DNA of 64,000 nucleotides, taken from NCBI RefSeq assembly GCF_009913235.1, contig NZ_CP047897.1, positions 3,533,001 to 3,597,000 of the forward strand. Direction: 5' to 3'. The notes under the pieces are model-generated. The model saw nothing but the letters and a program-made list of their open reading frames with translations. It searched no databases and was not told where the DNA came from. This stretch comes from Nibribacter ruber. Lineage in GTDB: Bacteria; Bacteroidota; Bacteroidia; Cytophagales; Hymenobacteraceae. This document shows, piece after piece, positions 1-64,000 of the stretch (position 1 is the stretch's first letter; every line of letters starts with the position of its first letter). Made by a program: the position numbers and the translations under genes.

Positions 1-570
1 TTTGGGGTTTGGGAAAAGGAGCATGGCTATGCGTATGCAGATAGCGCCTTGGCCAGCCTGGAGGCGCAGGCAAACAAGCAACCTTCCTTTGCAGAGCGGC
101 AGAAATTCCTCCGGAATGCCAGCCTGCAAGTACTCCTTCAATCACCAGTCACGTATGCGCAAAACCACCTCCTGGGCATGGTGCATTTTTTTCTGGACCC
201 GGGCCGTTATGATTTGGTGCATTTTTTTGGGGTGGATGGCAAGCAGGGCCCCGGTTTGAGCAGCCACCTACAGACCGAAGGCTACGCTGGACTCTGGGCA
301 TATCTCAGGGAGTACAATTTCTTTTTCCTGCTGGCGTTGGGAACCTTGGTGCTGGCCAACCTAGTAAAGCTGGCGGCCTTGGTTTTGTATGCCTTCAATA
401 GGCAAGTGGCGTTGGCAGAGCGTGTCTTGCTGCTGGGCATCATCTTGTTGGTGGCGGGGCTTACGGGGCCGGTGGGCGTGTCCAGGTACACGGTGCCCGT
501 CTTTCCATTGGTATTGTACACGCTGCCTTTTGCGTGGCAGCAGGCCTGGCGCTTTGTTCAAAACCGCTGA
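1..570 (+). CDS. C-terminal part of a membrane glycosyltransferase-like protein (5' end outside window)
   Basis: The frame is open from the first base and ends in TGA at 568-570, so only about 189 C-terminal residues are present. It begins with a soluble stretch rich in Ala, Gln and Phe. Two or three hydrophobic segments follow (around FFFLLALGTLVLANLVKL, and VLLLGIILLVAGLTG). It ends with GVSRYTVPVFPLVLYTLPF. A final Arg-Tyr-x-x-Pro-x-x-Pro before a last hydrophobic segment is common at the end of GT39/ArnT-type lipid-linked glycosyltransferases, and that is the only basis for the family guess. The catalytic N-terminal loop lies outside the window. It could equally be another polytopic membrane protein. 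The next gene, dxs, starts 134 bp downstream and is probably unrelated. Confidence 0.45.
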   Translation, partial: FGVWEKEHGYAYADSALASLEAQANKQPSFAERQKFLRNASLQVLLQSPVTYAQNHLLGMVHFFLDPGRYDLVHFFGVDGKQGPGLSSHLQTEGYAGLWAYLREYNFFFLLALGTLVLANLVKLAALVLYAFNRQVALAERVLLLGIILLVAGLTGPVGVSRYTVPVFPLVLYTLPFAWQQAWRFVQNR

Positions 571-704
571 ATTTTCGTAGAGGTAAAAGAACCAGCGCAG
601 TTGCCTGGCGGCAGGGATAATATTTTTTGCTATTTTTACATTTTTTGGGGAATCCATAACTTTTGGATGCCTCATTGGTTTAGATTTTGCTAAGTAGAAG
701 ACAT

Positions 705-2621
705 ATGATCATTGAACCCGGAGAATTACTGTCCAAGATTGACTCGCCCGCCGATTTGCGGAAGCTGTCTGAGGACCAGTTGTTACAGGTCTGCCAGGAG
801 CTGCGACAGTTCATCATTGATAATGTGTCTATCTACGGAGGCCACTTTGGCGCTAGCTTAGGCGTGGTGGAAATGACCGTGGCCCTGCATTATGTGTTCA
901 ATACGCCCTATGACCAACTGGTCTGGGACGTGGGGCACCAGGCCTACGGCCACAAAATCCTGACCGGCAGAAGAGACGTTTTTCACACCAACCGCAAGCT
1001 CAACGGCATCTCGGGTTTCCCGAAGCGCAAGGAAAGCGAGTATGACGCCTTTGGCGTAGGCCACTCCAGTACCTCTATTTCGGCGGCGCTGGGTATGGCC
1101 GTGGCTTCCCAGATTAAGAAAGAGTTTGACCGTCATCATATTGCCGTGATTGGCGATGGTTCCATGACGGCCGGTATGGCTTTTGAAGCCCTCAACCACG
1201 GCGGCGCCTCAGATGCTGACCTGCTGGTAGTTTTGAACGACAACTGTATGAGCATTGACCCCAACGTGGGCGCGCTCAAAGAATATTTAACCGATATAAC
1301 CACGTCTCGCACCTATAACAAAGTGCGTGACGAGCTTTGGAACATCCTGGGCAAAATCAGCAAGTTCGGCCCAAATGCCCAGCAGATTGCCTCTAAGGTA
1401 GAAAGCGGCATCAAAGCTACTTTATTGAAGCAGAGCAATCTGTTTGAAAGCCTCAAGTTCCGGTACTTTGGACCAATTGACGGGCATGATGTCAATCATC
1501 TGGCCAGCGTCTTGCAAGACCTGAAGAAGATTCCCGGACCTAAAATACTTCACTGTGTGACCGTCAAAGGCAAGGGCTTTGCTTTAGCAGAGAAAGAGCA
1601 GACGAAGTGGCATGCGCCCGGTTTATTTGACAAACTTACCGGCGAAATCTACAAAGTACACCACACCACGCCGCAGCCGCCTAAGTACCAGGATGTGTTT
1701 GGGCACACGCTGTTGGAGATGGCCGAGCAGAACCCCAAAATCATGGGCGTGACGCCGGCTATGCCCAGTGGTTCTTCTATGAACATCATGATGGCCGCCA
1801 TGCCAGACCGCGCCATTGACGTGGGCATTGCCGAGCAACATGCGGTGACTTTCTCGGCGGGATTGGCTACGCAGGGCATGGTGCCGTTCTGTAACATCTA
1901 TTCCAGCTTCATGCAACGCGGCTATGACCAAGTAGTGCATGATGTGTGTTTGCAGAACCTGCACGTGGTCTTCACGCTAGACAGGGCCGGTTTTGCTGGC
2001 GCCGACGGCCAGACGCACCATGGTTCTTATGACATTGCCTACATGCGCTGTCTGCCTAACATGGTAGTATCTTCTCCTATGAACGAGCAGGAACTTCGTA
2101 ACCTCATGTTCACGGCCAGCCAGGACGGAATGGGACCATTTACCATCCGCTACCCACGCGGCGAAGGCGTTATGCCTGAATGGCGCACACCGCTGGAACT
2201 GATAGAAGTAGGCAAAGGCCGCACCATTCAAGAAGGAGAGGAAGTAGCCGTCTTGACCATCGGGCACATTGGCAATTATGTAGTAGACGTGTGTAAAAAC
2301 ATGAAACTGGACGGTCTGCGCCCGGGGCACTATGACATGCGCTTCTGCAAGCCACTGGATGAACAACTGCTGCACCACATCTTCCAGACCTATGACAAAG
2401 TAGTAACCGTAGAGGACGGCTGCTTGCAAGGCGGCTTTGGCAGTGCCATCCTGGAGTTCATGGCTGATCATGGCTACAATGCGCAGGTGAAACGCCTGGG
2501 TATACCTGACATGATTATAGAGCACGGTTCCCAAATGGAACTGCACCGCTTATGCGGCTTCGACCCTGAAGGCATTGAACGCACCGTGCGTGAATTGATG
2601 GGTGTGACGGTAAGAGTGTAA
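705..2621 (+). CDS. dxs: 1-deoxy-D-xylulose-5-phosphate synthase
   Basis: This enzyme condenses pyruvate and glyceraldehyde-3-phosphate to DXP, the first step of the MEP isoprenoid pathway, using thiamine diphosphate and Mg2+ in the cytoplasm. At 638 residues it has the normal length. The thiamine-binding signature begins at GDGSMTAGMAFEALNHGG and ends at the Asn of VVLNDNCMSI. The transketolase-type glutamate is in DVGIAEQHAVTFSAGLA, followed by DRAGFAGADGQTHHG. The frame extends up to a TTG at 687, but ATG 705 gives the usual family start MIIEPGELLSKI and is preferred. A strong terminator follows at 2646, so the gene is probably transcribed alone. Confidence 0.97.
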   Translation: MIIEPGELLSKIDSPADLRKLSEDQLLQVCQELRQFIIDNVSIYGGHFGASLGVVEMTVALHYVFNTPYDQLVWDVGHQAYGHKILTGRRDVFHTNRKLNGISGFPKRKESEYDAFGVGHSSTSISAALGMAVASQIKKEFDRHHIAVIGDGSMTAGMAFEALNHGGASDADLLVVLNDNCMSIDPNVGALKEYLTDITTSRTYNKVRDELWNILGKISKFGPNAQQIASKVESGIKATLLKQSNLFESLKFRYFGPIDGHDVNHLASVLQDLKKIPGPKILHCVTVKGKGFALAEKEQTKWHAPGLFDKLTGEIYKVHHTTPQPPKYQDVFGHTLLEMAEQNPKIMGVTPAMPSGSSMNIMMAAMPDRAIDVGIAEQHAVTFSAGLATQGMVPFCNIYSSFMQRGYDQVVHDVCLQNLHVVFTLDRAGFAGADGQTHHGSYDIAYMRCLPNMVVSSPMNEQELRNLMFTASQDGMGPFTIRYPRGEGVMPEWRTPLELIEVGKGRTIQEGEEVAVLTIGHIGNYVVDVCKNMKLDGLRPGHYDMRFCKPLDEQLLHHIFQTYDKVVTVEDGCLQGGFGSAILEFMADHGYNAQVKRLGIPDMIIEHGSQMELHRLCGFDPEGIERTVRELMGVTVRV

Positions 2622-2645
2622 GCTAAATTAGAATAGGTTAGAGGG

Positions 2646-2680
2646 AGGCCTCGCAGGTTTTAAAACTTGTGAGGCCTTTT
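2646..2680 (+). terminator. Intrinsic terminator of dxs
   Basis: A 15-bp stem (2646-2660 with 2663-2677, one or two non-canonical pairs) with a two-base loop is followed by a T run. It begins 24 nt after the dxs stop. The T run leads straight into the first 38-bp palindrome, whose own left arm adds five more T's. Confidence 0.85.
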
Positions 2681-2718
2681 CGTTTTTGGCCTGTTTTAGG
2701 GAAAATTGGCTAAAAACG
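2681..2718. repeat. 38-bp palindrome, copy 1
   Basis: Arms CGTTTTTGGCCTGTTTT and AAAATTGGCTAAAAACG around loop AGGG. It abuts the T run of the dxs terminator. Confidence 0.85.
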
Positions 2719-2788
2719 TTTCATCACTTCTCATTCATGACTCATTTCTACCTGTAGCATCTTCTCTTCTGTTCGTCTTTTCTCCCCG

Positions 2789-2882
2789 TGTCATCCTGAA
2801 AGGATCTTGGTAGCGAGCTAAATAAGCGTTTGAATAAATGCCATTACAGCTTGCCCACAAGATCCTTCCAGGATAACAAAAG
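2789..2882. repeat. 94-bp inverted-repeat element, single copy here
   Basis: The left end (TCATCCTGAAAGGATCTTG, from about 2793) recurs as an imperfect reverse complement at the right end (CAAGATCCTTCCAGGATAA, from about 2860), with about 48 bp of unrelated sequence between. The rest of the dxs-to-3027 gap is two 38-bp palindromes and unremarkable sequence. The ends resemble dispersed palindromic repeats I associate with Hymenobacter-type genomes, but that is memory and was not checked. No coding capacity. Confidence 0.6.
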
Positions 2883-2958
2883 GGGGGAGCTAGAATGCCT
2901 TTACTAGTTTTGAAAGTGGTTTCAAAAGTCTTACTGGTTGCAGTCTAGGCGCTGCGTG

Positions 2959-2996
2959 CGTTTTTAGCCTGTTTCCAGCAAAACAAGCCAAAATCG
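2959..2996. repeat. 38-bp palindrome, copy 2
   Basis: Arms CGTTTTTAGCCTGTTTC and AAAACAAGCCAAAATCG, loop CAGC. It lies 30 bp upstream of the start of the next gene, so it probably overlaps that gene's promoter region. Confidence 0.8.
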
Positions 2997-3026
2997 GCGT
3001 CCAGAAAATATTTGTACCTTCACCCA

Positions 3027-3344
3027 ATGACTAGCCCAACACGACCAGAAGTCCTCACATTACCTTTACAAGAGAAGCTCATCATCATTGGTAAATCTCT
3101 GCTGTTGGTGCTGCTCATCTACACGGTCATTGATTTGTATGAGCCTATCAAGAAGGTGCTGGCTGGCGGAAGCGTCACGGGGGCAGAGGTGCTTTCCCAC
3201 ATAGAGGTGCTGGAGAAGTGGCCCATCGTGGCCATCATCACGCTGTTAATGGCCAATACCAGCATCAAGAAGAAGACCAAGGCGTTGCAAGAAGCGCAAC
3301 TTTCCTCCCCAGAAACAGCAGGGCAGGAGGTGGCTGGTAAATAA
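3027..3344 (+). CDS. Small two-helix membrane protein, function unknown
   Basis: The product is 105 residues. One hydrophobic segment lies around residues 15-36 (LIIIGKSLLLVLLIYTVIDLY) and a shorter one around 65-80 (WPIVAIITLLMANTSI). A lysine-rich turn and a polar tail follow. The ATG at 3027 is preferred to the in-frame TTG at 3012, which overlaps a likely -7 element (AATATTTG, 3007-3014). I do not recognise the family; the second helix ending in a basic KKKTK patch suggests a cytoplasmic C-terminus. Seven bases after the stop comes a 38-bp palindrome and then the hydrolase gene, so the two genes may be cotranscribed. Confidence 0.7.
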   Translation: MTSPTRPEVLTLPLQEKLIIIGKSLLLVLLIYTVIDLYEPIKKVLAGGSVTGAEVLSHIEVLEKWPIVAIITLLMANTSIKKKTKALQEAQLSSPETAGQEVAGK

Positions 3345-3351
3345 GTTTTTT

Positions 3352-3389
3352 CGTTTTTTGCGTGTTTCCCGTAAAACAGGTCAAAATCG
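3352..3389. repeat. 38-bp palindrome, copy 3
   Basis: Arms CGTTTTTTGCGTGTTTC and AAAACAGGTCAAAATCG, loop CCGT. It begins 7 nt after a stop codon and ends 9 nt before the hydrolase ATG at 3399, so it fills the whole intergenic space. Confidence 0.8.
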
Positions 3390-3398
3390 AAATTCCTT

Positions 3399-4214
3399 AT
3401 GACAACCCACTTACTTGCCCATACCCAAACCGGTACCGGTCCTACACTAGTTTTCTTGCACGGCTTCTGTGAAAGCAAAGACGTCTGGACCGATTTCGTG
3501 AAGCCGCTTTTGCATGAATTCCAAATCATTACGCTAGACCTGCCCGGCCACGGTGAAAGCCCGCTGCCTTCAGACTATTCCATGGAAGCGCAGGCACGTC
3601 AGGTGCAGGAAACCTTAAAAGCGCTGGGCGTAGAGAAGTGTCTGCTGGTGGGGCATTCCATGGGTGGTTATGTGAGTCTGGCCGTGGCCGAGCTGTTTCC
3701 AGAGCTATTGTACGGTTTGTGTCTGTTCCATTCCAGCGCGTTGGCAGACACTGAGGAGAAGAAAGACAACCGCAACAAAACCGTGGAGTTCATCCAGAAA
3801 CACGGCGTGGACAAGTTCATGGAGACGTTTGTAGGGCCCTTGTTCGCGGAGAGCAACCGAGTGTCCTGCCAGCCGGCCATTGAGAAGATGCAAGCCATTG
3901 GCAAAGCCACGCCGCAAGAAACCATCACGGGCTGTCTGCAGGCCATGCGCGACAGAAAAGACCGCACCGAAGTCCTCAAAACCACGTCCATTCCCGTCTT
4001 TTTCATGGCAGGCAAAGAAGACCCCGCCGTGCCGCTAGAAGCCACCTTGCAGCAATGCCATTTGCCTGAGAACAGCATGACCTACTTTCTGGGGCACGTG
4101 GGGCACATGGGCATGTTTGAAAATACGGCGCTCACCCGACAGGCTTTGCTCAAATTTGCAGAGACGCTCTCACCGGCCAACGCTCAGAAGTACAGAGCCA
4201 GCAACTCGTTTTAA
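3399..4214 (+). CDS. Alpha/beta-fold hydrolase
   Basis: A 271-residue single-domain hydrolase without a signal peptide, hence cytoplasmic. The oxyanion HG is in LVFLHGFCES near residue 20. The nucleophile elbow is GHSMGG with Ser87. The likely acid is the Asp of GKEDPAVPL near residue 208, and the base is one of the histidines in GHVGHMGMFE near residue 235. The TLDLPGHGES strand pattern is typical of the MhpC/BioH/MenH-like group. The substrate cannot be told from sequence. The neighbouring small membrane protein upstream and the DUF2231-like membrane protein downstream give no pathway hint. Confidence 0.9.
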   Translation: MTTHLLAHTQTGTGPTLVFLHGFCESKDVWTDFVKPLLHEFQIITLDLPGHGESPLPSDYSMEAQARQVQETLKALGVEKCLLVGHSMGGYVSLAVAELFPELLYGLCLFHSSALADTEEKKDNRNKTVEFIQKHGVDKFMETFVGPLFAESNRVSCQPAIEKMQAIGKATPQETITGCLQAMRDRKDRTEVLKTTSIPVFFMAGKEDPAVPLEATLQQCHLPENSMTYFLGHVGHMGMFENTALTRQALLKFAETLSPANAQKYRASNSF

Positions 4215-4331
4215 GCATAAGGGCCGGCAGCAGGTTTTGGAAAAGTAATAGGTGAAAAATATAGGAATCCCGCTATTTATTTGTAGAATTGGGTCCCCCC
4301 TCTCTCTTTCCTGTTTCTTTGCTGGTTTTGC

Positions 4332-4823
4332 ATGAATGACGCACACTACCATCTGCTGTTAAATCATATGCCTATTCTGGGCGCGCTGTTTGGCGTGCTG
4401 CTGTTAGGGTCGGGGTTTATAACGAAAAGCGTGTCGGTGCTCAAGGCCGGCATGACCACTATTTTAGTGGTGTCTGTCCTGACCATGCCCGCTTATTTTA
4501 CCGGCGAGGCCGCTGAGAAAGTGGTGGAGGATCTTCCGGGGGTACGCCATGATGACATTGCAGCCCACGAAGAAGCCGGTGAGCTAGGTCTTTGGGTAAT
4601 GGCCGCCGCCGGTAGTGCCGCTCTCATGGGGCTGCTCACCACGTCAAGCAACCACCGCCGCAGTGCCCGCTACAAGAAACCCAGAACCTGGGCAGTCATT
4701 ACCTTGCTGGTGTCCGTGGCAGCCTTTGGCATCATGGCCTGGGCAGGAGTGACGGGGGGCTTGATCAGGCACAGTGAGTTGCATGAAAACCCACCCGCTG
4801 CCGTAAACGCCGTGCCCAAGTAA
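4332..4823 (+). CDS. Four-helix membrane protein, DUF2231-like
   Basis: The product is 163 residues with four hydrophobic helices (about residues 14-32, 36-55, 86-106 and 120-141). It opens with a His-rich motif, NDAHYHLLLNHMPILGALFG, and has a conserved-looking loop FTGEAAEKVVEDLPGV followed by DIAAHEEAGELG. The histidine and acidic positions near the membrane faces resemble small DUF2231-type proteins sometimes proposed to bind haem, but I cannot show ligand binding. The start ATG is the first in frame. Copy 4 of the 38-bp palindrome, 27 nt after the stop, is probably its terminator. Confidence 0.75.
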   Translation: MNDAHYHLLLNHMPILGALFGVLLLGSGFITKSVSVLKAGMTTILVVSVLTMPAYFTGEAAEKVVEDLPGVRHDDIAAHEEAGELGLWVMAAAGSAALMGLLTTSSNHRRSARYKKPRTWAVITLLVSVAAFGIMAWAGVTGGLIRHSELHENPPAAVNAVPK

Positions 4824-4848
4824 CCTCTAGTATGTAGGACAATCTATA

Positions 4849-4897
4849 GCCGTTTTTGGCCTGTTTCCGGGAAAACAGGCCAAAAACGGCTTTTCTT
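4849..4897 (+). terminator. Terminator built on a 38-bp palindrome
   Basis: Copy 4 of the palindrome (4851-4888) is extended by flanking GC/GC pairs and followed by TTTTCTTTTA. The result is a stem of about 19 bp with a T-rich tail. Confidence 0.7.
4851..4888. repeat. 38-bp palindrome, copy 4
   Basis: Arms CGTTTTTGGCCTGTTTC and AAAACAGGCCAAAAACG, loop CGGG. Sixteen of 17 pairs match, making it one of the copies closest to consensus. Confidence 0.9.
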
Positions 4898-5000
4898 TTA
4901 GAAAGCGCTGGAGCAGATTTCGTTAACTGCCGGTTTTCCTCTATTTTCAAGCATCCTAACTCCACCTAACCAACAAAAGACAATCGTCTTCGCATAAGGC

Positions 5001-7934
5001 ATGATGCTACGCAAACCACTCTTCCCGTTGATGATGCTGGGCCTTTTGAGCCTACCCACCATCGCCCAGAAAAACAAAGAAAAACAGCCTGCCTTCACCC
5101 CGGCAAAAGAGCGCTTAGAAGGCTACCAGCAGCGCCTGAAGCTGCAGCAGAACTCCCTGGCCGGCAACATCGCGTTCCGCAACGTGGGCCCCACGGTCAT
5201 GAGCGGCCGCGTGGTAGACTTGGACGTATCGCCTACAGACCCCACTAATTTCTACGTGGCCTACGCCTCTGGCGGCTTGTGGCACACCACCAACAACGGT
5301 ATCTCCTTTGAGCCCCTGTTTGACCGCGAAGCCGTGATGACCATTGGTGACATTGCCGTGGACTGGAAGAACAACACCATCTGGGTAGGCACCGGCGAGA
5401 GTAACTCCAGCCGCTCGTCTTATTCTGGCGTGGGTATTTACAAAAGCACAGACGGCGGAAAAACCTGGCAGCACAAAGGCCTCCCAGAAACCCATCACAT
5501 TGGTCGTATCATCCTAAACCCAAATGACCCTAACACGGCTTGGGTTGCGGCAGTAGGCCATTTGTACTCGCCTAACCAGGAGCGCGGCATCTTCAAGACT
5601 ACTGATGGCGGCAACACCTGGAAGCACGTCCTGAAGGGTGGCAACGACAACACCGGCGCCGTGGATATGGTCATTGATCCATCTAATCCAAATAACTTGT
5701 ACGCTAGCTTGTGGCACCGCGAGCGCCGCGCCTGGAACTTCGTGGAGAGTGGCAGTGGCTCTGGCGTGTACAAAAGCACCAACGGCGGCGACACCTGGCA
5801 GAAAGTAGAAGGCGGTTTGCCTACCGGCGAAGGCGTCGGTCGTATTGGCCTCACCGTTTTCCCAAGCAATCCCAAAATCATCTACGCCAGCATTGACAAC
5901 CAGGAACTGCGCAAAGACGTGAAACCAGCTGTGGCCAGCAACACCAACAAACTGCGCAAGGAGCAGTTCAAGGACTTCAGCAAAGAAGACTTTTTAAAGC
6001 TGGATGACGCCACCATTAACACCTTCTTAGACGACAACAACTTCCCGAGAACTTATACCGCCCGCTCTGTCAAGGAGTTAGTGCGCACAGATAAGATTAG
6101 ACCCGTGGCTTTGTCAGATTTCTTGGTAGATGCCAACTCTGTCATGATTGAAACCCCGGTGACGGGCGCGCAAGTGTACCGCTCAGACGATGCCGGCCTT
6201 ACCTGGAAGAAAACCCACGAGGGCTACATTGACGACCTGTACTATACCTACGGCTACTATTTTGGCGTCATCAGAGTGTCACCCATCAACCCAGACCATG
6301 TGTACATCTTGGGTGTGCCCTTGCTCAAGTCTGAAGACGCGGGTAAAACCTGGAAGAACATTGAAGGCGACAACGTGCACTCAGACCACCAGGATTTATG
6401 GGTGAGCCCTACCAAGCCCGGCCATTTGGTGAGCGGCAATGACGGCGGCATCAACATCACCTATGACGATGGCAAGACCTGGTTCAAGGCCAATTCGCAC
6501 GCGGTAGGGCAGTTCTATTCGGTGACCGTAGACATGGCCACGCCTTACAACGTGTACGGCGGCTTGCAGGACAACGGCGTTTGGGGCGGACCCAGCACCT
6601 ACACCGCCAGCAATGCCTGGACCGAGAACGGCCGGTACCCGTACCAGCGTTTGGGCGGCGGCGATGGCATGATGGTGCAGGTAGACTACAGAGACAACAA
6701 CACGGTCTACACGGGCTCCCAATATGGCGCGTACTTCAGACTGAACAAGGCTACTGGTCAGCGTTTGCCCATTCAGCCTAAGCACAAGCTAGGTGAGCGC
6801 CCGTTGCGCTTTAACTGGGAAAGCCCTATCCTGTTGTCACGCCATAATCAGGATGTACTGTACTTCGGGTCGAACAAATTCCACCGTTCTTTGAACAAAG
6901 GCGAGAACATGGAAGCCCTGTCGGGGGACCTGACCAACGGCGGAAGAGCGGGTGACGTGGGCTATGGCACCTTGACCGTGATTGAGGAGTCTCCCTTGCG
7001 CTTCGGGTTGCTGTACACCGGTTCTGATGACGGACTAATCCACGTGAGCCGCGATGGTGGCTATACCTGGACCAAGATCTCAGACAAGCTGCCCAAGAAC
7101 ATGTGGGTGAGTGGCATCTCGGCGAGTAATGAGAACGAAGGTACTGTCTACGCTACCTTGAACGGCTACCGTTGGGATGACTTCACGCCGTACCTGTACG
7201 TCTCTACGGACTACGGCAAGAACTGGAAGCAACTGGGCAAGAACCTGCCTAAGGAGCCATTGAACGTCATCAAGGAAGACCCTAAGAACCCTAATTTGCT
7301 GTTTGTAGGCTCAGACAACGGCTTGTACGTGTCATTAGACAAAGGCCAGACCTTCCAGGCCTTGGGCGGTGATGATTTGCCGTCGGTATCGGTGCATGAT
7401 TTGGCTATCCATCCAAGAGAGAATGACCTGGTGGTGGGCACGCACGGGCGCTCCCTGTATATTGGTAACATTGCGCATTTGCAGCAGTTGACCTCTGAGA
7501 TTCAAGCCAAAGCGGTGCATATGTTTGCCTTGACGGCGCCGCAGTATTCTGAGCGTTGGGGCGAGAAGTTTGGCACCTACGGATACACGTTTACGCCCAA
7601 CCTGACCGTTCCTTACTATGTGAGCAATGCCGGCACGGCCACCATCAGAATCAAAACCGACAAAGGCCAGGTGCTGAAGCAAGTAACCGACCAGGCGGAG
7701 AAAGGCTTAAACTACGTGGGCTATGACCTGACCGTGGAGCCTGCCAACCAAACCGCCTATGAGCAAGCTTTAAACGAAGGCCGTAAAGGCGGCGAGGCCG
7801 TGAAAGTAACGCCCGCTTCTAACAAAAGCCTGTACCTGAAGCCTGGCAAATACACGGTAGAGGTAGAAGCGAACGGTTCTAAAACCACGCAGGATTTTGT
7901 GATCAAAGCTCCTGAGCGCAGAGGCAGAGAATAG
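5001..7934 (+). CDS. Secreted BNR/VPS10-like beta-propeller protein
   Basis: The product has 977 residues. An N-terminal signal peptide (MMLRKPLFPLMMLGLLSLPTIAQ) indicates export. The body holds at least eight Asp-box/BNR motifs of the form S-x-D-x-G-x-T-W, for example STDGGKTWQH, TTDGGNTWKH, STNGGDTWQK, SDDAGLTWKK, SEDAGKTWKN, SRDGGYTWTK and STDYGKNWKQ. This fits one or two sortilin/VPS10-type propellers. A beta-sandwich-like tail of about 130 residues ends KPGKYTVEVEANGSKTTQDFVIKAP. Such proteins are often named glycosyl hydrolases, but Asp boxes are structural and I see no catalytic set. Two ATGs stand together at 5001 and 5004, and either start keeps the signal. Confidence 0.85.
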   Translation: MMLRKPLFPLMMLGLLSLPTIAQKNKEKQPAFTPAKERLEGYQQRLKLQQNSLAGNIAFRNVGPTVMSGRVVDLDVSPTDPTNFYVAYASGGLWHTTNNGISFEPLFDREAVMTIGDIAVDWKNNTIWVGTGESNSSRSSYSGVGIYKSTDGGKTWQHKGLPETHHIGRIILNPNDPNTAWVAAVGHLYSPNQERGIFKTTDGGNTWKHVLKGGNDNTGAVDMVIDPSNPNNLYASLWHRERRAWNFVESGSGSGVYKSTNGGDTWQKVEGGLPTGEGVGRIGLTVFPSNPKIIYASIDNQELRKDVKPAVASNTNKLRKEQFKDFSKEDFLKLDDATINTFLDDNNFPRTYTARSVKELVRTDKIRPVALSDFLVDANSVMIETPVTGAQVYRSDDAGLTWKKTHEGYIDDLYYTYGYYFGVIRVSPINPDHVYILGVPLLKSEDAGKTWKNIEGDNVHSDHQDLWVSPTKPGHLVSGNDGGINITYDDGKTWFKANSHAVGQFYSVTVDMATPYNVYGGLQDNGVWGGPSTYTASNAWTENGRYPYQRLGGGDGMMVQVDYRDNNTVYTGSQYGAYFRLNKATGQRLPIQPKHKLGERPLRFNWESPILLSRHNQDVLYFGSNKFHRSLNKGENMEALSGDLTNGGRAGDVGYGTLTVIEESPLRFGLLYTGSDDGLIHVSRDGGYTWTKISDKLPKNMWVSGISASNENEGTVYATLNGYRWDDFTPYLYVSTDYGKNWKQLGKNLPKEPLNVIKEDPKNPNLLFVGSDNGLYVSLDKGQTFQALGGDDLPSVSVHDLAIHPRENDLVVGTHGRSLYIGNIAHLQQLTSEIQAKAVHMFALTAPQYSERWGEKFGTYGYTFTPNLTVPYYVSNAGTATIRIKTDKGQVLKQVTDQAEKGLNYVGYDLTVEPANQTAYEQALNEGRKGGEAVKVTPASNKSLYLKPGKYTVEVEANGSKTTQDFVIKAPERRGRE

Positions 7935-7947
7935 ATTTTGCATCAAC

Positions 7948-7985
7948 CGTTTTCGGGCTGATTCCCAGAAAACAGGCTAAAAACG
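7948..7985. repeat. 38-bp palindrome, copy 5
   Basis: Arms CGTTTTCGGGCTGATTC and AAAACAGGCTAAAAACG, loop CCAG. It starts 13 nt after a stop and runs directly into the next terminator stem. Confidence 0.85.
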
Positions 7986-8018
7986 AAGAAGGAGGCTGTC
8001 ATGGCCTCCTTCTTTTGT
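7986..8018. terminator. Bidirectional terminator between convergent genes
   Basis: An 11-bp GC-containing stem (7986-7996 with 8004-8014) is followed by TTTGTTTT on the plus side. On the minus side, A's precede it that become U's in the leftward transcript. It serves the propeller gene and the leftward response regulator. Confidence 0.8.
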
Positions 8019-8019
8019 T

Positions 8020-8424
8020 TTAACTGAAATGCTCTGTGACCAGGTGCATGGCGTCTGCCTGCGTTAAGGGCTTAGACAGAAAGCCTGCTACGTCTGGGAA
8101 TTCCTTCAGCCGCTCCAGGTCATAGAAGCTGGCCGAGGAGGAGAGCGTAAACACTTTCTTGGCTTTATGGTGGTCAGGAAGCTCCTGGTACTGGGTAAGA
8201 AAGTCAAAGCCGTCCATCACAGACATTTTAATGTCTACCAGAATCAGGTCCAGGGGCAGAGTGGCATTGGCGTGCTCGGCGCCGGTCAGGTACTCCAGGG
8301 CGGCCTCTCCGTTCAAGACCACGTCAATCTGCTCGGCAATCTCTGCTTTGTTTAAGACGCGCTGGTTCATGTAGTTGGTGATCTCGTCGTCGTCAATTAA
8401 CAAGACTCTATTGAGTTTCTTCAT
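8020..8424 (-). CDS. Single-domain response regulator (CheY-like receiver)
   Basis: The product is 134 residues and is only a receiver domain. The acidic pocket is Asp11-Asp12-Asp13, and the phosphoacceptor is Asp64 in LILVDIKMSVMDGF. The switch serine lies in FTLSSSAS, and the conserved lysine is in FLSKPL. There is no output domain, so it presumably acts through protein contacts, as a phosphorelay or CheY-type protein. No histidine kinase lies nearby. A TATCTTTA box on the minus strand at 8470-8477 is a plausible -7 element. Confidence 0.93.
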   Translation of the reverse strand: MKKLNRVLLIDDDEITNYMNQRVLNKAEIAEQIDVVLNGEAALEYLTGAEHANATLPLDLILVDIKMSVMDGFDFLTQYQELPDHHKAKKVFTLSSSASFYDLERLKEFPDVAGFLSKPLTQADAMHLVTEHFS

Positions 8425-8815
8425 GGGTACTTGGGTTGTATGGCGGTCGCAAACCGTACGAATGTGCTGTAAAGATAGCGTCTTTCCTATATGGACGGCC
8501 TATCCTGGATGCTCCGTCTTATTTATAACGGGATTTGGCCAGCGGTGGTATCTGCAGGCCGCTTCGTTTAACAGGTACGTGTGCTCCCTTGGGAAAGTGA
8601 CAAATTTCCCTCAACTGGACTTCTTCGCATTAACGGTTTAAATATAGCCATAACGTGATATTTGCTTCGTTTTTGGCCTGATTTCCAGAAAACAGCCTAA
8701 AAACAAAATTATAGAAACAAAACCGGCGGCGGGCCTCTGTACATCCGTCAAAAACTGGTATCTTCCAGATTCAAAGCGTACTCTACTTTACCTTTAGCTT
8801 ACCGCATCTATTCAC
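8425..8815. other. 391-bp intergenic region between divergent genes
   Basis: It contains the possible leftward -7 box (8470-8477), copy 6 of the 38-bp palindrome, and probably the rightward promoter of the lipoprotein gene (TACCTTTA at about 8789). I see no convincing gene or RNA in it. Confidence 0.5.
8668..8705. repeat. 38-bp palindrome, copy 6
   Basis: Arms CGTTTTTGGCCTGATTT and AAAACAGCCTAAAAACA, loop CCAG. The terminal CG of the right arm has decayed to CA. It lies between divergent genes, far from any stop codon. Confidence 0.8.
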
Positions 8816-9820
8816 ATGAAGTCACACCAGGCCATGAAGTTGAATTTGGGAGGGGCCGTTGCCCTAGCCTTTCTCTGGGGAGCCACCCTTACCAGTTGTA
8901 ATTCCAAAGCAGCCGCCGAAGAAACGGCCCGCCAAGACAAAGAATTAGCCGCCGCGGCCGCCGCAGATTCTGCCAAAGCCGTTGCCGACTCTCTTACCGC
9001 CAAAGCCAAGACAGATTCTATTGATTTAGCCACCAAGGCCATTCTGCCCCATAAACGCATCATTGCCTACTACGGCAACCCCATGTCCAAGCGCATGGGC
9101 ATTTTGGGAGAGCTTCCGGTACAGCAGATGCTCAAGAAGCTGGACGGCGAAGTGAAAACCTGGGAAGCCGTTGACCCGGCCACGCCCGTTCAGCCCGCTT
9201 TGCACGTGATTGTGGTCACCGCCCAGGGACAGCCCGGCAAAGGCGGCAAGTACCGCCTGCGCATGAGCGACCACGTGGCAGATTCTGTCATCTCTTGGGC
9301 CAAGCAGCGCAACGCCATTGTGTTCCTGGACATTCAGATTGGGCAGAGCACGCTGCAAGAAGAGATTCCTAGACTGGAGAAATGGCTGAAACTGCCGCAA
9401 GTGCACCTAGGCATTGACCCCGAGTTTGCCATGAAGAACGGCTCCATCCCAGGCCGCCGCGTGGGCACCGTGGACGCCTCAGAGATCAACTACGCCACCG
9501 GCGTCCTGGCGGACATAGCCAAGCGCTACAACCTGCCGCCTAAGATTTTGGTGGTACACCGTTTCACGCAGCGCATGGTCACCAACTACCAGAACATCAA
9601 ACTTAGACCAGAGGTACAGGTGGTCATGCACATGGACGGCTGGGGCGATCGCATCTTGAAGAAAAGCACCTACAACGACTACATCAAGAAAGAGCCCGTG
9701 CAGTTCACCGGTTTCAAGATATTCTATAAGAATGACACCAAGAAGCCTGGCTGGAAACTATACGACCCCAAAGACCTGCTCAAGCTAAACCCAGTGCCTT
9801 TGTACATTCAGTACCAATAG
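8816..9820 (+). CDS. Lipoprotein of unknown function with an Ala/Lys-rich linker
   Basis: The product is 334 residues. The signal ends in a lipobox, TLTSC, with Cys28 as the lipidation site; ATG at codon 7 is an alternative start. Residues 30-75 are an alanine-rich helical linker. From about residue 80 there is a compact domain starting HKRIIAYYGNPMSKRMGILGELP, with VFLDIQIGQS, LGIDPEFAM, VDASEINYATGVLADIA, LVVHRFTQRMV and VMHMDGWGD as the best-marked blocks. Strand-then-acid blocks at regular spacing would suit a TIM-barrel-like enzyme, but that is inference only. Probably anchored in the outer or inner membrane facing the periplasm. Confidence 0.8.
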   Translation: MKSHQAMKLNLGGAVALAFLWGATLTSCNSKAAAEETARQDKELAAAAAADSAKAVADSLTAKAKTDSIDLATKAILPHKRIIAYYGNPMSKRMGILGELPVQQMLKKLDGEVKTWEAVDPATPVQPALHVIVVTAQGQPGKGGKYRLRMSDHVADSVISWAKQRNAIVFLDIQIGQSTLQEEIPRLEKWLKLPQVHLGIDPEFAMKNGSIPGRRVGTVDASEINYATGVLADIAKRYNLPPKILVVHRFTQRMVTNYQNIKLRPEVQVVMHMDGWGDRILKKSTYNDYIKKEPVQFTGFKIFYKNDTKKPGWKLYDPKDLLKLNPVPLYIQYQ

Positions 9821-9842
9821 GCGCCGCTCTTGATTTAGGCAA

Positions 9843-9889
9843 GCCGATTTTGGCCTGTTTTCTGTAAAACAGTCCAAAATCGGCTTTCT
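9843..9889 (+). terminator. Terminator built on a 38-bp palindrome
   Basis: Copy 7 (9845-9882) is extended by GC/GC outside the arms and followed by TTTCTT. It begins 22 nt after the lipoprotein stop. Confidence 0.65.
9845..9882. repeat. 38-bp palindrome, copy 7
   Basis: Arms CGATTTTGGCCTGTTTT and AAAACAGTCCAAAATCG, loop CTGT. Positions 3 and 36 are changed together (A and T instead of T and A), so pairing is kept. Confidence 0.9.
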
Positions 9890-10031
9890 TCATTTCCTGC
9901 CTCGGGGAATGAGAGATTTGGTTTGGACGTCTGTGCTTTTGCAAGTACTTTGGGAAAAACCTGCGGAATTTAGGGAGCGCAAGCAACCTGCCGCCCGGTT
10001 TGGGTATCTATAAAGCAAACACCCCCTTGCT

Positions 10032-10379
10032 ATGAAACACCTGTACACGCTTTGCCTTCTCTTCTTGGTTGCCTTTTCATCCTGTGAACTAGAGGAGGTG
10101 AAACGTACCTGTGACGTAGCCAGACCGACAGAGAATATTAAATGGCTCCGCGAGCGGGTGCAAGAATTGGAACGGTCCAACCGCTGCCAGGTGGTACGCC
10201 AAGGCACCTACAATGGCCACAGCGTCTTCGTGATTGGCAGCTGCGAGCCCGGCGTCAACTCCATCAACTCCGTCTATGACTGCGAAGGCAGCCTGCTCTG
10301 CTTCAACGGAGATGAGACGTGTCCTGATTTTGATAAAGAGGTGAAGGATTTGCGGGTGATTTGGAAGAATGCGAAGTAG
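10032..10379 (+). CDS. Small cysteine-rich lipoprotein, function unknown
   Basis: The product is 115 residues with lipobox VAFSSC (Cys18). The mature part has five or six further cysteines (RTCDVARP, SNRCQVV, GSCEPG, YDCEGSLLCFNGDETCPDF), enough for disulphides in the periplasm. A charged helical stretch, IKWLRERVQELE, precedes a small beta-rich C-terminus (GTYNGHSVFVIGSC, VYDCEGSLLCF). It resembles short DUF6970-type Cytophagales lipoproteins, which I offer only as a possibility. Eight bases separate it from the next lipoprotein gene, so the two probably form an operon. Confidence 0.75.
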   Translation: MKHLYTLCLLFLVAFSSCELEEVKRTCDVARPTENIKWLRERVQELERSNRCQVVRQGTYNGHSVFVIGSCEPGVNSINSVYDCEGSLLCFNGDETCPDFDKEVKDLRVIWKNAK

Positions 10380-10387
10380 GGTAGATA

Positions 10388-11008
10388 ATGAAAAAACTAT
10401 TAGTCATGCTATCGATTCTCTTGGCGATAGGTTGTAAGAATGAGCCCAAGGAAGCAGTTGGTCCACCCATTGGCCAATCACCTACTAGTGAAAACGGTAC
10501 TTCAAAAGATGTACTACCACCTGAGGAATGGCTAAGGAAGCATTATGAAGAAAATCTACGAGAGGTTTCCGATACTGGCCGGGTAGTTTTTCGATTAAAT
10601 TGGCGCAGGGCACATCACCCAGGTATACTTTTAAGGGTAGAAAACTTCCCAATTTATATTGAGGATACGCTCTTCCACGTAGAGCAGTATGCAGTTTCTA
10701 AGGTGTATTTAGATGATGTAAATGATTATGCCAGTTCAGAGAGGCCCTACTTATTTGAACAGAGAAACTATAAAATAAGCGCTGAAGAGTTAGAAAGGCT
10801 GAAGGCTTTGGCGAATGAGTTAAATATATGGGAGGAGAAGTCGGACAGGGAGGAAATAATAGATGGCTCAAACTGGGAATTGGAAATCTTGATGAATGGA
10901 AAGTACCACCTAGTGACCTCAAATTCTGTCAACCCGGCTATTAAAAGGATTGGTAAGGAGATGATGGCACTTGCAAGGCTTAATCTACCAAAGGAAGAAA
11001 TATACTAA
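10388..11008 (+). CDS. Lipoprotein of unknown function, AT-rich
   Basis: The product is 206 residues with lipobox LLAIGC (Cys16). The mature protein is charged, with no repeats or metal motifs that I can see. The best-marked stretches are VVFRLNWRRAHHPGILLRVENFPIYIED and a C-terminal helix, IKRIGKEMMALARLNLP. Third-position A and T, and codons such as TTA, ATA and AGG, are clearly commoner than in neighbouring genes, which may reflect recent acquisition or low expression. It lies 8 nt after the cysteine-rich lipoprotein gene and is likely cotranscribed with it. Confidence 0.75.
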   Translation: MKKLLVMLSILLAIGCKNEPKEAVGPPIGQSPTSENGTSKDVLPPEEWLRKHYEENLREVSDTGRVVFRLNWRRAHHPGILLRVENFPIYIEDTLFHVEQYAVSKVYLDDVNDYASSERPYLFEQRNYKISAEELERLKALANELNIWEEKSDREEIIDGSNWELEILMNGKYHLVTSNSVNPAIKRIGKEMMALARLNLPKEEIY

Positions 11009-11092
11009 CGCTATTAACCCAAAGTCAATTTAGGGAATACAGTAAGTGTAGAGCTAATACATCTCACTTATCAGCTTCATTAATAGAAAAGC

Positions 11093-11130
11093 CGTTTTTA
11101 GCCTCTTTTTCAGAAAACAGCCCAAAAACG
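11093..11130. repeat. 38-bp palindrome, copy 8
   Basis: Arms CGTTTTTAGCCTCTTTT and AAAACAGCCCAAAAACG, loop TCAG. It sits just before a perfect terminator palindrome in a convergent gap. Confidence 0.85.
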
Positions 11131-11136
11131 AATTCC

Positions 11137-11178
11137 ATAAAAGAGAAAGGCTACCAATTGGTAGCCTTTCTCTTTTAT
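11137..11178. terminator. Perfect 42-bp bidirectional terminator palindrome
   Basis: A 21-bp perfect inverted repeat centred at 11157/11158 (core AGGCTACCAATTGGTAGCCT) has A-rich and T-rich outer ends. It terminates transcription from both the lipoprotein operon and the leftward asd gene. Confidence 0.9.
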
Positions 11179-11191
11179 CTAAATCTAGTAC

Positions 11192-12181
11192 TTACACCAG
11201 CTTGTTCTCTACTAAGTATTCAGCGATTTGGACGGCGTTGGTAGCAGCACCTTTTCTGAGGTTGTCCGCTACAATCCATAAGTTCAAGGTGTTGGGCTGA
11301 GACTCGTCTCTTCTAATGCGGCCTACAAACACTTCGTCTTTGCCGTGGGCGTTCAAAGGCATTGGATATTGCTGGTTGGCAACGTCATCCACTACCACTA
11401 CGCCTGGAGTTTCCTGCAAGATGCGGTACACTTCCTCTAGGGTGAAATCGCGCTCAAACTCTACGTTCACAGACTCTGAGTGACCACCAATCACGGGGAT
11501 GCGCACCGTGGTGGCCGTTACCTGGATGGAGTCGTCGCCCATGATTTTCTTGGTCTCTAGAATCATCTTCATTTCTTCCTTGGTGTAACCGTTCTCTGTG
11601 AAGACGTCAATCTGCGGAATCACGTTCAGGTCAATCTGGTAGGCGTAGGCCATTTCACCGTCTTTACCATTGCGCTCATTCATGAGTTGGTCTACCGCCT
11701 TTTTACCAGTTCCTGTCACCGATTGGTAGGTACTCACTACTATGCGTTTTATTTTAAGCGCCTTGTGCAGGTGGTTCAAAGCCACTACCATCTGGATGGT
11801 AGAGCAATTGGGGTTGGCAATAATCTTATCAGAGGCCGTCAGTTCAGAAGCATTGATCTCGGGCACTACCAGCTTTTTAGTAGGGTCCATGCGCCACGCT
11901 GAGGAGTTGTCTACCACGGTGGTACCAACTTCAGCGAACTTAGGCGCCATTTCCTTGCTTACACTGCCACCAGCAGAGAAAATGGCGATGGCTGGTTTCT
12001 GCGCAATGGCGTCTTCCATACCAATCACGGTATATTCCTTGCCCTGAAAGGACATCTTCTGGCCAACAGAACGCTCTGAGGCCACTAACAATAATTCATC
12101 AACCGGAAATTGGCGCTCGGCCAACACCTTCAGCATTTCGCCACCCACTAGGCCGGTGGCGCCTACTACAGCTACTTTCAT
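11192..12181 (-). CDS. asd: Aspartate-semialdehyde dehydrogenase
   Basis: It reduces L-aspartyl-4-phosphate to aspartate-semialdehyde with NADPH, for lysine/diaminopimelate, threonine and methionine synthesis, in the cytoplasm. The product is 329 residues, normal for the family. The dinucleotide-binding loop is GATGLVGGEML at residues 7-17. SAGGSVSKE and DNSSAWRMD match the phosphate-binding region. The catalytic cysteine is Cys126 in NPNCSTIQ, and the histidine/arginine region is in RIPVIGGHSESVNVEF. Transcribed alone, leftward. Confidence 0.97.
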   Translation of the reverse strand: MKVAVVGATGLVGGEMLKVLAERQFPVDELLLVASERSVGQKMSFQGKEYTVIGMEDAIAQKPAIAIFSAGGSVSKEMAPKFAEVGTTVVDNSSAWRMDPTKKLVVPEINASELTASDKIIANPNCSTIQMVVALNHLHKALKIKRIVVSTYQSVTGTGKKAVDQLMNERNGKDGEMAYAYQIDLNVIPQIDVFTENGYTKEEMKMILETKKIMGDDSIQVTATTVRIPVIGGHSESVNVEFERDFTLEEVYRILQETPGVVVVDDVANQQYPMPLNAHGKDEVFVGRIRRDESQPNTLNLWIVADNLRKGAATNAVQIAEYLVENKLV

Positions 12182-12260
12182 GTAAGGTGAACTTAAAAAA
12201 AATGAATGTCGGTCATGGGCTTTAGCTTTTGAGTTGGGGCCACACGCCTGAGCTGATTTC

Positions 12261-12298
12261 CGTTTTTGGCTTGTTTTCTGAGAATCAGGCAGAAAACG
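12261..12298. repeat. 38-bp palindrome, copy 9
   Basis: Arms CGTTTTTGGCTTGTTTT and GAATCAGGCAGAAAACG, loop CTGA. It lies between the divergent asd and the lamin-tail gene. Confidence 0.8.
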
Positions 12299-12356
12299 GA
12301 AATTTCTCTACCGCAAAGAAACCAACTTTTGCGCACTTTTAAAGTATGGTCATTCT

Positions 12357-14921
12357 ATGCGGCAACTCTTTCTTTTGATATTGCTACTGTTTGCCCTCTG
12401 CGGTACCGCTAGCGCCCAGTTTTTAGAGACATTTGCAGACGGTGACTTTACACAGAATCCTGCCTGGACGGGAGATGTGGCTTCTTTTCAAGTGAACGCC
12501 GCCAAGCAATTGCAAAGCAAAGGCCCCGCCGTGACGGGCACCACCCTGCAACTCATGACACCCAATACGCTGGCCGTGGGCGCGCAATGGGAGTTCTACC
12601 TGCAACTGGCCTTCGCTACCTCCTCAGGCAACTACGCCGAGGTTCATCTCACCTCAGACAACCAAGACCTGAAAGGCGCGCACCAAGGCTATTTTGTGCG
12701 CATTGGCGGCACCGAGGATGAAGTGAGCCTCTACCGGAAAGATGGTGCCACGGCCGTTCGCATCATCAACGGTCCAGATAAAACCGTTGCCACTACCAAC
12801 AACCTGCTGCGCGTGCGCGTGACCAGAACTGAGGCCTCTGTCTGGAATCTGGAAGTAGACATGGGTGCTACCGGCCAGAACTTCGTGAGCCAGGGAACGG
12901 CCCAAGACGCCCGCTATCCCACGTCTGCCTTTACCGGCGTGCGGTTCACTTACAGCCAGGCCAACGCCCAGAAGTTCTTCTTCGATGATTTTCTTATCAA
13001 GGACATCAGCGCACCTGCCATCCTGGAAATGAAAGTGGCCGGCGCAAGGTCAGTAGAAATAAAATTCTCTGAGCCTATCACCGCGGCCTCGGCACAAAAT
13101 CTGCAGAACTATCTCTTGAACGGAGGGGTACAGCCCAACACTGTTGAATTAGTAGATCCAAGTACGCTCCGCTTGACGTTTGCATCAGACTTTGCTACTG
13201 GTACTAACCGCTTACAGATTGCAGAGATAAGAGACCTGCAAGGCAACACCGCCAGAAATCTGCAGACTACTTTTGACTACAGCCCCATCGCGCAATCCGG
13301 TGAGGTGCGTATTACCGAGATATATGCTGATTTGAACCCTTTGCAAGACTTACCTGCGGCAGAGTTCTTTGAGATTCATAACTTAAGCGATAAAACCTTT
13401 AACCTGCAGGGCTGGACATACTCAGACGCAACTACCAACTCGGCGAGCTTCCCAAGTTATCTCCTAAAGCCTGGGTCATATGTGATTGTCTGCGCCGCGG
13501 CAGACACGGCTTTGTACAAACCATTTGGCGAAGTGGTGGGATTACCCAGTTTTCCATCTTTGAATGACAGCGGGGATGAGGTAGAACTCTTCAATGTGCA
13601 AGGACAACTCATAGACAAGGTGGTTTATACAAACGCCTGGTACCGTGACACGCAAAAGAAGGAGGGAGGCTGGACTTTGGAACTGGTAGACGTAAACACC
13701 AGCTGTAAGGGAGCGGCCGCCTGGAAAGCCTCTGAAGACCCCAGAGGCGGAACTCCGGGAAAAGTAAACTCGGTGCAAGGGAAAGACGTGACCGCGCCAC
13801 AGCTAGTACAAGCAACTACCACCGCGCCAGACAAGGTAGTGCTCCGCTTTGATGAACCCCTAGACAGCCTGACCGCCTCTGTCCTATCGGTTTATCAAAT
13901 ATCGCCGGACGTGACCGTTACGCATGTGCGGGTGTTGCCTTCTTCTTTTGAGGTGGAGTTGACCTTGCAGGCTCCTTTGCGCGAAAACCTAAAATACACG
14001 GTTACGGCGCAGGGTGTGCAGGATTGTAGCGGGAACAGGGCCACTACTCAGCAGACGGCCTCTTTGGTGTTGCCGGCGGTGGCGCAGAAAGGAGACGTGG
14101 TCATCAATGAAATCTTGTTCAATCCCAGCACCGGCGGCGTAGATTTTGTGGAACTGGTCAACAGAACAAACAAATACCTGAATCTGCAGAACTGGCAACT
14201 GGCCAACCGCGAGAAAGGGGAACTGGGCACCATTAAAACCATCAGTACCCAGCCTTTGCTTCTGGCTCCGGGCGGTTATCTGGTTCTTACGTCAGATGCG
14301 AAGGTACTGAAAGAACAATACCCGAATAGCAAACCAGAAAGCTTCCTGCAACTGTCCTCTCTGCCCTCCTATAATGACGATGCTGGCAACGTGGTCTTGC
14401 TGCTGCCAGACAAAACCATCATGGATGAAGTGGCCTATAACGCAGCGTATCATTTCAAACTGATTAAGAACCCTGAAGGCATTTCTTTGGAGCGTCTTCA
14501 GTTAACGGGGCCTTCTACGGCGGCTAATTTCCATTCTGCGGCAACATACATAAAAGCTACACCGGGCTACCTGAATTCTCAATCGCAGACGGCCGCGCAG
14601 CTAAACCAGAAACTCACGCTCACGCCCAAGGTATTCACTCCGGACGGTGATGGCGTGGAAGATGTGCTGTTGCTGCATTTTCAGGGCGTGGCGCCAGGTA
14701 GCGTGGCTCATGTGACCGTGTATGATGCCTCCGGAAGGAAAGTTCGGACGCTGGCGGGAAACCAGCTGGCCGGGCAGGAGAATCTGGTGCAGTGGGACGG
14801 CCTCACCGATAAAGGAACCAAAGCCGCCGTGGGCTATTACATTGTGCTGGTAGAACTGTTCAACCTCAACGGCGACAAGGAAGTCCTGAAGGAAACGACG
14901 GTGGTGGGTGGTCGTTTTTAG
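12357..14921 (+). CDS. Secreted protein with two lamin-tail-like domains and a FlgD/CHU-type C-terminus
   Basis: The product is 854 residues. The signal peptide is MRQLFLLILLLFALCGTASAQ. A concanavalin-like N-terminal region spans roughly residues 22-220. Ig-like segments follow (SAPAILEMKVAGARSVEIKFSEPI and its later partner DVTAPQLVQATTTAPDKVVLRFDEPL). Two lamin-tail-type domains open with VRITEIYADLNP and VVINEILFNPSTGG and contain FFEIHNLSDKTFNLQGWTYS-like cores. The C-terminus, FTPDGDGVEDVLLLHFQ... VTVYDASGRKVRTL, is a FlgD-like/gliding-type Ig fold, often seen on type IX-exported or surface proteins. Probably extracellular and adhesive or structural. The last two codons and the stop lie inside a 38-bp palindrome. 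Confidence 0.85.
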   Translation: MRQLFLLILLLFALCGTASAQFLETFADGDFTQNPAWTGDVASFQVNAAKQLQSKGPAVTGTTLQLMTPNTLAVGAQWEFYLQLAFATSSGNYAEVHLTSDNQDLKGAHQGYFVRIGGTEDEVSLYRKDGATAVRIINGPDKTVATTNNLLRVRVTRTEASVWNLEVDMGATGQNFVSQGTAQDARYPTSAFTGVRFTYSQANAQKFFFDDFLIKDISAPAILEMKVAGARSVEIKFSEPITAASAQNLQNYLLNGGVQPNTVELVDPSTLRLTFASDFATGTNRLQIAEIRDLQGNTARNLQTTFDYSPIAQSGEVRITEIYADLNPLQDLPAAEFFEIHNLSDKTFNLQGWTYSDATTNSASFPSYLLKPGSYVIVCAAADTALYKPFGEVVGLPSFPSLNDSGDEVELFNVQGQLIDKVVYTNAWYRDTQKKEGGWTLELVDVNTSCKGAAAWKASEDPRGGTPGKVNSVQGKDVTAPQLVQATTTAPDKVVLRFDEPLDSLTASVLSVYQISPDVTVTHVRVLPSSFEVELTLQAPLRENLKYTVTAQGVQDCSGNRATTQQTASLVLPAVAQKGDVVINEILFNPSTGGVDFVELVNRTNKYLNLQNWQLANREKGELGTIKTISTQPLLLAPGGYLVLTSDAKVLKEQYPNSKPESFLQLSSLPSYNDDAGNVVLLLPDKTIMDEVAYNAAYHFKLIKNPEGISLERLQLTGPSTAANFHSAATYIKATPGYLNSQSQTAAQLNQKLTLTPKVFTPDGDGVEDVLLLHFQGVAPGSVAHVTVYDASGRKVRTLAGNQLAGQENLVQWDGLTDKGTKAAVGYYIVLVELFNLNGDKEVLKETTVVGGRF

Positions 14922-14950
14922 GCTATTTTCCAGAAAACAAGCCAAAAACG
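14913..14950. repeat. 38-bp palindrome, copy 10, supplying a stop codon
   Basis: Arms CGTTTTTAGGCTATTTT and AAAACAAGCCAAAAACG, loop CCAG. The first nine bases, read as CGT TTT TAG, are the last two codons and the stop of the lamin-tail gene. Confidence 0.9.
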
Positions 14951-15042
14951 AACCTCGGCAAAAACCACTTTTGGCAAGCCCGCGCTTTTGTTGAATCTTT
15001 GCAGAAAACTGGCTCTGTACGGGGCCTTATCTATTTGTTCTC

Positions 15043-15801
15043 GTGGAGATTCTGTACCTGTGTCTGTTCGCGTTTCTGGCAGGCTTGATTGATTCTGTAG
15101 TGGGTGGCGGTGGCCTGATCCAGTTGCCGGCGCTGTTTGTGTTTCTGCCCTCGGCGCCCATTCCGGCCTTGTTTGGCACGGGCAAGTTGTCCAGCATTGC
15201 GGGAACCTCGGTCTCGCTCTGGCGTTTCTCCAGAAACGTAGAAATCAACTGGAAGGCCGTTCTGCCCGCAGCCGCAGCGGCGTTTGTGTTCTCCTTTCTG
15301 GGTGCCCGCGCCGTGAGTCACTTTGACAAGGAAATGCTCAGGCCTTTGATTCTGGTTTTGCTGGTGGCCGTGGCCTTGTATACCTTCTTTAGAAAAGACT
15401 TTGGTGCCATTCATGCGCCGCGCCTGGCGCCGGCCAAAGAGGTGTGGTACGGCATGGGCGTGGGCCTGGTGATTGGTTTCTATGACGGTTTCTTCGGGCC
15501 GGGTACGGGCAGCTTTCTCATGTTCGTGTTCGTGGGATTGTTCGGGTTTAACTTTCTGGCGGCCTCAGCCTCTGCCAAAGTAGTGAACGTGGCCACCAAT
15601 CTTTCTGCCTTGCTGTATTTCGGCTACAAGGGATTCATCATGTTTCATGTGGGTATTCCCATGGCCATTAGCAGTGTGGCAGGTTCCATGGTGGGCACCA
15701 GGATTGCGCTGGCCCGGGGCAGCGGGTTTGTGCGCAAACTGTTTCTGGTGGTAGTGACGGGCATCATCCTCAAGTTCGCTTATGACACCTTTTGGGGCTA
15801 G
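15043..15801 (+). CDS. TauE/SafE (TSUP) family membrane transporter
   Basis: The product is 252 residues with about eight hydrophobic segments. The opening is typical of the family: FAFLAGLIDSVVGGGGLIQLPAL. The matching second-half motif is VGLVIGFYDGFFGPGTGSFLMF. These two inverted-repeat halves with Gly-rich re-entrant motifs define the TSUP fold, which exports or takes up sulphite, sulphonates or other small organic anions. The substrate is not shown by the sequence. The start is GTG at 15043, 23 bp after an AATCTTTG box. One base after its stop is a degenerate 38-bp palindrome. Confidence 0.9.
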   Translation: MEILYLCLFAFLAGLIDSVVGGGGLIQLPALFVFLPSAPIPALFGTGKLSSIAGTSVSLWRFSRNVEINWKAVLPAAAAAFVFSFLGARAVSHFDKEMLRPLILVLLVAVALYTFFRKDFGAIHAPRLAPAKEVWYGMGVGLVIGFYDGFFGPGTGSFLMFVFVGLFGFNFLAASASAKVVNVATNLSALLYFGYKGFIMFHVGIPMAISSVAGSMVGTRIALARGSGFVRKLFLVVVTGIILKFAYDTFWG

Positions 15802-15802
15802 C

Positions 15803-15840
15803 CGATTTTAGCCTATTTTTCAGGAATTACGCCAAAACTA
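15803..15840. repeat. 38-bp palindrome, copy 11 (degenerate)
   Basis: Left arm CGATTTTAGCCTATTTT is recognisable. Right arm GAATTACGCCAAAACTA has lost its terminal CG. Loop TCAG. It starts 1 nt after the transporter's stop codon and is the most decayed copy in the window. Confidence 0.6.
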
Positions 15841-15955
15841 TACCTATAAGTAGGTAATCCTGTGCAGGCTATTTGATAATATCAAGAAATTATAGAAGTT
15901 AGCGTGGCAGAATCCCCTAGCTGCCAAACATTTCATAAGACCTTAATCTACACGT

Positions 15956-17074
15956 ATGTTAAAAAGATCTCTACAAAGACTGTCTTTCTGGGCACTGCCT
16001 GCACTTGCCTTGTTGTTGGCTGCACCGGCAGCGCACGCTCAAGAAGAAGTAGGGGAATTTATTAGAGCGGGGAAGGAAGATGCCACTAAGCTGGTGAAAG
16101 CCTATGCAGAACCCGCCGGAATCGCGTTGGGCCACAACCTTAACAGCGGTTGGTTCAACTCGGGCAAGGCCATGGGCCTGGGCCGGTTTGACGTCAGAAT
16201 TTACGCCTCGGCGGTGTTTGCCCCAGATGACGCCAAAACCTTTGATATTTCCAAGCTGGGCTTAAAGCAGATCAGAACTTCCAACGGTTCTACCTTTGAC
16301 CCCAACAAACCCGTGATGGTGCCTACCGTGTTTGGCGAGGACAAAGAAGGACCTGACCTGACTGTGTACACCCGCAATCCTTTAACCAACCAGGAAGAGG
16401 AAGTGGTGTCGTTTAACTCGCCTCCGGGGGCTGGGTATGACGTACTGCCCTTCCCGATGGCGCAGGTGAGCGTGGGCTTGATCAAAGACACTGAGATTGC
16501 CGTGCGCTTTGTCCCAGAAATAAAAGCCGATGATTTTACCGGAAGCCTTTGGGGTGTGGGCGTAAAGCACGGCCTCAAACAATGGATTCCGGTGTTGGCC
16601 TCTATTCCAGGATTTGACATCACCGTCTTCGGCGGATATACCAACTTGTCTACCTCGTATGGATTGGACGTGCCTTTGACGGATGACAACCAAATGTACG
16701 CTACCGCTCAGCAAAAGAGTGCTACCTATTATGACGGGCAGGCCCTGGAACTGAAAACCAAAGCCTGGACGGCCAGTCTGGTGGCATCTAAAACCATTAG
16801 CGTAATCACAGGCTACGCCGGCATTAGATACAGCAACGTTGAAACCGATCTGAATGCCGTGGGCAAATACCCCGTGGTAGCCTACAGAACCACTGCACCG
16901 TACAACAAATACGTAGATGACGTGGTGGATCCTATCTTGGTGAACATGAAAGACGCCCAAGTGGGAGGTACTGCCGGTTTACGGTTAAAGCTGGCCTTCT
17001 TCTCCATTTACGGCGAATACACGCTTGCTAAATACTCCACCGCCATGGCCGGCATTGGCCTTGGTTGGAACTAA
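15956..17074 (+). CDS. Secreted or outer-membrane protein, DUF6588-like
   Basis: The product is 372 residues with signal peptide MLKRSLQRLSFWALPALALLLAAPAAHAQ. The mature protein begins EEVGEFIRAGKEDATKLVKAYAEPAGIALGHNLNSGWFNSGKAM, a pattern I associate with the Bacteroidota DUF6588 family. Long alternating beta-strand stretches follow (TEIAVRFVPEIK, ITVFGGYTNLSTSYGLDV, SVITGYAGIRYSNVET, AFFSIYGEYTLAKYSTAMAGIGLGWN). The terminal strand ending GLGWN is typical of an outer-membrane beta-barrel. Function unknown. No operon partner: a palindrome and a terminator follow at once. Confidence 0.75.
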   Translation: MLKRSLQRLSFWALPALALLLAAPAAHAQEEVGEFIRAGKEDATKLVKAYAEPAGIALGHNLNSGWFNSGKAMGLGRFDVRIYASAVFAPDDAKTFDISKLGLKQIRTSNGSTFDPNKPVMVPTVFGEDKEGPDLTVYTRNPLTNQEEEVVSFNSPPGAGYDVLPFPMAQVSVGLIKDTEIAVRFVPEIKADDFTGSLWGVGVKHGLKQWIPVLASIPGFDITVFGGYTNLSTSYGLDVPLTDDNQMYATAQQKSATYYDGQALELKTKAWTASLVASKTISVITGYAGIRYSNVETDLNAVGKYPVVAYRTTAPYNKYVDDVVDPILVNMKDAQVGGTAGLRLKLAFFSIYGEYTLAKYSTAMAGIGLGWN

Positions 17075-17081
17075 GAAATTA

Positions 17082-17119
17082 CGTTTTTAGCCTGTTTTCC
17101 AGAAAATAAGCCAAAAACG
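17082..17119. repeat. 38-bp palindrome, copy 12
   Basis: Arms CGTTTTTAGCCTGTTTT and AAAATAAGCCAAAAACG, loop CCAG. It begins 7 nt after a stop codon and precedes a separate GC-rich terminator. Confidence 0.85.
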
Positions 17120-17126
17120 ACTTGCT

Positions 17127-17170
17127 AGCGGCGCCTCTCCTGATGTATTTGGGAGAGGCGCCGCTGTTTT
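17127..17170 (+). terminator. GC-rich intrinsic terminator
   Basis: A perfect 14-bp stem (17127-17140 with 17152-17165; arm AGCGGCGCCTCTCC) with a 10-11-nt loop is followed by GTTTTA. Confidence 0.85.
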
Positions 17171-17302
17171 ATGGGCACTATGTTTACTCCTGATGAAATG
17201 CTAAGCGTACAGGTATTGGTGGTGATGCGGGACTGTTAATTTCAGGGGGAGGTTTAACTTCTTGTCTTTTTCAGCATCAAAGAAAGAAAACAGATCCTAC
17301 GC

Positions 17303-18706
17303 ATGGGAGAGACGAAAGAGGTGCAGCATGTATTGTGGCGGGCGGGATTTGGGCCCACCCCTACGCAACTACAGGCTTCGCCCAGGAACTCAGAAAAAGT
17401 ATATGCCCAACTGCAGCAAGCTTCTAAGCAGGTGGTGCCGTTGGCAGTGCCCCTCCAGAGCCGGCAGGGGAAAGACGGCATGGGAAGCCAGCAGGAAACC
17501 CAGGACCGAAAATCACTTATGCAGCTTCGGCGGCAAGAACTACTGCACATCAATACGGCTTGGTGTTATAAGATGGCCACTTCTCCCGAGCAACTGCGTG
17601 AGAAGATGACCTTCTTCTGGCACGGCCACTTTGCCTGCCGCACCCAGCGCCCTGACTTTGCCCAGAACCAGATTAATACTTTGCGCACGCACGCCTTGGG
17701 CAAATTTGGGGACCTGCTGTTGGCTGTGGCCCAAGACCCGGCCATGCTCCAGTTTCTGAACAACCAGCAAAACCGTAAAAAGCAACCCAATGAGAACTTC
17801 GCCCGCGAGGTGATGGAGCTGTTTACGCTGGGGAGGGGGCAATACACAGAGCAGGACATTAAGAACGCCGCGAGGGCCTTTACCGGCTGGGGATTCAATC
17901 CAGCAGGGAATTACGTCTTCAGAGAGCGCCAGCATGATTTTGAGGAGAAGACCTTCTTTGGCAAGACCGGCCAGTACACGGGCGAAGACATCCTGAACAT
18001 GATTCTGGAAAAGCGCCAGACCGCTACGTTTCTCACCCGTAAGCTTTACGCCTTCTTTGTGAATGAACAGGTGCCAGAGGCCGAGGTGGCAACTTTGGCA
18101 AATGCCTTTTACGAGTCTAACTATGACATCTCGCGCCTTCTGCAGGCTATGTTTTCCTCTGAGAGTTTTTATGCTAAGGCCAACATCGGGAGTAAGATTA
18201 AATCTCCGGTTGAGCTTTTGGTGGGGCTCATGCGCACCCTGCATGTGGAGTTTGAAGACGATGCTGCCTTGGTATTCATACAGCGGGCGCTGGGACAGGT
18301 GCTGCTGCTGCCTCCTAACGTGAGCGGCTGGCCTCACGGCCGAAGCTGGATTGACTCCTCCTCGCTCAACTATCGCTTAAAACTGCCGCAGTGGTTGCTG
18401 TACGGGGCATCTTCTGCAATACAACTAAAAGGAGACGATGACCTGCAGCCTAACCAGGCCCATCTGGAGCGGGGAGTAGTGCAGAAGATGCAGGCAACCG
18501 TCAACCTGCAGGGTTTGCAGCGTCTGGTCAACGGCGTGGCCACAGAGGCTGTGCCCCAGGTTTTGGCCCAGCACTTGTTGCAGGTGCCGCTTCGGGCGCA
18601 GAATGTAGACTTGTTACAACGCATGAATGGGTCACTGCCGCAAGACCAGCAGCTGCTTGCCCTCACCGCCGCCATCCTCTCCCTACCCGAATATCAATTG
18701 TGCTAA
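17303..18706 (+). CDS. DUF1800 family protein
   Basis: The product is 467 residues with no clear signal peptide. The DUF1800 hallmark is NFAREVMELFTLGRGQYTEQDIKNAARAFTGWGF near residues 160-195. Other family blocks are MTFFWHGHFACRT (about residue 92), NVSGWPHGRSWIDSS (about 340) and a final helical bundle. The biochemical role of the family is unknown. In Bacteroidota and Planctomycetes it is almost always next to a DUF1501 gene, as here (18 nt downstream). The pair may handle an exported surface component. ATG 17303 gives the family start GETKEVQHVLWRAGFGPT. Confidence 0.92.
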   Translation: MGETKEVQHVLWRAGFGPTPTQLQASPRNSEKVYAQLQQASKQVVPLAVPLQSRQGKDGMGSQQETQDRKSLMQLRRQELLHINTAWCYKMATSPEQLREKMTFFWHGHFACRTQRPDFAQNQINTLRTHALGKFGDLLLAVAQDPAMLQFLNNQQNRKKQPNENFAREVMELFTLGRGQYTEQDIKNAARAFTGWGFNPAGNYVFRERQHDFEEKTFFGKTGQYTGEDILNMILEKRQTATFLTRKLYAFFVNEQVPEAEVATLANAFYESNYDISRLLQAMFSSESFYAKANIGSKIKSPVELLVGLMRTLHVEFEDDAALVFIQRALGQVLLLPPNVSGWPHGRSWIDSSSLNYRLKLPQWLLYGASSAIQLKGDDDLQPNQAHLERGVVQKMQATVNLQGLQRLVNGVATEAVPQVLAQHLLQVPLRAQNVDLLQRMNGSLPQDQQLLALTAAILSLPEYQLC

Positions 18707-18724
18707 CCCCAAGCAGACCCACCC

Positions 18725-19948
18725 ATGGTTACTTCCAGAAGAGACTTTCTTAAACATTCTACCTTGGCGTCTGCTATGCTCTTTGTGCCCAAGTTTTTGC
18801 ATGGCATGGGGCAGGAGCATTTGTCCCTGCTGCCCAACTCCAACGGCAGGCGCCTGATTGTGCTGCAGCTAAGCGGCGGCAACGACGGCCTTAACACCGT
18901 GGTGCCTTTTGAGGATGGTCTTTACTATAAGGCACGCCCAGCCTTGGCCCTGCCCAAGAACCAACTTCTCACCTTAGGCAAAGAGGTTGACCTGGGGCTG
19001 CACCCGGCCATGACGAAGATGCGGGAGTTATATGACCAGGGCTACTTGTCCATCGTGAATAATGTAGGGTATCCCAATCCAGACAGGTCGCATTTCAGGT
19101 CCATGGATATTTGGCAAACGGGGAGTAGCGCAACGGAGTATTTGAACACGGGTTGGTTAGGCCGTTACCTGGACGCTTCCTGTTCAGGAGCAGATTGCCC
19201 CTATGCTGCCATTGAAGTAGATGACACGCTGAGCCTGGCCATGAAAGGTGTTCATCAAAAGGCTTTGGCGCTGCAGAATACTCGCAAGTTCTACGCCAGT
19301 GCGCAAAGTCCGCTGCTGGAAGCTTTCCAGAAAGGCTACCAAAGCCCTGCCACCCATGAGGACCACCATGTAGATTATCTGTACAAGACCCTGGTGGAGA
19401 CTCAGGCATCTGCAGACTATCTATATGCCACTACCAAGACCTATAAAACAACCGTTGAGTACCCTTCTACGGAGATTGGCCGGCATTTGAAGACTACGGC
19501 AGAACTCATCAATTCTGGCGTGCCTTCCAGGGTGTTTTATGCCTCACTTTCTGGCTTTGACACCCATGTGAACCAAGCCAGACAACAGGCCCGGCTTTTA
19601 GGCGACGTATCAGATGCCCTTTATGCCTTGGTGCAGGACTTGAAGCAACACCATCAGTTTGACAACACGCTCATTTTTGTGTTCTCAGAGTTCGGACGGC
19701 GGGTACAACAGAACGCCAGCAACGGCACTGACCACGGCACGGCCAACAACGTCTTTTTATTGGGCGGAAACTTACAGAAGAAAGGCTTTTATAACGGCGC
19801 TCCTAATTTAGACACCCTAGACAATGGAGACCTCCGCTATTCTATTGATTTCAGGGATTTGTACGCCGTGATTCTGAGAGATTGGCTTAAAGCAAATGAT
19901 GCTGATATTTTGGGGCAACGGTTTGCCGGGGTGCACGGGTTGGTGTAG
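18725..19948 (+). CDS. DUF1501 family protein (Tat-exported)
   Basis: The product is 407 residues. It begins with a twin-arginine signal, TSRRDFLKHSTLASAML, then RRLIVLQLSGGNDGLNTVVPF, the family signature. The later block SGFDTHVNQARQQARLLGDVSDALYALVQDLKQ and VFSEFGRRVQQNASNGTDHGTANNVFLLGG contain Asp, Glu, His and Arg residues placed like those of alkaline-phosphatase-superfamily metal sites, to which DUF1501 is distantly related. Exported folded to the periplasm by inference. Cotranscribed with the DUF1800 gene. Confidence 0.92.
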   Translation: MVTSRRDFLKHSTLASAMLFVPKFLHGMGQEHLSLLPNSNGRRLIVLQLSGGNDGLNTVVPFEDGLYYKARPALALPKNQLLTLGKEVDLGLHPAMTKMRELYDQGYLSIVNNVGYPNPDRSHFRSMDIWQTGSSATEYLNTGWLGRYLDASCSGADCPYAAIEVDDTLSLAMKGVHQKALALQNTRKFYASAQSPLLEAFQKGYQSPATHEDHHVDYLYKTLVETQASADYLYATTKTYKTTVEYPSTEIGRHLKTTAELINSGVPSRVFYASLSGFDTHVNQARQQARLLGDVSDALYALVQDLKQHHQFDNTLIFVFSEFGRRVQQNASNGTDHGTANNVFLLGGNLQKKGFYNGAPNLDTLDNGDLRYSIDFRDLYAVILRDWLKANDADILGQRFAGVHGLV

Positions 19949-20260
19949 AGCTATGCATAAGGTTTAGCAGATTAGCCTACAAAATGGAGGAGGTTTAGAC
20001 TCATTGGTAAAAACTGCCTACACTTTACCTTCTTTTAAAGTAGAATATTCCTTTCTCTTAATCGGGTTGTCTTCTAATAGTCAAATATTTAAGTATATAC
20101 AGAGATTATATTATTCCTGAGAATAATTGCCTTAAACGAGTAATGCGTAAAATAGGTTGGCTTTTTTAAGAAATATTCTTTGTTAACGATTTGTTAAAGT
20201 TGAGTTGGTGGTTATATTTGGTTACAAAAGAATAAACTCTACAAACAAACCAAAAACCAC
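19949..20260. other. 312-bp AT-rich region upstream of susC
   Basis: Markedly AT-rich, especially 20030-20230. It contains the consensus promoter listed separately and a 40-nt leader before the susC ATG. I see no gene, 38-bp palindrome or riboswitch in it. A TTTAAAGTAGAATATTCCTTT-like patch near 20035 has no clear partner. Confidence 0.5.
20190..20220 (+). promoter_or_regulatory. Consensus Bacteroidota promoter of the susC operon
   Basis: TTTG (20190-20193), 19 nt, then TATATTTG (20213-20220) matches the known TTTG-N19-TAnnTTTG consensus of the Bacteroidota primary sigma factor exactly. The susC ATG is 40 nt downstream. Confidence 0.85.
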
Positions 20261-23200
20261 ATGAAGAAAGCTTTACTATTCAGCTTCGTTTTTGTGTTAG
20301 CGCTTGTGACGCAAGCGTGGGCCCAGAATCGGACTGTAACAGGACGAGTGACTGATGCACAAACAGGAGAGGGAATGCCTGGTGTAACAGTACAACTCAA
20401 AGGAACCACCACTGCGTCTCCAACAGATGTAAACGGTGGCTATGAAATCAGTGTGCCATCTAACGGTGGTACCCTTGTGTTTTCGTTTATTGGTTATGCC
20501 AAGCAAGAAATTGCGGTGGGTACCCAATCAACTGTGAATGTGAAATTAGGATCTGATGCTCGTCAGATTTCTGAAATCGTGATTACTGGTTACGGTGTGC
20601 AGGAAAAAATTGAGCCAGCTGGTTCAACTGCCAAAGTAAGCGGTGCCACTATTGAGAACTTGCCAATGCAAAGCTTTGACAGAGCGCTGCAGGGTAGAGC
20701 TGCTGGTGTGCAGGTAACTGCGCAAAGTGGTCAGCCGGGTGGTGCGCTTACCGTGCGTGTGCGTGGTCAAGGTTCCATCAACGCTGGTAATGATCCATTG
20801 TACATTGTGGATGGTGTAATGGTAGCTAATGGTGCAACTTCTGGCCAGGCTTCTTCTAACGCCCTTGCGTCTATCAACCCTAATGACATTGAGTCAATGG
20901 AAGTGTTGAAAGATGCGGCTGCTGCTTCTATCTACGGTGCCCAAGCTGCCAACGGTGTTGTTTTGATTACAACCAAGCGTGGTAAGTCTGGAAAGACCAA
21001 ATTCACTATCTCTGCGCAAGAAGGTGTAGTTGAAAGAATTAAGAAGTTAGACGTAACAACTGCTGCTGAGTTTGCAGAAATGAGAATTGAGGCCTTGTAC
21101 AACCAGTACTTTGATGTATACGGTCCAACCGTTCCTACTAACCCGGTACAAGATACTCGTACGTATACCCGCAACCTGGCTATTGCGGCTCACGGTGATC
21201 CTGCTACTGTACAGAACACAGACTGGCAAGATGCTATCTACCGCAAAGGGAGACTGCGCACGTATGACTTCTCTGCCAATGGTGGTGATGAGAAAACCAG
21301 ATTTTTGTTATCTGCTTCTTACAACAAACAAGAAGGTCAAATCTTGAAGTCTGATTTTGAGCGTGCTACTGCCCGTTTGAACTTAGATCACAAAGTAAGT
21401 GATAAGTTGTCTTTCTTGGCAAACGTAAGTTTGTCTCACCTTACTCAGAACGGTAACATTGCTGATGGTGCTTCTATCAACAGCCCTCAGTTTGCTGCTC
21501 CGTTGATCTTGCCTAACCAGCCTATCTATAGAGAGGATGGTTCTTACAATGCTCCGTTAGTGGGTGCTTTCTCTTATAACGTTGTTCAAAACACCTTGTT
21601 AGAGCTGCGTCAGAACGTTACTAACCAAACGGTATCTAGCTTTAAAACGGTTTATAAAGTTGCTCCAGGTATTTTCTTGAGCGCCTTGGCTGGTTTAGAC
21701 TTTGCAGATTCTCAAGATGATAACTATCGTCCGGCTGACATTCCTCAGTTTGCGGCAATTGGTGGCCAAGCTACTAACATCAACCGTCGTACATTGAACT
21801 GGAATACCAACGTTACTTTGAACTACAACAAAACGTTTGCTGAGCTGCATAACTTCTCTGCGTTAGTTGGTGCCGAGTACCGTGAAGAAGAAAGAGAAAC
21901 TTCTACTGCTCAAGGTGAAGGTTTTCCAAGTGGTCAGTTCCAAACCTTAGCCTCTGCTGCCAACCCTAAATCTGTAAGCGGTACTTATACTACTTACAAA
22001 ATGGGCGGTGTTTTCACCAACCTGAAATATGATCTTGATGGAAAATATTTCTTGAGCGGTACCCTGCGTTATGATGGTTCTTCTAAGTTTGGTGCCAACA
22101 ACCGTTTTGGTTTGTTCTATGCAGGTGCAGTTGCCTGGGCTTTGAACAAAGAAGCTTTCTTAGCTGACGCTACTTACCTAGATAACTTGAAGCTTCGTTT
22201 AAGCTACGGTGTGACTGGTAACTCACAAATCGGAAACTTTGCTTCTCTTGGTTTATTGGGTAGCGGTCCTAACTATGTTGGTACTTCAGGTATCCGTCCT
22301 TCTCAATTGCCAAACCCAGACCTTACTTGGGAAGAAGCTAAAACCATTAACTTAGGTTTAGACTGGTCATTCTTCAATAGCCGTGTTAGCGGTGCCGTTG
22401 ATGTGTACAGAAGAAAGAACGAGCGTTTATTGTTAGATAGACCATTGCCAACTGATACTGGTTTTGGTTTAGTAACTGAAAACGTGGGTGTAGTGTTGAA
22501 CGAAGGTGTAGAGATTGAACTAAACACAATCAATGTTGATGCTGGTGATTTCACTTGGAAAACTATGTTCAACGTGACGTTCCAGAGAAATGAGATTTTA
22601 GAATTGATTGATGGTCAGCAAAAAATTGGTAACACCCTTCGTGTTGGTCAGCCAATTGACATCTTGTGGTACCCAGAGTATGCTGGTGTAAACCCTGCAG
22701 ATGGTCGTCCAATGTACTATGACTCATTAGGTAACATTACCTATACTCTTAAGGCACGTGATTCTAAAGTAGTTGGCCAGTACTTGCCTAAGACGTTTGG
22801 CGGTTTCAACAACTCCTTCTCTTACAAAGGCTTGTCATTAGATGTATTCTTCCAAGGTTCTTTTGGTAGCAGCACATTGAACAACAACGCCTATTTCATG
22901 TCTAACTCAGCTACTACTACTTACAACCAGACTAGAGACCAGTACACTGAAAGATGGACTACTCCAGGTCAAATCACAGACGTTCCAAGACCATACTCAG
23001 GAACTGAGCCTAACACAAACGGTATCTTGAACTTTACCACTAAGCAGGTAGAGGACAACTCTTACATCCGCTTGAAGCAGGTTACCTTAGGGTACAGCTT
23101 GCCAGAGTCTCTGATATCTCGTGTAAAACTGTCTAACGTGCGTGTGTTTGTTCAAGGCTTGAACTTAGCCACTTGGACTGGTTACTCAGGCTTAGACCCA

Positions 23201-23275
23201 GAATTGTTGTACAATGAGATTGGTACATACCCTCAAGCAAAACAATACACTGGCGGTATCACAGTTAGTTTCTAA
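20261..23275 (+). CDS. SusC/RagA-family TonB-dependent outer-membrane transporter
   Basis: The product is 1004 residues. The signal peptide ends QAWA-Q (after Ala21). A carboxypeptidase-regulatory-like domain spans about residues 22-105 (RTVTGRVTDAQTGEGMPGVTV). The plug domain (about 110-230) contains LQGRAAGVQVT, VRVRGQGSINAGNDPLYIVDGV and IESMEVLKDAAAASIYGAQAANGVVLITTKRG. The remaining ~770 residues are the beta-barrel, ending in an aromatic residue (GGITVSF). It imports a ligand captured by its SusD partner, using TonB. Codon choice (GGT, GCT, CGT, ACT) is biased as in highly expressed genes such as metK. The ligand is unknown. Confidence 0.96.
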   Translation: MKKALLFSFVFVLALVTQAWAQNRTVTGRVTDAQTGEGMPGVTVQLKGTTTASPTDVNGGYEISVPSNGGTLVFSFIGYAKQEIAVGTQSTVNVKLGSDARQISEIVITGYGVQEKIEPAGSTAKVSGATIENLPMQSFDRALQGRAAGVQVTAQSGQPGGALTVRVRGQGSINAGNDPLYIVDGVMVANGATSGQASSNALASINPNDIESMEVLKDAAAASIYGAQAANGVVLITTKRGKSGKTKFTISAQEGVVERIKKLDVTTAAEFAEMRIEALYNQYFDVYGPTVPTNPVQDTRTYTRNLAIAAHGDPATVQNTDWQDAIYRKGRLRTYDFSANGGDEKTRFLLSASYNKQEGQILKSDFERATARLNLDHKVSDKLSFLANVSLSHLTQNGNIADGASINSPQFAAPLILPNQPIYREDGSYNAPLVGAFSYNVVQNTLLELRQNVTNQTVSSFKTVYKVAPGIFLSALAGLDFADSQDDNYRPADIPQFAAIGGQATNINRRTLNWNTNVTLNYNKTFAELHNFSALVGAEYREEERETSTAQGEGFPSGQFQTLASAANPKSVSGTYTTYKMGGVFTNLKYDLDGKYFLSGTLRYDGSSKFGANNRFGLFYAGAVAWALNKEAFLADATYLDNLKLRLSYGVTGNSQIGNFASLGLLGSGPNYVGTSGIRPSQLPNPDLTWEEAKTINLGLDWSFFNSRVSGAVDVYRRKNERLLLDRPLPTDTGFGLVTENVGVVLNEGVEIELNTINVDAGDFTWKTMFNVTFQRNEILELIDGQQKIGNTLRVGQPIDILWYPEYAGVNPADGRPMYYDSLGNITYTLKARDSKVVGQYLPKTFGGFNNSFSYKGLSLDVFFQGSFGSSTLNNNAYFMSNSATTTYNQTRDQYTERWTTPGQITDVPRPYSGTEPNTNGILNFTTKQVEDNSYIRLKQVTLGYSLPESLISRVKLSNVRVFVQGLNLATWTGYSGLDPELLYNEIGTYPQAKQYTGGITVSF

Positions 23276-23294
23276 TTCTAATTTTTGAAGTATT

Positions 23295-24734
23295 ATGTTA
23301 AAAAAATATATGGTTGCTGTTCTAATGGGGGCCACTGTGCTTTCTGTTAGTTCCTGCGATGACCTTTTAGACACCGCACCCAAACAATCAATTTCTCTTG
23401 AAACCGGATTAGAAAACATTACGGGTATCAGAGCACTATTGATTGGTGTGTATGACCGTATGCAGGTGAATACCTATTACGGTGCTCAAATGATGTTGGC
23501 TCCAGACGTGATGGCAGATAACCTACGTCAGACCTCTTCTAACTCAAACCGTTATACAGGCTTTCAAAGCAATACTTTTGGAACCCAGTTGAACCGGTGG
23601 GCAGGTAACTATGGTGCCATTAATGATGTGAACCTTATCTTAGGTGCTCTTGGAAACATTACTGATCCAGCTGTTACTGCGGCTGAGAAAGCCAGAATAG
23701 GAGCTGAGGCTAAATTCTTGAGAGCACTTTTCTACCATGATTTGCTAAGAACCTATAGCTATGAGCCTGGTAAAGAAGTAGGGGGATTCAATGCTGGTGT
23801 TGTGCTGCGCTTAGAGCCAGTTGATACCAAAGATGAAGCTGACTTCATGGCAAGAGCTACCAATGTTCAGGTGTATGCTCAAATTGAAAAAGATTTGACA
23901 GAAGCTATTGCTGGCTTTACCACTTCTAACCAGACTAGCTGGTATAGAGCAAATAAGGCTGCTGCTGAGGCTTTGATGGCTCGTGTTTCTTTGTACCAGT
24001 CTAAGTGGCAACAAGCACTTGATTATTCTAACACAGCAATTGCTACAGCTGCTGCTCGTGGTAAAGGTCTGGTAGCTGCTGCTAACTACGCCGCTGCCTG
24101 GACTACTTTGCCAAATCCAGAGTCCCTGTTTGAATTGAACTATGTACAGGCTACAGAAACCTTGGGTGCGAATGAGTCATTAAACTCATTGACCACCAAT
24201 GTATTTACTGGTGCTTGGGCAGACATAGTGCCTACTAACACTTTGTTCAACCTATATGAGGTAAATGATGTGCGTAGAGCTATGTACTACACTGCTACAA
24301 AAAGTGGTGAAGCTGTAAGATTCAATAGAAAATTTGCTGGTAACCAAGGTGTATTTACAGACAACATTCCTTTGATCCGTCTTTCTGAAGTGCATTTAAT
24401 CAAGGCAGAGGCAGAGGCAGAATTAGCCGCTGGTGATGAAGTTTCTGTAGCTGGCTTGGCTACATTGAACGGCCTGCGCGCTAAGAGAGATGCTTCTCCA
24501 GTAGTGGCACTTACTAAGACAGCGTTGATCAACGCTATCCTGGTAGAGCGTCGTATGGAATTAGTGTACGAAGGTCACCGTTTCTTTGACTTGAAGCGTC
24601 GTGGTCTGGACATTGCCAAAGACCCACAAGTTGCGGCAGCGGCCATTCCATATACTGACCCTAGAGTTTTGGCTCCAATTCCTGCAGACCAGGTGGCTCT
24701 TAACCCTAAGCTTGTTAAAAATCCAGGGTATTAA
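23295..24734 (+). CDS. SusD/RagB-family nutrient-binding lipoprotein
   Basis: The product is 479 residues with lipobox SVSSC (Cys21), so it is lipidated and surface-exposed. The N-terminal half carries TPR-like helices (RIGAEAKFLRALFYHDLLRTYS). The C-terminal SusD signature is RLSEVHLIKAEAEAELAAGD, then NAILVERRMELVYEGHRFFDLKRRG, the universal family end motif, and a final YP-type closing region (NPKLVKNPGY). It forms the lid of the SusCD complex. It starts 19 nt after the SusC stop and shares the upstream promoter. Confidence 0.96.
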   Translation: MLKKYMVAVLMGATVLSVSSCDDLLDTAPKQSISLETGLENITGIRALLIGVYDRMQVNTYYGAQMMLAPDVMADNLRQTSSNSNRYTGFQSNTFGTQLNRWAGNYGAINDVNLILGALGNITDPAVTAAEKARIGAEAKFLRALFYHDLLRTYSYEPGKEVGGFNAGVVLRLEPVDTKDEADFMARATNVQVYAQIEKDLTEAIAGFTTSNQTSWYRANKAAAEALMARVSLYQSKWQQALDYSNTAIATAAARGKGLVAAANYAAAWTTLPNPESLFELNYVQATETLGANESLNSLTTNVFTGAWADIVPTNTLFNLYEVNDVRRAMYYTATKSGEAVRFNRKFAGNQGVFTDNIPLIRLSEVHLIKAEAEAELAAGDEVSVAGLATLNGLRAKRDASPVVALTKTALINAILVERRMELVYEGHRFFDLKRRGLDIAKDPQVAAAAIPYTDPRVLAPIPADQVALNPKLVKNPGY

Positions 24735-24753
24735 TTCTTTAATTGAAAGATTC

Positions 24754-25245
24754 ATGAAAAATAAATTTATATTAGGTTCATTACTGGCATTAGCAATAGG
24801 CTTTACCTCTTGTGATTTTGAGGAAGAAGATGAGTCTTATGATGGGCCTCTGCAAGTAGAATTTGATTCTACACCAGCCAGTGCTTACAGAAAAAGTTTT
24901 ACACTTGCTGGTGCCACCAGAATAGACAGCTTTAAAGTACAGTTGATTGGGCCTCACCAGTCAGAAGCCATTAATGGTACTATCAAAGTTGATCCTAACG
25001 CCAAGAAGATTACAGACCCTAATGGCACTAACTTATTGCTAGATAATGCCGTGGAAGGTACAGACTTCACGTTGACGAACGGTGGTAAATACATTATTCC
25101 AGCCAACAGCAGCTTTGGTTATGTGAAATACACTATGATCAAACCGGCTGATGGAAGAACTAAGGTCTTAGGGCTTGAGTTGCAGGAAAATGAAAAAGTG
25201 AAGGTTGCCTTTAACTACAAAACAGCAACTGCCACTTTTAAATAA
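24754..25245 (+). CDS. Small lipoprotein of the SusCD operon (DUF1735/DUF4843-like)
   Basis: The product is 163 residues with lipobox IGFTSC (Cys20). The ATG at 24754 begins the signal MKNKFILGSLLALAIGF and is chosen over a longer frame running back into susD. The mature part looks like one beta-sandwich: VQLIGPHQSEAINGTIKVD, then AVEGTDFTLTNGGKYIIPANSSFGYVKYTMI, a pattern shared with the DUF1735/DUF4843 lipoproteins that often follow SusCD pairs. It is probably an accessory surface ligand-binding protein. It lies 19 nt after susD and is closed by a strong terminator. Confidence 0.8.
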   Translation: MKNKFILGSLLALAIGFTSCDFEEEDESYDGPLQVEFDSTPASAYRKSFTLAGATRIDSFKVQLIGPHQSEAINGTIKVDPNAKKITDPNGTNLLLDNAVEGTDFTLTNGGKYIIPANSSFGYVKYTMIKPADGRTKVLGLELQENEKVKVAFNYKTATATFK

Positions 25246-25265
25246 GCCAAAGGTTTATTACATGT

Positions 25266-25304
25266 AAAAAAGCGGGCGCCCCATCTGGAGCGCCCGCTTT
25301 TTTT
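25266..25304 (+). terminator. Strong intrinsic terminator of the SusCD operon
   Basis: A 14-bp stem (25266-25279 with 25290-25303; core AGCGGGCGC) with a 10-nt loop and a seven-T tail. It separates the SusCD operon from the amidase gene. Confidence 0.92.
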
Positions 25305-25357
25305 ATGCGAAATACCTATATCTTTAAAGGAATGAATCATCCAAGTTTTCAAAGTAT

Positions 25358-27025
25358 ATGCTAAAGAAATCCTTACTATATAGCACCCTGGGGCTTCTTT
25401 TGTTTACCACCGGCGCACTCTTCGGGAGGCAGGTGCAAATGGAGAAGATTACCATCCCCATGGTACAGAATGCCCAGAAGCTTCTAGGCTTGTCCTTTAC
25501 CGAGGCTCAAATAGATACTGCCCTTGCTGAATTAACCGATCTGCGGAACGGCTATGTTCGGTTGCGGCAAGTGAAGCTGGAGAACAGCGTGCCGCCGGCC
25601 TTGCAGTTCAACCCAATTCCGGTGGGCTTCCAGTTTGCAAAAGAGCGAGAGAAATTCAAAGCCTCGTCCGTTGGGAAAGTGAGTGTGCCGGCTAACAAGG
25701 AAGAATTGGCCTTCTATTCCGTTAGAGAGTTAGCGGACCTGCTCAAAAACAAAAAGATCACGTCTCTGGAGCTGACTCAGTTCTTCCTGGACCGTTTAAA
25801 GCGCTATAATCCGCAACTGCATTGTGTGACTTCTTTTACCGAGGAACTGGCTTTGCAACAGGCCAGACAGGCAGACAGTGAGATAAAAGCGGGTAAATAC
25901 AAAGGGCTACTGCACGGGATACCTTTCGGGGTAAAAGACTTGCTGAGCACCAAAGGATATAAGACCACGTGGGGATCTGTTCCTTATAAAGACCAGGTAT
26001 TGGAGGAAGATGCTACCGTAGTGACCAGATTGAGAGAAGCTGGAGCCGTTTTGGTGGCTAAAATGACCTTAGGTGAACTCGCCATGGGTGATGTCTGGTA
26101 CGGAGGTAAAACCAGAACGCCCTGGGATGTCAACAGAGGTTCCAGCGGTTCCTCGGCGGGCTCGGCTTCAGCGGTGGCAGCGGGTTTGTTGCCTTTTGCC
26201 ATTGGTACTGAGACCCTGGGTTCTATTGTGTCTCCTTCCAATGCCTGTGGGACTACCGGGTTGCGCCCTTCCTATGGCCGCGTAAGCAGACACGGTGCTA
26301 TGGCTTTGAGTTGGTCCATGGATAAGATAGGGCCCATTGCCAGAACCGTGGAAGACTGCGCCATTGTATTCAACGCCATTTACGGACCAGACGGGAAAGA
26401 CCAGACGGTGTATGACGCTCCCTTCAATTACAACGCCAAGCAAGACCTGAAAAAGCTGAGGATTGGCTACCTGAAATCAGATTTTGAGCGCAACTACCCT
26501 ACCAAGGCCCAGGATCAGGCTACGCTGGAGGCCTTGATAAAAGCTGGCTATGAACTCATTCCCATAGAACTGCCTAAGACACCGGTGAATGACCTGGTCA
26601 TGACTATTTCTGTGGAAGGCGCCGCTGCTTTTGATGAAATTACTCGAAACAACAAAGTAGCCGAGATGGTGAATCAGGATAAGAACGCCTGGCCCAATAC
26701 GTTCAGGAGCGCGCGGTTTATTCCGGCGGTGGAATATGTACAGGCCCAGCGCGTGCGGTACCAGTTGATTCAGGAGATGCACAAAATGATGGAGCAGGTA
26801 GACGTGTACGTGTCTCCCTCTTTTGCCAGCAGCAACTTGGTGGTGACTAATTTAACCGGCCATCCGTGCGTGGTGGTACCCAATGGGTTTAACAGTAGAA
26901 ACCTGCCCACCACCATTACTTTCATAGGAAAACTTTTCGGCGAAGCCGATTTGCTGGCTTTTGCCAAGGCATACCAAGACCAGACTGATTTCCATAAAAA
27001 GCACCCGGCGGCATTTTTAAAGTAA
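25358..27025 (+). CDS. Amidase-signature family hydrolase
   Basis: The product is 555 residues. An N-terminal hydrophobic segment, LLYSTLGLLLFTTGALFG, indicates export or membrane anchoring. The amidase-signature core has the Ser-cisSer-Lys triad. The lysine is in GVKDLLSTKGYKTTWGS, the bridging serine in the Gly/Ser-rich GSSGSSAGSASAVAAG, and the nucleophile serine in TETLGSIVSPS. The C-terminal region, SNLVVTNLTGHPCVVVPNGF, is typical. It hydrolyses amide bonds of unknown substrates (glutamyl-amides, peptide amides or similar). With the exported peptidase downstream and the SusCD system upstream, a role in using peptides or amides is a reasonable guess. Confidence 0.92.
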   Translation: MLKKSLLYSTLGLLLFTTGALFGRQVQMEKITIPMVQNAQKLLGLSFTEAQIDTALAELTDLRNGYVRLRQVKLENSVPPALQFNPIPVGFQFAKEREKFKASSVGKVSVPANKEELAFYSVRELADLLKNKKITSLELTQFFLDRLKRYNPQLHCVTSFTEELALQQARQADSEIKAGKYKGLLHGIPFGVKDLLSTKGYKTTWGSVPYKDQVLEEDATVVTRLREAGAVLVAKMTLGELAMGDVWYGGKTRTPWDVNRGSSGSSAGSASAVAAGLLPFAIGTETLGSIVSPSNACGTTGLRPSYGRVSRHGAMALSWSMDKIGPIARTVEDCAIVFNAIYGPDGKDQTVYDAPFNYNAKQDLKKLRIGYLKSDFERNYPTKAQDQATLEALIKAGYELIPIELPKTPVNDLVMTISVEGAAAFDEITRNNKVAEMVNQDKNAWPNTFRSARFIPAVEYVQAQRVRYQLIQEMHKMMEQVDVYVSPSFASSNLVVTNLTGHPCVVVPNGFNSRNLPTTITFIGKLFGEADLLAFAKAYQDQTDFHKKHPAAFLK

Positions 27026-27028
27026 TGT

Positions 27029-27066
27029 CGTTTTTGACCTATTTCCCACAAAACAGCCTAAAAATG
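27029..27066. repeat. 38-bp palindrome, copy 13, probably supplying a start codon
   Basis: Arms CGTTTTTGACCTATTTC and AAAACAGCCTAAAAATG, loop CCAC. It starts 3 nt after the amidase stop. The usual terminal ACG reads ATG, which is the likely start codon of the S9 peptidase. Confidence 0.85.
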
Positions 27067-29445
27067 CGTTTTATTAGAACAGCGTTGGCAGTAAGCGCCC
27101 TCTTGCTTCTGCCTCTGTGCCCTACATTCGCCCAGACGAAGCCAGAACTGACCGTAGATAAAATCATGCGGGATCCTGCGCAGTGGATCGGGACCTCGCC
27201 CAGCAATATTCAATGGGCAGAGAACAGCAAAGTGGTGTATTTCAACTGGAATCCAGAGAAGGCCAAGCAGGACTCTCTGTACATGGTGGAAGTAGGCTCC
27301 AGGAAAATATCCAAGATTTCTAAAGCCGCCAAGCTGGCCATGCCTGCCCAGGGTGGAACCTATAACCAAAAAAGGAACCTAAGGGTCTATGAGAAGGCCG
27401 GGGATCTGTACCTGTTAGACACCAAAACCGGGAAAGCCCGGCAGATCACAGCCACTACAGAAAGAGAATCGTCACCGTCTTTTACGGCAGATGAGCAGCG
27501 TATAGCGTATCTGCGGGAAGGGAACCTGTTTACCTGGAACATAAGCACCGGGCAGGTAAAGCAGCTAACGGATTTCAGGAGAGGCAGAAAACCGATAGAC
27601 CCTTCGCAGACCCGTGACAAGCAGGAGCTTTTCCTGCGCGAGCAGCAACTGGACTTGTTGCAGATTGTGCAGAAGCGGGAAGAGGAGCGCAAGCAACAGC
27701 AGCAGGCACAACGCGAAATGGCGCGCAACCGGCCCAAAGAAATCTACACCGAGGACAAGTTTGTAGACAACATTACCCTGAGCCCAGATGAGCGGTTTGT
27801 CACCTATCGGTTGGTCGCAAGGCCCGCGAACAGCAAGATAGCCCAGGTTCCCAATTTTGTGACCGCCTCTGGGTATACAGAAGACATTCCTACCAGAACC
27901 AAAGTGGGCGCGGCCCAGGCCACCTATGAGTTGGGGGTATATGACATCAAAGGCGATACTACGTATTTGGTGTCCTTCAGAGGGCTGACAGGATTGCAGG
28001 ACAAACCCAACTACCAGCAACAACCCCAGAAACCCGACGCAGAAGCGGAGAAAGCTTCAGCAGAAGCAGCACGTAAGGTCATGATGTTCGGGCCGTATTA
28101 TTCCCAGGACGGAAAGCACGGCGTGCTGGTGATCAGATCCGCTGACAACAAAGACCGCTGGATTGCCTCTTTTGATCCTGCCACCAGAACCGTGAAGACG
28201 CTAGACCGTCAGCGCGATGAGGCCTGGGTGAATGGCTATGGACCCGGTGTGATTGATTGGATGCCAGACAACAAACGCATTTATTTCACCTCAGAGGAAA
28301 GTGGCTATGCCCATCTCTATACGCTGGATGTGGAGAGTGGAAAGAAAACGGCCTTGACCAGCGGCAAATATGAGGTATTGGCGGTGCAAATGTCTAAGGA
28401 CCAAAAGACCTGGTATTTGACCACCAATCAGGTGCACCCAGGGGAACAGCACTTTTACAGAATGCCTTTGAATGGCGGCAAGTTGGAGCAAATCACCCGC
28501 ATGCCGGGAGCGCACGAGGTGACCCTATCACCAGATGAAAAGATGCTGGCCGTGCGTTATTCCTACTCCAACAAGCCATGGGAACTGTTCCTGATGGAAA
28601 ACAAACCAGGTGCCAAGCCTGTGCAAATCACCCAATCTCTCACAGAAGAGTTTAAAGCTTATCCTTGGCGGGAGCCGGAAGTGATCACCTACAAAGCTGC
28701 TGACGGCGCTGATGTGTACGCGCGCCTGTACAAACCGGCCAACGGGGTCTCAAACGGCCCGGCCGTCATCTTCGTGCACGGCGCCGGCTATCTGCAGAAC
28801 GCGCACAAGTGGTGGAGCACTTACTTTAGAGAATACATGTTCCACAACCTATTGGCAGACAAAGGCTATACGGTACTGGATATTGACTACCGCGGCAGCG
28901 CCGGCTACGGCCGCGACTGGCGGACGGGCATTTACCGGTATATGGGCGGAAAAGACCTGAGTGACCACGTAGACGGAGCCAAACTGCTGGCAGAAAAGTA
29001 CAACGTGGATCCTAAGCGCATTGGCATCTATGGAGGATCATACGGTGGCTTTATCACGCTCATGGCCATGTTCACCCAGCCAGACGTGTTTGCGGCCGGG
29101 GCGGCTCTCCGTTCAGTGACAGACTGGTCTCACTACAACCACGGCTATACCTCCAATATCTTAAACGAGCCGCAGGCAGACAGTTTGGCCTATACCAAAA
29201 GCTCGCCCATTTACTATGCCGAAGGTCTGAAAGGCGCCTTGCTCATGTGCCACGGCATGGTAGACACCAATGTGCATTTCCAGGACATTGTGCGGCTCAC
29301 GCAGCGCCTCATAGAGTTGGGTAAAGACAATTGGGAGTTGGCCGTCTATCCCGTAGAAGACCACGGATTTGTAGAGCCCTCCAGTTGGACAGATGAATAC
29401 ACACGCATTCTCAAACTATTTGAGACCAATCTGCAGAAGAAGTAA
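27064..29445 (+). CDS. S9-family serine peptidase (dipeptidyl-peptidase-like), secreted
   Basis: The product is 793 residues. Signal peptide: MRFIRTALAVSALLLLPLCPTFAQ. The frame extends to an ATG at 27025, but that adds 13 residues before the signal; ATG 27064, inside a 38-bp palindrome, is preferred. The N-terminal half is a PD40/WD40-like propeller (SPSFTADEQRIAYLREGNLF, NITLSPDERFVTYRL). The C-terminal half is the alpha/beta-hydrolase peptidase domain with Ser659 in GGSYGGF, Asp734 in MVDTNVHF and His767 in EDHGFVE. It cleaves short peptides, often after proline or alanine, in the periplasm. It lies 38 nt after the amidase gene and is probably cotranscribed. Confidence 0.93.
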   Translation: MRFIRTALAVSALLLLPLCPTFAQTKPELTVDKIMRDPAQWIGTSPSNIQWAENSKVVYFNWNPEKAKQDSLYMVEVGSRKISKISKAAKLAMPAQGGTYNQKRNLRVYEKAGDLYLLDTKTGKARQITATTERESSPSFTADEQRIAYLREGNLFTWNISTGQVKQLTDFRRGRKPIDPSQTRDKQELFLREQQLDLLQIVQKREEERKQQQQAQREMARNRPKEIYTEDKFVDNITLSPDERFVTYRLVARPANSKIAQVPNFVTASGYTEDIPTRTKVGAAQATYELGVYDIKGDTTYLVSFRGLTGLQDKPNYQQQPQKPDAEAEKASAEAARKVMMFGPYYSQDGKHGVLVIRSADNKDRWIASFDPATRTVKTLDRQRDEAWVNGYGPGVIDWMPDNKRIYFTSEESGYAHLYTLDVESGKKTALTSGKYEVLAVQMSKDQKTWYLTTNQVHPGEQHFYRMPLNGGKLEQITRMPGAHEVTLSPDEKMLAVRYSYSNKPWELFLMENKPGAKPVQITQSLTEEFKAYPWREPEVITYKAADGADVYARLYKPANGVSNGPAVIFVHGAGYLQNAHKWWSTYFREYMFHNLLADKGYTVLDIDYRGSAGYGRDWRTGIYRYMGGKDLSDHVDGAKLLAEKYNVDPKRIGIYGGSYGGFITLMAMFTQPDVFAAGAALRSVTDWSHYNHGYTSNILNEPQADSLAYTKSSPIYYAEGLKGALLMCHGMVDTNVHFQDIVRLTQRLIELGKDNWELAVYPVEDHGFVEPSSWTDEYTRILKLFETNLQKK

Positions 29446-29488
29446 AAACGAGAAGACCAGACAGTCCCTGTCTGGTCTTCTCGTTTTT
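29444..29488 (+). terminator. Strong terminator overlapping a 38-bp palindrome
   Basis: A perfect 20-bp stem (29444-29463 with 29469-29488; core CGAGAAGACCAGACA) with a 5-nt loop. The terminal TTTTT run is the first T run of palindrome copy 14, so the two structures share sequence. Confidence 0.92.
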
Positions 29489-29519
29489 GGGCTGTTTTCC
29501 AGAAAATAGGCCAAAAACG
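29482..29519. repeat. 38-bp palindrome, copy 14
   Basis: Arms CGTTTTTGGGCTGTTTT and AAAATAGGCCAAAAACG, loop CCAG. Its left seven bases overlap the preceding terminator. It lies between convergent genes, 19 nt from the PAP2 gene's stop. Confidence 0.9.
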
Positions 29520-29538
29520 ACCTTTTCTAAAAAGCGTC

Positions 29539-30354
29539 TTAGAACTTATAAGACAGCGCTACGCCATCTACAGATTCGCCTTGAATGGGGATGGCCGCTG
29601 GGGCCAGGGAGATGTTGGAGTTGACCTTGTGCAGTTGAGGCACCAGAATACCCACGGCCGCTCCTACGCCAAATCCTAAGATATTGTCGCTCAAGAAGTG
29701 CTTTCCAGCTTCTAACCTAAGGTAACCTACCGTGGCAGGAATGAGGGCAGCGCCGGCCCACACATAAGGTCTGGCGGGCGAGTCTGGATTGTAATCATGG
29801 AATACCTTGGCCGTAAAGAAGGTCATGGTAGAGACTGCTGCCGTGTGGCCTGCAAAAAACGAGTTTTGGGCATTGGCCCGGGTTTTTTCGCTCAAAGGGA
29901 CCGCGCCAGATTTGTCATACACCAAGGGTCTGGTTCTGGGTAAAGCGGCGGAGCCCATGGTGAACAAGGTACCCGTCACCGACATGGTTTCTATATACAG
30001 GGCCAGCATCTGTCCGGCGTTCTGTGAAATGTCCTGGTCAATCAACAAAAGCGCAGGGGCGGCAATGGAGCTGTACAGCATGACGTCACTCACCTTCTTG
30101 GCGCTGGCGCTGTGGTTGCCCGCAGAAAAACGGTCGAAGCTATTCACATCGTCCTTAGAAAGGTTCATGGCCTCTGTTTCTGTGAACGGGTCTTTCTGCT
30201 GCATTAAATAAAGGCCCAGGCCACTCAGGCCCATGCCCAGCGCCGTTACGGGGGCGTCTACTTTAAAGGAGGTTTTATAGGGAGATGATGATTGCGCAAA
30301 GGATTGTGTAAGGGCCGTTAGAGCCAGAACAAGCGTACAAAGGTGTCGTTTCAT
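29539..30354 (-). CDS. PAP2-family phosphatase, exported
   Basis: The product is 271 residues with signal MKRHLCTLVLALTALTQSFAQ. Start 30354 (the second ATG) is preferred to 30375 because it gives a clean signal peptide. The three PAP2 phosphatase motifs are present in order: R-T-R-P in ALPRTRPLVYD, the FAGH form of the usual PSGH in NSFFAGHTAAVST, and the final HFxxD in EAGKHFLSDNILGFGVG. Several hydrophobic segments suggest membrane association. It dephosphorylates lipid phosphates such as undecaprenyl diphosphate or phosphatidates; the substrate is not identifiable. Transcribed alone, leftward. Confidence 0.9.
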   Translation of the reverse strand: MKRHLCTLVLALTALTQSFAQSSSPYKTSFKVDAPVTALGMGLSGLGLYLMQQKDPFTETEAMNLSKDDVNSFDRFSAGNHSASAKKVSDVMLYSSIAAPALLLIDQDISQNAGQMLALYIETMSVTGTLFTMGSAALPRTRPLVYDKSGAVPLSEKTRANAQNSFFAGHTAAVSTMTFFTAKVFHDYNPDSPARPYVWAGAALIPATVGYLRLEAGKHFLSDNILGFGVGAAVGILVPQLHKVNSNISLAPAAIPIQGESVDGVALSYKF

Positions 30355-30445
30355 AAAATATAGGTAAATATACATACTGCTTTTGCTGCTCTTGAAACGG
30401 TCACTTGGCCAAAAGGTTTGCCGGCCCCTGAAAGTAAGAGTTTGC

Positions 30446-30483
30446 CGTTTTTGGCTTGTTTTCCAGAAAAGAGGCCAAAAACG
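30446..30483. repeat. 38-bp palindrome, copy 15
   Basis: Arms CGTTTTTGGCTTGTTTT and AAAAGAGGCCAAAAACG, loop CCAG. It lies between the divergent PAP2 and metK genes, about 140 bp upstream of metK. Confidence 0.9.
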
Positions 30484-30626
30484 AGGCCCGGCCTTGGCTG
30501 GTTACGCTGTAGGAGGCGGGGTATTTATCACTCAAGTTTTTGCATCTCCGGCAATTAGAGTAATTTTGCCTCTTGCGGCGCGCTATCTAGCGCTGCAACT
30601 CAACTTTGTATATTAATCTTTAAGAG

Positions 30627-31931
30627 ATGCCTTATCTTTTTACATCTGAGTCGGTTTCTGAGGGTCACCCAGACAAAGTAGCCGACCAAATCTCTGACGC
30701 ACTGTTAGATGAGTTCCTGAAGCAAGACCCACAATCCAAAGTTGCCTGTGAGACCCTGGTAACCACTGGTTTGGTGGTGCTGAGCGGCGAGGTGAAGTCT
30801 CAGGCATATGTAGACGTACAAAAAGTAGCCCGTGACGTGATCAAACGTATTGGCTACACCAAATCTGAATATAAGTTTGACGCTGAGGCCTGCGGCGTTA
30901 TCTCTGCCATTCATGAGCAGTCTGGTGACATCAACCAAGGCGTGGAGCGCGAGAACCCAGAAGACCAGGGTGCCGGTGACCAAGGCATGATGTTCGGCTA
31001 CGCCACAAGCGAGACCGACAGCTACATGCCTCTGGCGCTTGAGATTTCCCACCTGCTGTTGAAAGAGTTGGCCGCCATCCGGAAGGAAGGCAAAGAGATG
31101 ACGTATCTGCGTCCAGATGCCAAGTCTCAGGTGACCATTAGGTACTCAGACAACCACGTGCCCGAAAAGATTGACACCATTGTGATCTCTACGCAGCATG
31201 ATGAGTTTGAGCTTTCTGACGCCAATGACCGCGAAGCTTCTAAAAAGGCTGAGTCTAACATGGTGGCCCGCATCAAGGAAGACGTGTTGAACATTCTGCT
31301 TCCGCGCGTAAAAAGCAAACTGCCACAGCGTACCGCAGACCTGTTTGCAGATGACATCACCTACCACATCAACCCCACTGGTAAATTCGTGATTGGTGGC
31401 CCGCACGGGGACACTGGTTTGACCGGTCGTAAGATTATTGTGGATACCTATGGCGGCAAAGGCGCTCACGGCGGCGGAGCTTTCTCTGGTAAAGATTCTT
31501 CTAAAGTAGACCGCTCTGCGGCGTATGCAGCGCGTCACATTGCAAAGAACTTGGTGGCGGCTGGTGTGGCTGATCAAGTATTGGTACAGGTGGCGTATGC
31601 CATTGGCGTGGCAGAACCGGTTGGCTTGTACGTGACCACCTACGGTACAACCAAGGTAAAAGGCGCCAACGGTGAGGTTATGACAGACGGTGAGATTGCC
31701 AACAAGGTGAACGAACTGTTTGAAATGCGCCCGTATGACATCATCAAGCGTTTCGGGTTGCAGAACCCCATCTTCTCTGAGACGGCCGCGTATGGTCACA
31801 TGGGCCGTGAAGCCGGAGTGAAGAAAGTGGAATACACCGTGAACGGAACTACTGAGGTGCGTGAGTTTGAGACGTTTACCTGGGAGAAGCTGGACTATGT
31901 GGACAAGATCAAAGCCGCTTTTAACTTATAA
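30627..31931 (+). CDS. metK: S-adenosylmethionine synthase
   Basis: It makes S-adenosylmethionine from methionine and ATP in the cytoplasm. The product is 434 residues, a little longer than the ~384-residue E. coli enzyme, as usual in Bacteroidota. Signature motifs in order: [19 protein letters not shown], the hexapeptide-type [30 protein letters not shown] and [21 protein letters not shown]. Codon bias is that of a highly expressed gene. I looked for a SAM riboswitch in the 140 bp upstream and did not find a convincing one. The nearest -7-like box is CAACTTTG about 20 nt before the ATG. Confidence 0.98.
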
Positions 31932-31935
31932 TTGT

Positions 31936-31973
31936 CGTTTTTAGCCTGTTTTAATGAAAAGAGCCCCAAAACG
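31936..31973. repeat. 38-bp palindrome, copy 16
   Basis: Arms CGTTTTTAGCCTGTTTT and AAAAGAGCCCCAAAACG, loop AATG. It begins 4 nt after the metK stop. The right arm has changed so that it forms a second hairpin with downstream bases, the metK/hpf terminator. Confidence 0.85.
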
Positions 31974-31986
31974 GGGCTCTTTTTTT
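31959..31986. terminator. Bidirectional terminator made partly from a palindrome arm
   Basis: The stem AGAGCCCC / GGGGCTCT (about 31959-31966 with 31973-31980) sits around AAAAC, followed by a seven-T run on the plus side and preceded by A's. Its left half and loop are the right arm of palindrome copy 16. It serves metK and, leftward, hpf. Confidence 0.85.
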
Positions 31987-32007
31987 ATGCAAGAAAGTGA
32001 GGAGATC

Positions 32008-32307
32008 TTAGTGTGTAGCCAACTTCTCCTTATGTTTGATCAATTGTTTCTTCATGTCTTCTACCGCCTTGTCTGTGGCACTTTCAAAGCTGTTGGCTTC
32101 TTCTTTGCAGAACAGCGTGGCGCCAGGAACAAACAGTTTCACCTCTACCAGCTTATTGTCATGTGACTCTGGCTTGGACACGCGCAGGATTACTTCGCCG
32201 TTGATGATTCTGTCATAAAAGGTATCAAGCTTATCCAGTTTCTTTTGCAGAAAATCTAACAGGCTTTGGTCGGCGGTGAAGTGCACGGATTGGATTTGCA
32301 GTTTCAT
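32008..32307 (-). CDS. hpf: Ribosome hibernation-promoting factor (short HPF/RaiA family)
   Basis: The product is 99 residues, the size of the short HPF/YfiA form without the C-terminal dimerisation domain. It begins MKLQIQSVHFTADQSLLDFLQKKLDKL and has the family's basic second helix, AVEDMKKQLIKHKEKL, that binds the 30S decoding centre in resting ribosomes. It is last in a leftward run after rpsU and a Xer-type recombinase gene, 25 nt from the latter. That arrangement is common in Bacteroidota and links it to translation and growth-phase control. Confidence 0.92.
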   Translation of the reverse strand: MKLQIQSVHFTADQSLLDFLQKKLDKLDTFYDRIINGEVILRVSKPESHDNKLVEVKLFVPGATLFCKEEANSFESATDKAVEDMKKQLIKHKEKLATH

Positions 32308-32332
32308 AGTTTACTACTTTAAGTGGTACTTA

Positions 32333-33211
32333 TTACGCTTTGGGATGAGCCTTCTCAAAGACGGCTTTGAGTTGCTCAATGGAATTATGAGTATACACCT
32401 GCGTGGCCGCTAAACTGGCGTGGCCCAGCAGGTCTTTAATGGCTCCCAAATCTGCGCCCCTGTTCAACAAGTGCGTGGCAAAGGAGTGACGAAGCACATG
32501 CGGACTGTTTTTGGAAGACGTGGAAACGGTGCTCATGTACTTCTTCACCACCCGGTACACATACTTGGGGTAGAGCGGGAGTCCTTTATCGGTAACGAAG
32601 AGAGCTGGCGAATTGTTATCTGTGTCCTGCGCGCGCCTGATTTCCAAAAACCTTTCCAATGCTCCTTTGATGGATGAATTTAAGGGCAAGATACGCTCCT
32701 TGTTTCCCTTTCCCAGGACCTTAATCGTGCCTTCCAGATGATTTACGTCATTGATTTTTAACCCGATGAGCTCTGCCAGACGCATGCCCGTGCCATAGAG
32801 AAGCTCCAGGATGAGGCGTTCTGTATGGCCTTTTAGATCATCGGTGAAATTTCCCTGGTCCAGCAGCTGCGTGAAGGACTCTTCTGGAATGAAGGCCGGC
32901 AGTTTTTTAGCCAGTTTAGGAGCTTTGATTCTGAGGGTGGGGTTCTGTTCTACTTCGCCCCGGTTGAGCAGGAACTTGAAATAGGAGCGAAGCGAGGCAA
33001 TCTTGCGGTGGATGGTGCGGCTGTCTAAGTCTTTCTGCACCAGAGAGACAATCCAGGACCTGATAATGCCATGGTTGGCTTCTTTGATATCTGTGAGCTC
33101 GTAGGTCTCTTTCAGATATTCTTGAAACTGCAGTAGATCTGTCTGGTAAGAGGTGACGGTGTGCGGGCTAAACCGTTTCTCGTACTGTAGGTATTTAAAA
33201 AATAATTCCAT
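32333..33211 (-). CDS. Tyrosine recombinase, XerC/XerD type
   Basis: The product is 292 residues, the normal Xer length. The N-terminal SAM-like core-binding domain covers about residues 1-90. The catalytic domain has Arg144 (YGTGMRLAEL), Lys168 (LGKGNKERILP), His238 and Arg241 (HVLRHSFATH), His264 (LLGHASLAATQ) and nucleophile Tyr273 (VYTH). The complete set argues for a working recombinase resolving chromosome dimers at dif rather than a phage integrase. Its place between rpsU and hpf supports a housekeeping role. XerC and XerD cannot be told apart with confidence here. Confidence 0.93.
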   Translation of the reverse strand: MELFFKYLQYEKRFSPHTVTSYQTDLLQFQEYLKETYELTDIKEANHGIIRSWIVSLVQKDLDSRTIHRKIASLRSYFKFLLNRGEVEQNPTLRIKAPKLAKKLPAFIPEESFTQLLDQGNFTDDLKGHTERLILELLYGTGMRLAELIGLKINDVNHLEGTIKVLGKGNKERILPLNSSIKGALERFLEIRRAQDTDNNSPALFVTDKGLPLYPKYVYRVVKKYMSTVSTSSKNSPHVLRHSFATHLLNRGADLGAIKDLLGHASLAATQVYTHNSIEQLKAVFEKAHPKA

Positions 33212-33285
33212 AAATCAGTAAACGACTTATTTAAAAGTCTGTCCACTAATTTATGGAATTACCTCGTAGGTTGTATGGATAAAGC

Positions 33286-33480
33286 CTAGTAGTTGTCGTT
33301 GGCGAACAGTTGTTGCTTGTAGACAGCTCTTTCTTTCTGCTTTCTCTGCTTCACAGAAGGCTTTAGGAAGAAAGTTCTGGCACGAAGTTCTTTCAGAACG
33401 CCAGTTCTCTCAAATTTCTTTTTGAATCTTTTTAAGGCTTTGTCTACAGACTCGTTATCCTTTACGTTTACGATAATCAT
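33286..33480 (-). CDS. rpsU: 30S ribosomal protein S21
   Basis: The product is 64 residues, highly basic. It begins [38 protein letters not shown], the S21 pattern. The open frame runs 14 codons further upstream, but the ATG at 33480 matches the family start. It sits first in the rpsU-Xer-hpf run, 74 nt before the recombinase gene, and has a recognisable promoter. Confidence 0.97.
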
Positions 33481-33519
33481 ATTATAGATTGAGTTTAAAG
33501 TCAATTGTTTTAAGGACTG

Positions 33520-33550
33520 CAAAGATATTTACAAAATATCTGACTGTCAA
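33520..33550 (-). promoter_or_regulatory. Promoter of rpsU
   Basis: On the minus strand, TTG (33548-33550) followed after 20 nt by TATCTTTG (33520-33527) fits the Bacteroidota TTG/TTTG-N19ish-TAnnTTTG pattern. The rpsU ATG is 39 nt downstream. Confidence 0.7.
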
Positions 33551-33562
33551 TACCTGTTGCAA

Positions 33563-34702
33563 TTATTTTAATACGGCTCTGGAAATAACCAGTTTCTGAA
33601 TTTCTGAGGTTCCCTCGCCAATGGTGCACAACTTGGAGTCGCGGTAGTATTTTTCTGCCGGATAATCCTTGGTGTAGCCATAGCCGCCAAAAATCTGCAC
33701 GCCCTCATTGGCTACGCGTACGCATACTTCAGAGGCATATAACTTGGCCATGGCAGACTCCTTGTTCACGTTTTCGCCTCTGTTTTTCATGGCGGCAGAA
33801 CGGTAGGTCAACAAAGCGGCAGCCTCAATCTCAGTGGCCATGTCTGCCAGTTTAAAGGCAATCCCCTGAAACTGAGAAATAGGTTTATTGAACTGATGAC
33901 GCTCTTTAGAATACGCCAAAGCTGCTTCATAGGCGCCTTGAGCAATACCCAGACTTAGAGCGGCAATGGAGATTCTGCCGCCGTCCAATACTTTCATGGA
34001 CTGAATAAAGCCGTCACCTACCTGGCCTAAGACGTTCTCATTAGGTACGCGGCAATCCTGGAAAATCAATTCCGTGGTTTCTGAGGCGCGCATGCCCAGT
34101 TTATCTTCTTTACGACCAGCGGTAAACCCTTCAGTAGGTTTTTCAATCACAAAAGCCGTCATGCCATGCGAGTCACCTACCTCACCAGTTCTGGCAATCA
34201 CAACCGCAATGTTGCTGGACTTGCCGTGCGTGATAAAGTTCTTGGCACCGTTCAGCACCCAGTGGTCACCGTCTCTAACGGCCACCGTTTTCATGTTGCC
34301 AGCATCAGAGCCCGTGTTGGGTTCCGTGAGTCCCCAGGCACCAATCCACTCAGCGGTAGCTAACTTAGGCAGCCACTTGCGTTTCTGTTCCTCATTGCCA
34401 AACTGCAGGATGTGGCCCGTACATAGTGAGTTATGTGCCGCCATGGACAGACCAATAGAACCGTCTATCTTGGAGAGTTCTGCAATAGCCGTCACGTATT
34501 CTAAGTAGCCAAAACCAGCCCCTCCGTATTCCTGCGGCACCAGCACACCCATTAATCCCAATTCACCCAGTTTCTTGAAGACGTGCACGGGAAACTCCTG
34601 TGACTCGTCCCATTTCATCATGTCTGGCTTAATGTTTTTGGCTCCAAAATCACGGATCATCTCCGCAATCATTTGCTGATTTTCATTGTAAGTGAGTTGC
34701 AT
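33563..34702 (-). CDS. Acyl-CoA dehydrogenase
   Basis: The product is 379 residues, the typical length. It oxidises acyl-CoA to 2-enoyl-CoA with FAD, passing electrons to ETF, in fatty-acid or branched-chain amino-acid breakdown. Motifs: [19 protein letters not shown] (FAD and substrate binding), [13 protein letters not shown], and the C-terminal [31 protein letters not shown], where the catalytic glutamate position is the usual one for short/branched-chain enzymes. It stands alone, leftward, with no ETF or thiolase genes nearby. An operator-like inverted repeat overlaps its promoter. Confidence 0.95.
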
Positions 34703-35013
34703 AGAATAGTGTGCGGGTTTGAATTCTTTAGAATAAGGGTGTTAGTTACGAATTTTTCCGATGCAAAGCTAACGTAAGTTAGCTTTTATGATGAGTACTT
34801 GGGACGGACCTTACTGACTACAAGAGCTCTGATTAAGCTTATTCTTAATAGAAGCAACTTTTTTCACGCGTATAAGTACGCAAGACCGGAAGACGACCTC
34901 GTTTTTGGCGTACCCATTACTTTTGCCTTTCTTTGTAGTTGGGTCTTCCTGCTATGCATGTTTGGTTCATTTCTGTTAAAAGCCGCTATTGTCCTTAATC
35001 TACTGACCTCTCC
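34703..35013. other. 311-bp region between the divergent acyl-CoA dehydrogenase and polysaccharide export operons
   Basis: It holds the inverted repeat and leftward -7 box at 34764-34786, and a TACTTTTG box at 34918-34925 that could be the -7 element of the export operon. No 38-bp palindrome. A 72-codon frame with a TTG start ending at the wza-like ATG was not accepted as a gene. Confidence 0.5.
34764..34786 (-). promoter_or_regulatory. Inverted repeat overlapping the acyl-CoA dehydrogenase -7 box
   Basis: Perfect 9-bp arms AAAGCTAAC and GTTAGCTTT are separated by GTAA (34765-34786). On the minus strand one arm contains TAGCTTTG (34764-34771), a good -7 element. It looks like a dimer-binding operator, for instance of a TetR-type fatty-acid regulator; the regulator is not in the window. 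Confidence 0.6.
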
Positions 35014-35823
35014 ATGAGTAAACTCTTATTAAGATTGCTTCCTTTGGTATTGCTGTTCCAGTTATTCGGGTGTAACGTCTACCGGCAGAACATCATGTTT
35101 CAGACAGATGGCAACGTGAACGCAGACGTGTTAAGGGCCTCAGCCGCTGAGGCCAGCAAGAACTACAGGGTGCAGCCTAATGATATCTTAGAGATTAAGA
35201 TATTCACTAACAAGGGTGAGCTTCTGGTTGACCCCAACAATTTTTTAAGGCAAGAACTCACCAGCGGGTCAGGGAGAGGCGGAGTATCACAGCAAGGCCA
35301 GCAGATTGAAGACCCGGATTATAATGTGCTCCCCAACGGCGAGGTGAAAGTGCCTATGGTGGGCTATGTGAAGGTAGACGGCCTGACCGTTTCTCAAGTA
35401 GATAGCCTATTGCAAACCCAATTCGAAACTTATTACAAGGAGACCTATGTTTACACCAAGGTAGTGAGTAGACGGGTGGTGGTGTTGGGGGCTACAGGTG
35501 GAAAGGTGATTCCTTTAAACAATGAGAGCATGCACCTTGTAGAGGTGATTGCCTTGGCAGGGGGTGTGCCAGATAACGGAAAAGCGCACAACATTCGTTT
35601 GATCCGTAATGTGGCCTCAGACAACCCCAGCGTGGAGATTATTGATCTATCTACGGTACAAGGTTTGCAGAGAGCCAATATTTGGGTACAGCCTAATGAT
35701 GTCATTTATGTTGAGCCTGTACGGAGGGTCTTTAATGAATCGTTAAGAGATGCTTTGACAGTACTTGGTGCCCTCTCTAATATCCTTACCACGTATCTGG
35801 TAATAGAAAATTTACTCAATTAA
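35014..35823 (+). CDS. Polysaccharide export outer-membrane lipoprotein (Wza-like)
   Basis: The product is 269 residues with lipobox QLFGC (Cys20). After the signal comes the polysaccharide-export domain (YRVQPNDILEIKIFTNKGELLVDPNN, then YNVLPNGEVKVPMVGYVKVDGLTVSQVDSLL) and an SLBB-like domain (VVVLGATGGKVIPLNNESMHLVEVIALAGGVPDNGKAHNIRLIR). A hydrophobic C-terminal segment (LGALSNILTTYLVIENLL) replaces the long Wza helix. It forms the outer-membrane exit channel for capsule or exopolysaccharide. It lies 11 nt before the Wzc-like kinase gene, in one operon with it. Confidence 0.93.
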   Translation: MSKLLLRLLPLVLLFQLFGCNVYRQNIMFQTDGNVNADVLRASAAEASKNYRVQPNDILEIKIFTNKGELLVDPNNFLRQELTSGSGRGGVSQQGQQIEDPDYNVLPNGEVKVPMVGYVKVDGLTVSQVDSLLQTQFETYYKETYVYTKVVSRRVVVLGATGGKVIPLNNESMHLVEVIALAGGVPDNGKAHNIRLIRNVASDNPSVEIIDLSTVQGLQRANIWVQPNDVIYVEPVRRVFNESLRDALTVLGALSNILTTYLVIENLLN

Positions 35824-35834
35824 AGATAGAGTTC

Positions 35835-38270
35835 ATGAGTGTGAAAGCTGGCAATAATCTGGATGAACTGGATTATCACACAGGCAATGCAGAATTAGAA
35901 GAGGAAGATAGCGGGTCAAGCATTGATTTAGTTACGCTCTGGCATGTCGTTCGGAGAAGTATTCCATGGGTGTTGTTACTCGTCTTGTTAGGATTGACGG
36001 GGTCTTACCTGTTCTTAAGATATACTAAGAAAGTTTATGAGTCTTCTTCTGTTATAAAACTAGAAGAACAGACAGAGGCAAAGGTCCTTGAACTGCCTGG
36101 CGCTGGCATGGAGTCTGATTTGGGCAAACTGCAAGGGGAAGTGGACTTGATTAAGTCTGACCTGGTGTATGACCGCCTCAAGAAGAACATGCCTCTCCAG
36201 ACCAGCTACCATGTAGAAGCACGCGTTTTGGAGGTAGAGTTGTACAATGACAGCCCGTTCCGGGTTACGTTTGACTCTACCAACTTCGACCTCTATGATC
36301 AAAAGATTTACGTCAACTTTGAATCCCGTACTACTTATACAACTCAGATTGGCGAAGAAGGGGAAAAATCTAAGGCGCACACCGTAGGCACCCCAATCAC
36401 CCTATCTGGGAACAACCTGGTTGTATATACCAACTCCCGTTTCAACACCAACCATATTGGTGAGAGCTTCTATTTTATTGTTCACAGCAATGGTGCTCTG
36501 AAACGATATTTGAATGAGAATCTCACAGTAGCTGTCCTCAACCCAGAGGCAAAGACCATTTCTATCTCTTTTAAGGAGTTCAACAGAGAGAAGGCCAGGG
36601 ATGTTGTCAACAAGATTGACACGGTTTACCTACAACAAAAGCTTTCCAGAACCAACCAGGCCAGCCAGCAGACCATTGAATTCTTGACCAACCAGTTACA
36701 GGAAACCCAGGACAACCTGCAAAAGGCCGAGATTGACATGGAGTATTTTGTGAAGCAAAATAAATCCTATGACGTAAAGGCCGGCTTGGAAGGGGCCATG
36801 TCTCAGATACAGGAACTGGAAAAGGAAAAGTACGCTTTGCGTTTCAGGAACTCCCTTTTAGGTGATATTCAGCAGCGCATCCGGAAAGATGATGATCTGA
36901 CGGCTGTCATCTCCAGTCTGCAATTACAGGAGCAACAAGACCCTCAATTGGCTCAACTCTTAACGGAATTAAATGACTTGCAGGCCCAGCGCCGTAAAGT
37001 ACTTACCACTGCTAGAGGCAATACCCTCTCGGTAGGCCTGTTAGATCAGCAGATTAAGTTTGCCCAGGAAAAAATCAACACGTTGTTGAAAGAGGGCCGG
37101 GGGTACATACAAGACCAGATTTCCAACATTGACCGCAACCAATCTCTGTTGACCGGTCAAATCATGCAAATGCCTTCTAAGGAAACGGAGCGGGCAAGAT
37201 TGATCAGGATTCTTGGAATCTATGAGAAGTTCTACCTATTGCTTATGGAGAAGCGGGTGGAGTTTGGCATTTCCATGGCAGGGACTATCCCAGATTTCCA
37301 GATTCTGTCTCCGGCCAGTTTGCCAAATGAGTCAAGTCCTATCTATCCCAATCGCATGATTATTTATGCTATTGGCGTGGCAGCTGGGTTATTTTTTGGA
37401 GTAGGCTTGATTGGAGCCAGGTACCTCATGCACAATACGGTGACCAGTGTGCGTGAATTGGAGCGTAACACCAGCGCGCCTGTGCTTGGCGTTATTCCTT
37501 CTTACAGCAAAGAGAAGATGCCTGTCTCTAAGTTGGTGGTAAATCAAAATCCAAAATCGGCGTTAAGTGAATCTGTGCGCTCTATCCGGACCAACTTGGA
37601 CTTCTTGAGTTCTTCTAAAAAGAAGCGCCTTATCTCTGTGACGTCCACCATAAGTGGGGAAGGTAAAACCTTTGTGGCTACTAATTTGGGAGGAATCATT
37701 GCCATGTCTGGCCAACGGGTGGTCTTACTGGATTTGGATATGCGGAAGCCAAAGGTGCACATTGCCTTGGATGGGGAAAACATCAAAGGCATGAGCACCA
37801 TTCTCATTGAAAAACATACCATTGCCGAGTCTACCCAGAGAACCTCTATTGAGAATTTTGACTTCATCTCTGCGGGCCCAACGCCGCCAAACCCTTCTGA
37901 GCTGATCATGGGGCAGCGGTTTGATGAGATTCTGCAAGAGCTCCATCAGGAGTATGACGTCGTCTTGATTGATAGTCCGCCGGTGGGCTTGGTGACAGAC
38001 GGGGTGTTGATCATGCGGAAAGCTGACATTCCATTGTTTATTGTGCGGGCCAACTACTCTAAGAAAGCCTTCTTGAAAGGGGTGGACAGAATCATGAAGA
38101 CTAACCATCTTACCAACATGGCCACCATCCTAAATGATGCCCCAAGTACCAATATGTATGGCTATTCCTACGGGTATGGCTATGGCTACGGGTATGGCTA
38201 TGGTTACGGGTATTATGAAGAAGAAGAAAAGCCTACCTTGGCCAGTCGTATAAAATCTATGTTCAGCTAA
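35835..38270 (+). CDS. Polysaccharide co-polymerase with tyrosine kinase domain (Wzc-like)
   Basis: The product is 811 residues. A Wzz-type domain has a first membrane helix at about residues 42-60 (SIPWVLLLVLLGLTGSYLFL), a long coiled-coil periplasmic region at about 265-440, and a second helix near 510-530 (IIYAIGVAAGLFFGVGLI). The cytoplasmic BY-kinase domain has Walker A with Lys611 (ISGEGKT), Walker A' (VVLLDLDMRKP) and Walker B (VVLIDSPP). It ends in an autophosphorylation tail of alternating Tyr and Gly, 11 tyrosines within residues 775-794, followed by Glu-rich sequence. It controls chain length and export together with the Wza-like protein upstream and the PHP phosphatase downstream. 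Confidence 0.95.
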   Translation: MSVKAGNNLDELDYHTGNAELEEEDSGSSIDLVTLWHVVRRSIPWVLLLVLLGLTGSYLFLRYTKKVYESSSVIKLEEQTEAKVLELPGAGMESDLGKLQGEVDLIKSDLVYDRLKKNMPLQTSYHVEARVLEVELYNDSPFRVTFDSTNFDLYDQKIYVNFESRTTYTTQIGEEGEKSKAHTVGTPITLSGNNLVVYTNSRFNTNHIGESFYFIVHSNGALKRYLNENLTVAVLNPEAKTISISFKEFNREKARDVVNKIDTVYLQQKLSRTNQASQQTIEFLTNQLQETQDNLQKAEIDMEYFVKQNKSYDVKAGLEGAMSQIQELEKEKYALRFRNSLLGDIQQRIRKDDDLTAVISSLQLQEQQDPQLAQLLTELNDLQAQRRKVLTTARGNTLSVGLLDQQIKFAQEKINTLLKEGRGYIQDQISNIDRNQSLLTGQIMQMPSKETERARLIRILGIYEKFYLLLMEKRVEFGISMAGTIPDFQILSPASLPNESSPIYPNRMIIYAIGVAAGLFFGVGLIGARYLMHNTVTSVRELERNTSAPVLGVIPSYSKEKMPVSKLVVNQNPKSALSESVRSIRTNLDFLSSSKKKRLISVTSTISGEGKTFVATNLGGIIAMSGQRVVLLDLDMRKPKVHIALDGENIKGMSTILIEKHTIAESTQRTSIENFDFISAGPTPPNPSELIMGQRFDEILQELHQEYDVVLIDSPPVGLVTDGVLIMRKADIPLFIVRANYSKKAFLKGVDRIMKTNHLTNMATILNDAPSTNMYGYSYGYGYGYGYGYGYGYYEEEEKPTLASRIKSMFS
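38169..38213 (+). repeat. 18-bp tandem repeat encoding the tyrosine tail
   Basis: Two and a half units of 18 bp, each encoding Tyr-Gly three times (TAC GGG TAT GGC TAT GGY), at 38169-38186, 38187-38204 and part of 38205-38213. The 18-bp period keeps the frame, so copy-number change would lengthen or shorten the phosphorylation tail. Confidence 0.8.
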
Positions 38271-38274
38271 GGGT

Positions 38275-39030
38275 ATGTGGAATCCACTGCGTGGCTTTTT
38301 GCAGAAACCCAAGACCTCTGCGACAACCTCTTACGCGAGTCTGGTGACAGACATGCATTCCCATCTGCTGCCCGGCATAGATGATGGGTCCAGTTGCGTG
38401 GAGGACTCCCTTCAAATGATGGAGAAGTTGCAGGCGCTTGGGTTTAAGAAGCTTTGCATGACGCCTCACGTCATGGGGGATTTCTTCAAGAACACACCAG
38501 AAGGAATTAGAGAGAAACTACAGGAACTGTCCCAGGCTGCCCAAACGGCTGGTTTGACTTTAGAGCTATCCTGCGCGGCTGAGTATTACCTGGATGAATG
38601 GTTCATGGCCAAACTGGAAGAGGGGCAAGAGCTTCTATCCTTCGGCGGTGATAGAAAATACCTCCTGCTGGAGACGTCCTATATCAATGAGCCAGCACAT
38701 CTAAAGCAAGCCATCTTCTCTTTAAAAGCTGCTGGGTTCATGCCTGTTTTGGCGCACCCAGAAAGGTATACTTATTTCTACGGCCGCTTAGAAGAACTGC
38801 TTAGCCTGCGGGAATTGGGAGTCTTGTTTCAGATAAATACCAACTCCATTAACGGCTACTACTCCAAAGGAGCCAGAATGGTGGCAGAGCAGTTGATCAA
38901 GCGGGGTGCAGTGGAGTTCTTAGGGACAGACACGCACTCCATGAGGCACCTTAGGGCGTTAGAAAGTACCTTGACAGACCCATTGCTGGCACAAGCCTTG
39001 AAATTGCCCCTGCTCAATAACACCCTCTAA
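38275..39030 (+). CDS. PHP-type tyrosine-protein phosphatase (CpsB/YwqE-like)
   Basis: The product is 251 residues. The metal-binding PHP motif TDMHSHLLPGIDDGS (about residues 23-37) is diagnostic. Further metal ligands fit CMTPHVMGDFF, ETSYINEP, PVLAHPERYTYF and FLGTDTHSMRH. It dephosphorylates the tyrosine-rich tail of the Wzc-like kinase, whose gene ends 4 nt upstream, completing the export operon. No polymerase, flippase or glycosyltransferase genes follow; those for this polysaccharide must be elsewhere. Confidence 0.94.
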   Translation: MWNPLRGFLQKPKTSATTSYASLVTDMHSHLLPGIDDGSSCVEDSLQMMEKLQALGFKKLCMTPHVMGDFFKNTPEGIREKLQELSQAAQTAGLTLELSCAAEYYLDEWFMAKLEEGQELLSFGGDRKYLLLETSYINEPAHLKQAIFSLKAAGFMPVLAHPERYTYFYGRLEELLSLRELGVLFQINTNSINGYYSKGARMVAEQLIKRGAVEFLGTDTHSMRHLRALESTLTDPLLAQALKLPLLNNTL

Positions 39031-39039
39031 TCCATTTCC

Positions 39040-40023
39040 TTGAAAAAAGCGCTTGTTACCGGTGGCAGTGGCCTAATTGGTCAGTTCTTACTGCAACAAC
39101 TGCAGGCAGAAGGATATGAGGTGTCTGCCTTGTATAGAAATACCATTCCACAGGTTGAGGCGCCTGGCATCACCTGGGTAGAGGGAGATATCCTGGACCC
39201 AGTGTTGTTGCGGTCATTGATGGCAAAAGTACAGGCCGTGTATCACTGCGCTGGCTTTGTGTCCTATGCCCCCCAAGACAAGGATTTGTTGCAACAGATA
39301 AACGTGGAGGGCACGGCCAATGTGGTAGATGCCTGTCTGCAGTTTCCGGGGGTGGCACTGTGTCATGTCAGTTCCATTGCCGCCGTCAACCGCAAGAAGG
39401 GAGACACTATTATCACTGAAGAAGCCAAATGGGACCCAGGCGAAGAGCGTTCTGCCTATGCTTTTTCAAAATACGCAGCAGAGGTAGAGGTTTGGCGGGG
39501 CATCTCAGAAGGCTTGCAGGCGGTGATCGTGAACCCGTCCATTGTGTTGGGACCGGCAGACTGGAATAGGAGCAGTACGCAACTCTTCAAATACGCGTGG
39601 CAGGAACATGCTTTTTATACCCTAGGATACGCTAACTTTGTAGATGTGAGAGACGTTGTGAAAGCAATGACTCTTTTAATGGAGGGAGGGCACTGGGGTA
39701 ATCGATTTATTTTAAACGCCCACCAGATCACCTACCAGGAATTCTTTGAACGAGCAGCCCAATGCTTCGGGAAAAAGCCGCCAACAATTAAGGTGGCCGG
39801 TTGGTTAACAGAGGTACTATGGCGGTTGGAAGCACTGCGTGGCAGTGTTACAGGCGCTAAGCCGCTGATCACCAAAGATACGGCCCGGGTAGCCAAGGAA
39901 AGGCACTTTTTTAGCAATGAGAAGGTGAAGAAAGCGCTGGGCATGGAGTTCAGGCCGCTGGAAGAAACACTGGACTGGTGCTGCCTGCGATTAAAGCAAG
40001 AGATACAAAAGGCAGACGCCTAA
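39040..40023 (+). CDS. NAD-dependent epimerase/dehydratase family protein
   Basis: The product is 327 residues, an extended SDR. The Rossmann loop is GGSGLIGQFLLQQL at residues 8-21. The catalytic tyrosine and lysine are in YAFSKYAAE. Also typical are the strand VYHCAGFVSY and the NPSIVLGP motif. It resembles dihydroflavonol-reductase-like and hopanoid-associated sugar epimerases; the substrate is not clear. The start codon is TTG at 39040, 9 nt after the phosphatase gene, so it may belong to the export operon, in which case a sugar-nucleotide role is possible. Confidence 0.88.
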   Translation: MKKALVTGGSGLIGQFLLQQLQAEGYEVSALYRNTIPQVEAPGITWVEGDILDPVLLRSLMAKVQAVYHCAGFVSYAPQDKDLLQQINVEGTANVVDACLQFPGVALCHVSSIAAVNRKKGDTIITEEAKWDPGEERSAYAFSKYAAEVEVWRGISEGLQAVIVNPSIVLGPADWNRSSTQLFKYAWQEHAFYTLGYANFVDVRDVVKAMTLLMEGGHWGNRFILNAHQITYQEFFERAAQCFGKKPPTIKVAGWLTEVLWRLEALRGSVTGAKPLITKDTARVAKERHFFSNEKVKKALGMEFRPLEETLDWCCLRLKQEIQKADA

Positions 40024-40087
40024 AATACCATTGTCGGGTGAATTGAGGTGCGCACAGGCAACTGTGCCCAAGTTGAGACTATTTTAG

Positions 40088-41488
40088 ATGAACGATAATT
40101 TTGATGAACTTTCCGGGGAAGAGCTGGACCTGATTGCCAGGTTTGAGCAAATGCTGGAAACAAATGGTTCTGCATTTTTTGATCTTTCAGATTTTGAGAC
40201 CATTATAGACCATTACGCCAATAACTTCAACTACGCCCAAGCCCTCAAGGCCTGTGACGTAGCCATTGAACAATATCCGTTTTCTACTGAGATTCTGGTG
40301 GACAAAGCGCAGGTGCTGGCCATGCTGGGTGCTTTTGACGAGGCCCTGGCCATAGTGGAAGACGTCACCCAGATAGACCCAGACTCAGCAGACATTCCTT
40401 TGACCAAAGGGATCATCTTCAACCAGAAGGGTGATTTTGGGGCGGCCATAGACTTCTTTAAACAGGCAGCCGAGTTAATTGAGGAACGCGACGACATCTA
40501 TTTTAACATAGGGCTTTCATACCAGAGCTGGGGCAAGTTCAAGGCGGCGCTCAAGTATTACAAAAAGTGCCTCAAGCTCAACATTGAAAATGAGCTGGCG
40601 CTGCAGGAACTACTGTACTGCCTGGAGATTACCGGCGAGGGCGAGAATACCGTTCCCTTCTTTCAGGAGTTTGTAGACGCAGACCCGTATTCGGCTATGG
40701 CTTGGTTTAACCTGGGCCTAGTGTACGGTAGAATTGCGGATTATGAAAAAGCCGTGGGTGCTTATGAGTACGCCACCCTCATCAAACCAGACTTTCCGGC
40801 GGCCTATGTGAACCTGGCCAACAGTTTTGTGTATTTAGGTGAGTTCTCCAAGGCCATTGAAGCATTTATGTTGGCCATTGAGCACTCAGAACCCAACGCG
40901 GATATCTATTGCAACGTGGGAGAGTGCTATGAGAAGCTGTCTCAATGGAACCTGGCGCATAAATACTATCAAAAAGCTATTGACCTGGCACCCGAGATGG
41001 ACGAGGCCTGGTTTGGAATCGGGGTCATCCTGGATTTGCAGGGCAAGTGGATGGAAGCCGTGCATTACTACCGCAAAGCCATTTCTTTCTACACCGAGAA
41101 CCCCGATTATTGGATGGCGCTGGCCGCCGCCGAGTACCAGATGGGCAATATCATCTCCAGCGTAGAGGCTTATGAGCAGGCCAGCACCTTGGCGCCTCAG
41201 AACAAGGATATCTGGTTGAATTGGTCTATCATCTTGTATGAGCAAGGTAATTATGAGGGGGCCGCAGATCTTTTAACCAACGCCGTAGAACTGCAACCAG
41301 ATGAAGCAGAGCTGTATTATCGGCTGTGCGCGTATTGCCTGGCCGCAGGAAAATACAAACAAGCGTATAATTATCTGGAAAATGCTCTAATTTTGGACTT
41401 CGATAAGCACAAGCTTCTATTCGATTTCTTTCCTGAACTGGAGTCGCAGCGAGCCCTGGCCCGCCTGATTGACCAGTACCGTAAATAG
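40088..41488 (+). CDS. Tetratricopeptide-repeat protein
   Basis: The product is 466 residues with no signal peptide or membrane segment, hence cytoplasmic. It is composed almost entirely of about twelve 34-residue TPR units, e.g. DIYFNIGLSYQSWGKFKAALKYYKKCLKL, AMAWFNLGLVYGRIADYEKAVGAYEYATLIKPD and DIYCNVGECYEKLSQWNLAHKYYQKAIDLAPE. It opens with an acidic lead, MNDNFDELSGEELDLIARFE. TPR proteins are scaffolds; no catalytic domain is present. The next gene starts 7 nt downstream, so they probably form an operon. Confidence 0.9.
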   Translation: MNDNFDELSGEELDLIARFEQMLETNGSAFFDLSDFETIIDHYANNFNYAQALKACDVAIEQYPFSTEILVDKAQVLAMLGAFDEALAIVEDVTQIDPDSADIPLTKGIIFNQKGDFGAAIDFFKQAAELIEERDDIYFNIGLSYQSWGKFKAALKYYKKCLKLNIENELALQELLYCLEITGEGENTVPFFQEFVDADPYSAMAWFNLGLVYGRIADYEKAVGAYEYATLIKPDFPAAYVNLANSFVYLGEFSKAIEAFMLAIEHSEPNADIYCNVGECYEKLSQWNLAHKYYQKAIDLAPEMDEAWFGIGVILDLQGKWMEAVHYYRKAISFYTENPDYWMALAAAEYQMGNIISSVEAYEQASTLAPQNKDIWLNWSIILYEQGNYEGAADLLTNAVELQPDEAELYYRLCAYCLAAGKYKQAYNYLENALILDFDKHKLLFDFFPELESQRALARLIDQYRK

Positions 41489-41495
41489 CATTTCC

Positions 41496-42278
41496 ATGAA
41501 TTACCACCTTTCCCAATTACCAGAACGCACTGCTAAACCTAGAGAGAGCGGCTTCACCATGGCCATGGACAAGGGCTTGAGCGTGCGCGAAGCTGAAAAC
41601 TTTGTAGAAGTGGCCGGCGAGTACACAGACATTGTAAAACTAGGCTGGGCCACCTCCTTCGTGACGCCTAACCTGGAGAAAAAGCTGGACGTGTACAGAG
41701 CGGCGGGCATACCCGTGTATTTTGGCGGGACCTTGTTTGAGGCCTTCATTGTAAGAGACCAGTTTGACGACTACCGCCGGGTGCTGGACAAGTTCAACAT
41801 GACCTTCGCCGAAGTCTCTGACGGTTCCATTGAAATGGACCATGGCAAAAAGTGCGAGTACATCAGGACTCTGTCTGAGCAGGTGACCGTACTTTCTGAA
41901 GTGGGTTCTAAGGACGCAGAGAAAATCATTCCTCCCTATAAGTGGATCAAACTCATGCAAGACGAGCTGGACGCTGGCGCCTGGAAGGTGATTGGCGAAT
42001 CACGTGAGGCTGGCAACGTGGGTCTGTTCCGGTCAACGGGTGAGGTGCGTAGTGGTCTGGTAGAAGAAATCCTGACCAAGATTCCGTTTGAGAAAATCCT
42101 TTGGGAGGCTCCGCAAAAAGCTCAACAGGTGTTCTTTATCAAATTGTTGGGCGCCAACGTGAACCTGGGCAATATCGCTCCTAATGAGATCATCCCGTTA
42201 GAGACCATCCGGTTAGGGCTGCGCGGCGATACGTTTACCCATTTCATTGACAAAGCATTGCTGGACAAGCTGGTCTAG
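41496..42278 (+). CDS. comA: Phosphosulfolactate synthase-like protein (ComA family)
   Basis: The product is 260 residues. ComA adds sulphite to phosphoenolpyruvate to give (R)-phosphosulfolactate, first shown in archaeal coenzyme M synthesis. Family-like blocks are KPRESGFTMAMDKGLSVREAENFVEVAGEYTDIVKLGWATSF, YFGGTLFEAFIV, VSDGSIEMDH and WKVIGESREAGNVGLF. A TIM-barrel layout with PEP-binding basic residues fits. ATG 41496 is chosen over the frame's earlier ATG 41469, which lies inside the TPR gene. No comB or comC lies nearby. In Bacteroidota the product may feed sulphonated lipids or sulpholactate instead; this is inference. Confidence 0.82.
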   Translation: MNYHLSQLPERTAKPRESGFTMAMDKGLSVREAENFVEVAGEYTDIVKLGWATSFVTPNLEKKLDVYRAAGIPVYFGGTLFEAFIVRDQFDDYRRVLDKFNMTFAEVSDGSIEMDHGKKCEYIRTLSEQVTVLSEVGSKDAEKIIPPYKWIKLMQDELDAGAWKVIGESREAGNVGLFRSTGEVRSGLVEEILTKIPFEKILWEAPQKAQQVFFIKLLGANVNLGNIAPNEIIPLETIRLGLRGDTFTHFIDKALLDKLV

Positions 42279-42302
42279 CAATTCAACTTTATATTCAATC
42301 CC

Positions 42303-42950
42303 ATGGAGTTGCTCCGCCAGTTTATTGACCTGTTCCTGCACCTAGACCAGCACTTGAGTCAGATTATATCAGACTACGGCATGTGGACCTATGCCATTCT
42401 GTTCCTGATCATCTTTGTGGAGACGGGAGTGGTGGTGATGCCGTTTCTACCGGGAGACTCTTTGCTGTTTGTGGCGGGTGCGTTTGCTGCTAAGGGAGAT
42501 TTAAATGTGGTGTGGCTGCTGGTGCTTCTATTTGTAGCGGCTTTTCTGGGTGACACGCTCAACTACCTCATAGGCGACTACTTTGGACCCCGGGTATTTA
42601 GAAGAGATTACCGTTTCCTGAAGAGAGAGTACTTGCTCAAAACGCAGGCCTACTATGAGAAACACGGAGGCAAGACCATCATCTTTGCGCGCTTTATCCC
42701 CATCATCCGGACGTTTGCGCCGTTTGTGGCGGGCGTAGGCACCATGAAATATAGCAAGTTCATCTCGTATAACATCATTGGCGGCATTCTGTGGGTGGGT
42801 GGGTTTGTGATGGCGGGCTACTTCTTCGGGAGCCTTCCGTGGGTGAAGAAGTACTTCACGTTCATCATCTTCGGGATTATTCTAATTTCTGTGATCCCGC
42901 CTATTATTGAGGTGTTGCGCCAGAAGTTTGGCAAACAGCCAGTAGAATAG
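42303..42950 (+). CDS. DedA-family membrane protein
   Basis: The product is 215 residues with four to five hydrophobic segments. Family motifs are MPFLPGDSLLFVAGAFAA, a G-D-x-x-N-Y-x-x-G pattern (GDTLNYLIGDYFG), and IFARFIPIIRTFAPFVAGVGTM with the conserved Arg and Pro. DedA proteins are inner-membrane transporters or scramblases recycling undecaprenyl phosphate or phospholipids, needed for envelope stability and proton-gradient-linked transport. It starts 24 nt after the ComA-like gene and ends 9 nt before aroE, within one operon. Confidence 0.94.
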   Translation: MELLRQFIDLFLHLDQHLSQIISDYGMWTYAILFLIIFVETGVVVMPFLPGDSLLFVAGAFAAKGDLNVVWLLVLLFVAAFLGDTLNYLIGDYFGPRVFRRDYRFLKREYLLKTQAYYEKHGGKTIIFARFIPIIRTFAPFVAGVGTMKYSKFISYNIIGGILWVGGFVMAGYFFGSLPWVKKYFTFIIFGIILISVIPPIIEVLRQKFGKQPVE

Positions 42951-42968
42951 CACCCGGTTTTGGCGCAG

Positions 42969-43706
42969 GTGAACAATCTATACGGACTGATCGGCTTTCA
43001 ACTCAGCCATTCCTTTTCTAAAGGCTACTTTACAGAAAAGTTTAAGGCGGAAAATATTCAGAACAGTGCGTACCAGTTATTTGAGTTGAACAGCATCGCA
43101 GAGTTTCCTGAGCTGTTGCGGGCGCATCCCAACCTGCACGGGCTCAACGTCACCATTCCGTACAAAGAGGCCATCATTCCTTTTTTAGACAGGCTAGACC
43201 CGGCCGCGGCCGCCATTGGTGCCGTGAACGTGGTCAAGTTTGAGCACGGGGCTTTGGTGGGGTATAACTCAGACTATCTGGGTTTCATGCAGTCGCTGCA
43301 AAAGTTTTATCCTTGCCATCCGCAGTCAAAAGCGTTGGTGCTGGGAACGGGCGGCGCTGCCAAGGCCGTCCTGGCGGCTTTAAAACACCTCCACATTTCG
43401 TATACGCTAGTCTCAAGAGAGAAGAGGCCCGGTATGATCACCTATCAGGAGTTGACGCCAGCGCAGATGGCTGCGGCTACCTTGATTGTAAATACCTCTC
43501 CGGTGGGCACCTATCCCAACGTGCAGGAGGCGCCGGCCATTCCGTATGAACTGCTCTCTGCGCAGCACTATCTGTATGACTTGGTGTACAACCCACCGGT
43601 GACAGAATTCATGAAGCGCGGGCAAGCCATGGGCGCTAAGACCATCAATGGTTATGAGATGCTATGCCTGCAGGCCGAGGCTGCCTGGCAAATCTGGAAC
43701 AGCTGA
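42969..43706 (+). CDS. aroE: Shikimate dehydrogenase
   Basis: It reduces 3-dehydroshikimate to shikimate with NADPH in aromatic amino-acid synthesis. The product is about 245 residues. The substrate-binding start YGLIGFQLSHSFSKGYF and the catalytic lysine/aspartate region LNVTIPYKEAIIPFLD are typical. The NADP-binding loop is VLGTGGAAKAVLAAL, followed by the NTSPVG block. There is no ATG start: GTG 42969 gives the family-like MNNLYGLIGF, and TTG 42960 is the alternative. Last gene of the TPR-comA-dedA-aroE run. Confidence 0.94.
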   Translation: MNNLYGLIGFQLSHSFSKGYFTEKFKAENIQNSAYQLFELNSIAEFPELLRAHPNLHGLNVTIPYKEAIIPFLDRLDPAAAAIGAVNVVKFEHGALVGYNSDYLGFMQSLQKFYPCHPQSKALVLGTGGAAKAVLAALKHLHISYTLVSREKRPGMITYQELTPAQMAAATLIVNTSPVGTYPNVQEAPAIPYELLSAQHYLYDLVYNPPVTEFMKRGQAMGAKTINGYEMLCLQAEAAWQIWNS

Positions 43707-43715
43707 TTCTCTTTC

Positions 43716-43753
43716 CGTTTTTGGCGTATTTTCTGGAAAACAGGCCAAAAACG
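43716..43753. repeat. 38-bp palindrome, copy 17
   Basis: Arms CGTTTTTGGCGTATTTT and AAAACAGGCCAAAAACG, loop CTGG (the reverse complement of the common loop, so an inverted copy). It begins 9 nt after the aroE stop and is followed by GCTTTTATTTT, so it may terminate the operon. Confidence 0.9.
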
Positions 43754-43846
43754 GCTTTTATTTTCCTTTCCTAATCTCGTTCCAAAGCCTGGCTTAACCT
43801 TCTTGCCATAAACAAATGGAACAGGCGCAGAGTCTTTTTCTTTGGT

Positions 43847-43854
43847 TATCTTTG
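43847..43854 (+). promoter_or_regulatory. -7 element of the ECF sigma factor operon
   Basis: TATCTTTG is a full match to TAnnTTTG. No clear TTTG lies 19 nt upstream, so the promoter may be weak or use another sigma factor. The predicted transcript would start near 43861, just before a 16-codon leader frame. Confidence 0.55.
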
Positions 43855-43868
43855 GCGTGCAACCTTTT

Positions 43869-43919
43869 ATGGTAGAAAGTACTCTACTTAGTAGTAGCTC
43901 CATACCACCCAACCCTTGA
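43869..43919 (+). CDS. Possible 16-residue leader peptide coupled to the sigma factor gene
   Basis: An ATG at 43869 opens a frame of 16 codons (MVESTLLSSSSIPPNP). Its TGA overlaps the TTG start of the sigma factor as TTGA. It starts about 15 nt after the -7 box. The serine run and terminal proline-rich end could slow ribosomes. The arrangement suggests translational coupling, but short frames arise easily by chance and there is no other support. Confidence 0.3.
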   Translation: MVESTLLSSSSIPPNP

Positions 43920-44491
43920 AACTTCATTCTGTCCAAGCTCTTTCTGAAGAAGACCTGATCAAAGGTGCCGTAGCCGGAAAACGAGAGGCGCAGCACCTGT
44001 TGTACCAGCGGTATGCAGGCAAGATGCTGGCCGTAGGGAAACGCTATGCCCGCACAGATTTTGAGGCCGAGGACATTTTACAGGACGCTTTTTTAAAGGT
44101 GTTCACCTACCTCAAGAATTTTAAGGGAGAGTGCCCGCTTGAGTTTTGGATCAAGCGTATTGTCATCAACACCGCCCTCAAGCACCAGCATCGCAACCGG
44201 CACCTGACCGTGACAGATCAGGACGAAGAATGGGACGAGGCTTCTGAGCAGGAGAATTTTGACAGCCAGCATGGCTATGAAGAGCTGTTGCAATTGGTAC
44301 GGGAGCTGCCACCGCGCTACCAGGCGGTTTTTAACTTGTATGCCATTGAGGGCTTCTCACATAAAGAGATTGGTGAGATGCTGGATATTACTGAAAGTAC
44401 TTCTAAGTCTCAATATTCCCGGGCCCGTGCTAGTTTGCGCCAAGCCCTGCAGAATCTAGAAAACCAATACCATGAAAGAGTCATCGGCTGA
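43916..44491 (+). CDS. RNA polymerase ECF-type sigma factor
   Basis: The product is 191 residues. The sigma-2 region has LLYQRYAGKMLAVGKRYARTDFEAEDILQDAFLKVFTYL with the usual D-x-x-Q-D/E -10-recognition helix. The sigma-4 region has LPPRYQAVFNLYAIEGFSHKEIGEMLDITESTSKSQYSRARASLRQAL, a helix-turn-helix. The in-frame stop at 43895 leaves TTG 43916 as the only start that keeps the full sigma-2 region. Its 3' end overlaps the next gene by 20 nt, so the next protein is the expected regulator. Probably answers an envelope signal. Confidence 0.92.
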   Translation: MKLHSVQALSEEDLIKGAVAGKREAQHLLYQRYAGKMLAVGKRYARTDFEAEDILQDAFLKVFTYLKNFKGECPLEFWIKRIVINTALKHQHRNRHLTVTDQDEEWDEASEQENFDSQHGYEELLQLVRELPPRYQAVFNLYAIEGFSHKEIGEMLDITESTSKSQYSRARASLRQALQNLENQYHERVIG

Positions 44492-46151
44492 GGAGAATAA
44501 GCAAAGCCGCCGCGTAGAAGACGTCTTCCGGGAGGGGTTTGACGACGCGCAAGTGCCCCCACCGTCGCGGCTATGGGACAACCTGGACCAGGCCCTGGAA
44601 AACCAGGAACTGCGCCGTTACCGCAAGCAGGCCTTTTGGTACCGCTCTGTGGCGGCTGCCTGCTTGTTGCTGTTATTCATGACGGGAGTGTTTTTATGGC
44701 AGCAAGACCAACTGCCTTTCTGGACCGGCTCTCCTGAAGGGCAGCTGGCCAAGGAGTCTTCCCCTGCTAACCAGCAAACAGAAAATGCCACGGCGGCACC
44801 AAAAACAGATTCTTCTCAAAGAATGGCGGCATCCACCAACCAAGATGCGTCCATTTTTAGCTCAATTCCTGAAAAACAAGCCAAAAACGACCGAGGTAAC
44901 CCTGCACAGACCAGAACCTCAGAGTTAATGGCGTCTGCTGATAGAAGCACTGCCACTAAGACAAATTCAATAACAAGCTCTGCCTCACGGTTCATTGCCG
45001 CCAATAGAAGAAACTCTGCTGGTAAGGAAAAATCTGCCGCTTCCGCTAATTTGCCTGAAGAAAACACGCCGACCCTGGCCATTTCTGCTCCAACGCAAAG
45101 CGGTTCCCAAGTTTCCGAGGTCGGCACCATATCTCTATCAGGAGAATCTTCCAGGGTTTCTGGGAGAACAGTTATTAGTGAAAACGCAATGGCTGTTTCT
45201 AGTCGGGTTGCGGCTGCTAGCACCAATGGCCTAGCCTCAGACTCCTTGCTCAACAGCAGAGTAGCCACCGTTCTTTATCAAGACAGCCAGGATAAAGTAA
45301 TGATGGCCAAAGCAGAAGCAGAGCCGTCGCCAACCGTGCTTCCAGAGAAGACTTCCTCCCTGAAAGGTTGGAATGTATCTCTGGCGTACACGCCAATGTA
45401 TGCTTATGCGCCCATTGCCGTTGGTGATGCGCCCAACCATGATGGCATGAAAATGTCTGATGAGCAACAGCAAATGTACAAGCAGTATGCCCAGGCGCTT
45501 CAGGAGTATAAAGACAGCTATACACCGGCCTATTCATTCACCGCAAAACTAGCCGCTGGCTTTCAGTTGAACGACCATTGGCAGATAGAGTCTGGCGTGT
45601 TGTATGCTCAGAACGAGGCTACCACCAGTCATTCATTCCTAATCACCAAGAACAACGGCATGATGCGCGTCAACTCCCTGGTGCCCGTGGTGAACAAGCC
45701 AGAACCTATTGTCAAGGCGGCTTTTGAACCAGAACTCGCCAACAACCTGGAGGCCGTTACTCCAACGGAGCAATACCGCACAAGGTACAAATACAAGCAG
45801 GTGGGCCTGCCGTTGCGGCTCTCTTACCGCAAGAGCATCAGCAGGGTGTTCGCGTTTGTGTCTGGCGGGGTTAACCTGCATTTGCTTTTGCAGAACAGCA
45901 TAGAGTCTGAGAACCCAGAGGTGCAGGCCAAGCGCTATAGGTATGATGACCAGACCTCACCCTTCAGGGCCTGGCAATGGGCGGCCGTAACGGCGGCAGG
46001 CCTCGGATACCAACTGAACCAGAAGATGAGCATCACAGTGGCCCCAGAACTTACCTATTCCTTTTCGTCTGCGTTAAAGGAAAGTCAGACGCAGGCAGAT
46101 CCTTACCAGGTAGGGGTGAGCATAGGGGGTAAATACCGCCTTTCTAAATAA
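44472..46151 (+). CDS. Membrane-anchored putative anti-sigma protein with a C-terminal barrel-like domain
   Basis: The product is 559 residues. Residues 1-55 are soluble and charged (VEDVFREGFDDAQVPPPSRLWDNLDQALE). One membrane helix follows at about 62-78 (SVAAACLLLLFMTGVFLW). A long Ser/Thr/Ala-rich linker spans about 80-290. The C-terminus (about 300-559) has outer-membrane-barrel-like strands (WNVSLAYTPMYAYAPI, FTAKLAAGFQLNDHWQIESGVLYAQNEA, RYKYKQVGLPLRLSYRKS, GVSIGGKYRLSK). The overlap with the sigma gene suggests an anti-sigma role for the N-terminus. A 38-bp palindrome lies in frame in the linker (residues 127-140). Confidence 0.75.
   Translation: MKESSAEENKQSRRVEDVFREGFDDAQVPPPSRLWDNLDQALENQELRRYRKQAFWYRSVAAACLLLLFMTGVFLWQQDQLPFWTGSPEGQLAKESSPANQQTENATAAPKTDSSQRMAASTNQDASIFSSIPEKQAKNDRGNPAQTRTSELMASADRSTATKTNSITSSASRFIAANRRNSAGKEKSAASANLPEENTPTLAISAPTQSGSQVSEVGTISLSGESSRVSGRTVISENAMAVSSRVAAASTNGLASDSLLNSRVATVLYQDSQDKVMMAKAEAEPSPTVLPEKTSSLKGWNVSLAYTPMYAYAPIAVGDAPNHDGMKMSDEQQQMYKQYAQALQEYKDSYTPAYSFTAKLAAGFQLNDHWQIESGVLYAQNEATTSHSFLITKNNGMMRVNSLVPVVNKPEPIVKAAFEPELANNLEAVTPTEQYRTRYKYKQVGLPLRLSYRKSISRVFAFVSGGVNLHLLLQNSIESENPEVQAKRYRYDDQTSPFRAWQWAAVTAAGLGYQLNQKMSITVAPELTYSFSSALKESQTQADPYQVGVSIGGKYRLSK
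44852..44889. repeat. 38-bp palindrome, copy 18, inside a coding sequence
   Basis: Arms CATTTTTAGCTCAATTC and AAAACAAGCCAAAAACG around loop CTGA; one arm's CG has become CA. It is read in frame as IFSSIPEKQAKN plus edge codons, in the low-complexity linker of the putative anti-sigma protein. The left-arm TAG is out of frame. Confidence 0.8.
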
Positions 46152-46236
46152 CACTTAATTCTAGCAGCTATACAATTTTGGCTACCTCTGTAGGGGTTTT
46201 TGTAGAGTAGACGGTCTAACAGATGTAAGTGGAAAG

Positions 46237-46473
46237 ATGAATGTAATGCGAAAACAACATCAGAATATCTTTTTCTCAAAAATGGCCCGCACCTGGGTGC
46301 TTATCTTTTCTGTGCCCCTGTACATAGGCAGCACGGTGCTTTGGATGAAGGAAGAAATTAAACAAGTACTAGCCCATGAGCCTACCTCGCAGCCGTTCAT
46401 GGTCTCTTTAAAGAAGCATGTGAAAGAGACTGCCCGCCAGGAAAGCCTGCAGCAGCCCTTCATCCTACCATAA
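46237..46473 (+). CDS. Small single-helix membrane protein, function unknown
   Basis: The product is 78 residues with a basic N-terminus and one hydrophobic segment at about residues 19-36 (WVLIFSVPLYIGSTVLW). A mostly helical tail follows (MKEEIKQVLAHEP, VSLKKHVKETARQESLQQPF). No family recognised. A second ATG at 46246 is an alternative start. It stands 85 bp after the putative anti-sigma gene and 12 nt before a lipoprotein gene, so all four could be in the sigma operon, but no evidence beyond spacing supports a link. Confidence 0.6.
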   Translation: MNVMRKQHQNIFFSKMARTWVLIFSVPLYIGSTVLWMKEEIKQVLAHEPTSQPFMVSLKKHVKETARQESLQQPFILP

Positions 46474-46485
46474 GCACCCTTGACA

Positions 46486-46860
46486 GTGAAGTGTACGATT
46501 GCAAAACGCATGTCCTACGGCCTGGCCGTAGTATGGGGTGGTAGTCTGGCCATGACCGGTTGCCAAGAAAAAGATGAAGTAGCCCCTGTGTGCTATGAGG
46601 CCATTGTGAAAGAACAAGGGTGCGGGACTACCCTGGCGCTCCTCAACAAAGACGCGGCGTCTATCTTTGGCACGGAAGCCAAAGGCGATACCGTTTTTGT
46701 GAGCACCTTCCATTTGCCGGGCAAGTACCAGGTGCAGGGTACGCGCCTGTATGTGACGGTGGTGCCGGCCTCTCCTGAAGAAGACCAGATCTGCCATGGC
46801 ATTTACGTCATTTACCCCAAAGCCAAGATTCTAAACGTGCAGGAAACGCCCTGCTCTTAA
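46486..46860 (+). CDS. Small lipoprotein, function unknown
   Basis: The product is 124 residues with lipobox LAMTGC (Cys26). GTG 46486 begins a credible signal, MKCTIAKRMSYGLAVVWGGSLAMTG; ATG 46510 would leave a signal without its basic start, and TTG 46480 adds two residues. The mature part has cysteines in APVCYEAIVKEQGCGTTLALL, EDQICHGIYVIYP and at the end, ETPC. The middle, GDTVFVSTFHLPGKYQVQGTRLYVTVV, is beta-rich. A terminator follows at 46909. Confidence 0.7.
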   Translation: MKCTIAKRMSYGLAVVWGGSLAMTGCQEKDEVAPVCYEAIVKEQGCGTTLALLNKDAASIFGTEAKGDTVFVSTFHLPGKYQVQGTRLYVTVVPASPEEDQICHGIYVIYPKAKILNVQETPCS

Positions 46861-46908
46861 CATACAGGCGCTGCCACGGCGTCACCAGTCCTATGTTTAA
46901 ATTCTTGG

Positions 46909-46940
46909 AAAGCGTCGTTTCTCTGAAGCGGCGCTTTTTT
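46909..46940 (+). terminator. Intrinsic terminator
   Basis: A 9-bp stem (46909-46917 with 46929-46937, one G-U pair; arm AAAGCGTCG) with an 11-nt loop and a T run, 48 nt after the lipoprotein stop. Confidence 0.8.
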
Positions 46941-47003
46941 ACGTATCTCCAGACAGGGCATCAGAAACACTAGTTTATTTAGCATCCGGCTAAACTCTCT
47001 GGC

Positions 47004-47033
47004 TTTGTCTGGTGTTATAATACGTTATCTTTG
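47004..47033 (+). promoter_or_regulatory. Promoter of uvrB
   Basis: TTTG (47004-47007), 18 nt, TATCTTTG (47026-47033) matches the Bacteroidota consensus. The uvrB ATG is 18 nt after the box, giving a leader of about 10 nt. I see no LexA-like operator here. Confidence 0.8.
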
Positions 47034-47050
47034 ACCGTATTTCAGAACGC

Positions 47051-49084
47051 ATGAAGTTTCAACTAACCTCAGAATTCAAACCCACCGGCGACCAGCCCCG
47101 CGCCATTGCCCAGCTCACCGAAGGCGTGAATCACGGCGAGCACGCGCAGGTACTGCTTGGGGCCACCGGTACGGGTAAAACCTTTACCGTGGCCAACGTG
47201 ATACAGGAAGTGCAGAAGCCCACGCTGGTGCTTTGCCATAACAAGACCCTGGCTGCGCAGCTGTACGGTGAGTTCAAGCAATTCTTCCCCAACAACGCCG
47301 TAGAGTATTTCATCTCTTACTATGACTACTATCAGCCCGAGGCCTACATTGCTTCTTCTGATGTGTTCATTGAAAAGGACCTGGCCATTAACGAGGAGAT
47401 AGAGAAACTGCGTCTGCACGCCACATCAGCTTTGCTGTCGGGTAGGAGAGATGTGATTGTGGTGGCCTCCGTTTCCTGCATCTATGGTATTGGTAACCCA
47501 GAGGAGTTTGGTAAGAACGTGATTCCGTTGGCGGCCGGCATGAAGGTGAGCCGCAACAACCTACTCTACCAGTTTGTGTCCATCTTGTACAGCCGCACCG
47601 AGGTGGAGTTTACCCGTGGAACATTTAGGGTGAAAGGCGATACCGTGGACATCTATCCCGCCTACGCCGACTTCGCCTACCGCATTTATTTCTGGGGCGA
47701 CGAGATTGAATCCATCCAGCGCATTGACCCCGAGTCTGGCAAGAAGATAGCCGATGAGGAAAGCATCTCGCTGTTTCCAGCCAACCTCTTCGTGACGGGC
47801 AAAGACACGCTTAATCAGGCCATCCATGAGATCCAGTATGACATGGTGGCCCAGCACGAGTATTTCTTGAAAGAAGGCCGTGACAATGAAGCTAAGCGCA
47901 TTAAGGAACGCACCGAGTTTGACCTAGAGATGATTCGGGAACTGGGCTACTGCTCTGGTATTGAGAACTACTCCCGGTACTTTGACCGCCGTGAGCCAGG
48001 CGCACGGCCTTTCTGTCTTTTGGACTACTTCCCAGACGATTTCCTGATGGTGATTGATGAGAGTCATGCCACCTTGCCACAGGTACGCGCCATGTGGGGT
48101 GGTGACCGTTCGCGCAAGACCGCGCTGGTAGAATATGGCTTTAGATTACCGGCCGCCATGGACAACCGCCCGCTCACCTTCAATGAGTTTGAGAGCGTCA
48201 TGCACCAAGTCATTTTTGTAAGCGCCACGCCCGGCGACTATGAAATTCAAAAGTCTGAAGGCGTGATTGTAGAGCAGATCATTCGGCCTACCGGTTTGCT
48301 GGACCCAGAGATTGAAATCAGGCCAAGCCAGAACCAGATAGATGACTTGCTAGACGAGGTAGACAACCGCATCAAACGTGGTGATCGTGTGCTGGTGACT
48401 ACGCTCACCAAACGCATGGCCGAAGAGCTTTGCAAATACATGGAGCGCCTCAACATCAAGGTCAAGTACATTCACTCAGAGGTGAAATCACTGGAGCGCG
48501 TGGAGATTCTGCGTGAACTGCGTCTAGGCGATATTGACGTACTCATTGGCGTGAACTTGCTCCGTGAAGGTCTTGACTTACCCGAGGTGAGTTTAGTGGC
48601 CATTCTGGATACCGACAAAGAAGGCTTCCTGCGCGACCAACGCTCCTTGATACAGACCATAGGCCGCGCCGCGCGTAACGAGAATGGCAAGGTGCTCATG
48701 TACGCCGATAGAATCACGGGCTCTATGCAACGCGCCATTGATGAGACCAACCGACGCCGTGCCACGCAGATGGAGTACAACCAGGAGCATGGCATTACGC
48801 CTAAGACTATCTTCAAGTCCAAGGAAGCCATCATGGACCAAACCTCGGTGGCAGACTCTAACAAGCGCGAAGCAAAGGCCTACGCCGGACCAGATGAAAG
48901 CCTCATGTCCATTGCCGCTGACCCAGTGGTGCAGTACATGAAGCGCGACGAGCTGGAGAAAGTCATCAAGAAAACGGAGAAGCAGATGGAAGCCGCTGCC
49001 AAAGAACTGGACTTTTTGCAAGCCGCCAAGTTTAGAGATGAATTGGCCGAGCTTCGCAAGTTGTTGAAGGCAAAGAGAGACTAA
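47051..49084 (+). CDS. uvrB: Excinuclease ABC subunit B
   Basis: It is the damage-verification helicase of nucleotide excision repair, working with UvrA and UvrC. The product is 677 residues, the normal length. Walker A is [13 protein letters not shown] (about residue 38). The beta-hairpin region is [21 protein letters not shown]. The DEAD-like motif is DESH. Helicase motifs V-VI are [42 protein letters not shown]. The C-terminal UVR motif pairs with UvrC ([28 protein letters not shown]). Monocistronic, with its own promoter and terminator. Confidence 0.98.
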
Positions 49085-49099
49085 TCCATTATCATAGTT

Positions 49100-49158
49100 G
49101 CAGAAGCCGTTTTTGGCCTGTTTTTACCAAAACAAGCTAAAAACGGCTTCTGCTTTTT
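49100..49158 (+). terminator. uvrB terminator built around a 38-bp palindrome
   Basis: Palindrome copy 19 is extended outward by eight gene-specific pairs (GCAGAAGC with GCTTCTGC), followed by TTTTT. The total stem is about 25 bp. This is the clearest case of a palindrome serving as a terminator. Confidence 0.9.
49108..49145. repeat. 38-bp palindrome, copy 19
   Basis: Arms CGTTTTTGGCCTGTTTT and AAAACAAGCTAAAAACG, loop TACC. It lies 23 nt after the uvrB stop. Confidence 0.9.
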
Positions 49159-49273
49159 AAAAGATTTCTGATAGGATAGGGGAGAAAGGAGAGAAGCCGG
49201 TCATTGTGTTAGAAGGCAGCTGAATGCTTTTGCTTAGACGTTGCCTGACAATACTGCTCTACTACCTAAACCC

Positions 49274-50266
49274 ATGCGTAAACTTTTACACCTGTTGTGG
49301 CTTGTAGCCGCTCCTTTCTTGATGGCCGCCTGTGATGACCAGGAAGGTCCGGCGCCCGCCCCGCACTCAGAACTCTCGGCGGTAGTACAGTATTCAAAAT
49401 ATACCAACTTGGGCTATTTGCCAGTGGGCAGAGAATCTGAGATGAAACTCTACTCTGGCGACACCATTCGCTATTTCTTTCGGTTTTCCACTAACCAAGG
49501 CATCAAGGATTTTAAGGTGTATGACCATTTTGTAGGTAGGGAGTTTCCATTAATTGTGCACACCAAAGCCACTTCCAAAGCCAATGGCGTAACTTCTAAT
49601 GAATATGAATTGGAATATGTGGTAGATAGTTACCCCCAATCTCAGAAGCCCTACCAACCAGTTATACTAATCATAGAACCCCAACACGCTGACGGTACTA
49701 TTTACCTTGACCCATCCACCGGGAAGCCTTTTGAAATGCTGTTTTTGAAGTCTGGGCCTAAGGAATACACTGGAGTTAAACTCTATAACTATTGGGGACC
49801 TAACAGCAATTCCTTGGTCATTAGTGACTATAGAATAGACAATCCCACCCCACAGGCGCTGGTGGATGAGCACTTCTTAAGCCCATTCGCCTTTCTTACC
49901 AACAAGATGCCCCCGCGCGAGTGGTATGACAACCGTTTTGAACCGTCTTTCACCTCTGGACCAGAAATGGGCGAAGGGAACGTGGCTTTTGTCAAAGTGC
50001 CTGCCATTGGCATGAGCTGGCACCAGCCTAACCAGATAGTATTGGCAATGAAACAATATGGGCCAGAGAAATCCACCGTGTTGAATGTGCAAGTGGGTGA
50101 TGTGTATGCCTTCAGAGTGAAGTATCCAATGATGGGTTCTTGGGTGGTGTACGGCTTGCTGGAAATAAAGAGCATTGCTGATGACCACAAAACTGCCGCA
50201 GAAAACGGACATGACAACGATTATCTGGAGTTTGATATTAAGTATTTTCCGGGCTATAGGTCCTAA
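49274..50266 (+). CDS. Lipoprotein of unknown function
   Basis: The product is 330 residues with lipobox FLMAAC (Cys20). ATG 49274 is chosen because it opens the signal MRKLLHLLWLVAAPFLMAA; the frame runs 11 codons further upstream. The mature part looks all-beta, probably two or three Ig-like modules (SAVVQYSKYTNLGYLPVGRESEMKLYSGDTIRYFFRF, YELEYVVDSYPQSQKPYQPVILIIEP, MMGSWVVYGLLEIKSI). No catalytic motif is visible. Transcribed alone; a palindrome begins 2 nt after its stop. Confidence 0.75.
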   Translation: MRKLLHLLWLVAAPFLMAACDDQEGPAPAPHSELSAVVQYSKYTNLGYLPVGRESEMKLYSGDTIRYFFRFSTNQGIKDFKVYDHFVGREFPLIVHTKATSKANGVTSNEYELEYVVDSYPQSQKPYQPVILIIEPQHADGTIYLDPSTGKPFEMLFLKSGPKEYTGVKLYNYWGPNSNSLVISDYRIDNPTPQALVDEHFLSPFAFLTNKMPPREWYDNRFEPSFTSGPEMGEGNVAFVKVPAIGMSWHQPNQIVLAMKQYGPEKSTVLNVQVGDVYAFRVKYPMMGSWVVYGLLEIKSIADDHKTAAENGHDNDYLEFDIKYFPGYRS

Positions 50267-50268
50267 GC

Positions 50269-50306
50269 CGTTTTTAGCCTGTTTTCCAGAAACTAGCCCA
50301 AAAACG
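50269..50306. repeat. 38-bp palindrome, copy 20
   Basis: Arms CGTTTTTAGCCTGTTTT and AAACTAGCCCAAAAACG, loop CCAG. It begins 2 nt after a stop codon and abuts the next terminator. Confidence 0.85.
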
Positions 50307-50343
50307 GAAAAGCCGCTCTGCCTTAATGGTGGAGCGGCTTTTC
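50307..50343. terminator. Bidirectional terminator
   Basis: A 12-bp stem GAAAAGCCGCTC / GAGCGGCTTTTC (50307-50318 with 50332-50343) lies between the convergent lipoprotein and molybdenum-enzyme genes. Confidence 0.85.
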
Positions 50344-50360
50344 TATTGAATAACTTAATC

Positions 50361-52610
50361 TTAAATCAGCTTGTCTGGCGTGATAGGCAGTTCCCTGATG
50401 CGTTTGCCCGTGGCATTGAAGATGGCGTTGGCAATGGCCGGGGCTACGCCGATGGTCGCAATCTCGCCTATGCCTTTGGTGCCGTTCGGGTTGTTGATGA
50501 GGTCGGGCTTGTTTACGAATAATGCCTCAATGTTAGGCGCGTCTGCGTGCACCGGCAAATGGTAGTCTGCCAGGTCTTTGGTCACGTAGCGGCCATATCT
50601 GTGGTCCATGACAGTGCCTTCGGTGAGGGCCATGCCAATGCCGCCCACTGCGCCGCCAATCATCTGGTTGCCCGCCGTCTTGGGGTTGATGATGGTACCG
50701 GCGTCTGCGCAAGAAACGATTTTGGTCACTTTAATCTGGCCCGTCATTGGATGCACCTGCACTTCGGCAAAATGAACCGAGAACGAGTACATGGAGTATT
50801 TCTGCCGCGCCTCTGGGTCTGGCTTAGATTCTTCAGTAACTTCTAGCTCTGTGAGTTTCTGTTGCTTTAAAATGTCGCCGTATTTTAAACGGGTAGTAGG
50901 AGAGTTGTTGGTAGAAAGGGCGCCGTCCTTGAAGGTTAGCGTTTCCAATGTTGCCCCTTTAAAGCTGGAGTCTGCATTGCCTGCCACCATGGTGGTCAGC
51001 TTTTGCTTAAGCGCCATGCACGCCGCATGCACCGCTGAGCCCACGCTGGCCACAGTGGCAGAACCTCCCTGGCTAGGCGAAGGCGGATACAAAGAGCTTC
51101 CCAGCTCAAAGACGATGTTCTCAGCCGGAATCCCCAGATTCTGCGAGGCAATCTGTACCATGGCCGTACCCGTTCCTGGACCAATATCCGTAGTGGCGCA
51201 TTGCAAAACCAGTTTATTGTCTGGATACAGCGTAGCGCGTACTACCGCCCGTCCGCGGTTTGCCCCAAAGGTGCCCACGCCCATCCCGTAACCCACCAGC
51301 CATTCGCCGTTTTTGACCGAGCCAGGTTTGAGTTGGCGCTTGTTCCAGCCAATGCGCTCGGCGCCCATTTTCATGGCCTCGGTCAGGTATTTTGTAGACC
51401 AAGGCATGTTGCGCTCAGGATCTTTGTCGGTGTGGTTGAGTAACCTGAATTCCAGCGGGTCCATGCCCAGCACGTGCGCCATCTCATCCATCGCCGACTC
51501 TAGGGCAAAAGCACCGGTCGCCTCGCCGGGGCCGCGCATCCAGATGGGCGTACTGATGTCCAGAGGCAGAATGCGGTAGCGGGTGGTGACGTTGGGGCTG
51601 GTGTACATCATGCGCGTCTGTAGCAGGGTGCTCTCGGTGAACTCCTCATAAGAAGACGTCTGCCCGATGGCCTCATGCGTAATGGAGGTGATTTTCCCCT
51701 GCGGAGTGGCGCTCATGCCCACTTTCTGCCAGGCATGCGGACGGTAGCCCACCATGGTAAACATCTGCTCCCGCGTGAGCATTAGTTTGACGGGTCGATT
51801 CACTTTCTTGGCGGCCATGATGGCGGCGGTTTCATGGGGCCAGGTGTGCAAGCCATTCCCGAAGGCACCGCCCACAAACGTGGCAATTACTTTCACGTTC
51901 TCCACAGGTATGCCCCAGTCTTTGGCGAAGGCATTTTGTGAGCCGATAACCGCCTGCGTCTTGTCATACACCGTAAGTTTGTCCGCGGCCTCCCAGTGCG
52001 CAATGATGGCCTGCAGTTCCATGGGGTGGTGCACCTCCGTGGGTATCACATATTCGCCTTCAATCTTGAGGTTCTCGGTTTTATAAGCGTCCTCTTTGCC
52101 CCGGGTGTAATCATTCAAGGGGTGCTTTGGATTGCGCTTCGCCGAGGTTGGCAATACCGCTTCCTTTACCTGCTTATTGAAATCCGTGGCGTGCTTCTCT
52201 TGTTCGTATTGGGCTTTCACCAGTTTGGCCGCGTACATGGCTCGCTCCAAGGTGTCTGCCACTACTACCGCAATGGGCTGGTCATTGAAGAACACCTGGT
52301 TGTCATGGAACAGGCGCAGAGGCTGACCCACCGGTTTGGGTTCTGTGGGGTGCGATGCCTGCACATAGCCCGGTACTTTGGGCGCATTCAAATGGTGTAA
52401 CACCGCCAATACGCCCGGCGCGTTTTCGGCGCGTTTGGTGTCAATGCTTTTGATGCGGCCTTTGGCGATGGTACTGCCCACCAGCACGGCGTGCGCCATG
52501 TTGGGCAAAACATATTCAGCGGAGTATTTGGCGGCACCGGTTACTTTGAGGCGGCCATCTACCCGGTCCATGGGCTTGCCCACGTTATCTTGGAAGAACA
52601 AATCTTTCAT
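50361..52610 (-). CDS. Molybdopterin-binding subunit, xanthine dehydrogenase/aldehyde oxidase family
   Basis: The product is 749 residues, the catalytic large subunit. It opens VGKPMDRVDGRLKVTGAAKYSAEYVLPNMAHAVLVGS, the family's first domain. The molybdopterin-contact blocks include FVGGAFGNG, WMRGPGEATGAFALESAMDEMAHVLGMDPLEFRLLN and GPGTGTAMVQIASQNLG. The catalytic glutamate fits GTKGIGEIATIGVAPAIANAI near the C-terminus. It oxidises aldehydes or purine-like rings. Gene order, Fe-S then FAD then Mo subunit, and the Tat signal on the Fe-S subunit match periplasmic PaoABC-type aldehyde oxidoreductases rather than cytoplasmic xanthine dehydrogenase. Confidence 0.94.
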   Translation of the reverse strand: MKDLFFQDNVGKPMDRVDGRLKVTGAAKYSAEYVLPNMAHAVLVGSTIAKGRIKSIDTKRAENAPGVLAVLHHLNAPKVPGYVQASHPTEPKPVGQPLRLFHDNQVFFNDQPIAVVVADTLERAMYAAKLVKAQYEQEKHATDFNKQVKEAVLPTSAKRNPKHPLNDYTRGKEDAYKTENLKIEGEYVIPTEVHHPMELQAIIAHWEAADKLTVYDKTQAVIGSQNAFAKDWGIPVENVKVIATFVGGAFGNGLHTWPHETAAIMAAKKVNRPVKLMLTREQMFTMVGYRPHAWQKVGMSATPQGKITSITHEAIGQTSSYEEFTESTLLQTRMMYTSPNVTTRYRILPLDISTPIWMRGPGEATGAFALESAMDEMAHVLGMDPLEFRLLNHTDKDPERNMPWSTKYLTEAMKMGAERIGWNKRQLKPGSVKNGEWLVGYGMGVGTFGANRGRAVVRATLYPDNKLVLQCATTDIGPGTGTAMVQIASQNLGIPAENIVFELGSSLYPPSPSQGGSATVASVGSAVHAACMALKQKLTTMVAGNADSSFKGATLETLTFKDGALSTNNSPTTRLKYGDILKQQKLTELEVTEESKPDPEARQKYSMYSFSVHFAEVQVHPMTGQIKVTKIVSCADAGTIINPKTAGNQMIGGAVGGIGMALTEGTVMDHRYGRYVTKDLADYHLPVHADAPNIEALFVNKPDLINNPNGTKGIGEIATIGVAPAIANAIFNATGKRIRELPITPDKLI

Positions 52611-52623
52611 ATCTATGGGAGGG

Positions 52624-53607
52624 TTAAACGGCGCCGGCCGCGTTTTTCAAAGCCTGTACAAGCGTATTAGGCCCGAGTTCTAACTTGAATTTGTTGTGCT
52701 CAAAGGCCTTCGCCCCGCGCATGGCTAGCTCTGCCGCCTGCTTAAAGGTGGCCTCCGTAGCCGGTTTGCCGGCCAGAAACTGCTCGGCCTCTGTCAAGTG
52801 CCATGGCTTATGCGCCACGCCGCCCATCGCCAGCCTCGCCGACTTAATTGTGTTGCCGTTTAGTTCCAATCCCACCGCTGCGGATACCAGCGCGAAGGCG
52901 TAGGAGTTACGGTCGCGCACTTTCAGGTAATGCACGTTTTTGGTATAAGGGTTCTCCGTAATGTGTACTGCCGTAATTAATTCGCCTTTCTGCAGGTTGG
53001 TGTCAATGTGCGGCGTGTCTCCGGGCAGTCTATGAAAGTCAGCGAAGGAGATTTTCCTGTCGCCTTTAGGGCCAGAGACCAACACGGTAGCATCTAAGGC
53101 TACCAAGGCTACGTTCATGTCGCTTGGGTTTACGGCAATGCATTTGTCACTGTGCCCGAAGATGGCATGCATGCGGTTGTAGCCTTCCAGCGCACTGCAA
53201 CCGGTGCCCGGCTCGCGCTTGTTGCAAGGCATGGCCGTGTCATAGAAATACGGGCAGCGCACGCGTTGCATTAAATTGCCGCCCACCGTGGCCATATTCC
53301 TGAGCTGGGCCGAAGCCCCCGCATTTAAGGCCTGTGCCAACAACGGGTGTCTCTCTAGTATTAACTTATCCTCGGCCACCGTGCTGTTCAAGGCCAAGGC
53401 CCCGATGTGCGTGGCCCCGTCTTCTTTCTCAATCTTGCGAAGAGGCAGTTTGTTGATGTCCACCAGCTTTTCGGGGTTCATGACGCTGCGCTTCATGAGG
53501 TCAATGAGGTTGGTGCCGCCGGCGATGAACATGGCGGTTTGGTCTTTGGCGACGGTGTCAATGGCCGCTTGTGCCTTGCTGGGCTTTACATATAGGAACG
53601 GAATCAT
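52624..53607 (-). CDS. FAD-binding subunit, xanthine dehydrogenase/aldehyde oxidase family
   Basis: The product is 327 residues. The FAD loop is MFIAGGTNLIDLMKRSVMNPEKLVDI. Also typical are GASAQLRNMATVGGNLMQRVRCPYF and the [4Fe-4S]-type cysteines around CPYFYDTAMPCNKREPGTGCSALEGYNRMHAI, which occur in PaoB-like subunits and not in ordinary xanthine dehydrogenases. ATG 53607 overlaps the stop of the Fe-S gene (ATGA), and is preferred to the frame's upstream start inside that gene. It carries electrons between the Fe-S and Mo subunits; 13 nt separate it from the Mo gene. Confidence 0.94.
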   Translation of the reverse strand: MIPFLYVKPSKAQAAIDTVAKDQTAMFIAGGTNLIDLMKRSVMNPEKLVDINKLPLRKIEKEDGATHIGALALNSTVAEDKLILERHPLLAQALNAGASAQLRNMATVGGNLMQRVRCPYFYDTAMPCNKREPGTGCSALEGYNRMHAIFGHSDKCIAVNPSDMNVALVALDATVLVSGPKGDRKISFADFHRLPGDTPHIDTNLQKGELITAVHITENPYTKNVHYLKVRDRNSYAFALVSAAVGLELNGNTIKSARLAMGGVAHKPWHLTEAEQFLAGKPATEATFKQAAELAMRGAKAFEHNKFKLELGPNTLVQALKNAAGAV

Positions 53608-54257
53608 ACGCGCTGTCCTCCATTCTTCACTTCCTTGATGGCATTCACAATGTTGGGGTAAGCCCCACACCGACAGATGTTTCCGCTCATGAACTCTCGT
53701 ATCTCCTCGTCAGAATCGGCGTGGCCTTCTCTAATACAAGCTACCGCGCTCATAATCTGGCCCGGCGTGCAATACCCGCACTGGAAACCGTCATGCTTGA
53801 TGAACGCCTCTTGCATGGGGTGCAGGTCATCGCCTTTGGCCAGGCCTTCAATAGTCGTGATTTCCTTGCCGTCCTGCATCACTGCCAAAGCCAAACAAGA
53901 ATTTACCCGCTGGCCGTCAACGTGCACCGTGCAGGCGCCGCACTGGCCGTAGTCACAGCCCTTCTTGGTGCCGGTCAGGTGCAGTTGCTCGCGAAGTAAA
54001 TCCAAAAGCGTGGTGCGTGGTTCAATGGAGAGCTTGTGCTTTTTGCCGTTGATATTCAGGCTCACCTTCACCTGTTCAAAAGCAGCAGCTACTTTCTCCT
54101 CCAACTTCAGCTCGGCGGCTTTGATGGCCGCGGTAGGAGCCAAAGCCAAAGCAGTCAAAATGGAAGACTGTTTTAAAAAGGTTCTTCGGGCTTCATGGGG
54201 GCATTGCCCACCTTCCCCAGAAGGGGTAGATGAGGGAAGATTGTTTTCAAATGCCAT
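53604..54257 (-). CDS. [2Fe-2S] subunit with Tat signal, xanthine dehydrogenase/aldehyde oxidase family
   Basis: The product is 217 residues from ATG 54257. A twin-arginine leader (EARRTFLKQSSILTALALAP, about residues 22-42) precedes the ferredoxin domain with CDYGQCGACTVHVDGQRVNSC. The C-terminal four-helix [2Fe-2S] domain has FQCGYCTPGQIMS and NICRCGAYPNIV. All eight cluster cysteines are present. The leader implies export of the assembled complex through Tat. First gene of the three-gene leftward operon. No dedicated cofactor-insertion chaperone (PaoD/XdhC) gene is in the window. Confidence 0.95.
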   Translation of the reverse strand: MAFENNLPSSTPSGEGGQCPHEARRTFLKQSSILTALALAPTAAIKAAELKLEEKVAAAFEQVKVSLNINGKKHKLSIEPRTTLLDLLREQLHLTGTKKGCDYGQCGACTVHVDGQRVNSCLALAVMQDGKEITTIEGLAKGDDLHPMQEAFIKHDGFQCGYCTPGQIMSAVACIREGHADSDEEIREFMSGNICRCGAYPNIVNAIKEVKNGGQRV

Positions 54258-54391
54258 ATACAAAAGGATTGAATGACGGGATAGGTTTGCTCAAGTAATA
54301 ATACGCAGGCGTCCAGTTAGAAGCAGTCTAAATTAACGTAAGCCCACAAGTGCCTTTGCCGAAGTAGAAACGCCAGTCTAAAGGCCACTTC

Positions 54392-54429
54392 CGTTTTTGG
54401 CCTGTTTCTGGGAAAACAGGTTAAAAACG
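54392..54429. repeat. 38-bp palindrome, copy 21
   Basis: Arms CGTTTTTGGCCTGTTTC and AAAACAGGTTAAAAACG, loop TGGG. It lies between divergent genes. Confidence 0.85.
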
Positions 54430-54478
54430 CATTTCGCTAACCCAAGTATTTGAACTCAAGACTCAGCCCTCCTTGTCG

Positions 54479-54486
54479 TATCTTTG
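54479..54486 (+). promoter_or_regulatory. -7 element of the GNAT gene
   Basis: TATCTTTG matches the consensus and shows that the earlier in-frame TTG at 54473 cannot be the start. The nearest TTTG (54449-54452) is 26 nt upstream, too far for a standard promoter. Confidence 0.6.
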
Positions 54487-54505
54487 CGGAAACGAATTCT
54501 TCCCC

Positions 54506-55033
54506 GTGAAAACTTCCGCTCCTTTTACCTTTAGACTGGCTACCGCCGAAGACGCATCCGTACTAGCAGATTTAGGCTGGCGCACCTTTGATGAGACCTT
54601 TGCCGCCTACAACAAACCCGAGGACATGGAAGCCTTTAGGCCCACCGCCTACACCACAGACTTGCAAGCCGAAGAACTAGCCGACCCCAACACGGTTTTC
54701 TTGCTGGTAGAGGCAGAAGGGGAGGCAGTGGCGTATGTGAAGTGGAATACTGCTGCTGCGCCCACAGAAATCTCAGGACAGAAACCTTTTCAAATCAGTC
54801 GATTGTATTTGTTGCAAGCCTGGACAGGCAGGGGATTAGGTGATACTTTGATGCAAATGAGTCTGGACCGCGCCAAGGAAAACGGGCATGATACGGTGTG
54901 GCTCACGGTGTGGGAAAGCAACGAGCGCGCCATTCGGTTCTACCAGAAATATGGGTTTGAAGAAGCCGGGGAATTAACCTTTGTGCTAGGCCAGGACGTG
55001 CAGCGCGATTTGTATATGCAACGCAAGGTATGA
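54506..55033 (+). CDS. GNAT-family N-acetyltransferase
   Basis: The product is about 175 residues from GTG 54506, chosen because the -7 box (54479-54486) lies just upstream. It opens FTFRLATAEDASVLADLGWRTFDETFAA. The acetyl-CoA binding motif A is ISRLYLLQAWTGRGLGDTLMQMSLDRAKENGHDTVWLTVWESNERAIRFYQKYGFEEAGE, with R-G-x-G-L-G and the usual Y-x-K-Y-G-F end. It is closest in style to RimI-like or streptothricin-type acetylases of unknown substrate. The stop is 3 nt before a 38-bp palindrome that touches the opposite gene's stop. Confidence 0.92.
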   Translation: MKTSAPFTFRLATAEDASVLADLGWRTFDETFAAYNKPEDMEAFRPTAYTTDLQAEELADPNTVFLLVEAEGEAVAYVKWNTAAAPTEISGQKPFQISRLYLLQAWTGRGLGDTLMQMSLDRAKENGHDTVWLTVWESNERAIRFYQKYGFEEAGELTFVLGQDVQRDLYMQRKV

Positions 55034-55036
55034 TTC

Positions 55037-55074
55037 CGTTTTCGGCCTTTTTTCCGGAAAACAGACCAAAAACG
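55037..55074. repeat. 38-bp palindrome, copy 22, filling a convergent gap
   Basis: Arms CGTTTTCGGCCTTTTTT and AAAACAGACCAAAAACG, loop CCGG. It starts 3 nt after one stop codon and ends 1 nt before the opposing stop codon, so the intergenic region is the element. Confidence 0.9.
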
Positions 55075-55075
55075 C

Positions 55076-57292
55076 TTAGACTATCAGCAATCCGCGCTCG
55101 CGGAAATCTAGCCACGTGTCCGTAATCAGGAATTCCTGGAAGGTGAACGGCTGGGCTTCGGGGTAATCTGCGGCCATGTCTTTGAGCAGGAACTTGGTGC
55201 CGTAGTCTTCAGATAAGCGCGTGAGCCACGTGTGCAACCATTGACCAACTTCCGGCGACGTCTTGATTTCATATTCCTCCGTTTTATCTGTGAAGGTGAG
55301 CAGGGCGTTGTGGAAGGTGCGGCCTTTTTTGGTCTTCAGTTCCACCTCTATGTCGGGGGCGTTGCCCAGCCACAGCACGCGCAGGTTCTGCTTCTCAGCA
55401 TCTGGTTTGCCCATGGCTTCCACGGCCTGGGCAATCATGTTCTTAGGTAGCGAGACGCGCGGCACTTTAAAATCAAACCAGAAGGAAAGCGGTTCTTCCA
55501 GCCCAATGCCGTGCATGAAGTTGTAGAGCGCCTTGGCCAGGCCCGCGCCGTACAGTTCGTGGTCGGCGCCTTGCGGGTCATCGTGCCAGAGGTCATTGTC
55601 GGCGAACAAGCCGGGTTCCGGGCCTACTTTCACCACGCCGTATTTCTCGGGGTTCTTGCCTACGGGGCTGTGCGCCGTCATGGAGAAGCGGTGCCAGTAG
55701 CCACTCTGAATCACGTTCTGCTCAAACAACTGGCGCACTACTTCCAGCGAGTCAATGGTCTCCTGAGCGGTCTGCGTCGGGAAGCCGTACATGAGATACG
55801 CGTGCACCATGATGCCGGCGGCGGTGAAGTCGCGGGTGACTCTGGCCACCTGCGCAATGCTCACGCCTTTCTCCATCTTCGCCAGCAACCTATCTGACGC
55901 TACTTCCAATCCACCCGAAACGGCAATGCAACCACTCTCGGCTAATAATCGGCACAAATCAGCGCTGAAAGTTTTCTCAAACCGGATGTTCCCCCACCAA
56001 GTGATTTTTACGCCGCGGCGCAGAAGTTCAATGGCCAAATCGCGCAAGGCGAGGGGAGGAGCGGCTTCGTCCACGAAATGGAAACCGGTTTGGCCCGTCT
56101 GTGCAATAATCTGCTCAATGCGGTCTACCAACAAGGTGGCCGGCGCGGTCTCATACCTTGAGATATAATCTAAGGTGATGTCACAGAAGGAACAGCGTTT
56201 CCAGTAACAGCCGTGCGCAATGGTGAGCTTGTTCCAGCGGCCGTCAGACCAGAGACGGTGCATGGGGTTGAGCACTTCCACCACGCTCAGGTAATCATGA
56301 ATTTTTAGGTCACTGTAATCTGGCGTGCCTACTTCTGTATGTGGAATGTCAGCATCCTGGGCACCGTTGATGAATTGGACTTCGCCGTTTTGGAGCAGGA
56401 AGGTGCGTTGCAGTTGCTCTACGCTTCGCTGGCTTTGAAAGTACTCCAGCAGTTTGAGCCAAGGGCCTTCGCCGTCATCTAGCGTGATAAAATCTATGTA
56501 GTGGAATACCCGCGTTTCGCGCAGAGTCCTGAGTTCTGTGTTGGGGTACCCGCCACCCATGAGCGTTTTTATGTGCGGGTACTTCTGTTTAATGAGTTGG
56601 GCCAGACGCAGGGCGCCATACAAATTGCCTGGAAATGGCACCGAGAAACCCACTACGTCCGGCTGTACTTCCTGCAAACGCTCGGCCAGAATATCCAGCA
56701 GCATTTGGTCTACCAGGTTGGGCGAAGTCTGTAACTCATTCTCCAATGGGTCAAAGGACGTGGCGCTCATGGCCAGCTTATCGGCGTAGCGGCTAAACCC
56801 GAAGTGCGGGCACACGGTCTCCTTGATCAAATCGCCCAAATCTTCTAGGTAGAGCGTAGCCAGGTACTGGGCACGGTCGGTAATTCCCATCGTCCCGAAG
56901 GCTTCCTCCAAATCCGCCAATTGTAAAAACCGGCTGGCCTCTGGTAGAAAGGAACCCATAGCAATAGGGTGCGCCAACGTGCTGTCTCTGCCCTGCAAAA
57001 ACTTGATGACCGGCTCAATGGTGTCTAAGTAGGACTTGCGCAATCGCACCATGCGCTGACTGTTATCAGACAGTTCATACGTTCCGTCCAAAATAGCCTG
57101 AAACACTTGGTTCAGCCCTTTCCTGGAAAACAACCGCAGTACCAACTCCAGTCCAAAATCTGCCTGCGTCACATCAAACCCGCGTCCGCGCAGAAAGCCT
57201 TTGATGTAGGCCGTAGCCGGGTAGGGCGTGTTCAACTGCGTGAGCGGCGGCGTAATGAGCAGGATTTTTGGCGAAGAGGTCAAGGGATTCAA
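55076..57292 (-). CDS. B12-binding-domain radical SAM protein
   Basis: The product is 738 residues. The N-terminal cobalamin-binding domain starts KILLITPPLTQLNTPYPATAYIKGFLRGRGFDVTQ and continues to VVGFSVPFPGNLYGALRLAQLIKQKYPHIKTLMGGGYPNTE. The radical SAM domain has GCYWKRCSFCD (about residues 360-370), spaced Cx4Cx2C instead of Cx3Cx2C. The later SAM-barrel strands contain FHFVDEAAPPLALRDLAIELLRRG and SGGLEVASDRLLAKMEKGVS. The start is TTG 57292 or 57283; a minus-strand TACCTTTG box at 57300-57307 lies so close that the message would be nearly leaderless. Substrate unknown; such enzymes often methylate or rearrange unactivated carbons. Confidence 0.9.
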   Translation of the reverse strand: MNPLTSSPKILLITPPLTQLNTPYPATAYIKGFLRGRGFDVTQADFGLELVLRLFSRKGLNQVFQAILDGTYELSDNSQRMVRLRKSYLDTIEPVIKFLQGRDSTLAHPIAMGSFLPEASRFLQLADLEEAFGTMGITDRAQYLATLYLEDLGDLIKETVCPHFGFSRYADKLAMSATSFDPLENELQTSPNLVDQMLLDILAERLQEVQPDVVGFSVPFPGNLYGALRLAQLIKQKYPHIKTLMGGGYPNTELRTLRETRVFHYIDFITLDDGEGPWLKLLEYFQSQRSVEQLQRTFLLQNGEVQFINGAQDADIPHTEVGTPDYSDLKIHDYLSVVEVLNPMHRLWSDGRWNKLTIAHGCYWKRCSFCDITLDYISRYETAPATLLVDRIEQIIAQTGQTGFHFVDEAAPPLALRDLAIELLRRGVKITWWGNIRFEKTFSADLCRLLAESGCIAVSGGLEVASDRLLAKMEKGVSIAQVARVTRDFTAAGIMVHAYLMYGFPTQTAQETIDSLEVVRQLFEQNVIQSGYWHRFSMTAHSPVGKNPEKYGVVKVGPEPGLFADNDLWHDDPQGADHELYGAGLAKALYNFMHGIGLEEPLSFWFDFKVPRVSLPKNMIAQAVEAMGKPDAEKQNLRVLWLGNAPDIEVELKTKKGRTFHNALLTFTDKTEEYEIKTSPEVGQWLHTWLTRLSEDYGTKFLLKDMAADYPEAQPFTFQEFLITDTWLDFRERGLLIV

Positions 57293-57357
57293 ATTTGGGC
57301 AAAGGTACTAAAAGGAGTTCTGAGTCTTGAGTGCAGCGTCCTGAGTTTGAAAAAAAC

Positions 57358-57395
57358 CGTTTTTGGCCTCTTTCCTTGAAAAGAGGCCAAAAACG
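57358..57395. repeat. 38-bp palindrome, copy 23
   Basis: Arms CGTTTTTGGCCTCTTTC and AAAAGAGGCCAAAAACG, loop CTTG. Positions 13 and 26 are exchanged together (C and G instead of G and C), preserving the pair. Confidence 0.9.
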
Positions 57396-57490
57396 GAAGT
57401 AGCACTGGTGAGAGGAAAACAGTTAGCACATGCTTTGAGTTCGATGGAGCAGTTTCATAAGGATAGAGGTAGTCTATTGAAAACAAGAAA

Positions 57491-57532
57491 CCCGTTTTTG
57501 GCCTGATTCCTGAGAAATAAGCCAAAAACGGG
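57491..57532 (-). terminator. Terminator built on a 38-bp palindrome, leftward
   Basis: Copy 24 is extended by CC/GG outside each arm, and on the minus strand is followed by a T-rich TTTCTTGTTTTC. It lies 25 nt after the stop of the His/Met-rich protein gene. Confidence 0.65.
57493..57530. repeat. 38-bp palindrome, copy 24
   Basis: Arms CGTTTTTGGCCTGATTC and GAAATAAGCCAAAAACG, loop CTGA. It lies 97 bp from copy 23, the closest pair in the window. Confidence 0.9.
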
Positions 57533-57556
57533 TTCCTGTATTTATGATACTTTTAC

Positions 57557-59302
57557 TTAATGCTGGTGTTGCATGCCACTGTTGGCTTTCTTGCTTCCGC
57601 CGCCCATCATCAGGCCTGGGTTCAGTCTTAGGTAAATTTCACCAGAGACGGGCGTTTTGCCATACAACGGTTTCAGTTTCTCACCTGTTGCAAAAACGGT
57701 GGCCTGCACGCCCAAAGTCAAATACGTATTAGCGAAGTTGGCCACGCGTTGGCTGGTGCCTACGGTGAGGGCGTGCACGTTGAAGACATCGTGGTGGTCA
57801 AACTGTTCTGTCAGGTCTAGTTCGCCGGGCGTTTTCTGTACGAACTCATAGCGTCCGTACACGGCGGTTTTATCTAGCTGAAGGTTGGCCTCGGCAATGG
57901 CCGAATGTTCCTGGTGATGGCCACCGCCGTTATAGCCCCAAACCAAGGCGGAGGTAAAGAACCTGTCTCCTCCACTAGGCAAGGCTCTGCTGTAAAGCGC
58001 CGAGGCGGTCGTGCGAACTACGTCTTCATCGGGTTCTAAAGGCTCAGGGCTTTTGAGCCAACCTCTGGAAACCTGCAAGGCCCAGTTCTCTGTGGGGTTA
58101 TAAGACAAACGGGCTGCATAGGAGTCAAAGCGGGCCTTGTCAAAGTCGTAGCGGTTCTCATCGGGCTCCCGGCCTGTGAAGTTGGAGCCTTCCAGCTTGA
58201 ACTGCTTGTACCTAAAGCCCACCGTGGCCACCCCAAACGTGATGTGCGTAGCATCCTGCCAGTGGTGGCCCAGCGGCGACTCTGGGTTGTTGAACGCCGA
58301 GATACGGTGCATAAACACCGGAGGCCCCACAACAGGCTCTCCGGGATATCCGAAGAGACCATACACATCCACGTCTTCGTTGACCATGTGCGTGTAGCCT
58401 ACGCTTATCTCAGAGAACAAGTCATGCGGGTGCTGGCGGTCTACTAATTTTTTACCGCCGCCGTAGGTTTCGCCGCTCTGGAACAGCAAGGGATAGCCGC
58501 GGTCACCCATGGTCAATTCATCTAGGCTCATCATGACGCTAAAACGCAACAGGCCGCGGGTACCCACGTTGCGCTGGGCCATGCCCATAAACCAGTTGGG
58601 TGCGTCCAGCTGCGAATCTCCTCTAGAGCCTTTGTTGAAAATATCCTGCTTGTTGTACCGCAGCCAAAGCTGACCATGGAACATGAGCATCCAGGGGCCG
58701 GTGTGTTTCATGTAGCCGTACATGGGCGTGGCGTCAGGGTGCCAGCTGGTGCCAGAGCCATTTCTATTCATGGGCAGGTTGCGCGAAAAGGCATGGCTCA
58801 TACCGCCAGCACCATGGTCCATGCCAGCGTGCTGGGTGGTGTCCTGCATTTTGGCGCCTTCTTTCATCATCATGCCGGGGTGGTGCTGATGCTTTTTAGT
58901 AGTGTCCTGGAGCATCATCTCATGGCCGGCATGCGCATCAGTTTTAGAACTGTTTACACTGTCTGCCATCATCTGATGTCCCTGATGCATCTGCGCAGAA
59001 TCCATTCCCATATGCTGGGAATGGTCCATGGGAGCAGGAGTGGGTTTCACGGTTGGCTTTGCCGTGGGCGCAGGTTTCTTCTTGGCCGGTGGCGGGGCCG
59101 GTTTGTTCTTTATCTGCCCATGCTTGGACGGTTTGGCCTTTGAGGGTACCACTGCCGGGGTGGCTTTTTGGGGAGTAGCCGCGGGTTTCACTTCCTGCTT
59201 CTTTTCCTTTTTAACCGGAGGTGGCGTGTGGTGCTCATGTTGCGCGGTGGCCGTGAAAATGCTCAGGACCAAGGCTATGCTTAAGGTGATGATCTGTTTC
59301 AT
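57557..59302 (-). CDS. His/Met-rich outer-membrane protein, probably copper-related (CopB-like)
   Basis: The product is 581 residues with signal MKQIITLSIALVLSIFTATAQ. Residues 22-95 are Pro/Lys-rich. Residues 95-180 carry dense His and Met clusters (MDHSQHMGMDSAQMHQGHQMM, HAGHEMM, HQHHPGMMM, MDHGAGGMSHAF), which suit copper or silver binding. The remainder is beta-strand-rich, with motifs such as GPWMLMFHGQLWLRYNKQ, FSEISVGYTHMVNEDVDVYGLFGYPGEP and AVYGRYEFVQKTP, fitting an outer-membrane barrel. CopB-type proteins share this architecture. The HMA chaperone and CopA-type ATPase genes 4 kb downstream support a metal-handling role. Confidence 0.8.
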   Translation of the reverse strand: MKQIITLSIALVLSIFTATAQHEHHTPPPVKKEKKQEVKPAATPQKATPAVVPSKAKPSKHGQIKNKPAPPPAKKKPAPTAKPTVKPTPAPMDHSQHMGMDSAQMHQGHQMMADSVNSSKTDAHAGHEMMLQDTTKKHQHHPGMMMKEGAKMQDTTQHAGMDHGAGGMSHAFSRNLPMNRNGSGTSWHPDATPMYGYMKHTGPWMLMFHGQLWLRYNKQDIFNKGSRGDSQLDAPNWFMGMAQRNVGTRGLLRFSVMMSLDELTMGDRGYPLLFQSGETYGGGKKLVDRQHPHDLFSEISVGYTHMVNEDVDVYGLFGYPGEPVVGPPVFMHRISAFNNPESPLGHHWQDATHITFGVATVGFRYKQFKLEGSNFTGREPDENRYDFDKARFDSYAARLSYNPTENWALQVSRGWLKSPEPLEPDEDVVRTTASALYSRALPSGGDRFFTSALVWGYNGGGHHQEHSAIAEANLQLDKTAVYGRYEFVQKTPGELDLTEQFDHHDVFNVHALTVGTSQRVANFANTYLTLGVQATVFATGEKLKPLYGKTPVSGEIYLRLNPGLMMGGGSKKANSGMQHQH

Positions 59303-59814
59303 AAAAGCAGTGAATTAGGTGAGGGACGTACTGCTACAAAGAAAACGGATGCCTGCGCCTATTGTTTAACAGCATTCGGTAAGACTTGTGCATAATTCAA
59401 TGAAGCAGGATGTCCGTTTTTAGGCTAATTCCCAGGAAATAGGCCAAAAACGCACCTAGAACCAGCAGGGCACAAGGGACATTGCTGCTGGCTGGGCATC
59501 GCCAAAAAGAACAATCGTCTAACTGGTATCCACTGCGGTTGCGCCGTAAGCAGGGGTATAGGGTTTCAGGGCAGGCGGTTTATTTATCAGGAAGTTTCCC
59601 GCTCTGTGTTCAACGTTTCACCTGTTGATGCGCAAAAAATGGGCTTCTTTCAACTAGGAGAACAGCAAGAACCGAACGGAAACTTTGGTCTGGCAAAAAT
59701 CTGGTTCGCTGAAAACACGTTACAAGAAAATATAGGTCACGCCAGGCAGGGCAAAGAAAGCCGCCGAGCGTTAGTCAGAAGACCCATCTGTCCATAAACA
59801 CAAGACCCCGTACC
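59303..59814. other. 512-bp intergenic region between divergent genes
   Basis: It contains copy 25 of the 38-bp palindrome at 59415. A 63-codon frame with a GTG start at 59606 has no recognisable content and was not accepted. I see no clear TAnnTTTG promoter and no RNA gene. Confidence 0.5.
59415..59452. repeat. 38-bp palindrome, copy 25
   Basis: Arms CGTTTTTAGGCTAATTC and GAAATAGGCCAAAAACG, loop CCAG. It lies between divergent genes, 113 bp from the nearer start codon. Confidence 0.85.
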
Positions 59815-62469
59815 ATGGAATTTTATCAGCAGCCCGTTTCAAACGTCTTACAAGACCTAAACACGTCTACCCAAGGACTTTCTGGGGCAGAGGTGCAGCA
59901 ACGGATAGAAACCCACGGGTACAATGAGCTGAAAGAGGCAGAGCGGGACCCCGTATGGAAACTGATTCTGGAGACCTTCAAAGACCCCATGGTCATTGTG
60001 CTTCTGCTGGCGGCCTTGGTGCAATTGGCCTTGGGCGAAGTCATGGAAGCCGTCATCATCTTCGCGGTGCTGGTGCTCAATGCGGTGGTGGGCGTGGTGC
60101 AGACCAAAAAGGCCGAAGGAGCCTTGGATGCGCTCCGCCAAATGTCGGCGCCGTCTGCCAAAGTCTTGCGTGATGGCGTCAGGCAAACCTTGGCCGCCCG
60201 GGAACTGGTCCCCGGAGACGTGGTAGCCCTGGAAGCCGGCGACTACGTGGCCGCCGACGGACGCGTGCTGGAAAGCAGTTCGCTGCGGGTAAATGAAGGC
60301 ATGCTCACCGGCGAGTCTGAACCCGTGGAAAAACACACAGACCCCATCTCAGAAGAATCTGCCCTGGGAGATCGCAAGAACATGGTCTACAGCGGCGCGC
60401 TGGTGGTGTATGGCCGGGGGCGCTTTGTAGTGACGGCCACCGCTGAGAAGACAGAGATTGGCAAGATTGCCGGTCTGCTGGCCTCGGCGGAGGCCAAACA
60501 AACGCCGCTCCAACGCAAGCTGGCAACCTTTAGTAAGCGGCTGGGCTGGGTGATTCTGGCCTTGTGCGTGCTCATCTTCGGGGTAGAGGCGTTCAGGGTC
60601 TGGAGCGGAACGCATACGGGAGACATGACCGGGGCGCTGCTCAAGGCATTTATGTTTGCCGTGGCTGTGGCCGTGGCTGCCATTCCAGAGGCGCTCTCCT
60701 CCATTGTGACCATCGTGCTGGCCGTGGGCACCCACCAGATGGCCCGCCGGCACGCCATCATCCGGAAGCTGCCCGCCGTGGAGACCTTGGGTTCTACCAG
60801 CGTCATCTGCACAGACAAGACGGGCACGCTCACCCAGAACAAAATGACCGTGGTAGACTCTTACGTGCCCGGCCGTACACAGGAACAGTTTGCCCAAGCG
60901 CCAGACCAATGGTCAGAGGCAGAGCGGTGGCTCATGCAGGTGGCCGTACTGTGCAACGATGCCCACATCAACAAGGACGGCGCTGAGCTAGGCGACCCTA
61001 CCGAGGTGGCCCTGATTGCCTACAGCAATGAGAAGCAACTGCCCTACACCCACATAAGAAACCAATTCCCCCGTGAGGCCGAGCTGCCGTTTGACTCAGA
61101 CCGCAAACTCATGTCTACCGTGCACACCATGGGCGGGCAGCGCGTGTTGTTGACCAAGGGCGGGCCAGACGTGGTCTTGTCACGGTGCCGCCGCGTGCTG
61201 GTAGACGGCCAGGAAAAACCAGCCACGCCAGAACTGTTGGAAGGAATACGGGCGCAGATTGAGGAGTTCTCTGATAGAGCGCTGCGGGTGCTGGCCTTCG
61301 CCTATAAACCGCTGGCTCCCTCTGGTGCCCTCACCTTTGAAGAAGAGCAGGACCTGGTGTTGGTAGGCCTCAAAGCCATGATTGACCCGCCGCGCGAAGA
61401 AGTGTATGCCTCCATTGAAGAGTCCCGCAAGGCAGGCATTAAAACCGTCATGATCACCGGCGACCATAAAACCACCGCCCAGGCCATTGCCCGCCAGATT
61501 GGCCTCATGCAAGAACAGGACATTGCGCTCACCGGTCAGGAACTGGATGATCTTTCTGAGGAAGAACTGCACCAGAAACTGGAACAGGTTTCTGTGTATG
61601 CGCGGGTCTCCCCCGAAAACAAGATACGCATTGTGCGCGCTTGGCAGCAGAAAGGGAAAGTGACGGCCATGACCGGCGACGGCGTGAACGATGCTCCCGC
61701 CCTTAAGCAAGCCGACATTGGCGTGGCCATGGGCAGCGGCACTGATGTGGCCAAGGATGCATCGGCTATGATTCTGACGGATGACAACTTTGTCTCCATT
61801 GTGAACGCCGTGGCCGTGGGGCGCACCGTGTTTGACAACATCAAGAAAGCCATTGCCTATCTGTTTGCCGGAAACCTGGGAGCCATCATTGCTATTCTGT
61901 TCGCGCTGGCCCTGGACTGGGTCAATCCGTTCAATCCCATTCAACTGCTGTTTATCAACCTCCTGAATGACTCTCTGCCGGCCATTGCCCTGGGCATGGA
62001 AAAGGCCGAGCCCAACGTGATGCTGCGCAAACCCCGTGACATCAATGAGGGGATTTTTGCCGGCGGAATGATGAAGTCTGTGATTGCCCGCGGGGTCTTG
62101 ATTGGTGCGGCGGTGATTGTGTCGCAGTGGCTGGGTCTGCAACAATCCCCTGAGATGAGCATTGCCATGGCCTTCACCACCTTGATTCTGGCTAGAACGC
62201 TCCAAACCTTTGCTGCCCGTTCCAATACCCAGACGGCCATTGGCGCCGGTTTCTTTGAAAACAAATACGTACTGGGCGCGGTGTTGCTGTGCTTTGGGCT
62301 GTATGGGTTGACGGTGCTGCCAGGCGTGCGCGAAATCTTCTCCATTCCGGCAGACTTCGGGTGGGAGGAATGGCAGAAAGCCGCCGGTCTGGCCGTGGTC
62401 GCCGTCGCCCTTATGGAACTCTGGAAACTCACGCCCTGGGCTTCTGAGAAGAGGCAGCTGGTAAAGTAA
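59815..62469 (+). CDS. P2-type cation-transporting ATPase (calcium-type)
   Basis: The product is 884 residues. The cation-ATPase N-terminal domain begins QQPVSNVLQDLNTSTQGLSGAEVQQRIETHGYNEL. The actuator-domain loop is MLTGESEPVEKH. The phosphorylated Asp334 is in ICTDKTGTLTQNKM. The hinge motif is MTGDGVNDAPALKQADIGVAMG. Membrane helix 4 has AIPEALSSIVTIVLAVG (PEAL where SERCA has PEGL). Helix 5 and 6 sequences (NPIQLLFINLLNDSLPAIALGMEKAEP) fit a P2A Ca2+ or Mn2+ pump of the inner membrane, though substrate specificity is not proved. It stands alone, without metal-binding HMA domains. Confidence 0.93.
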   Translation: MEFYQQPVSNVLQDLNTSTQGLSGAEVQQRIETHGYNELKEAERDPVWKLILETFKDPMVIVLLLAALVQLALGEVMEAVIIFAVLVLNAVVGVVQTKKAEGALDALRQMSAPSAKVLRDGVRQTLAARELVPGDVVALEAGDYVAADGRVLESSSLRVNEGMLTGESEPVEKHTDPISEESALGDRKNMVYSGALVVYGRGRFVVTATAEKTEIGKIAGLLASAEAKQTPLQRKLATFSKRLGWVILALCVLIFGVEAFRVWSGTHTGDMTGALLKAFMFAVAVAVAAIPEALSSIVTIVLAVGTHQMARRHAIIRKLPAVETLGSTSVICTDKTGTLTQNKMTVVDSYVPGRTQEQFAQAPDQWSEAERWLMQVAVLCNDAHINKDGAELGDPTEVALIAYSNEKQLPYTHIRNQFPREAELPFDSDRKLMSTVHTMGGQRVLLTKGGPDVVLSRCRRVLVDGQEKPATPELLEGIRAQIEEFSDRALRVLAFAYKPLAPSGALTFEEEQDLVLVGLKAMIDPPREEVYASIEESRKAGIKTVMITGDHKTTAQAIARQIGLMQEQDIALTGQELDDLSEEELHQKLEQVSVYARVSPENKIRIVRAWQQKGKVTAMTGDGVNDAPALKQADIGVAMGSGTDVAKDASAMILTDDNFVSIVNAVAVGRTVFDNIKKAIAYLFAGNLGAIIAILFALALDWVNPFNPIQLLFINLLNDSLPAIALGMEKAEPNVMLRKPRDINEGIFAGGMMKSVIARGVLIGAAVIVSQWLGLQQSPEMSIAMAFTTLILARTLQTFAARSNTQTAIGAGFFENKYVLGAVLLCFGLYGLTVLPGVREIFSIPADFGWEEWQKAAGLAVVAVALMELWKLTPWASEKRQLVK

Positions 62470-62582
62470 AAATCGGCCCGTAATCAGAACTTTGTGAGGC
62501 TGATTCTGATGCTTGGCGGCCATTTGTTATCCAATGCTGGAGTTTGCCAACGCCTGGGCTCTTCGCTTGTAAGGCCACGCTT

Positions 62583-62620
62583 CGTTTTTGGGCTGTTTTC
62601 TGAAAAATAGCCCAAAAACG
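62583..62620. repeat. 38-bp palindrome, copy 26
   Basis: Arms CGTTTTTGGGCTGTTTT and AAAATAGCCCAAAAACG, loop CTGA. Positions 10 and 29 are exchanged together (G and C), and position 26 gives a G-U wobble, so pairing is complete at the RNA level apart from the loop. Confidence 0.92.
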
Positions 62621-62631
62621 TAGAGAACCTG

Positions 62632-62639
62632 TAGCTTTG
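62632..62639 (+). promoter_or_regulatory. -7 element of the YciI gene
   Basis: TAGCTTTG, 22 nt before the ATG and 11 nt after palindrome copy 26. The palindrome would occupy the -33 region, and no TTTG is seen there. Confidence 0.5.
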
Positions 62640-62661
62640 CTCCTCCACAAAAGATAGACGT

Positions 62662-62952
62662 ATGTTTTTGATTGAACTCACCTATAAAGTGCCTTTCACT
62701 GAAGTGGACCCATTCATGTCTGAGCACATGGCGTTTCTGGAGAAGCACTATGCAAAGGGAACCTTCCTGGCTTCGGGACGCAAGGTTCCACGTGACGGCG
62801 GCCTCATTTTTTGCCAGGCTGGCAGCAAGGCAGACGTAGAAGAACTCATGCAGGAAGACCCATTTGTGTACCAGGACCTGGCAGACCTGCGAGTGATAGA
62901 GTTCACCGCCTCCCGCGCCGAAGAAGGGTTGAAAGGTCTTTTGCCATCATAG
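62662..62952 (+). CDS. YciI-family protein
   Basis: The product is 96 residues, a ferredoxin-like alpha/beta fold. The family pattern is visible in FLIELTYKVPFTEVDPFMSEHMAFLEKHYAKGTFLASGRKVPRDGGLIFCQAGSKADVEELMQEDPFVYQDLADLRVIEF. The conserved histidine (SEHMAFL) and the DPF motif are present. Members include muconolactone-isomerase-like and dye-decolourising relatives, but the cellular function is unknown. Monocistronic, with a strong terminator at 63072. Confidence 0.9.
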   Translation: MFLIELTYKVPFTEVDPFMSEHMAFLEKHYAKGTFLASGRKVPRDGGLIFCQAGSKADVEELMQEDPFVYQDLADLRVIEFTASRAEEGLKGLLPS

Positions 62953-63071
62953 GGAATCTCCCAGCCGTGAGCGAGTACAACCTCTGATTGCGTCTGTTTG
63001 CTGAGGATGGGCGCGATAGAATTTTCAGGAAAAGAAGCACGACTTCCATCCCATTTTTAAAGAGATTATAA

Positions 63072-63111
63072 AACCAGAGAGGCCGCCTGTAAACAGGCGG
63101 CCTCTCTGGTT
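63072..63111. terminator. Bidirectional terminator between convergent genes
   Basis: A perfect 19-bp stem (63072-63090 with 63093-63111; core AGAGAGGCCGCCTGT) with a 2-nt loop. It serves the YciI gene and the leftward HMA gene. Confidence 0.9.
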
Positions 63112-63132
63112 GAACGAATTAAAAAATACTGT

Positions 63133-63345
63133 TTAGTCTTCTATCGTCTCCGCAGAATAACCTGCAGATTCCACGGCCAGAATCACGGCGTCTGACGTGG
63201 CATCGCCTTCTATGGTGAGAACCTTGTCTGGCGAGTTGGTGTCTACCTCCCATTTGTAAATACCGGGCGTCTTGTCCAAAATGGGAGTGACGGTGCTAAT
63301 ACAGCCACCGCATTTAATATTGGTCTTGAATTTCTTAGTACTCAT
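63133..63345 (-). CDS. Heavy-metal-associated (HMA) domain protein, CopZ-like chaperone
   Basis: The product is 70 residues, one ferredoxin-like HMA domain. The metal-binding motif is CGGC in TNIKCGGCISTVTPIL (Cys12 and Cys15), in the position of the GMxCxxC loop of copper chaperones. The C-terminal part, VLAVESAGYSAETI, matches the GY loop near the metal site. It probably hands Cu(I) to the CopA-type ATPase encoded next to it, from which it is separated by a palindrome and about 118 bp. Leftward. Confidence 0.92.
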   Translation of the reverse strand: MSTKKFKTNIKCGGCISTVTPILDKTPGIYKWEVDTNSPDKVLTIEGDATSDAVILAVESAGYSAETIED

Positions 63346-63379
63346 CTTTTTTTAATTAGGAATTAGGTTTTCAATTAAC

Positions 63380-63417
63380 CGTTTTTGCCCTCTTTTACAG
63401 AAAACAAGCCAAAAACG
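63380..63417. repeat. 38-bp palindrome, copy 27
   Basis: Arms CGTTTTTGCCCTCTTTT and AAAACAAGCCAAAAACG, loop ACAG. It lies between the ATPase and HMA genes, 46 nt from the ATPase stop. Confidence 0.85.
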
Positions 63418-63463
63418 GGTTAGTGTAACAATCAACAATTAGCAATCAACAATCAGTCAGCTA

Positions 63464-64000
63464 TTACAATTTTAACGAACGGAGGCGCAAACTGTTGGTC
63501 ACCACAGAGACTGAGCTCAGGGCCATGGCTGCGCCTGCCAGCATGGGGTCCAGCAAGAAGCCCCAGATAGGGAAGAGCAGTCCGGCCGCCACGGGTATTC
63601 CTATCAGGTTGTAAATAAAGGCCCAGAACAGGTTCTGGTGGATGGTGCGCACGGTGGCTTTGCTCAGTTTGATGGCCTTGGCAATGGCGCTGAGGTCTGA
63701 GTGCATGAGCGTTACTTTGGCTACGTCCATGGCAATGTCTGTGCCGCGGCCCATGGCAATGCCCACGTCTGCCAGCGCCAGCGCCTGCGAGTCGTTGATG
63801 CCGTCACCTACCATGCCTACCACGTGTCCCTGTGCCTGCAGTTCCTGAATGAAATCGGCCTTGTCCTGGGGCATCACCTCGGCTTTGTAGTGTTGCAAGC
63901 CTACCTGCTGGGCCACGGCGGCAGCGGTTTGAGCATTGTCGCCGGTGAGCATGTACACCTGCAAACCAAGCTGTTGCAACTCTTGTATGGCCTCCGCCGA
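63464..64000 (-). CDS. copA: C-terminal part of a copper-transporting P1B-type ATPase (5' end outside window)
   Basis: The frame is open to the right edge, giving about 178 C-terminal residues. The hinge is MVGDGINDSQALALADVGIAMGRGTDIAMDVA, typical of P1B pumps (GDGIND). Membrane helices 7 and 8 follow: NLFWAFIYNLIGIPVAAGLLFP with the Tyr-Asn pair, then AGAAMALSSVSVVTNSLRLRSL with Met-x-x-Ser-Ser, together the Cu(I)-specific signature of P1B-1 ATPases. The Cys-Pro-Cys helix and phosphorylation Asp lie outside. It exports Cu(I) from the cytoplasm, fed by the adjacent HMA protein. The end of its 3' side is marked by copy 27 of the palindrome. Confidence 0.92.
   Translation of the reverse strand, partial: SAEAIQELQQLGLQVYMLTGDNAQTAAAVAQQVGLQHYKAEVMPQDKADFIQELQAQGHVVGMVGDGINDSQALALADVGIAMGRGTDIAMDVAKVTLMHSDLSAIAKAIKLSKATVRTIHQNLFWAFIYNLIGIPVAAGLLFPIWGFLLDPMLAGAAMALSSVSVVTNSLRLRSLKL

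Follow-up and report, generated by a model that had tools for sequence, protein, structure and literature searches.

Genus-Wide 38-bp Dyads between Rufibacter Genes as Candidate Boundary Sites of a Putative DNA-Binding Protein

Rufibacter genomes, 16 of 16, carry a family of mostly intergenic 38-bp dyads at a density of about one site per 2 to 3 kb. We tentatively favor reading these sites as chromosome-wide boundary sites of a putative genus-specific DNA-binding protein, acting as a dimer or a dimer of dimers, a reading that is drawn from sequence comparison and could well prove wrong. With slightly more reserve, we suggest that they may form a chromosome-wide address code, with a single 38-bp dyad marking the majority of the longer gaps between genes. 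One or more switches of specificity would have occurred in this code, including that of the inner subsite from GT to C(A/G) in the line of genome G013. Selection, or a drive independent of type IV pili, would have rewritten probably more than 1,000 sites, many of them without a change of position.

RESULTS

The window, that is, the whole stretch of 64,000 nucleotides of Nibribacter ruber (genome G000) analyzed here, holds 27 palindromes at the starts listed by the first-pass annotation, all 27 of them 38 bp long. A symmetric weight matrix, derived from these same 27 sites, recognizes exactly 27 places in the window with scores of 34.9 to 61.5, compared with -3.7 for the next-best place and -0.2 for the best of 10 shuffled windows, which bears out the view that the family is not a product of chance. 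The matrix or its refinement also found new sites, at equal density, in the remaining 200 kb of a region of 264 kb and in 20 additional stretches. Outside the sites, the window has no lone half-site of 12 bits or more, the closest two reaching 11.1 and 11.6. The earlier description of the motif needs some loosening. The ends CG(T/A)TTTT and AAAA(A/T)CG are strict on both sides in only 19 of 27 copies, the others deviating, and the GGCC ascribed to every arm is replaced in some by AGCC or GGGC, among others; the CCAG center does occur in 8 copies. The right arm is the reverse complement of the left at the level of the consensus, but single copies pair in 85.0% of stem cells (G-U counted), compared with 85.3% when arms are shuffled among the 27 sites.

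Many of the sites, none of which is assigned a strand, follow open reading frames (ORFs). Those at 2681..2718 (59 bp after the dxs ORF, 687-2621), 4851..4888 (27 bp after ORF 4332-4823), 7948..7985 (13 bp after ORF 5001-7934), 9845..9882 (24 bp after ORF 8816-9820), 17082..17119 (7 bp after ORF 15956-17074), 31936..31973 (4 bp after the metK ORF, 30627-31931), 43716..43753 (9 bp after ORF 42960-43706), 50269..50306 (2 bp after ORF 49241-50266), and 62583..62620 (113 bp after the P-type ATPase ORF, 59815-62469) are of this kind. The lowest-scoring copy (15803..15840) begins one base past the TauE ORF (15043-15801), while that at 14913..14950, a position common to genomes G007 and G013, covers the last 9 bases of ORF 12357-14921, including its stop codon TAG. 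The site at 27029..27066 lies past a stop ending at 27025 and overlaps the beginning of the ORF called next (27025-29445), and 61 bp separate that at 11093..11130 from the 3' end of the semialdehyde dehydrogenase ORF on the minus strand (11192-12181). At 49108..49145, 23 bp after uvrB, the site has an ortholog in G007 and its flanks lengthen the palindrome, ending in a T-run; the 16 uvrB loci were compared by inspection only, in alignments that mix strands because 6 of the 16 kept their original orientation. Divergent gaps hold the sites at 8668..8705, 12261..12298 (one base different from its G007 ortholog), 30446..30483, and 59415..59452, and convergent gaps hold those at 29482..29519, the top scorer (61.5), and 55037..55074. 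Two sites, 57358..57395 and 57493..57530, share one gap; another, 3352..3389, precedes an alpha/beta hydrolase ORF (3399-4214), and 44852..44889 falls within predicted ORF 44472-46151. The sites at 2959..2996, 54392..54429, and 63380..63417 are further matrix matches. The two stretches reported as lacking sites (17.2 to 27.0 kb and 32 to 43.7 kb) indeed have none. No RAYT gene was noticed within the window.

The exact pattern occurs 1,092 times in G000, and sampling (261 sites in 664 kb) gives a total of about 1,700 for its 4.35 Mb, in line with the earlier extrapolation of about 2,000 for a 5-Mb genome. Copy numbers rest on whole-genome counts for G000 and, with up to 2 mismatches, for G001, and on strict patterns or density for the other genomes. 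The family thus retains its described traits of fixed length, mostly intergenic position, and well over a thousand copies. It also still lacks a named description in the literature searched, and the window gave no Rfam match at gathering scores. Within the Hymenobacteraceae, the family marks one genus, and 92 of 94 genomes from other genera have no sites. As a control for the loose dialects, the same procedure was applied to three Rufibacter genomes of this kind, which gave 15 to 20 sites in 60 kb, and to seven stretches from other genera, which gave 0 to 3. Viral contigs, in a set that may lack records close to the window, gave 0 matches to the strict pattern, and a 20-kb low-GC stretch with defense-type genes and an rve integrase has zero sites.

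Each site consists of two 19-bp half-sites arranged as a dyad, with conservation peaks that lie 11 bp apart. In the mean of 16 species, conservation is highest at half-site positions 4-5 and 15-16 (1.7 to 1.8 bits) and lowest at position 7 (0.4 bits) and positions 18-19 (0.4 and 0.1). The same pattern appears in 45 ungapped ortholog pairs of G000 and G007, a comparison that left out 27 gapped, shifted, or one-sided entries: sites differ by 16% and flanks by 36%, and positions 4-6 and 15-16 differ in 0 to 3%. In G009 and G015 the T-tracts are still conserved, though about half of the sites fold more weakly than -5 kcal/mol.

Between genes, 50 to 64% of gaps of 100 to 400 bp contain a site and two are seldom found together. 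Gaps with 0, 1, and 2 or more sites number 28, 42, and 0 in G007 (39.8, 21.2, and 9.0 at random) and 35, 50, and 6 in G000 (47.9, 29.1, and 14.1 at random). Two-site gaps were rarer than under this random model, which takes no account of promoters, in four of five species tested, the shortage in G013 not being significant (P 0.0855). Among 127 co-directional sites, 78 start within 60 bp after the upstream stop and 27 end within 60 bp before the next start, while divergent gaps hold 32 of the 261 sampled G000 sites.

Site positions are also shared between species. Two sites were called co-located when a G000 site and its counterpart lay within 12 bp (or 3 bp) of the same gene end, and chance was set by permuting pairings within gaps occupied in both genomes. 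Sharing with G000 exceeds these permutations for G007, G006, G013, and G004, most weakly for G004. Within 12 bp, co-location reaches 52 of 62 in G007 (18.9 expected), 21 of 40 in G013 (9.8), and 16 of 36 in G004 (10.2), and within 3 bp, 44 (8.6), 14 (4.2), and 11 (3.1), respectively. At 12 bp, chance could account for roughly half of the co-locations with G013 and for a larger share of those with G004. The spelling of the sites differs between species: in G013, 103 of 120 arms read C(A/G) at positions 13-14, a form seen in none of 220 arms in G000 and none of 96 in G006. Where G000 and G013 sites are co-located, both arms are switched in 9 of 14 (within 3 bp) or 16 of 21 (within 12 bp). Such pairs are alike at 24.8 of 34 positions, against 24.0 +/- 0.2 for random pairs, and match their own-species consensus at 30.0 and 29.3. 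In the proposed comparison of orthologous gaps, no clean presence/absence pair emerged between G000 and G007. That search found no clean 38-bp insertion and no target duplication, and several one-sided sites lie in larger indels or unclear alignments.

The two arms behave differently among species. They are independent in G000, where 3,494 of 4,437 stem cells are paired across 261 sites versus 3,522.6 +/- 14.2 after shuffling, and RNA folding energy is -12.46 for real sites versus -12.57 with halves swapped between sites. This independence in the window's genome points to recognition of double-stranded DNA. We rejected a genus-wide absence of covariation, which appears in G013 (position 7, 108 of 186 versus 72.5), in G001, in the loose-dialect species, and in the G000/G007 orthologs. 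In G001, among the pattern-selected matches listed, pairing reaches 42 of 66 at position 7 (17.3 expected) and 51 of 66 at position 10 (33.2); G000 under the same selection shows none (1,500 versus 1,502.6). The 12 loose-dialect species pooled give a z of 4.8 (G010, 5.0; G005, 3.6; G012, 2.8), and identical both-arm changes number 17 in the G000/G007 orthologs, one of them from a doubtful pairing, versus 6.6 expected. Folding is stronger for real sites than after half-swapping in G005 (-13.6 and -10.3), G001 (-12.7 and -10.7), G010 (-8.8 and -7.1), and G009 (-6.4 and -4.9), and by a smaller margin in other species, a comparison made without a significance test. The symmetric arm changes and the stronger folding in these species count against the protein reading. 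In G000, flanks extend the palindrome by at least 5 bp at 8.3% of sites versus 0.5% of shuffled ones. The sense strand carries CA rather than TG at the center in 59 of 79 co-directional sites of G000, 37 of 66 in G013, and 13 of 22 in G007. The G000 bias counts against a symmetric site, which would not predict it; by eye, center orientation had no clear relation to replichore in the G000 sample.

DISCUSSION

A putative protein reading double-stranded DNA from one face of the helix could account for this architecture. Its half-site would contain two T-tracts spaced by one helical turn (11 bp), and two half-sites in inverted order would bring four contact points into phase within exactly 38 bp. 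Its role would probably be architectural or that of a boundary (looping, the handling of supercoils or forks, or the separation of neighboring units) rather than gene regulation, since over half of the longer gaps have a single site, usually just past a stop codon. If the preference of the protein shifted in a lineage, the sites would follow, many in place, giving rise to species dialects. Sites wrapped by IHF/HU-type proteins have footprints of about 35 bp, and the Rufibacter sites resemble them in length and in phased A/T tracts around a dyad. No HU-type site is known to be as specific or as abundant. No binding protein was found, which counts against the reading: an HU-family factor was considered and provisionally set aside, since each genus genome, like those of relatives, has one strong HU match. 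G005, G007, and G013 have weak second matches, an extra HU-HIG-type match being confined to G013; no HU paralog present in the whole genus yet absent outside it was found.

An unlikely alternative is that the sites are REP-like palindromes that a RAYT/Y1 single-strand transposase dispersed and that have since become mostly immobile, the dialects being successive waves. The sites are indeed intergenic imperfect palindromes of REP size (20 to 40 bp) in high copy, as are REP, BIME, and REPIN elements, and the symmetric covariation in G001, G005, and G010 would fit recent birth as perfect palindromes. The first-pass annotation saw no RAYT to explain their spread, but a search of the genome with the Y1 transposase family (PF01797, which includes RAYT and IS200 types) gave three matches, RAYT-like in size and motifs, and such matches occur in 15 of 16 genus genomes. 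Many of the proteins examined are about 181 amino acids long with NHLH and YIHQNP-type motifs, resembling RAYT subclass 2.6, which one study describes as mostly from Bacteroidetes, with atypical structures on its flanks that also occur at other places in the genome (PMC6006769). L144, one such gene in G000, lies between near-consensus sites, one 39 bp upstream and the other 120 bp downstream. The suggested search for a linked RAYT gene gave no general association, however: sites within 300 bp on both sides flank 5 of 23 Y1-family loci, about as often as control genes (40 of 218 in G000, 18 of 112 in G013, 20 of 97 in G004, and 11 of 116 in G006), the loci having been scanned under a less strict score cut-off than the control genes, that of G001 with the G008 matrix, and some lacking catalytic motifs. 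Y1-family genes do not explain the sites, because G007 has no match at E 0.001 despite similar site density, other genera have matches and no sites, and flanking is at background. REP elements are described as carrying, at one end, a GTAG or CGTC tag that stays unpaired (PMC3733652), and this tag is absent from flank and end composition in five species. The sites are also little clustered, unlike REPIN or BIME dimers, and those of G000 keep sequence contacts rather than stem pairing. Finally, a freely spreading repeat is weakened by positions shared above chance and by the depletion of two-site gaps, and no clean filled/empty pair was found.

It seems less probable still that the sites are uptake-type self-DNA tags, which biased uptake and recombination would maintain and shift together. 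The analogy is with DUS (Neisseriaceae) and USS (Pasteurellaceae), whose published descriptions (PMC3630211, PMC1626085) the Rufibacter sites resemble in density, permissive intergenic location, absence from one probably acquired island, dialects, and long positional stability. The likeness extends to about 1,000 or more copies, restriction to a taxon, and stable positions with changing spelling. ComEC is present in 15 of 15 genus genomes searched, yet it is no mark of the genus, occurring in all 21 genomes searched across seven genera. The Neisseria-type pilus route seems missing, as no PF00437 pilus or secretion ATPase exceeds the cut-off in 15 genus genomes, 8 of which have weak subthreshold matches. 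DUS and USS motifs are 9 to 12 bp long, and DUS also occur as single copies; the Rufibacter sites are 38-bp dyads, seldom two per gap, and in the window no lone half-site exceeds 12 bits. Most doubtful of the three is a hairpin at mRNA 3' ends, serving as terminator or 3'-end stabilizer. It would accommodate the bias toward upstream stops, the flank extension and CA center in G000, and the covariation and better folding in several species, and sites resemble intrinsic terminators in lying past stop codons and in a minority of flanks that extend to a stem with a T-run. Canonical terminators overlap only 7 of 110 G000 sites, however; they share convergent site-bearing gaps in 9 of 17 cases in G000 and 12 of 15 in G007, and their density in G000 (25.0 per 100 kb) lies within the 5.0 to 37.1 of six other-genus stretches. 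The independent arms of G000, its sites in divergent gaps, and the weak folding in G009 and G015 also speak against hairpins. A canonical intrinsic terminator was rejected, the stem not being kept by paired changes in G000 and ordinary terminators being present alongside the sites at the density of relatives.

Returning to a protein-bound boundary site, selection on about 1,700 sites would be a heavy load, which makes drive a serious rival. If drive is at work instead, uptake-like or repeat-homogenizing behavior would extend to a genus in which no pilus ATPase was found. If a protein binds, the sites would constitute a boundary-placed chromosome code of a kind not found described for Bacteroidota in the literature searched. 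Rufibacter would then be a natural experiment in which a DNA-binding specificity and over a thousand of its sites change together, a problem that arises both for uptake sequences and for nucleoid proteins.

Abundance and taxonomic range

All 27 sites that the first-pass annotation had claimed at a fixed 38 bp were recovered in the window at that length, and a symmetric matrix built from them picked out exactly 27 places, followed by a wide score gap, with no lone half-site above 12 bits in the window. That the family is not a product of chance was borne out, as ten shuffled windows gave nothing comparable under this matrix. The claimed end motifs fared less well, their strict form being present in 19 of the 27 sites and absent from the rest. 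Many window sites lie directly 3' of stop codons and some in divergent gaps. The site at 44852-44889 is the only one of the 27 within a predicted ORF, which comes after an ECF sigma factor gene and has a predicted outer-membrane beta-barrel domain.

The window's genome (G000, a single contig of 4,352,178 bases) holds 1,092 exact matches to CGWTTTTN7TTN6AAN7AAAAWCG and its congener G007 holds 642; each of the 14 remaining same-genus genomes holds 2-67, the 43 other-genus genomes searched hold none, and the reversed control pattern gave 0 matches. The predicted figure of about 2000 copies in a 5-Mb genome was right in scale, with sampling giving about 1,700 for this genome (261 sites in 664 kb). 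With a relaxed pattern, exact copies numbered 3-997 per genome across the 16 genomes of the genus; of 94 family genomes outside the genus, 92 had no copy and the remaining two carried 1 and 2. These only extra-genus matches, at G485:C1:2171238 (L184), G507:C36:22779 (L183) and G507:C48:16253, come from two genomes of one other genus and reflect either transfer or chance. All eight strict-consensus matches among named stretches belong to Rufibacter (immobilis, ruber, sediminis and strain XAAS-G3-1); this is the genus bearing the sites. Species-fitted matrices, run on stretches from 15 genus genomes, gave a density of one site per 1.6-2.9 kb, even in genomes with few strict-pattern matches, and the same procedure gave 0-3 hits on seven other-genus stretches. 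G001, a congener outside those 15 and added later from 40 kb, has 20 sites there; allowing up to two mismatches, it has 1,675 matches. A search of mainly open-access literature found no account of this repeat family in Rufibacter or elsewhere in Hymenobacteraceae.

No 38-bp site occurs in the 20 kb of G000:C1:2640001-2660000 (L134; 42.5% GC), where the gene content comprises DarT, a macro-domain, an ABC-3C component, an rve integrase and a STAND-like NTPase (below cut-off); this stretch is probably an acquired defence island. In another genus, a terminator-like palindrome around AAACGCTATACTTTT...AAAAGTATAGCGTTT recurs in G016 (L057-L059), with about four copies in 54 kb.

Placement and conservation

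By a simple longest-ORF gene call, the 261 G000 sites fall in co-directional (127), convergent (67) and divergent (32) gaps and within ORF calls (27), with 8 unassigned. In co-directional gaps, the distance from the upstream stop to the start of the site is at most 60 bp in 78/127, and that from the end of the site to the following gene start is at most 60 bp in 27/127. Between 50 and 64% of 100-400 bp gaps hold a site in five species (G000, 56/91; G007, 42/70; G006, 21/42; G013, 28/48; G004, 27/42). Two-site gaps are fewer than random in G000, G007, G006 and G004, and the shortage is not significant in G013 (P 0.0855). Canonical terminators are distinct from the sites, occur at ordinary density and are overlapped by 7 of 110 G000 sites; flanks lengthen the palindrome by at least 5 bp in 8.3% of G000 sites versus 0.5% of shuffled ones.

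The orthologous-gap comparison suggested at first pass showed shared gaps co-occupied with G000 above chance in G007 (51/111; 25.3 expected), G006 (25/67; 13.8), G013 (27/61; 17.3) and G004 (25/56; 17.7). Where both species' gaps are occupied, we compared the distances of their sites from the same gene end. Co-location within 12 bp reached 52 in G007 (18.9 expected), 19 in G006 (12.2), 21 in G013 (9.8) and 16 in G004 (10.2), and within 3 bp, 44 (8.6), 15 (5.5), 14 (4.2) and 11 (3.1), respectively. Site positions are therefore conserved between species, although the looser co-locations are partly chance. Across 45 ungapped G000/G007 ortholog pairs (27 gapped, shifted or one-sided entries being left out), divergence is 16% in the site versus 36% in the flanks, and positions 4-6 and 15-16 are near-invariant.

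Site anatomy and dialects

The fitted half-site reads CGTTTTTgGccTgTTTtcy in G000 and cGTTTTyGGgcTCaTTTcy in G013. The 16-species average of information content is highest at half-site positions 4-5 and 15-16, which lie one helical turn from each other, and reaches its minima at 7 and 18-19. The G000 centre is CA/TG in 157 of 261 sites versus symmetric CG/TA in 33, with 47 matched centres observed versus 90.7 expected. In co-directional G000 sites, the sense strand carries CA rather than TG at centre positions 19-20 in 59/79, a bias not significant in G013 (37/66) or G007 (13/22).

C(A/G) occupies positions 13-14 in 103/120 arms of G013 versus 0/220 in G000, 0/156 in G007 and 0/96 in G006. G000 and G013 share 14 site positions to within 3 bp; both arms are switched at 9 of these (23/28 arms), and at 16/21 of those shared to within 12 bp. 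Co-located sites are scarcely more alike than random pairs, each being close to its own species' consensus. Since the inner consensus is GT in all 15 other species and an unrooted uvrB tree pairs G013 with G006 (support 0.867) and joins them to G000/G007 (0.995), a single change on the G013 branch is the simplest reading. Uptake sequences undergo the same kind of dialect change.

Possible duplex recognition, hairpins and candidate factors

A hairpin role is the alternative to recognition of the duplex. In G000, the arms vary independently (3,494 paired stem cells versus 3,522.6 +/- 14.2 shuffled; 261 sites), as they do in the 27 window sites on their own, and RNA folding energy is unchanged when halves are swapped between sites. 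In the loosest dialects, G009 and G015, about half of the sites have folding energies weaker than -5 kcal/mol, with T-tracts still kept. Several data count against arm independence and the duplex reading: a pairing excess in 12 pooled loose-dialect species (515 sites; z 4.8, mostly positions 1, 7 and 8), seen also in G010, G005 and G012 singly; arm symmetry in G001 (strong, at positions 7 and 10, among the matches listed) and G013 (position 7); apparently stronger folding of native sites than of versions with swapped halves in G005, G001, G010 and G009; and 17 identical both-arm changes between G000/G007 orthologs versus 6.6 expected, a number reached in 0 of 2,000 permutations. We read the arm data as duplex recognition on which a palindrome-copying or birth effect may be superposed, but the sites may also have a hairpin role.

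Among the families searched (Y1 transposase, pilus/secretion ATPase, ComEC, HU and HU-HIG), no binding factor for the sites was identified. The proposed check for a linked RAYT gene found Y1-family matches in 15/16 genus genomes, and the linkage itself did not stand out, sites flanking both sides within 300 bp at 5/23 Y1 loci versus 9-21% of control genes. Moreover, Y1 matches occur in other genera that have no sites, and G007 has no match though it carries sites. At L144:4134-4920, one RAYT-like gene of G000 has near-consensus sites 39 bp and 120 bp away, one per side, the highest-scoring flanking pair among the 23 loci; a G013-dialect-like site (L142:5348) lies 279 bp downstream of another such gene. 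Concerning uptake, ComEC is present in 15/15 genus genomes, and no pilus/secretion ATPase exceeded the cut-off in the same 15. HU gives one strong match per genus genome, as in relatives. A strong HU-HIG match (PF18291; 142-aa frame, E 6.5e-25) at G013:C1:1936694-1937047 on the minus strand is limited to G013 among 35 genomes, the others matching through ordinary HU or weakly; its occurrence in the dialect-switched species is a notable coincidence.

The site family is real, very abundant, genus-bound and constrained. Its members are most like a duplex recognition sequence, placed at gene boundaries, for a putative protein whose existence and purpose we infer.
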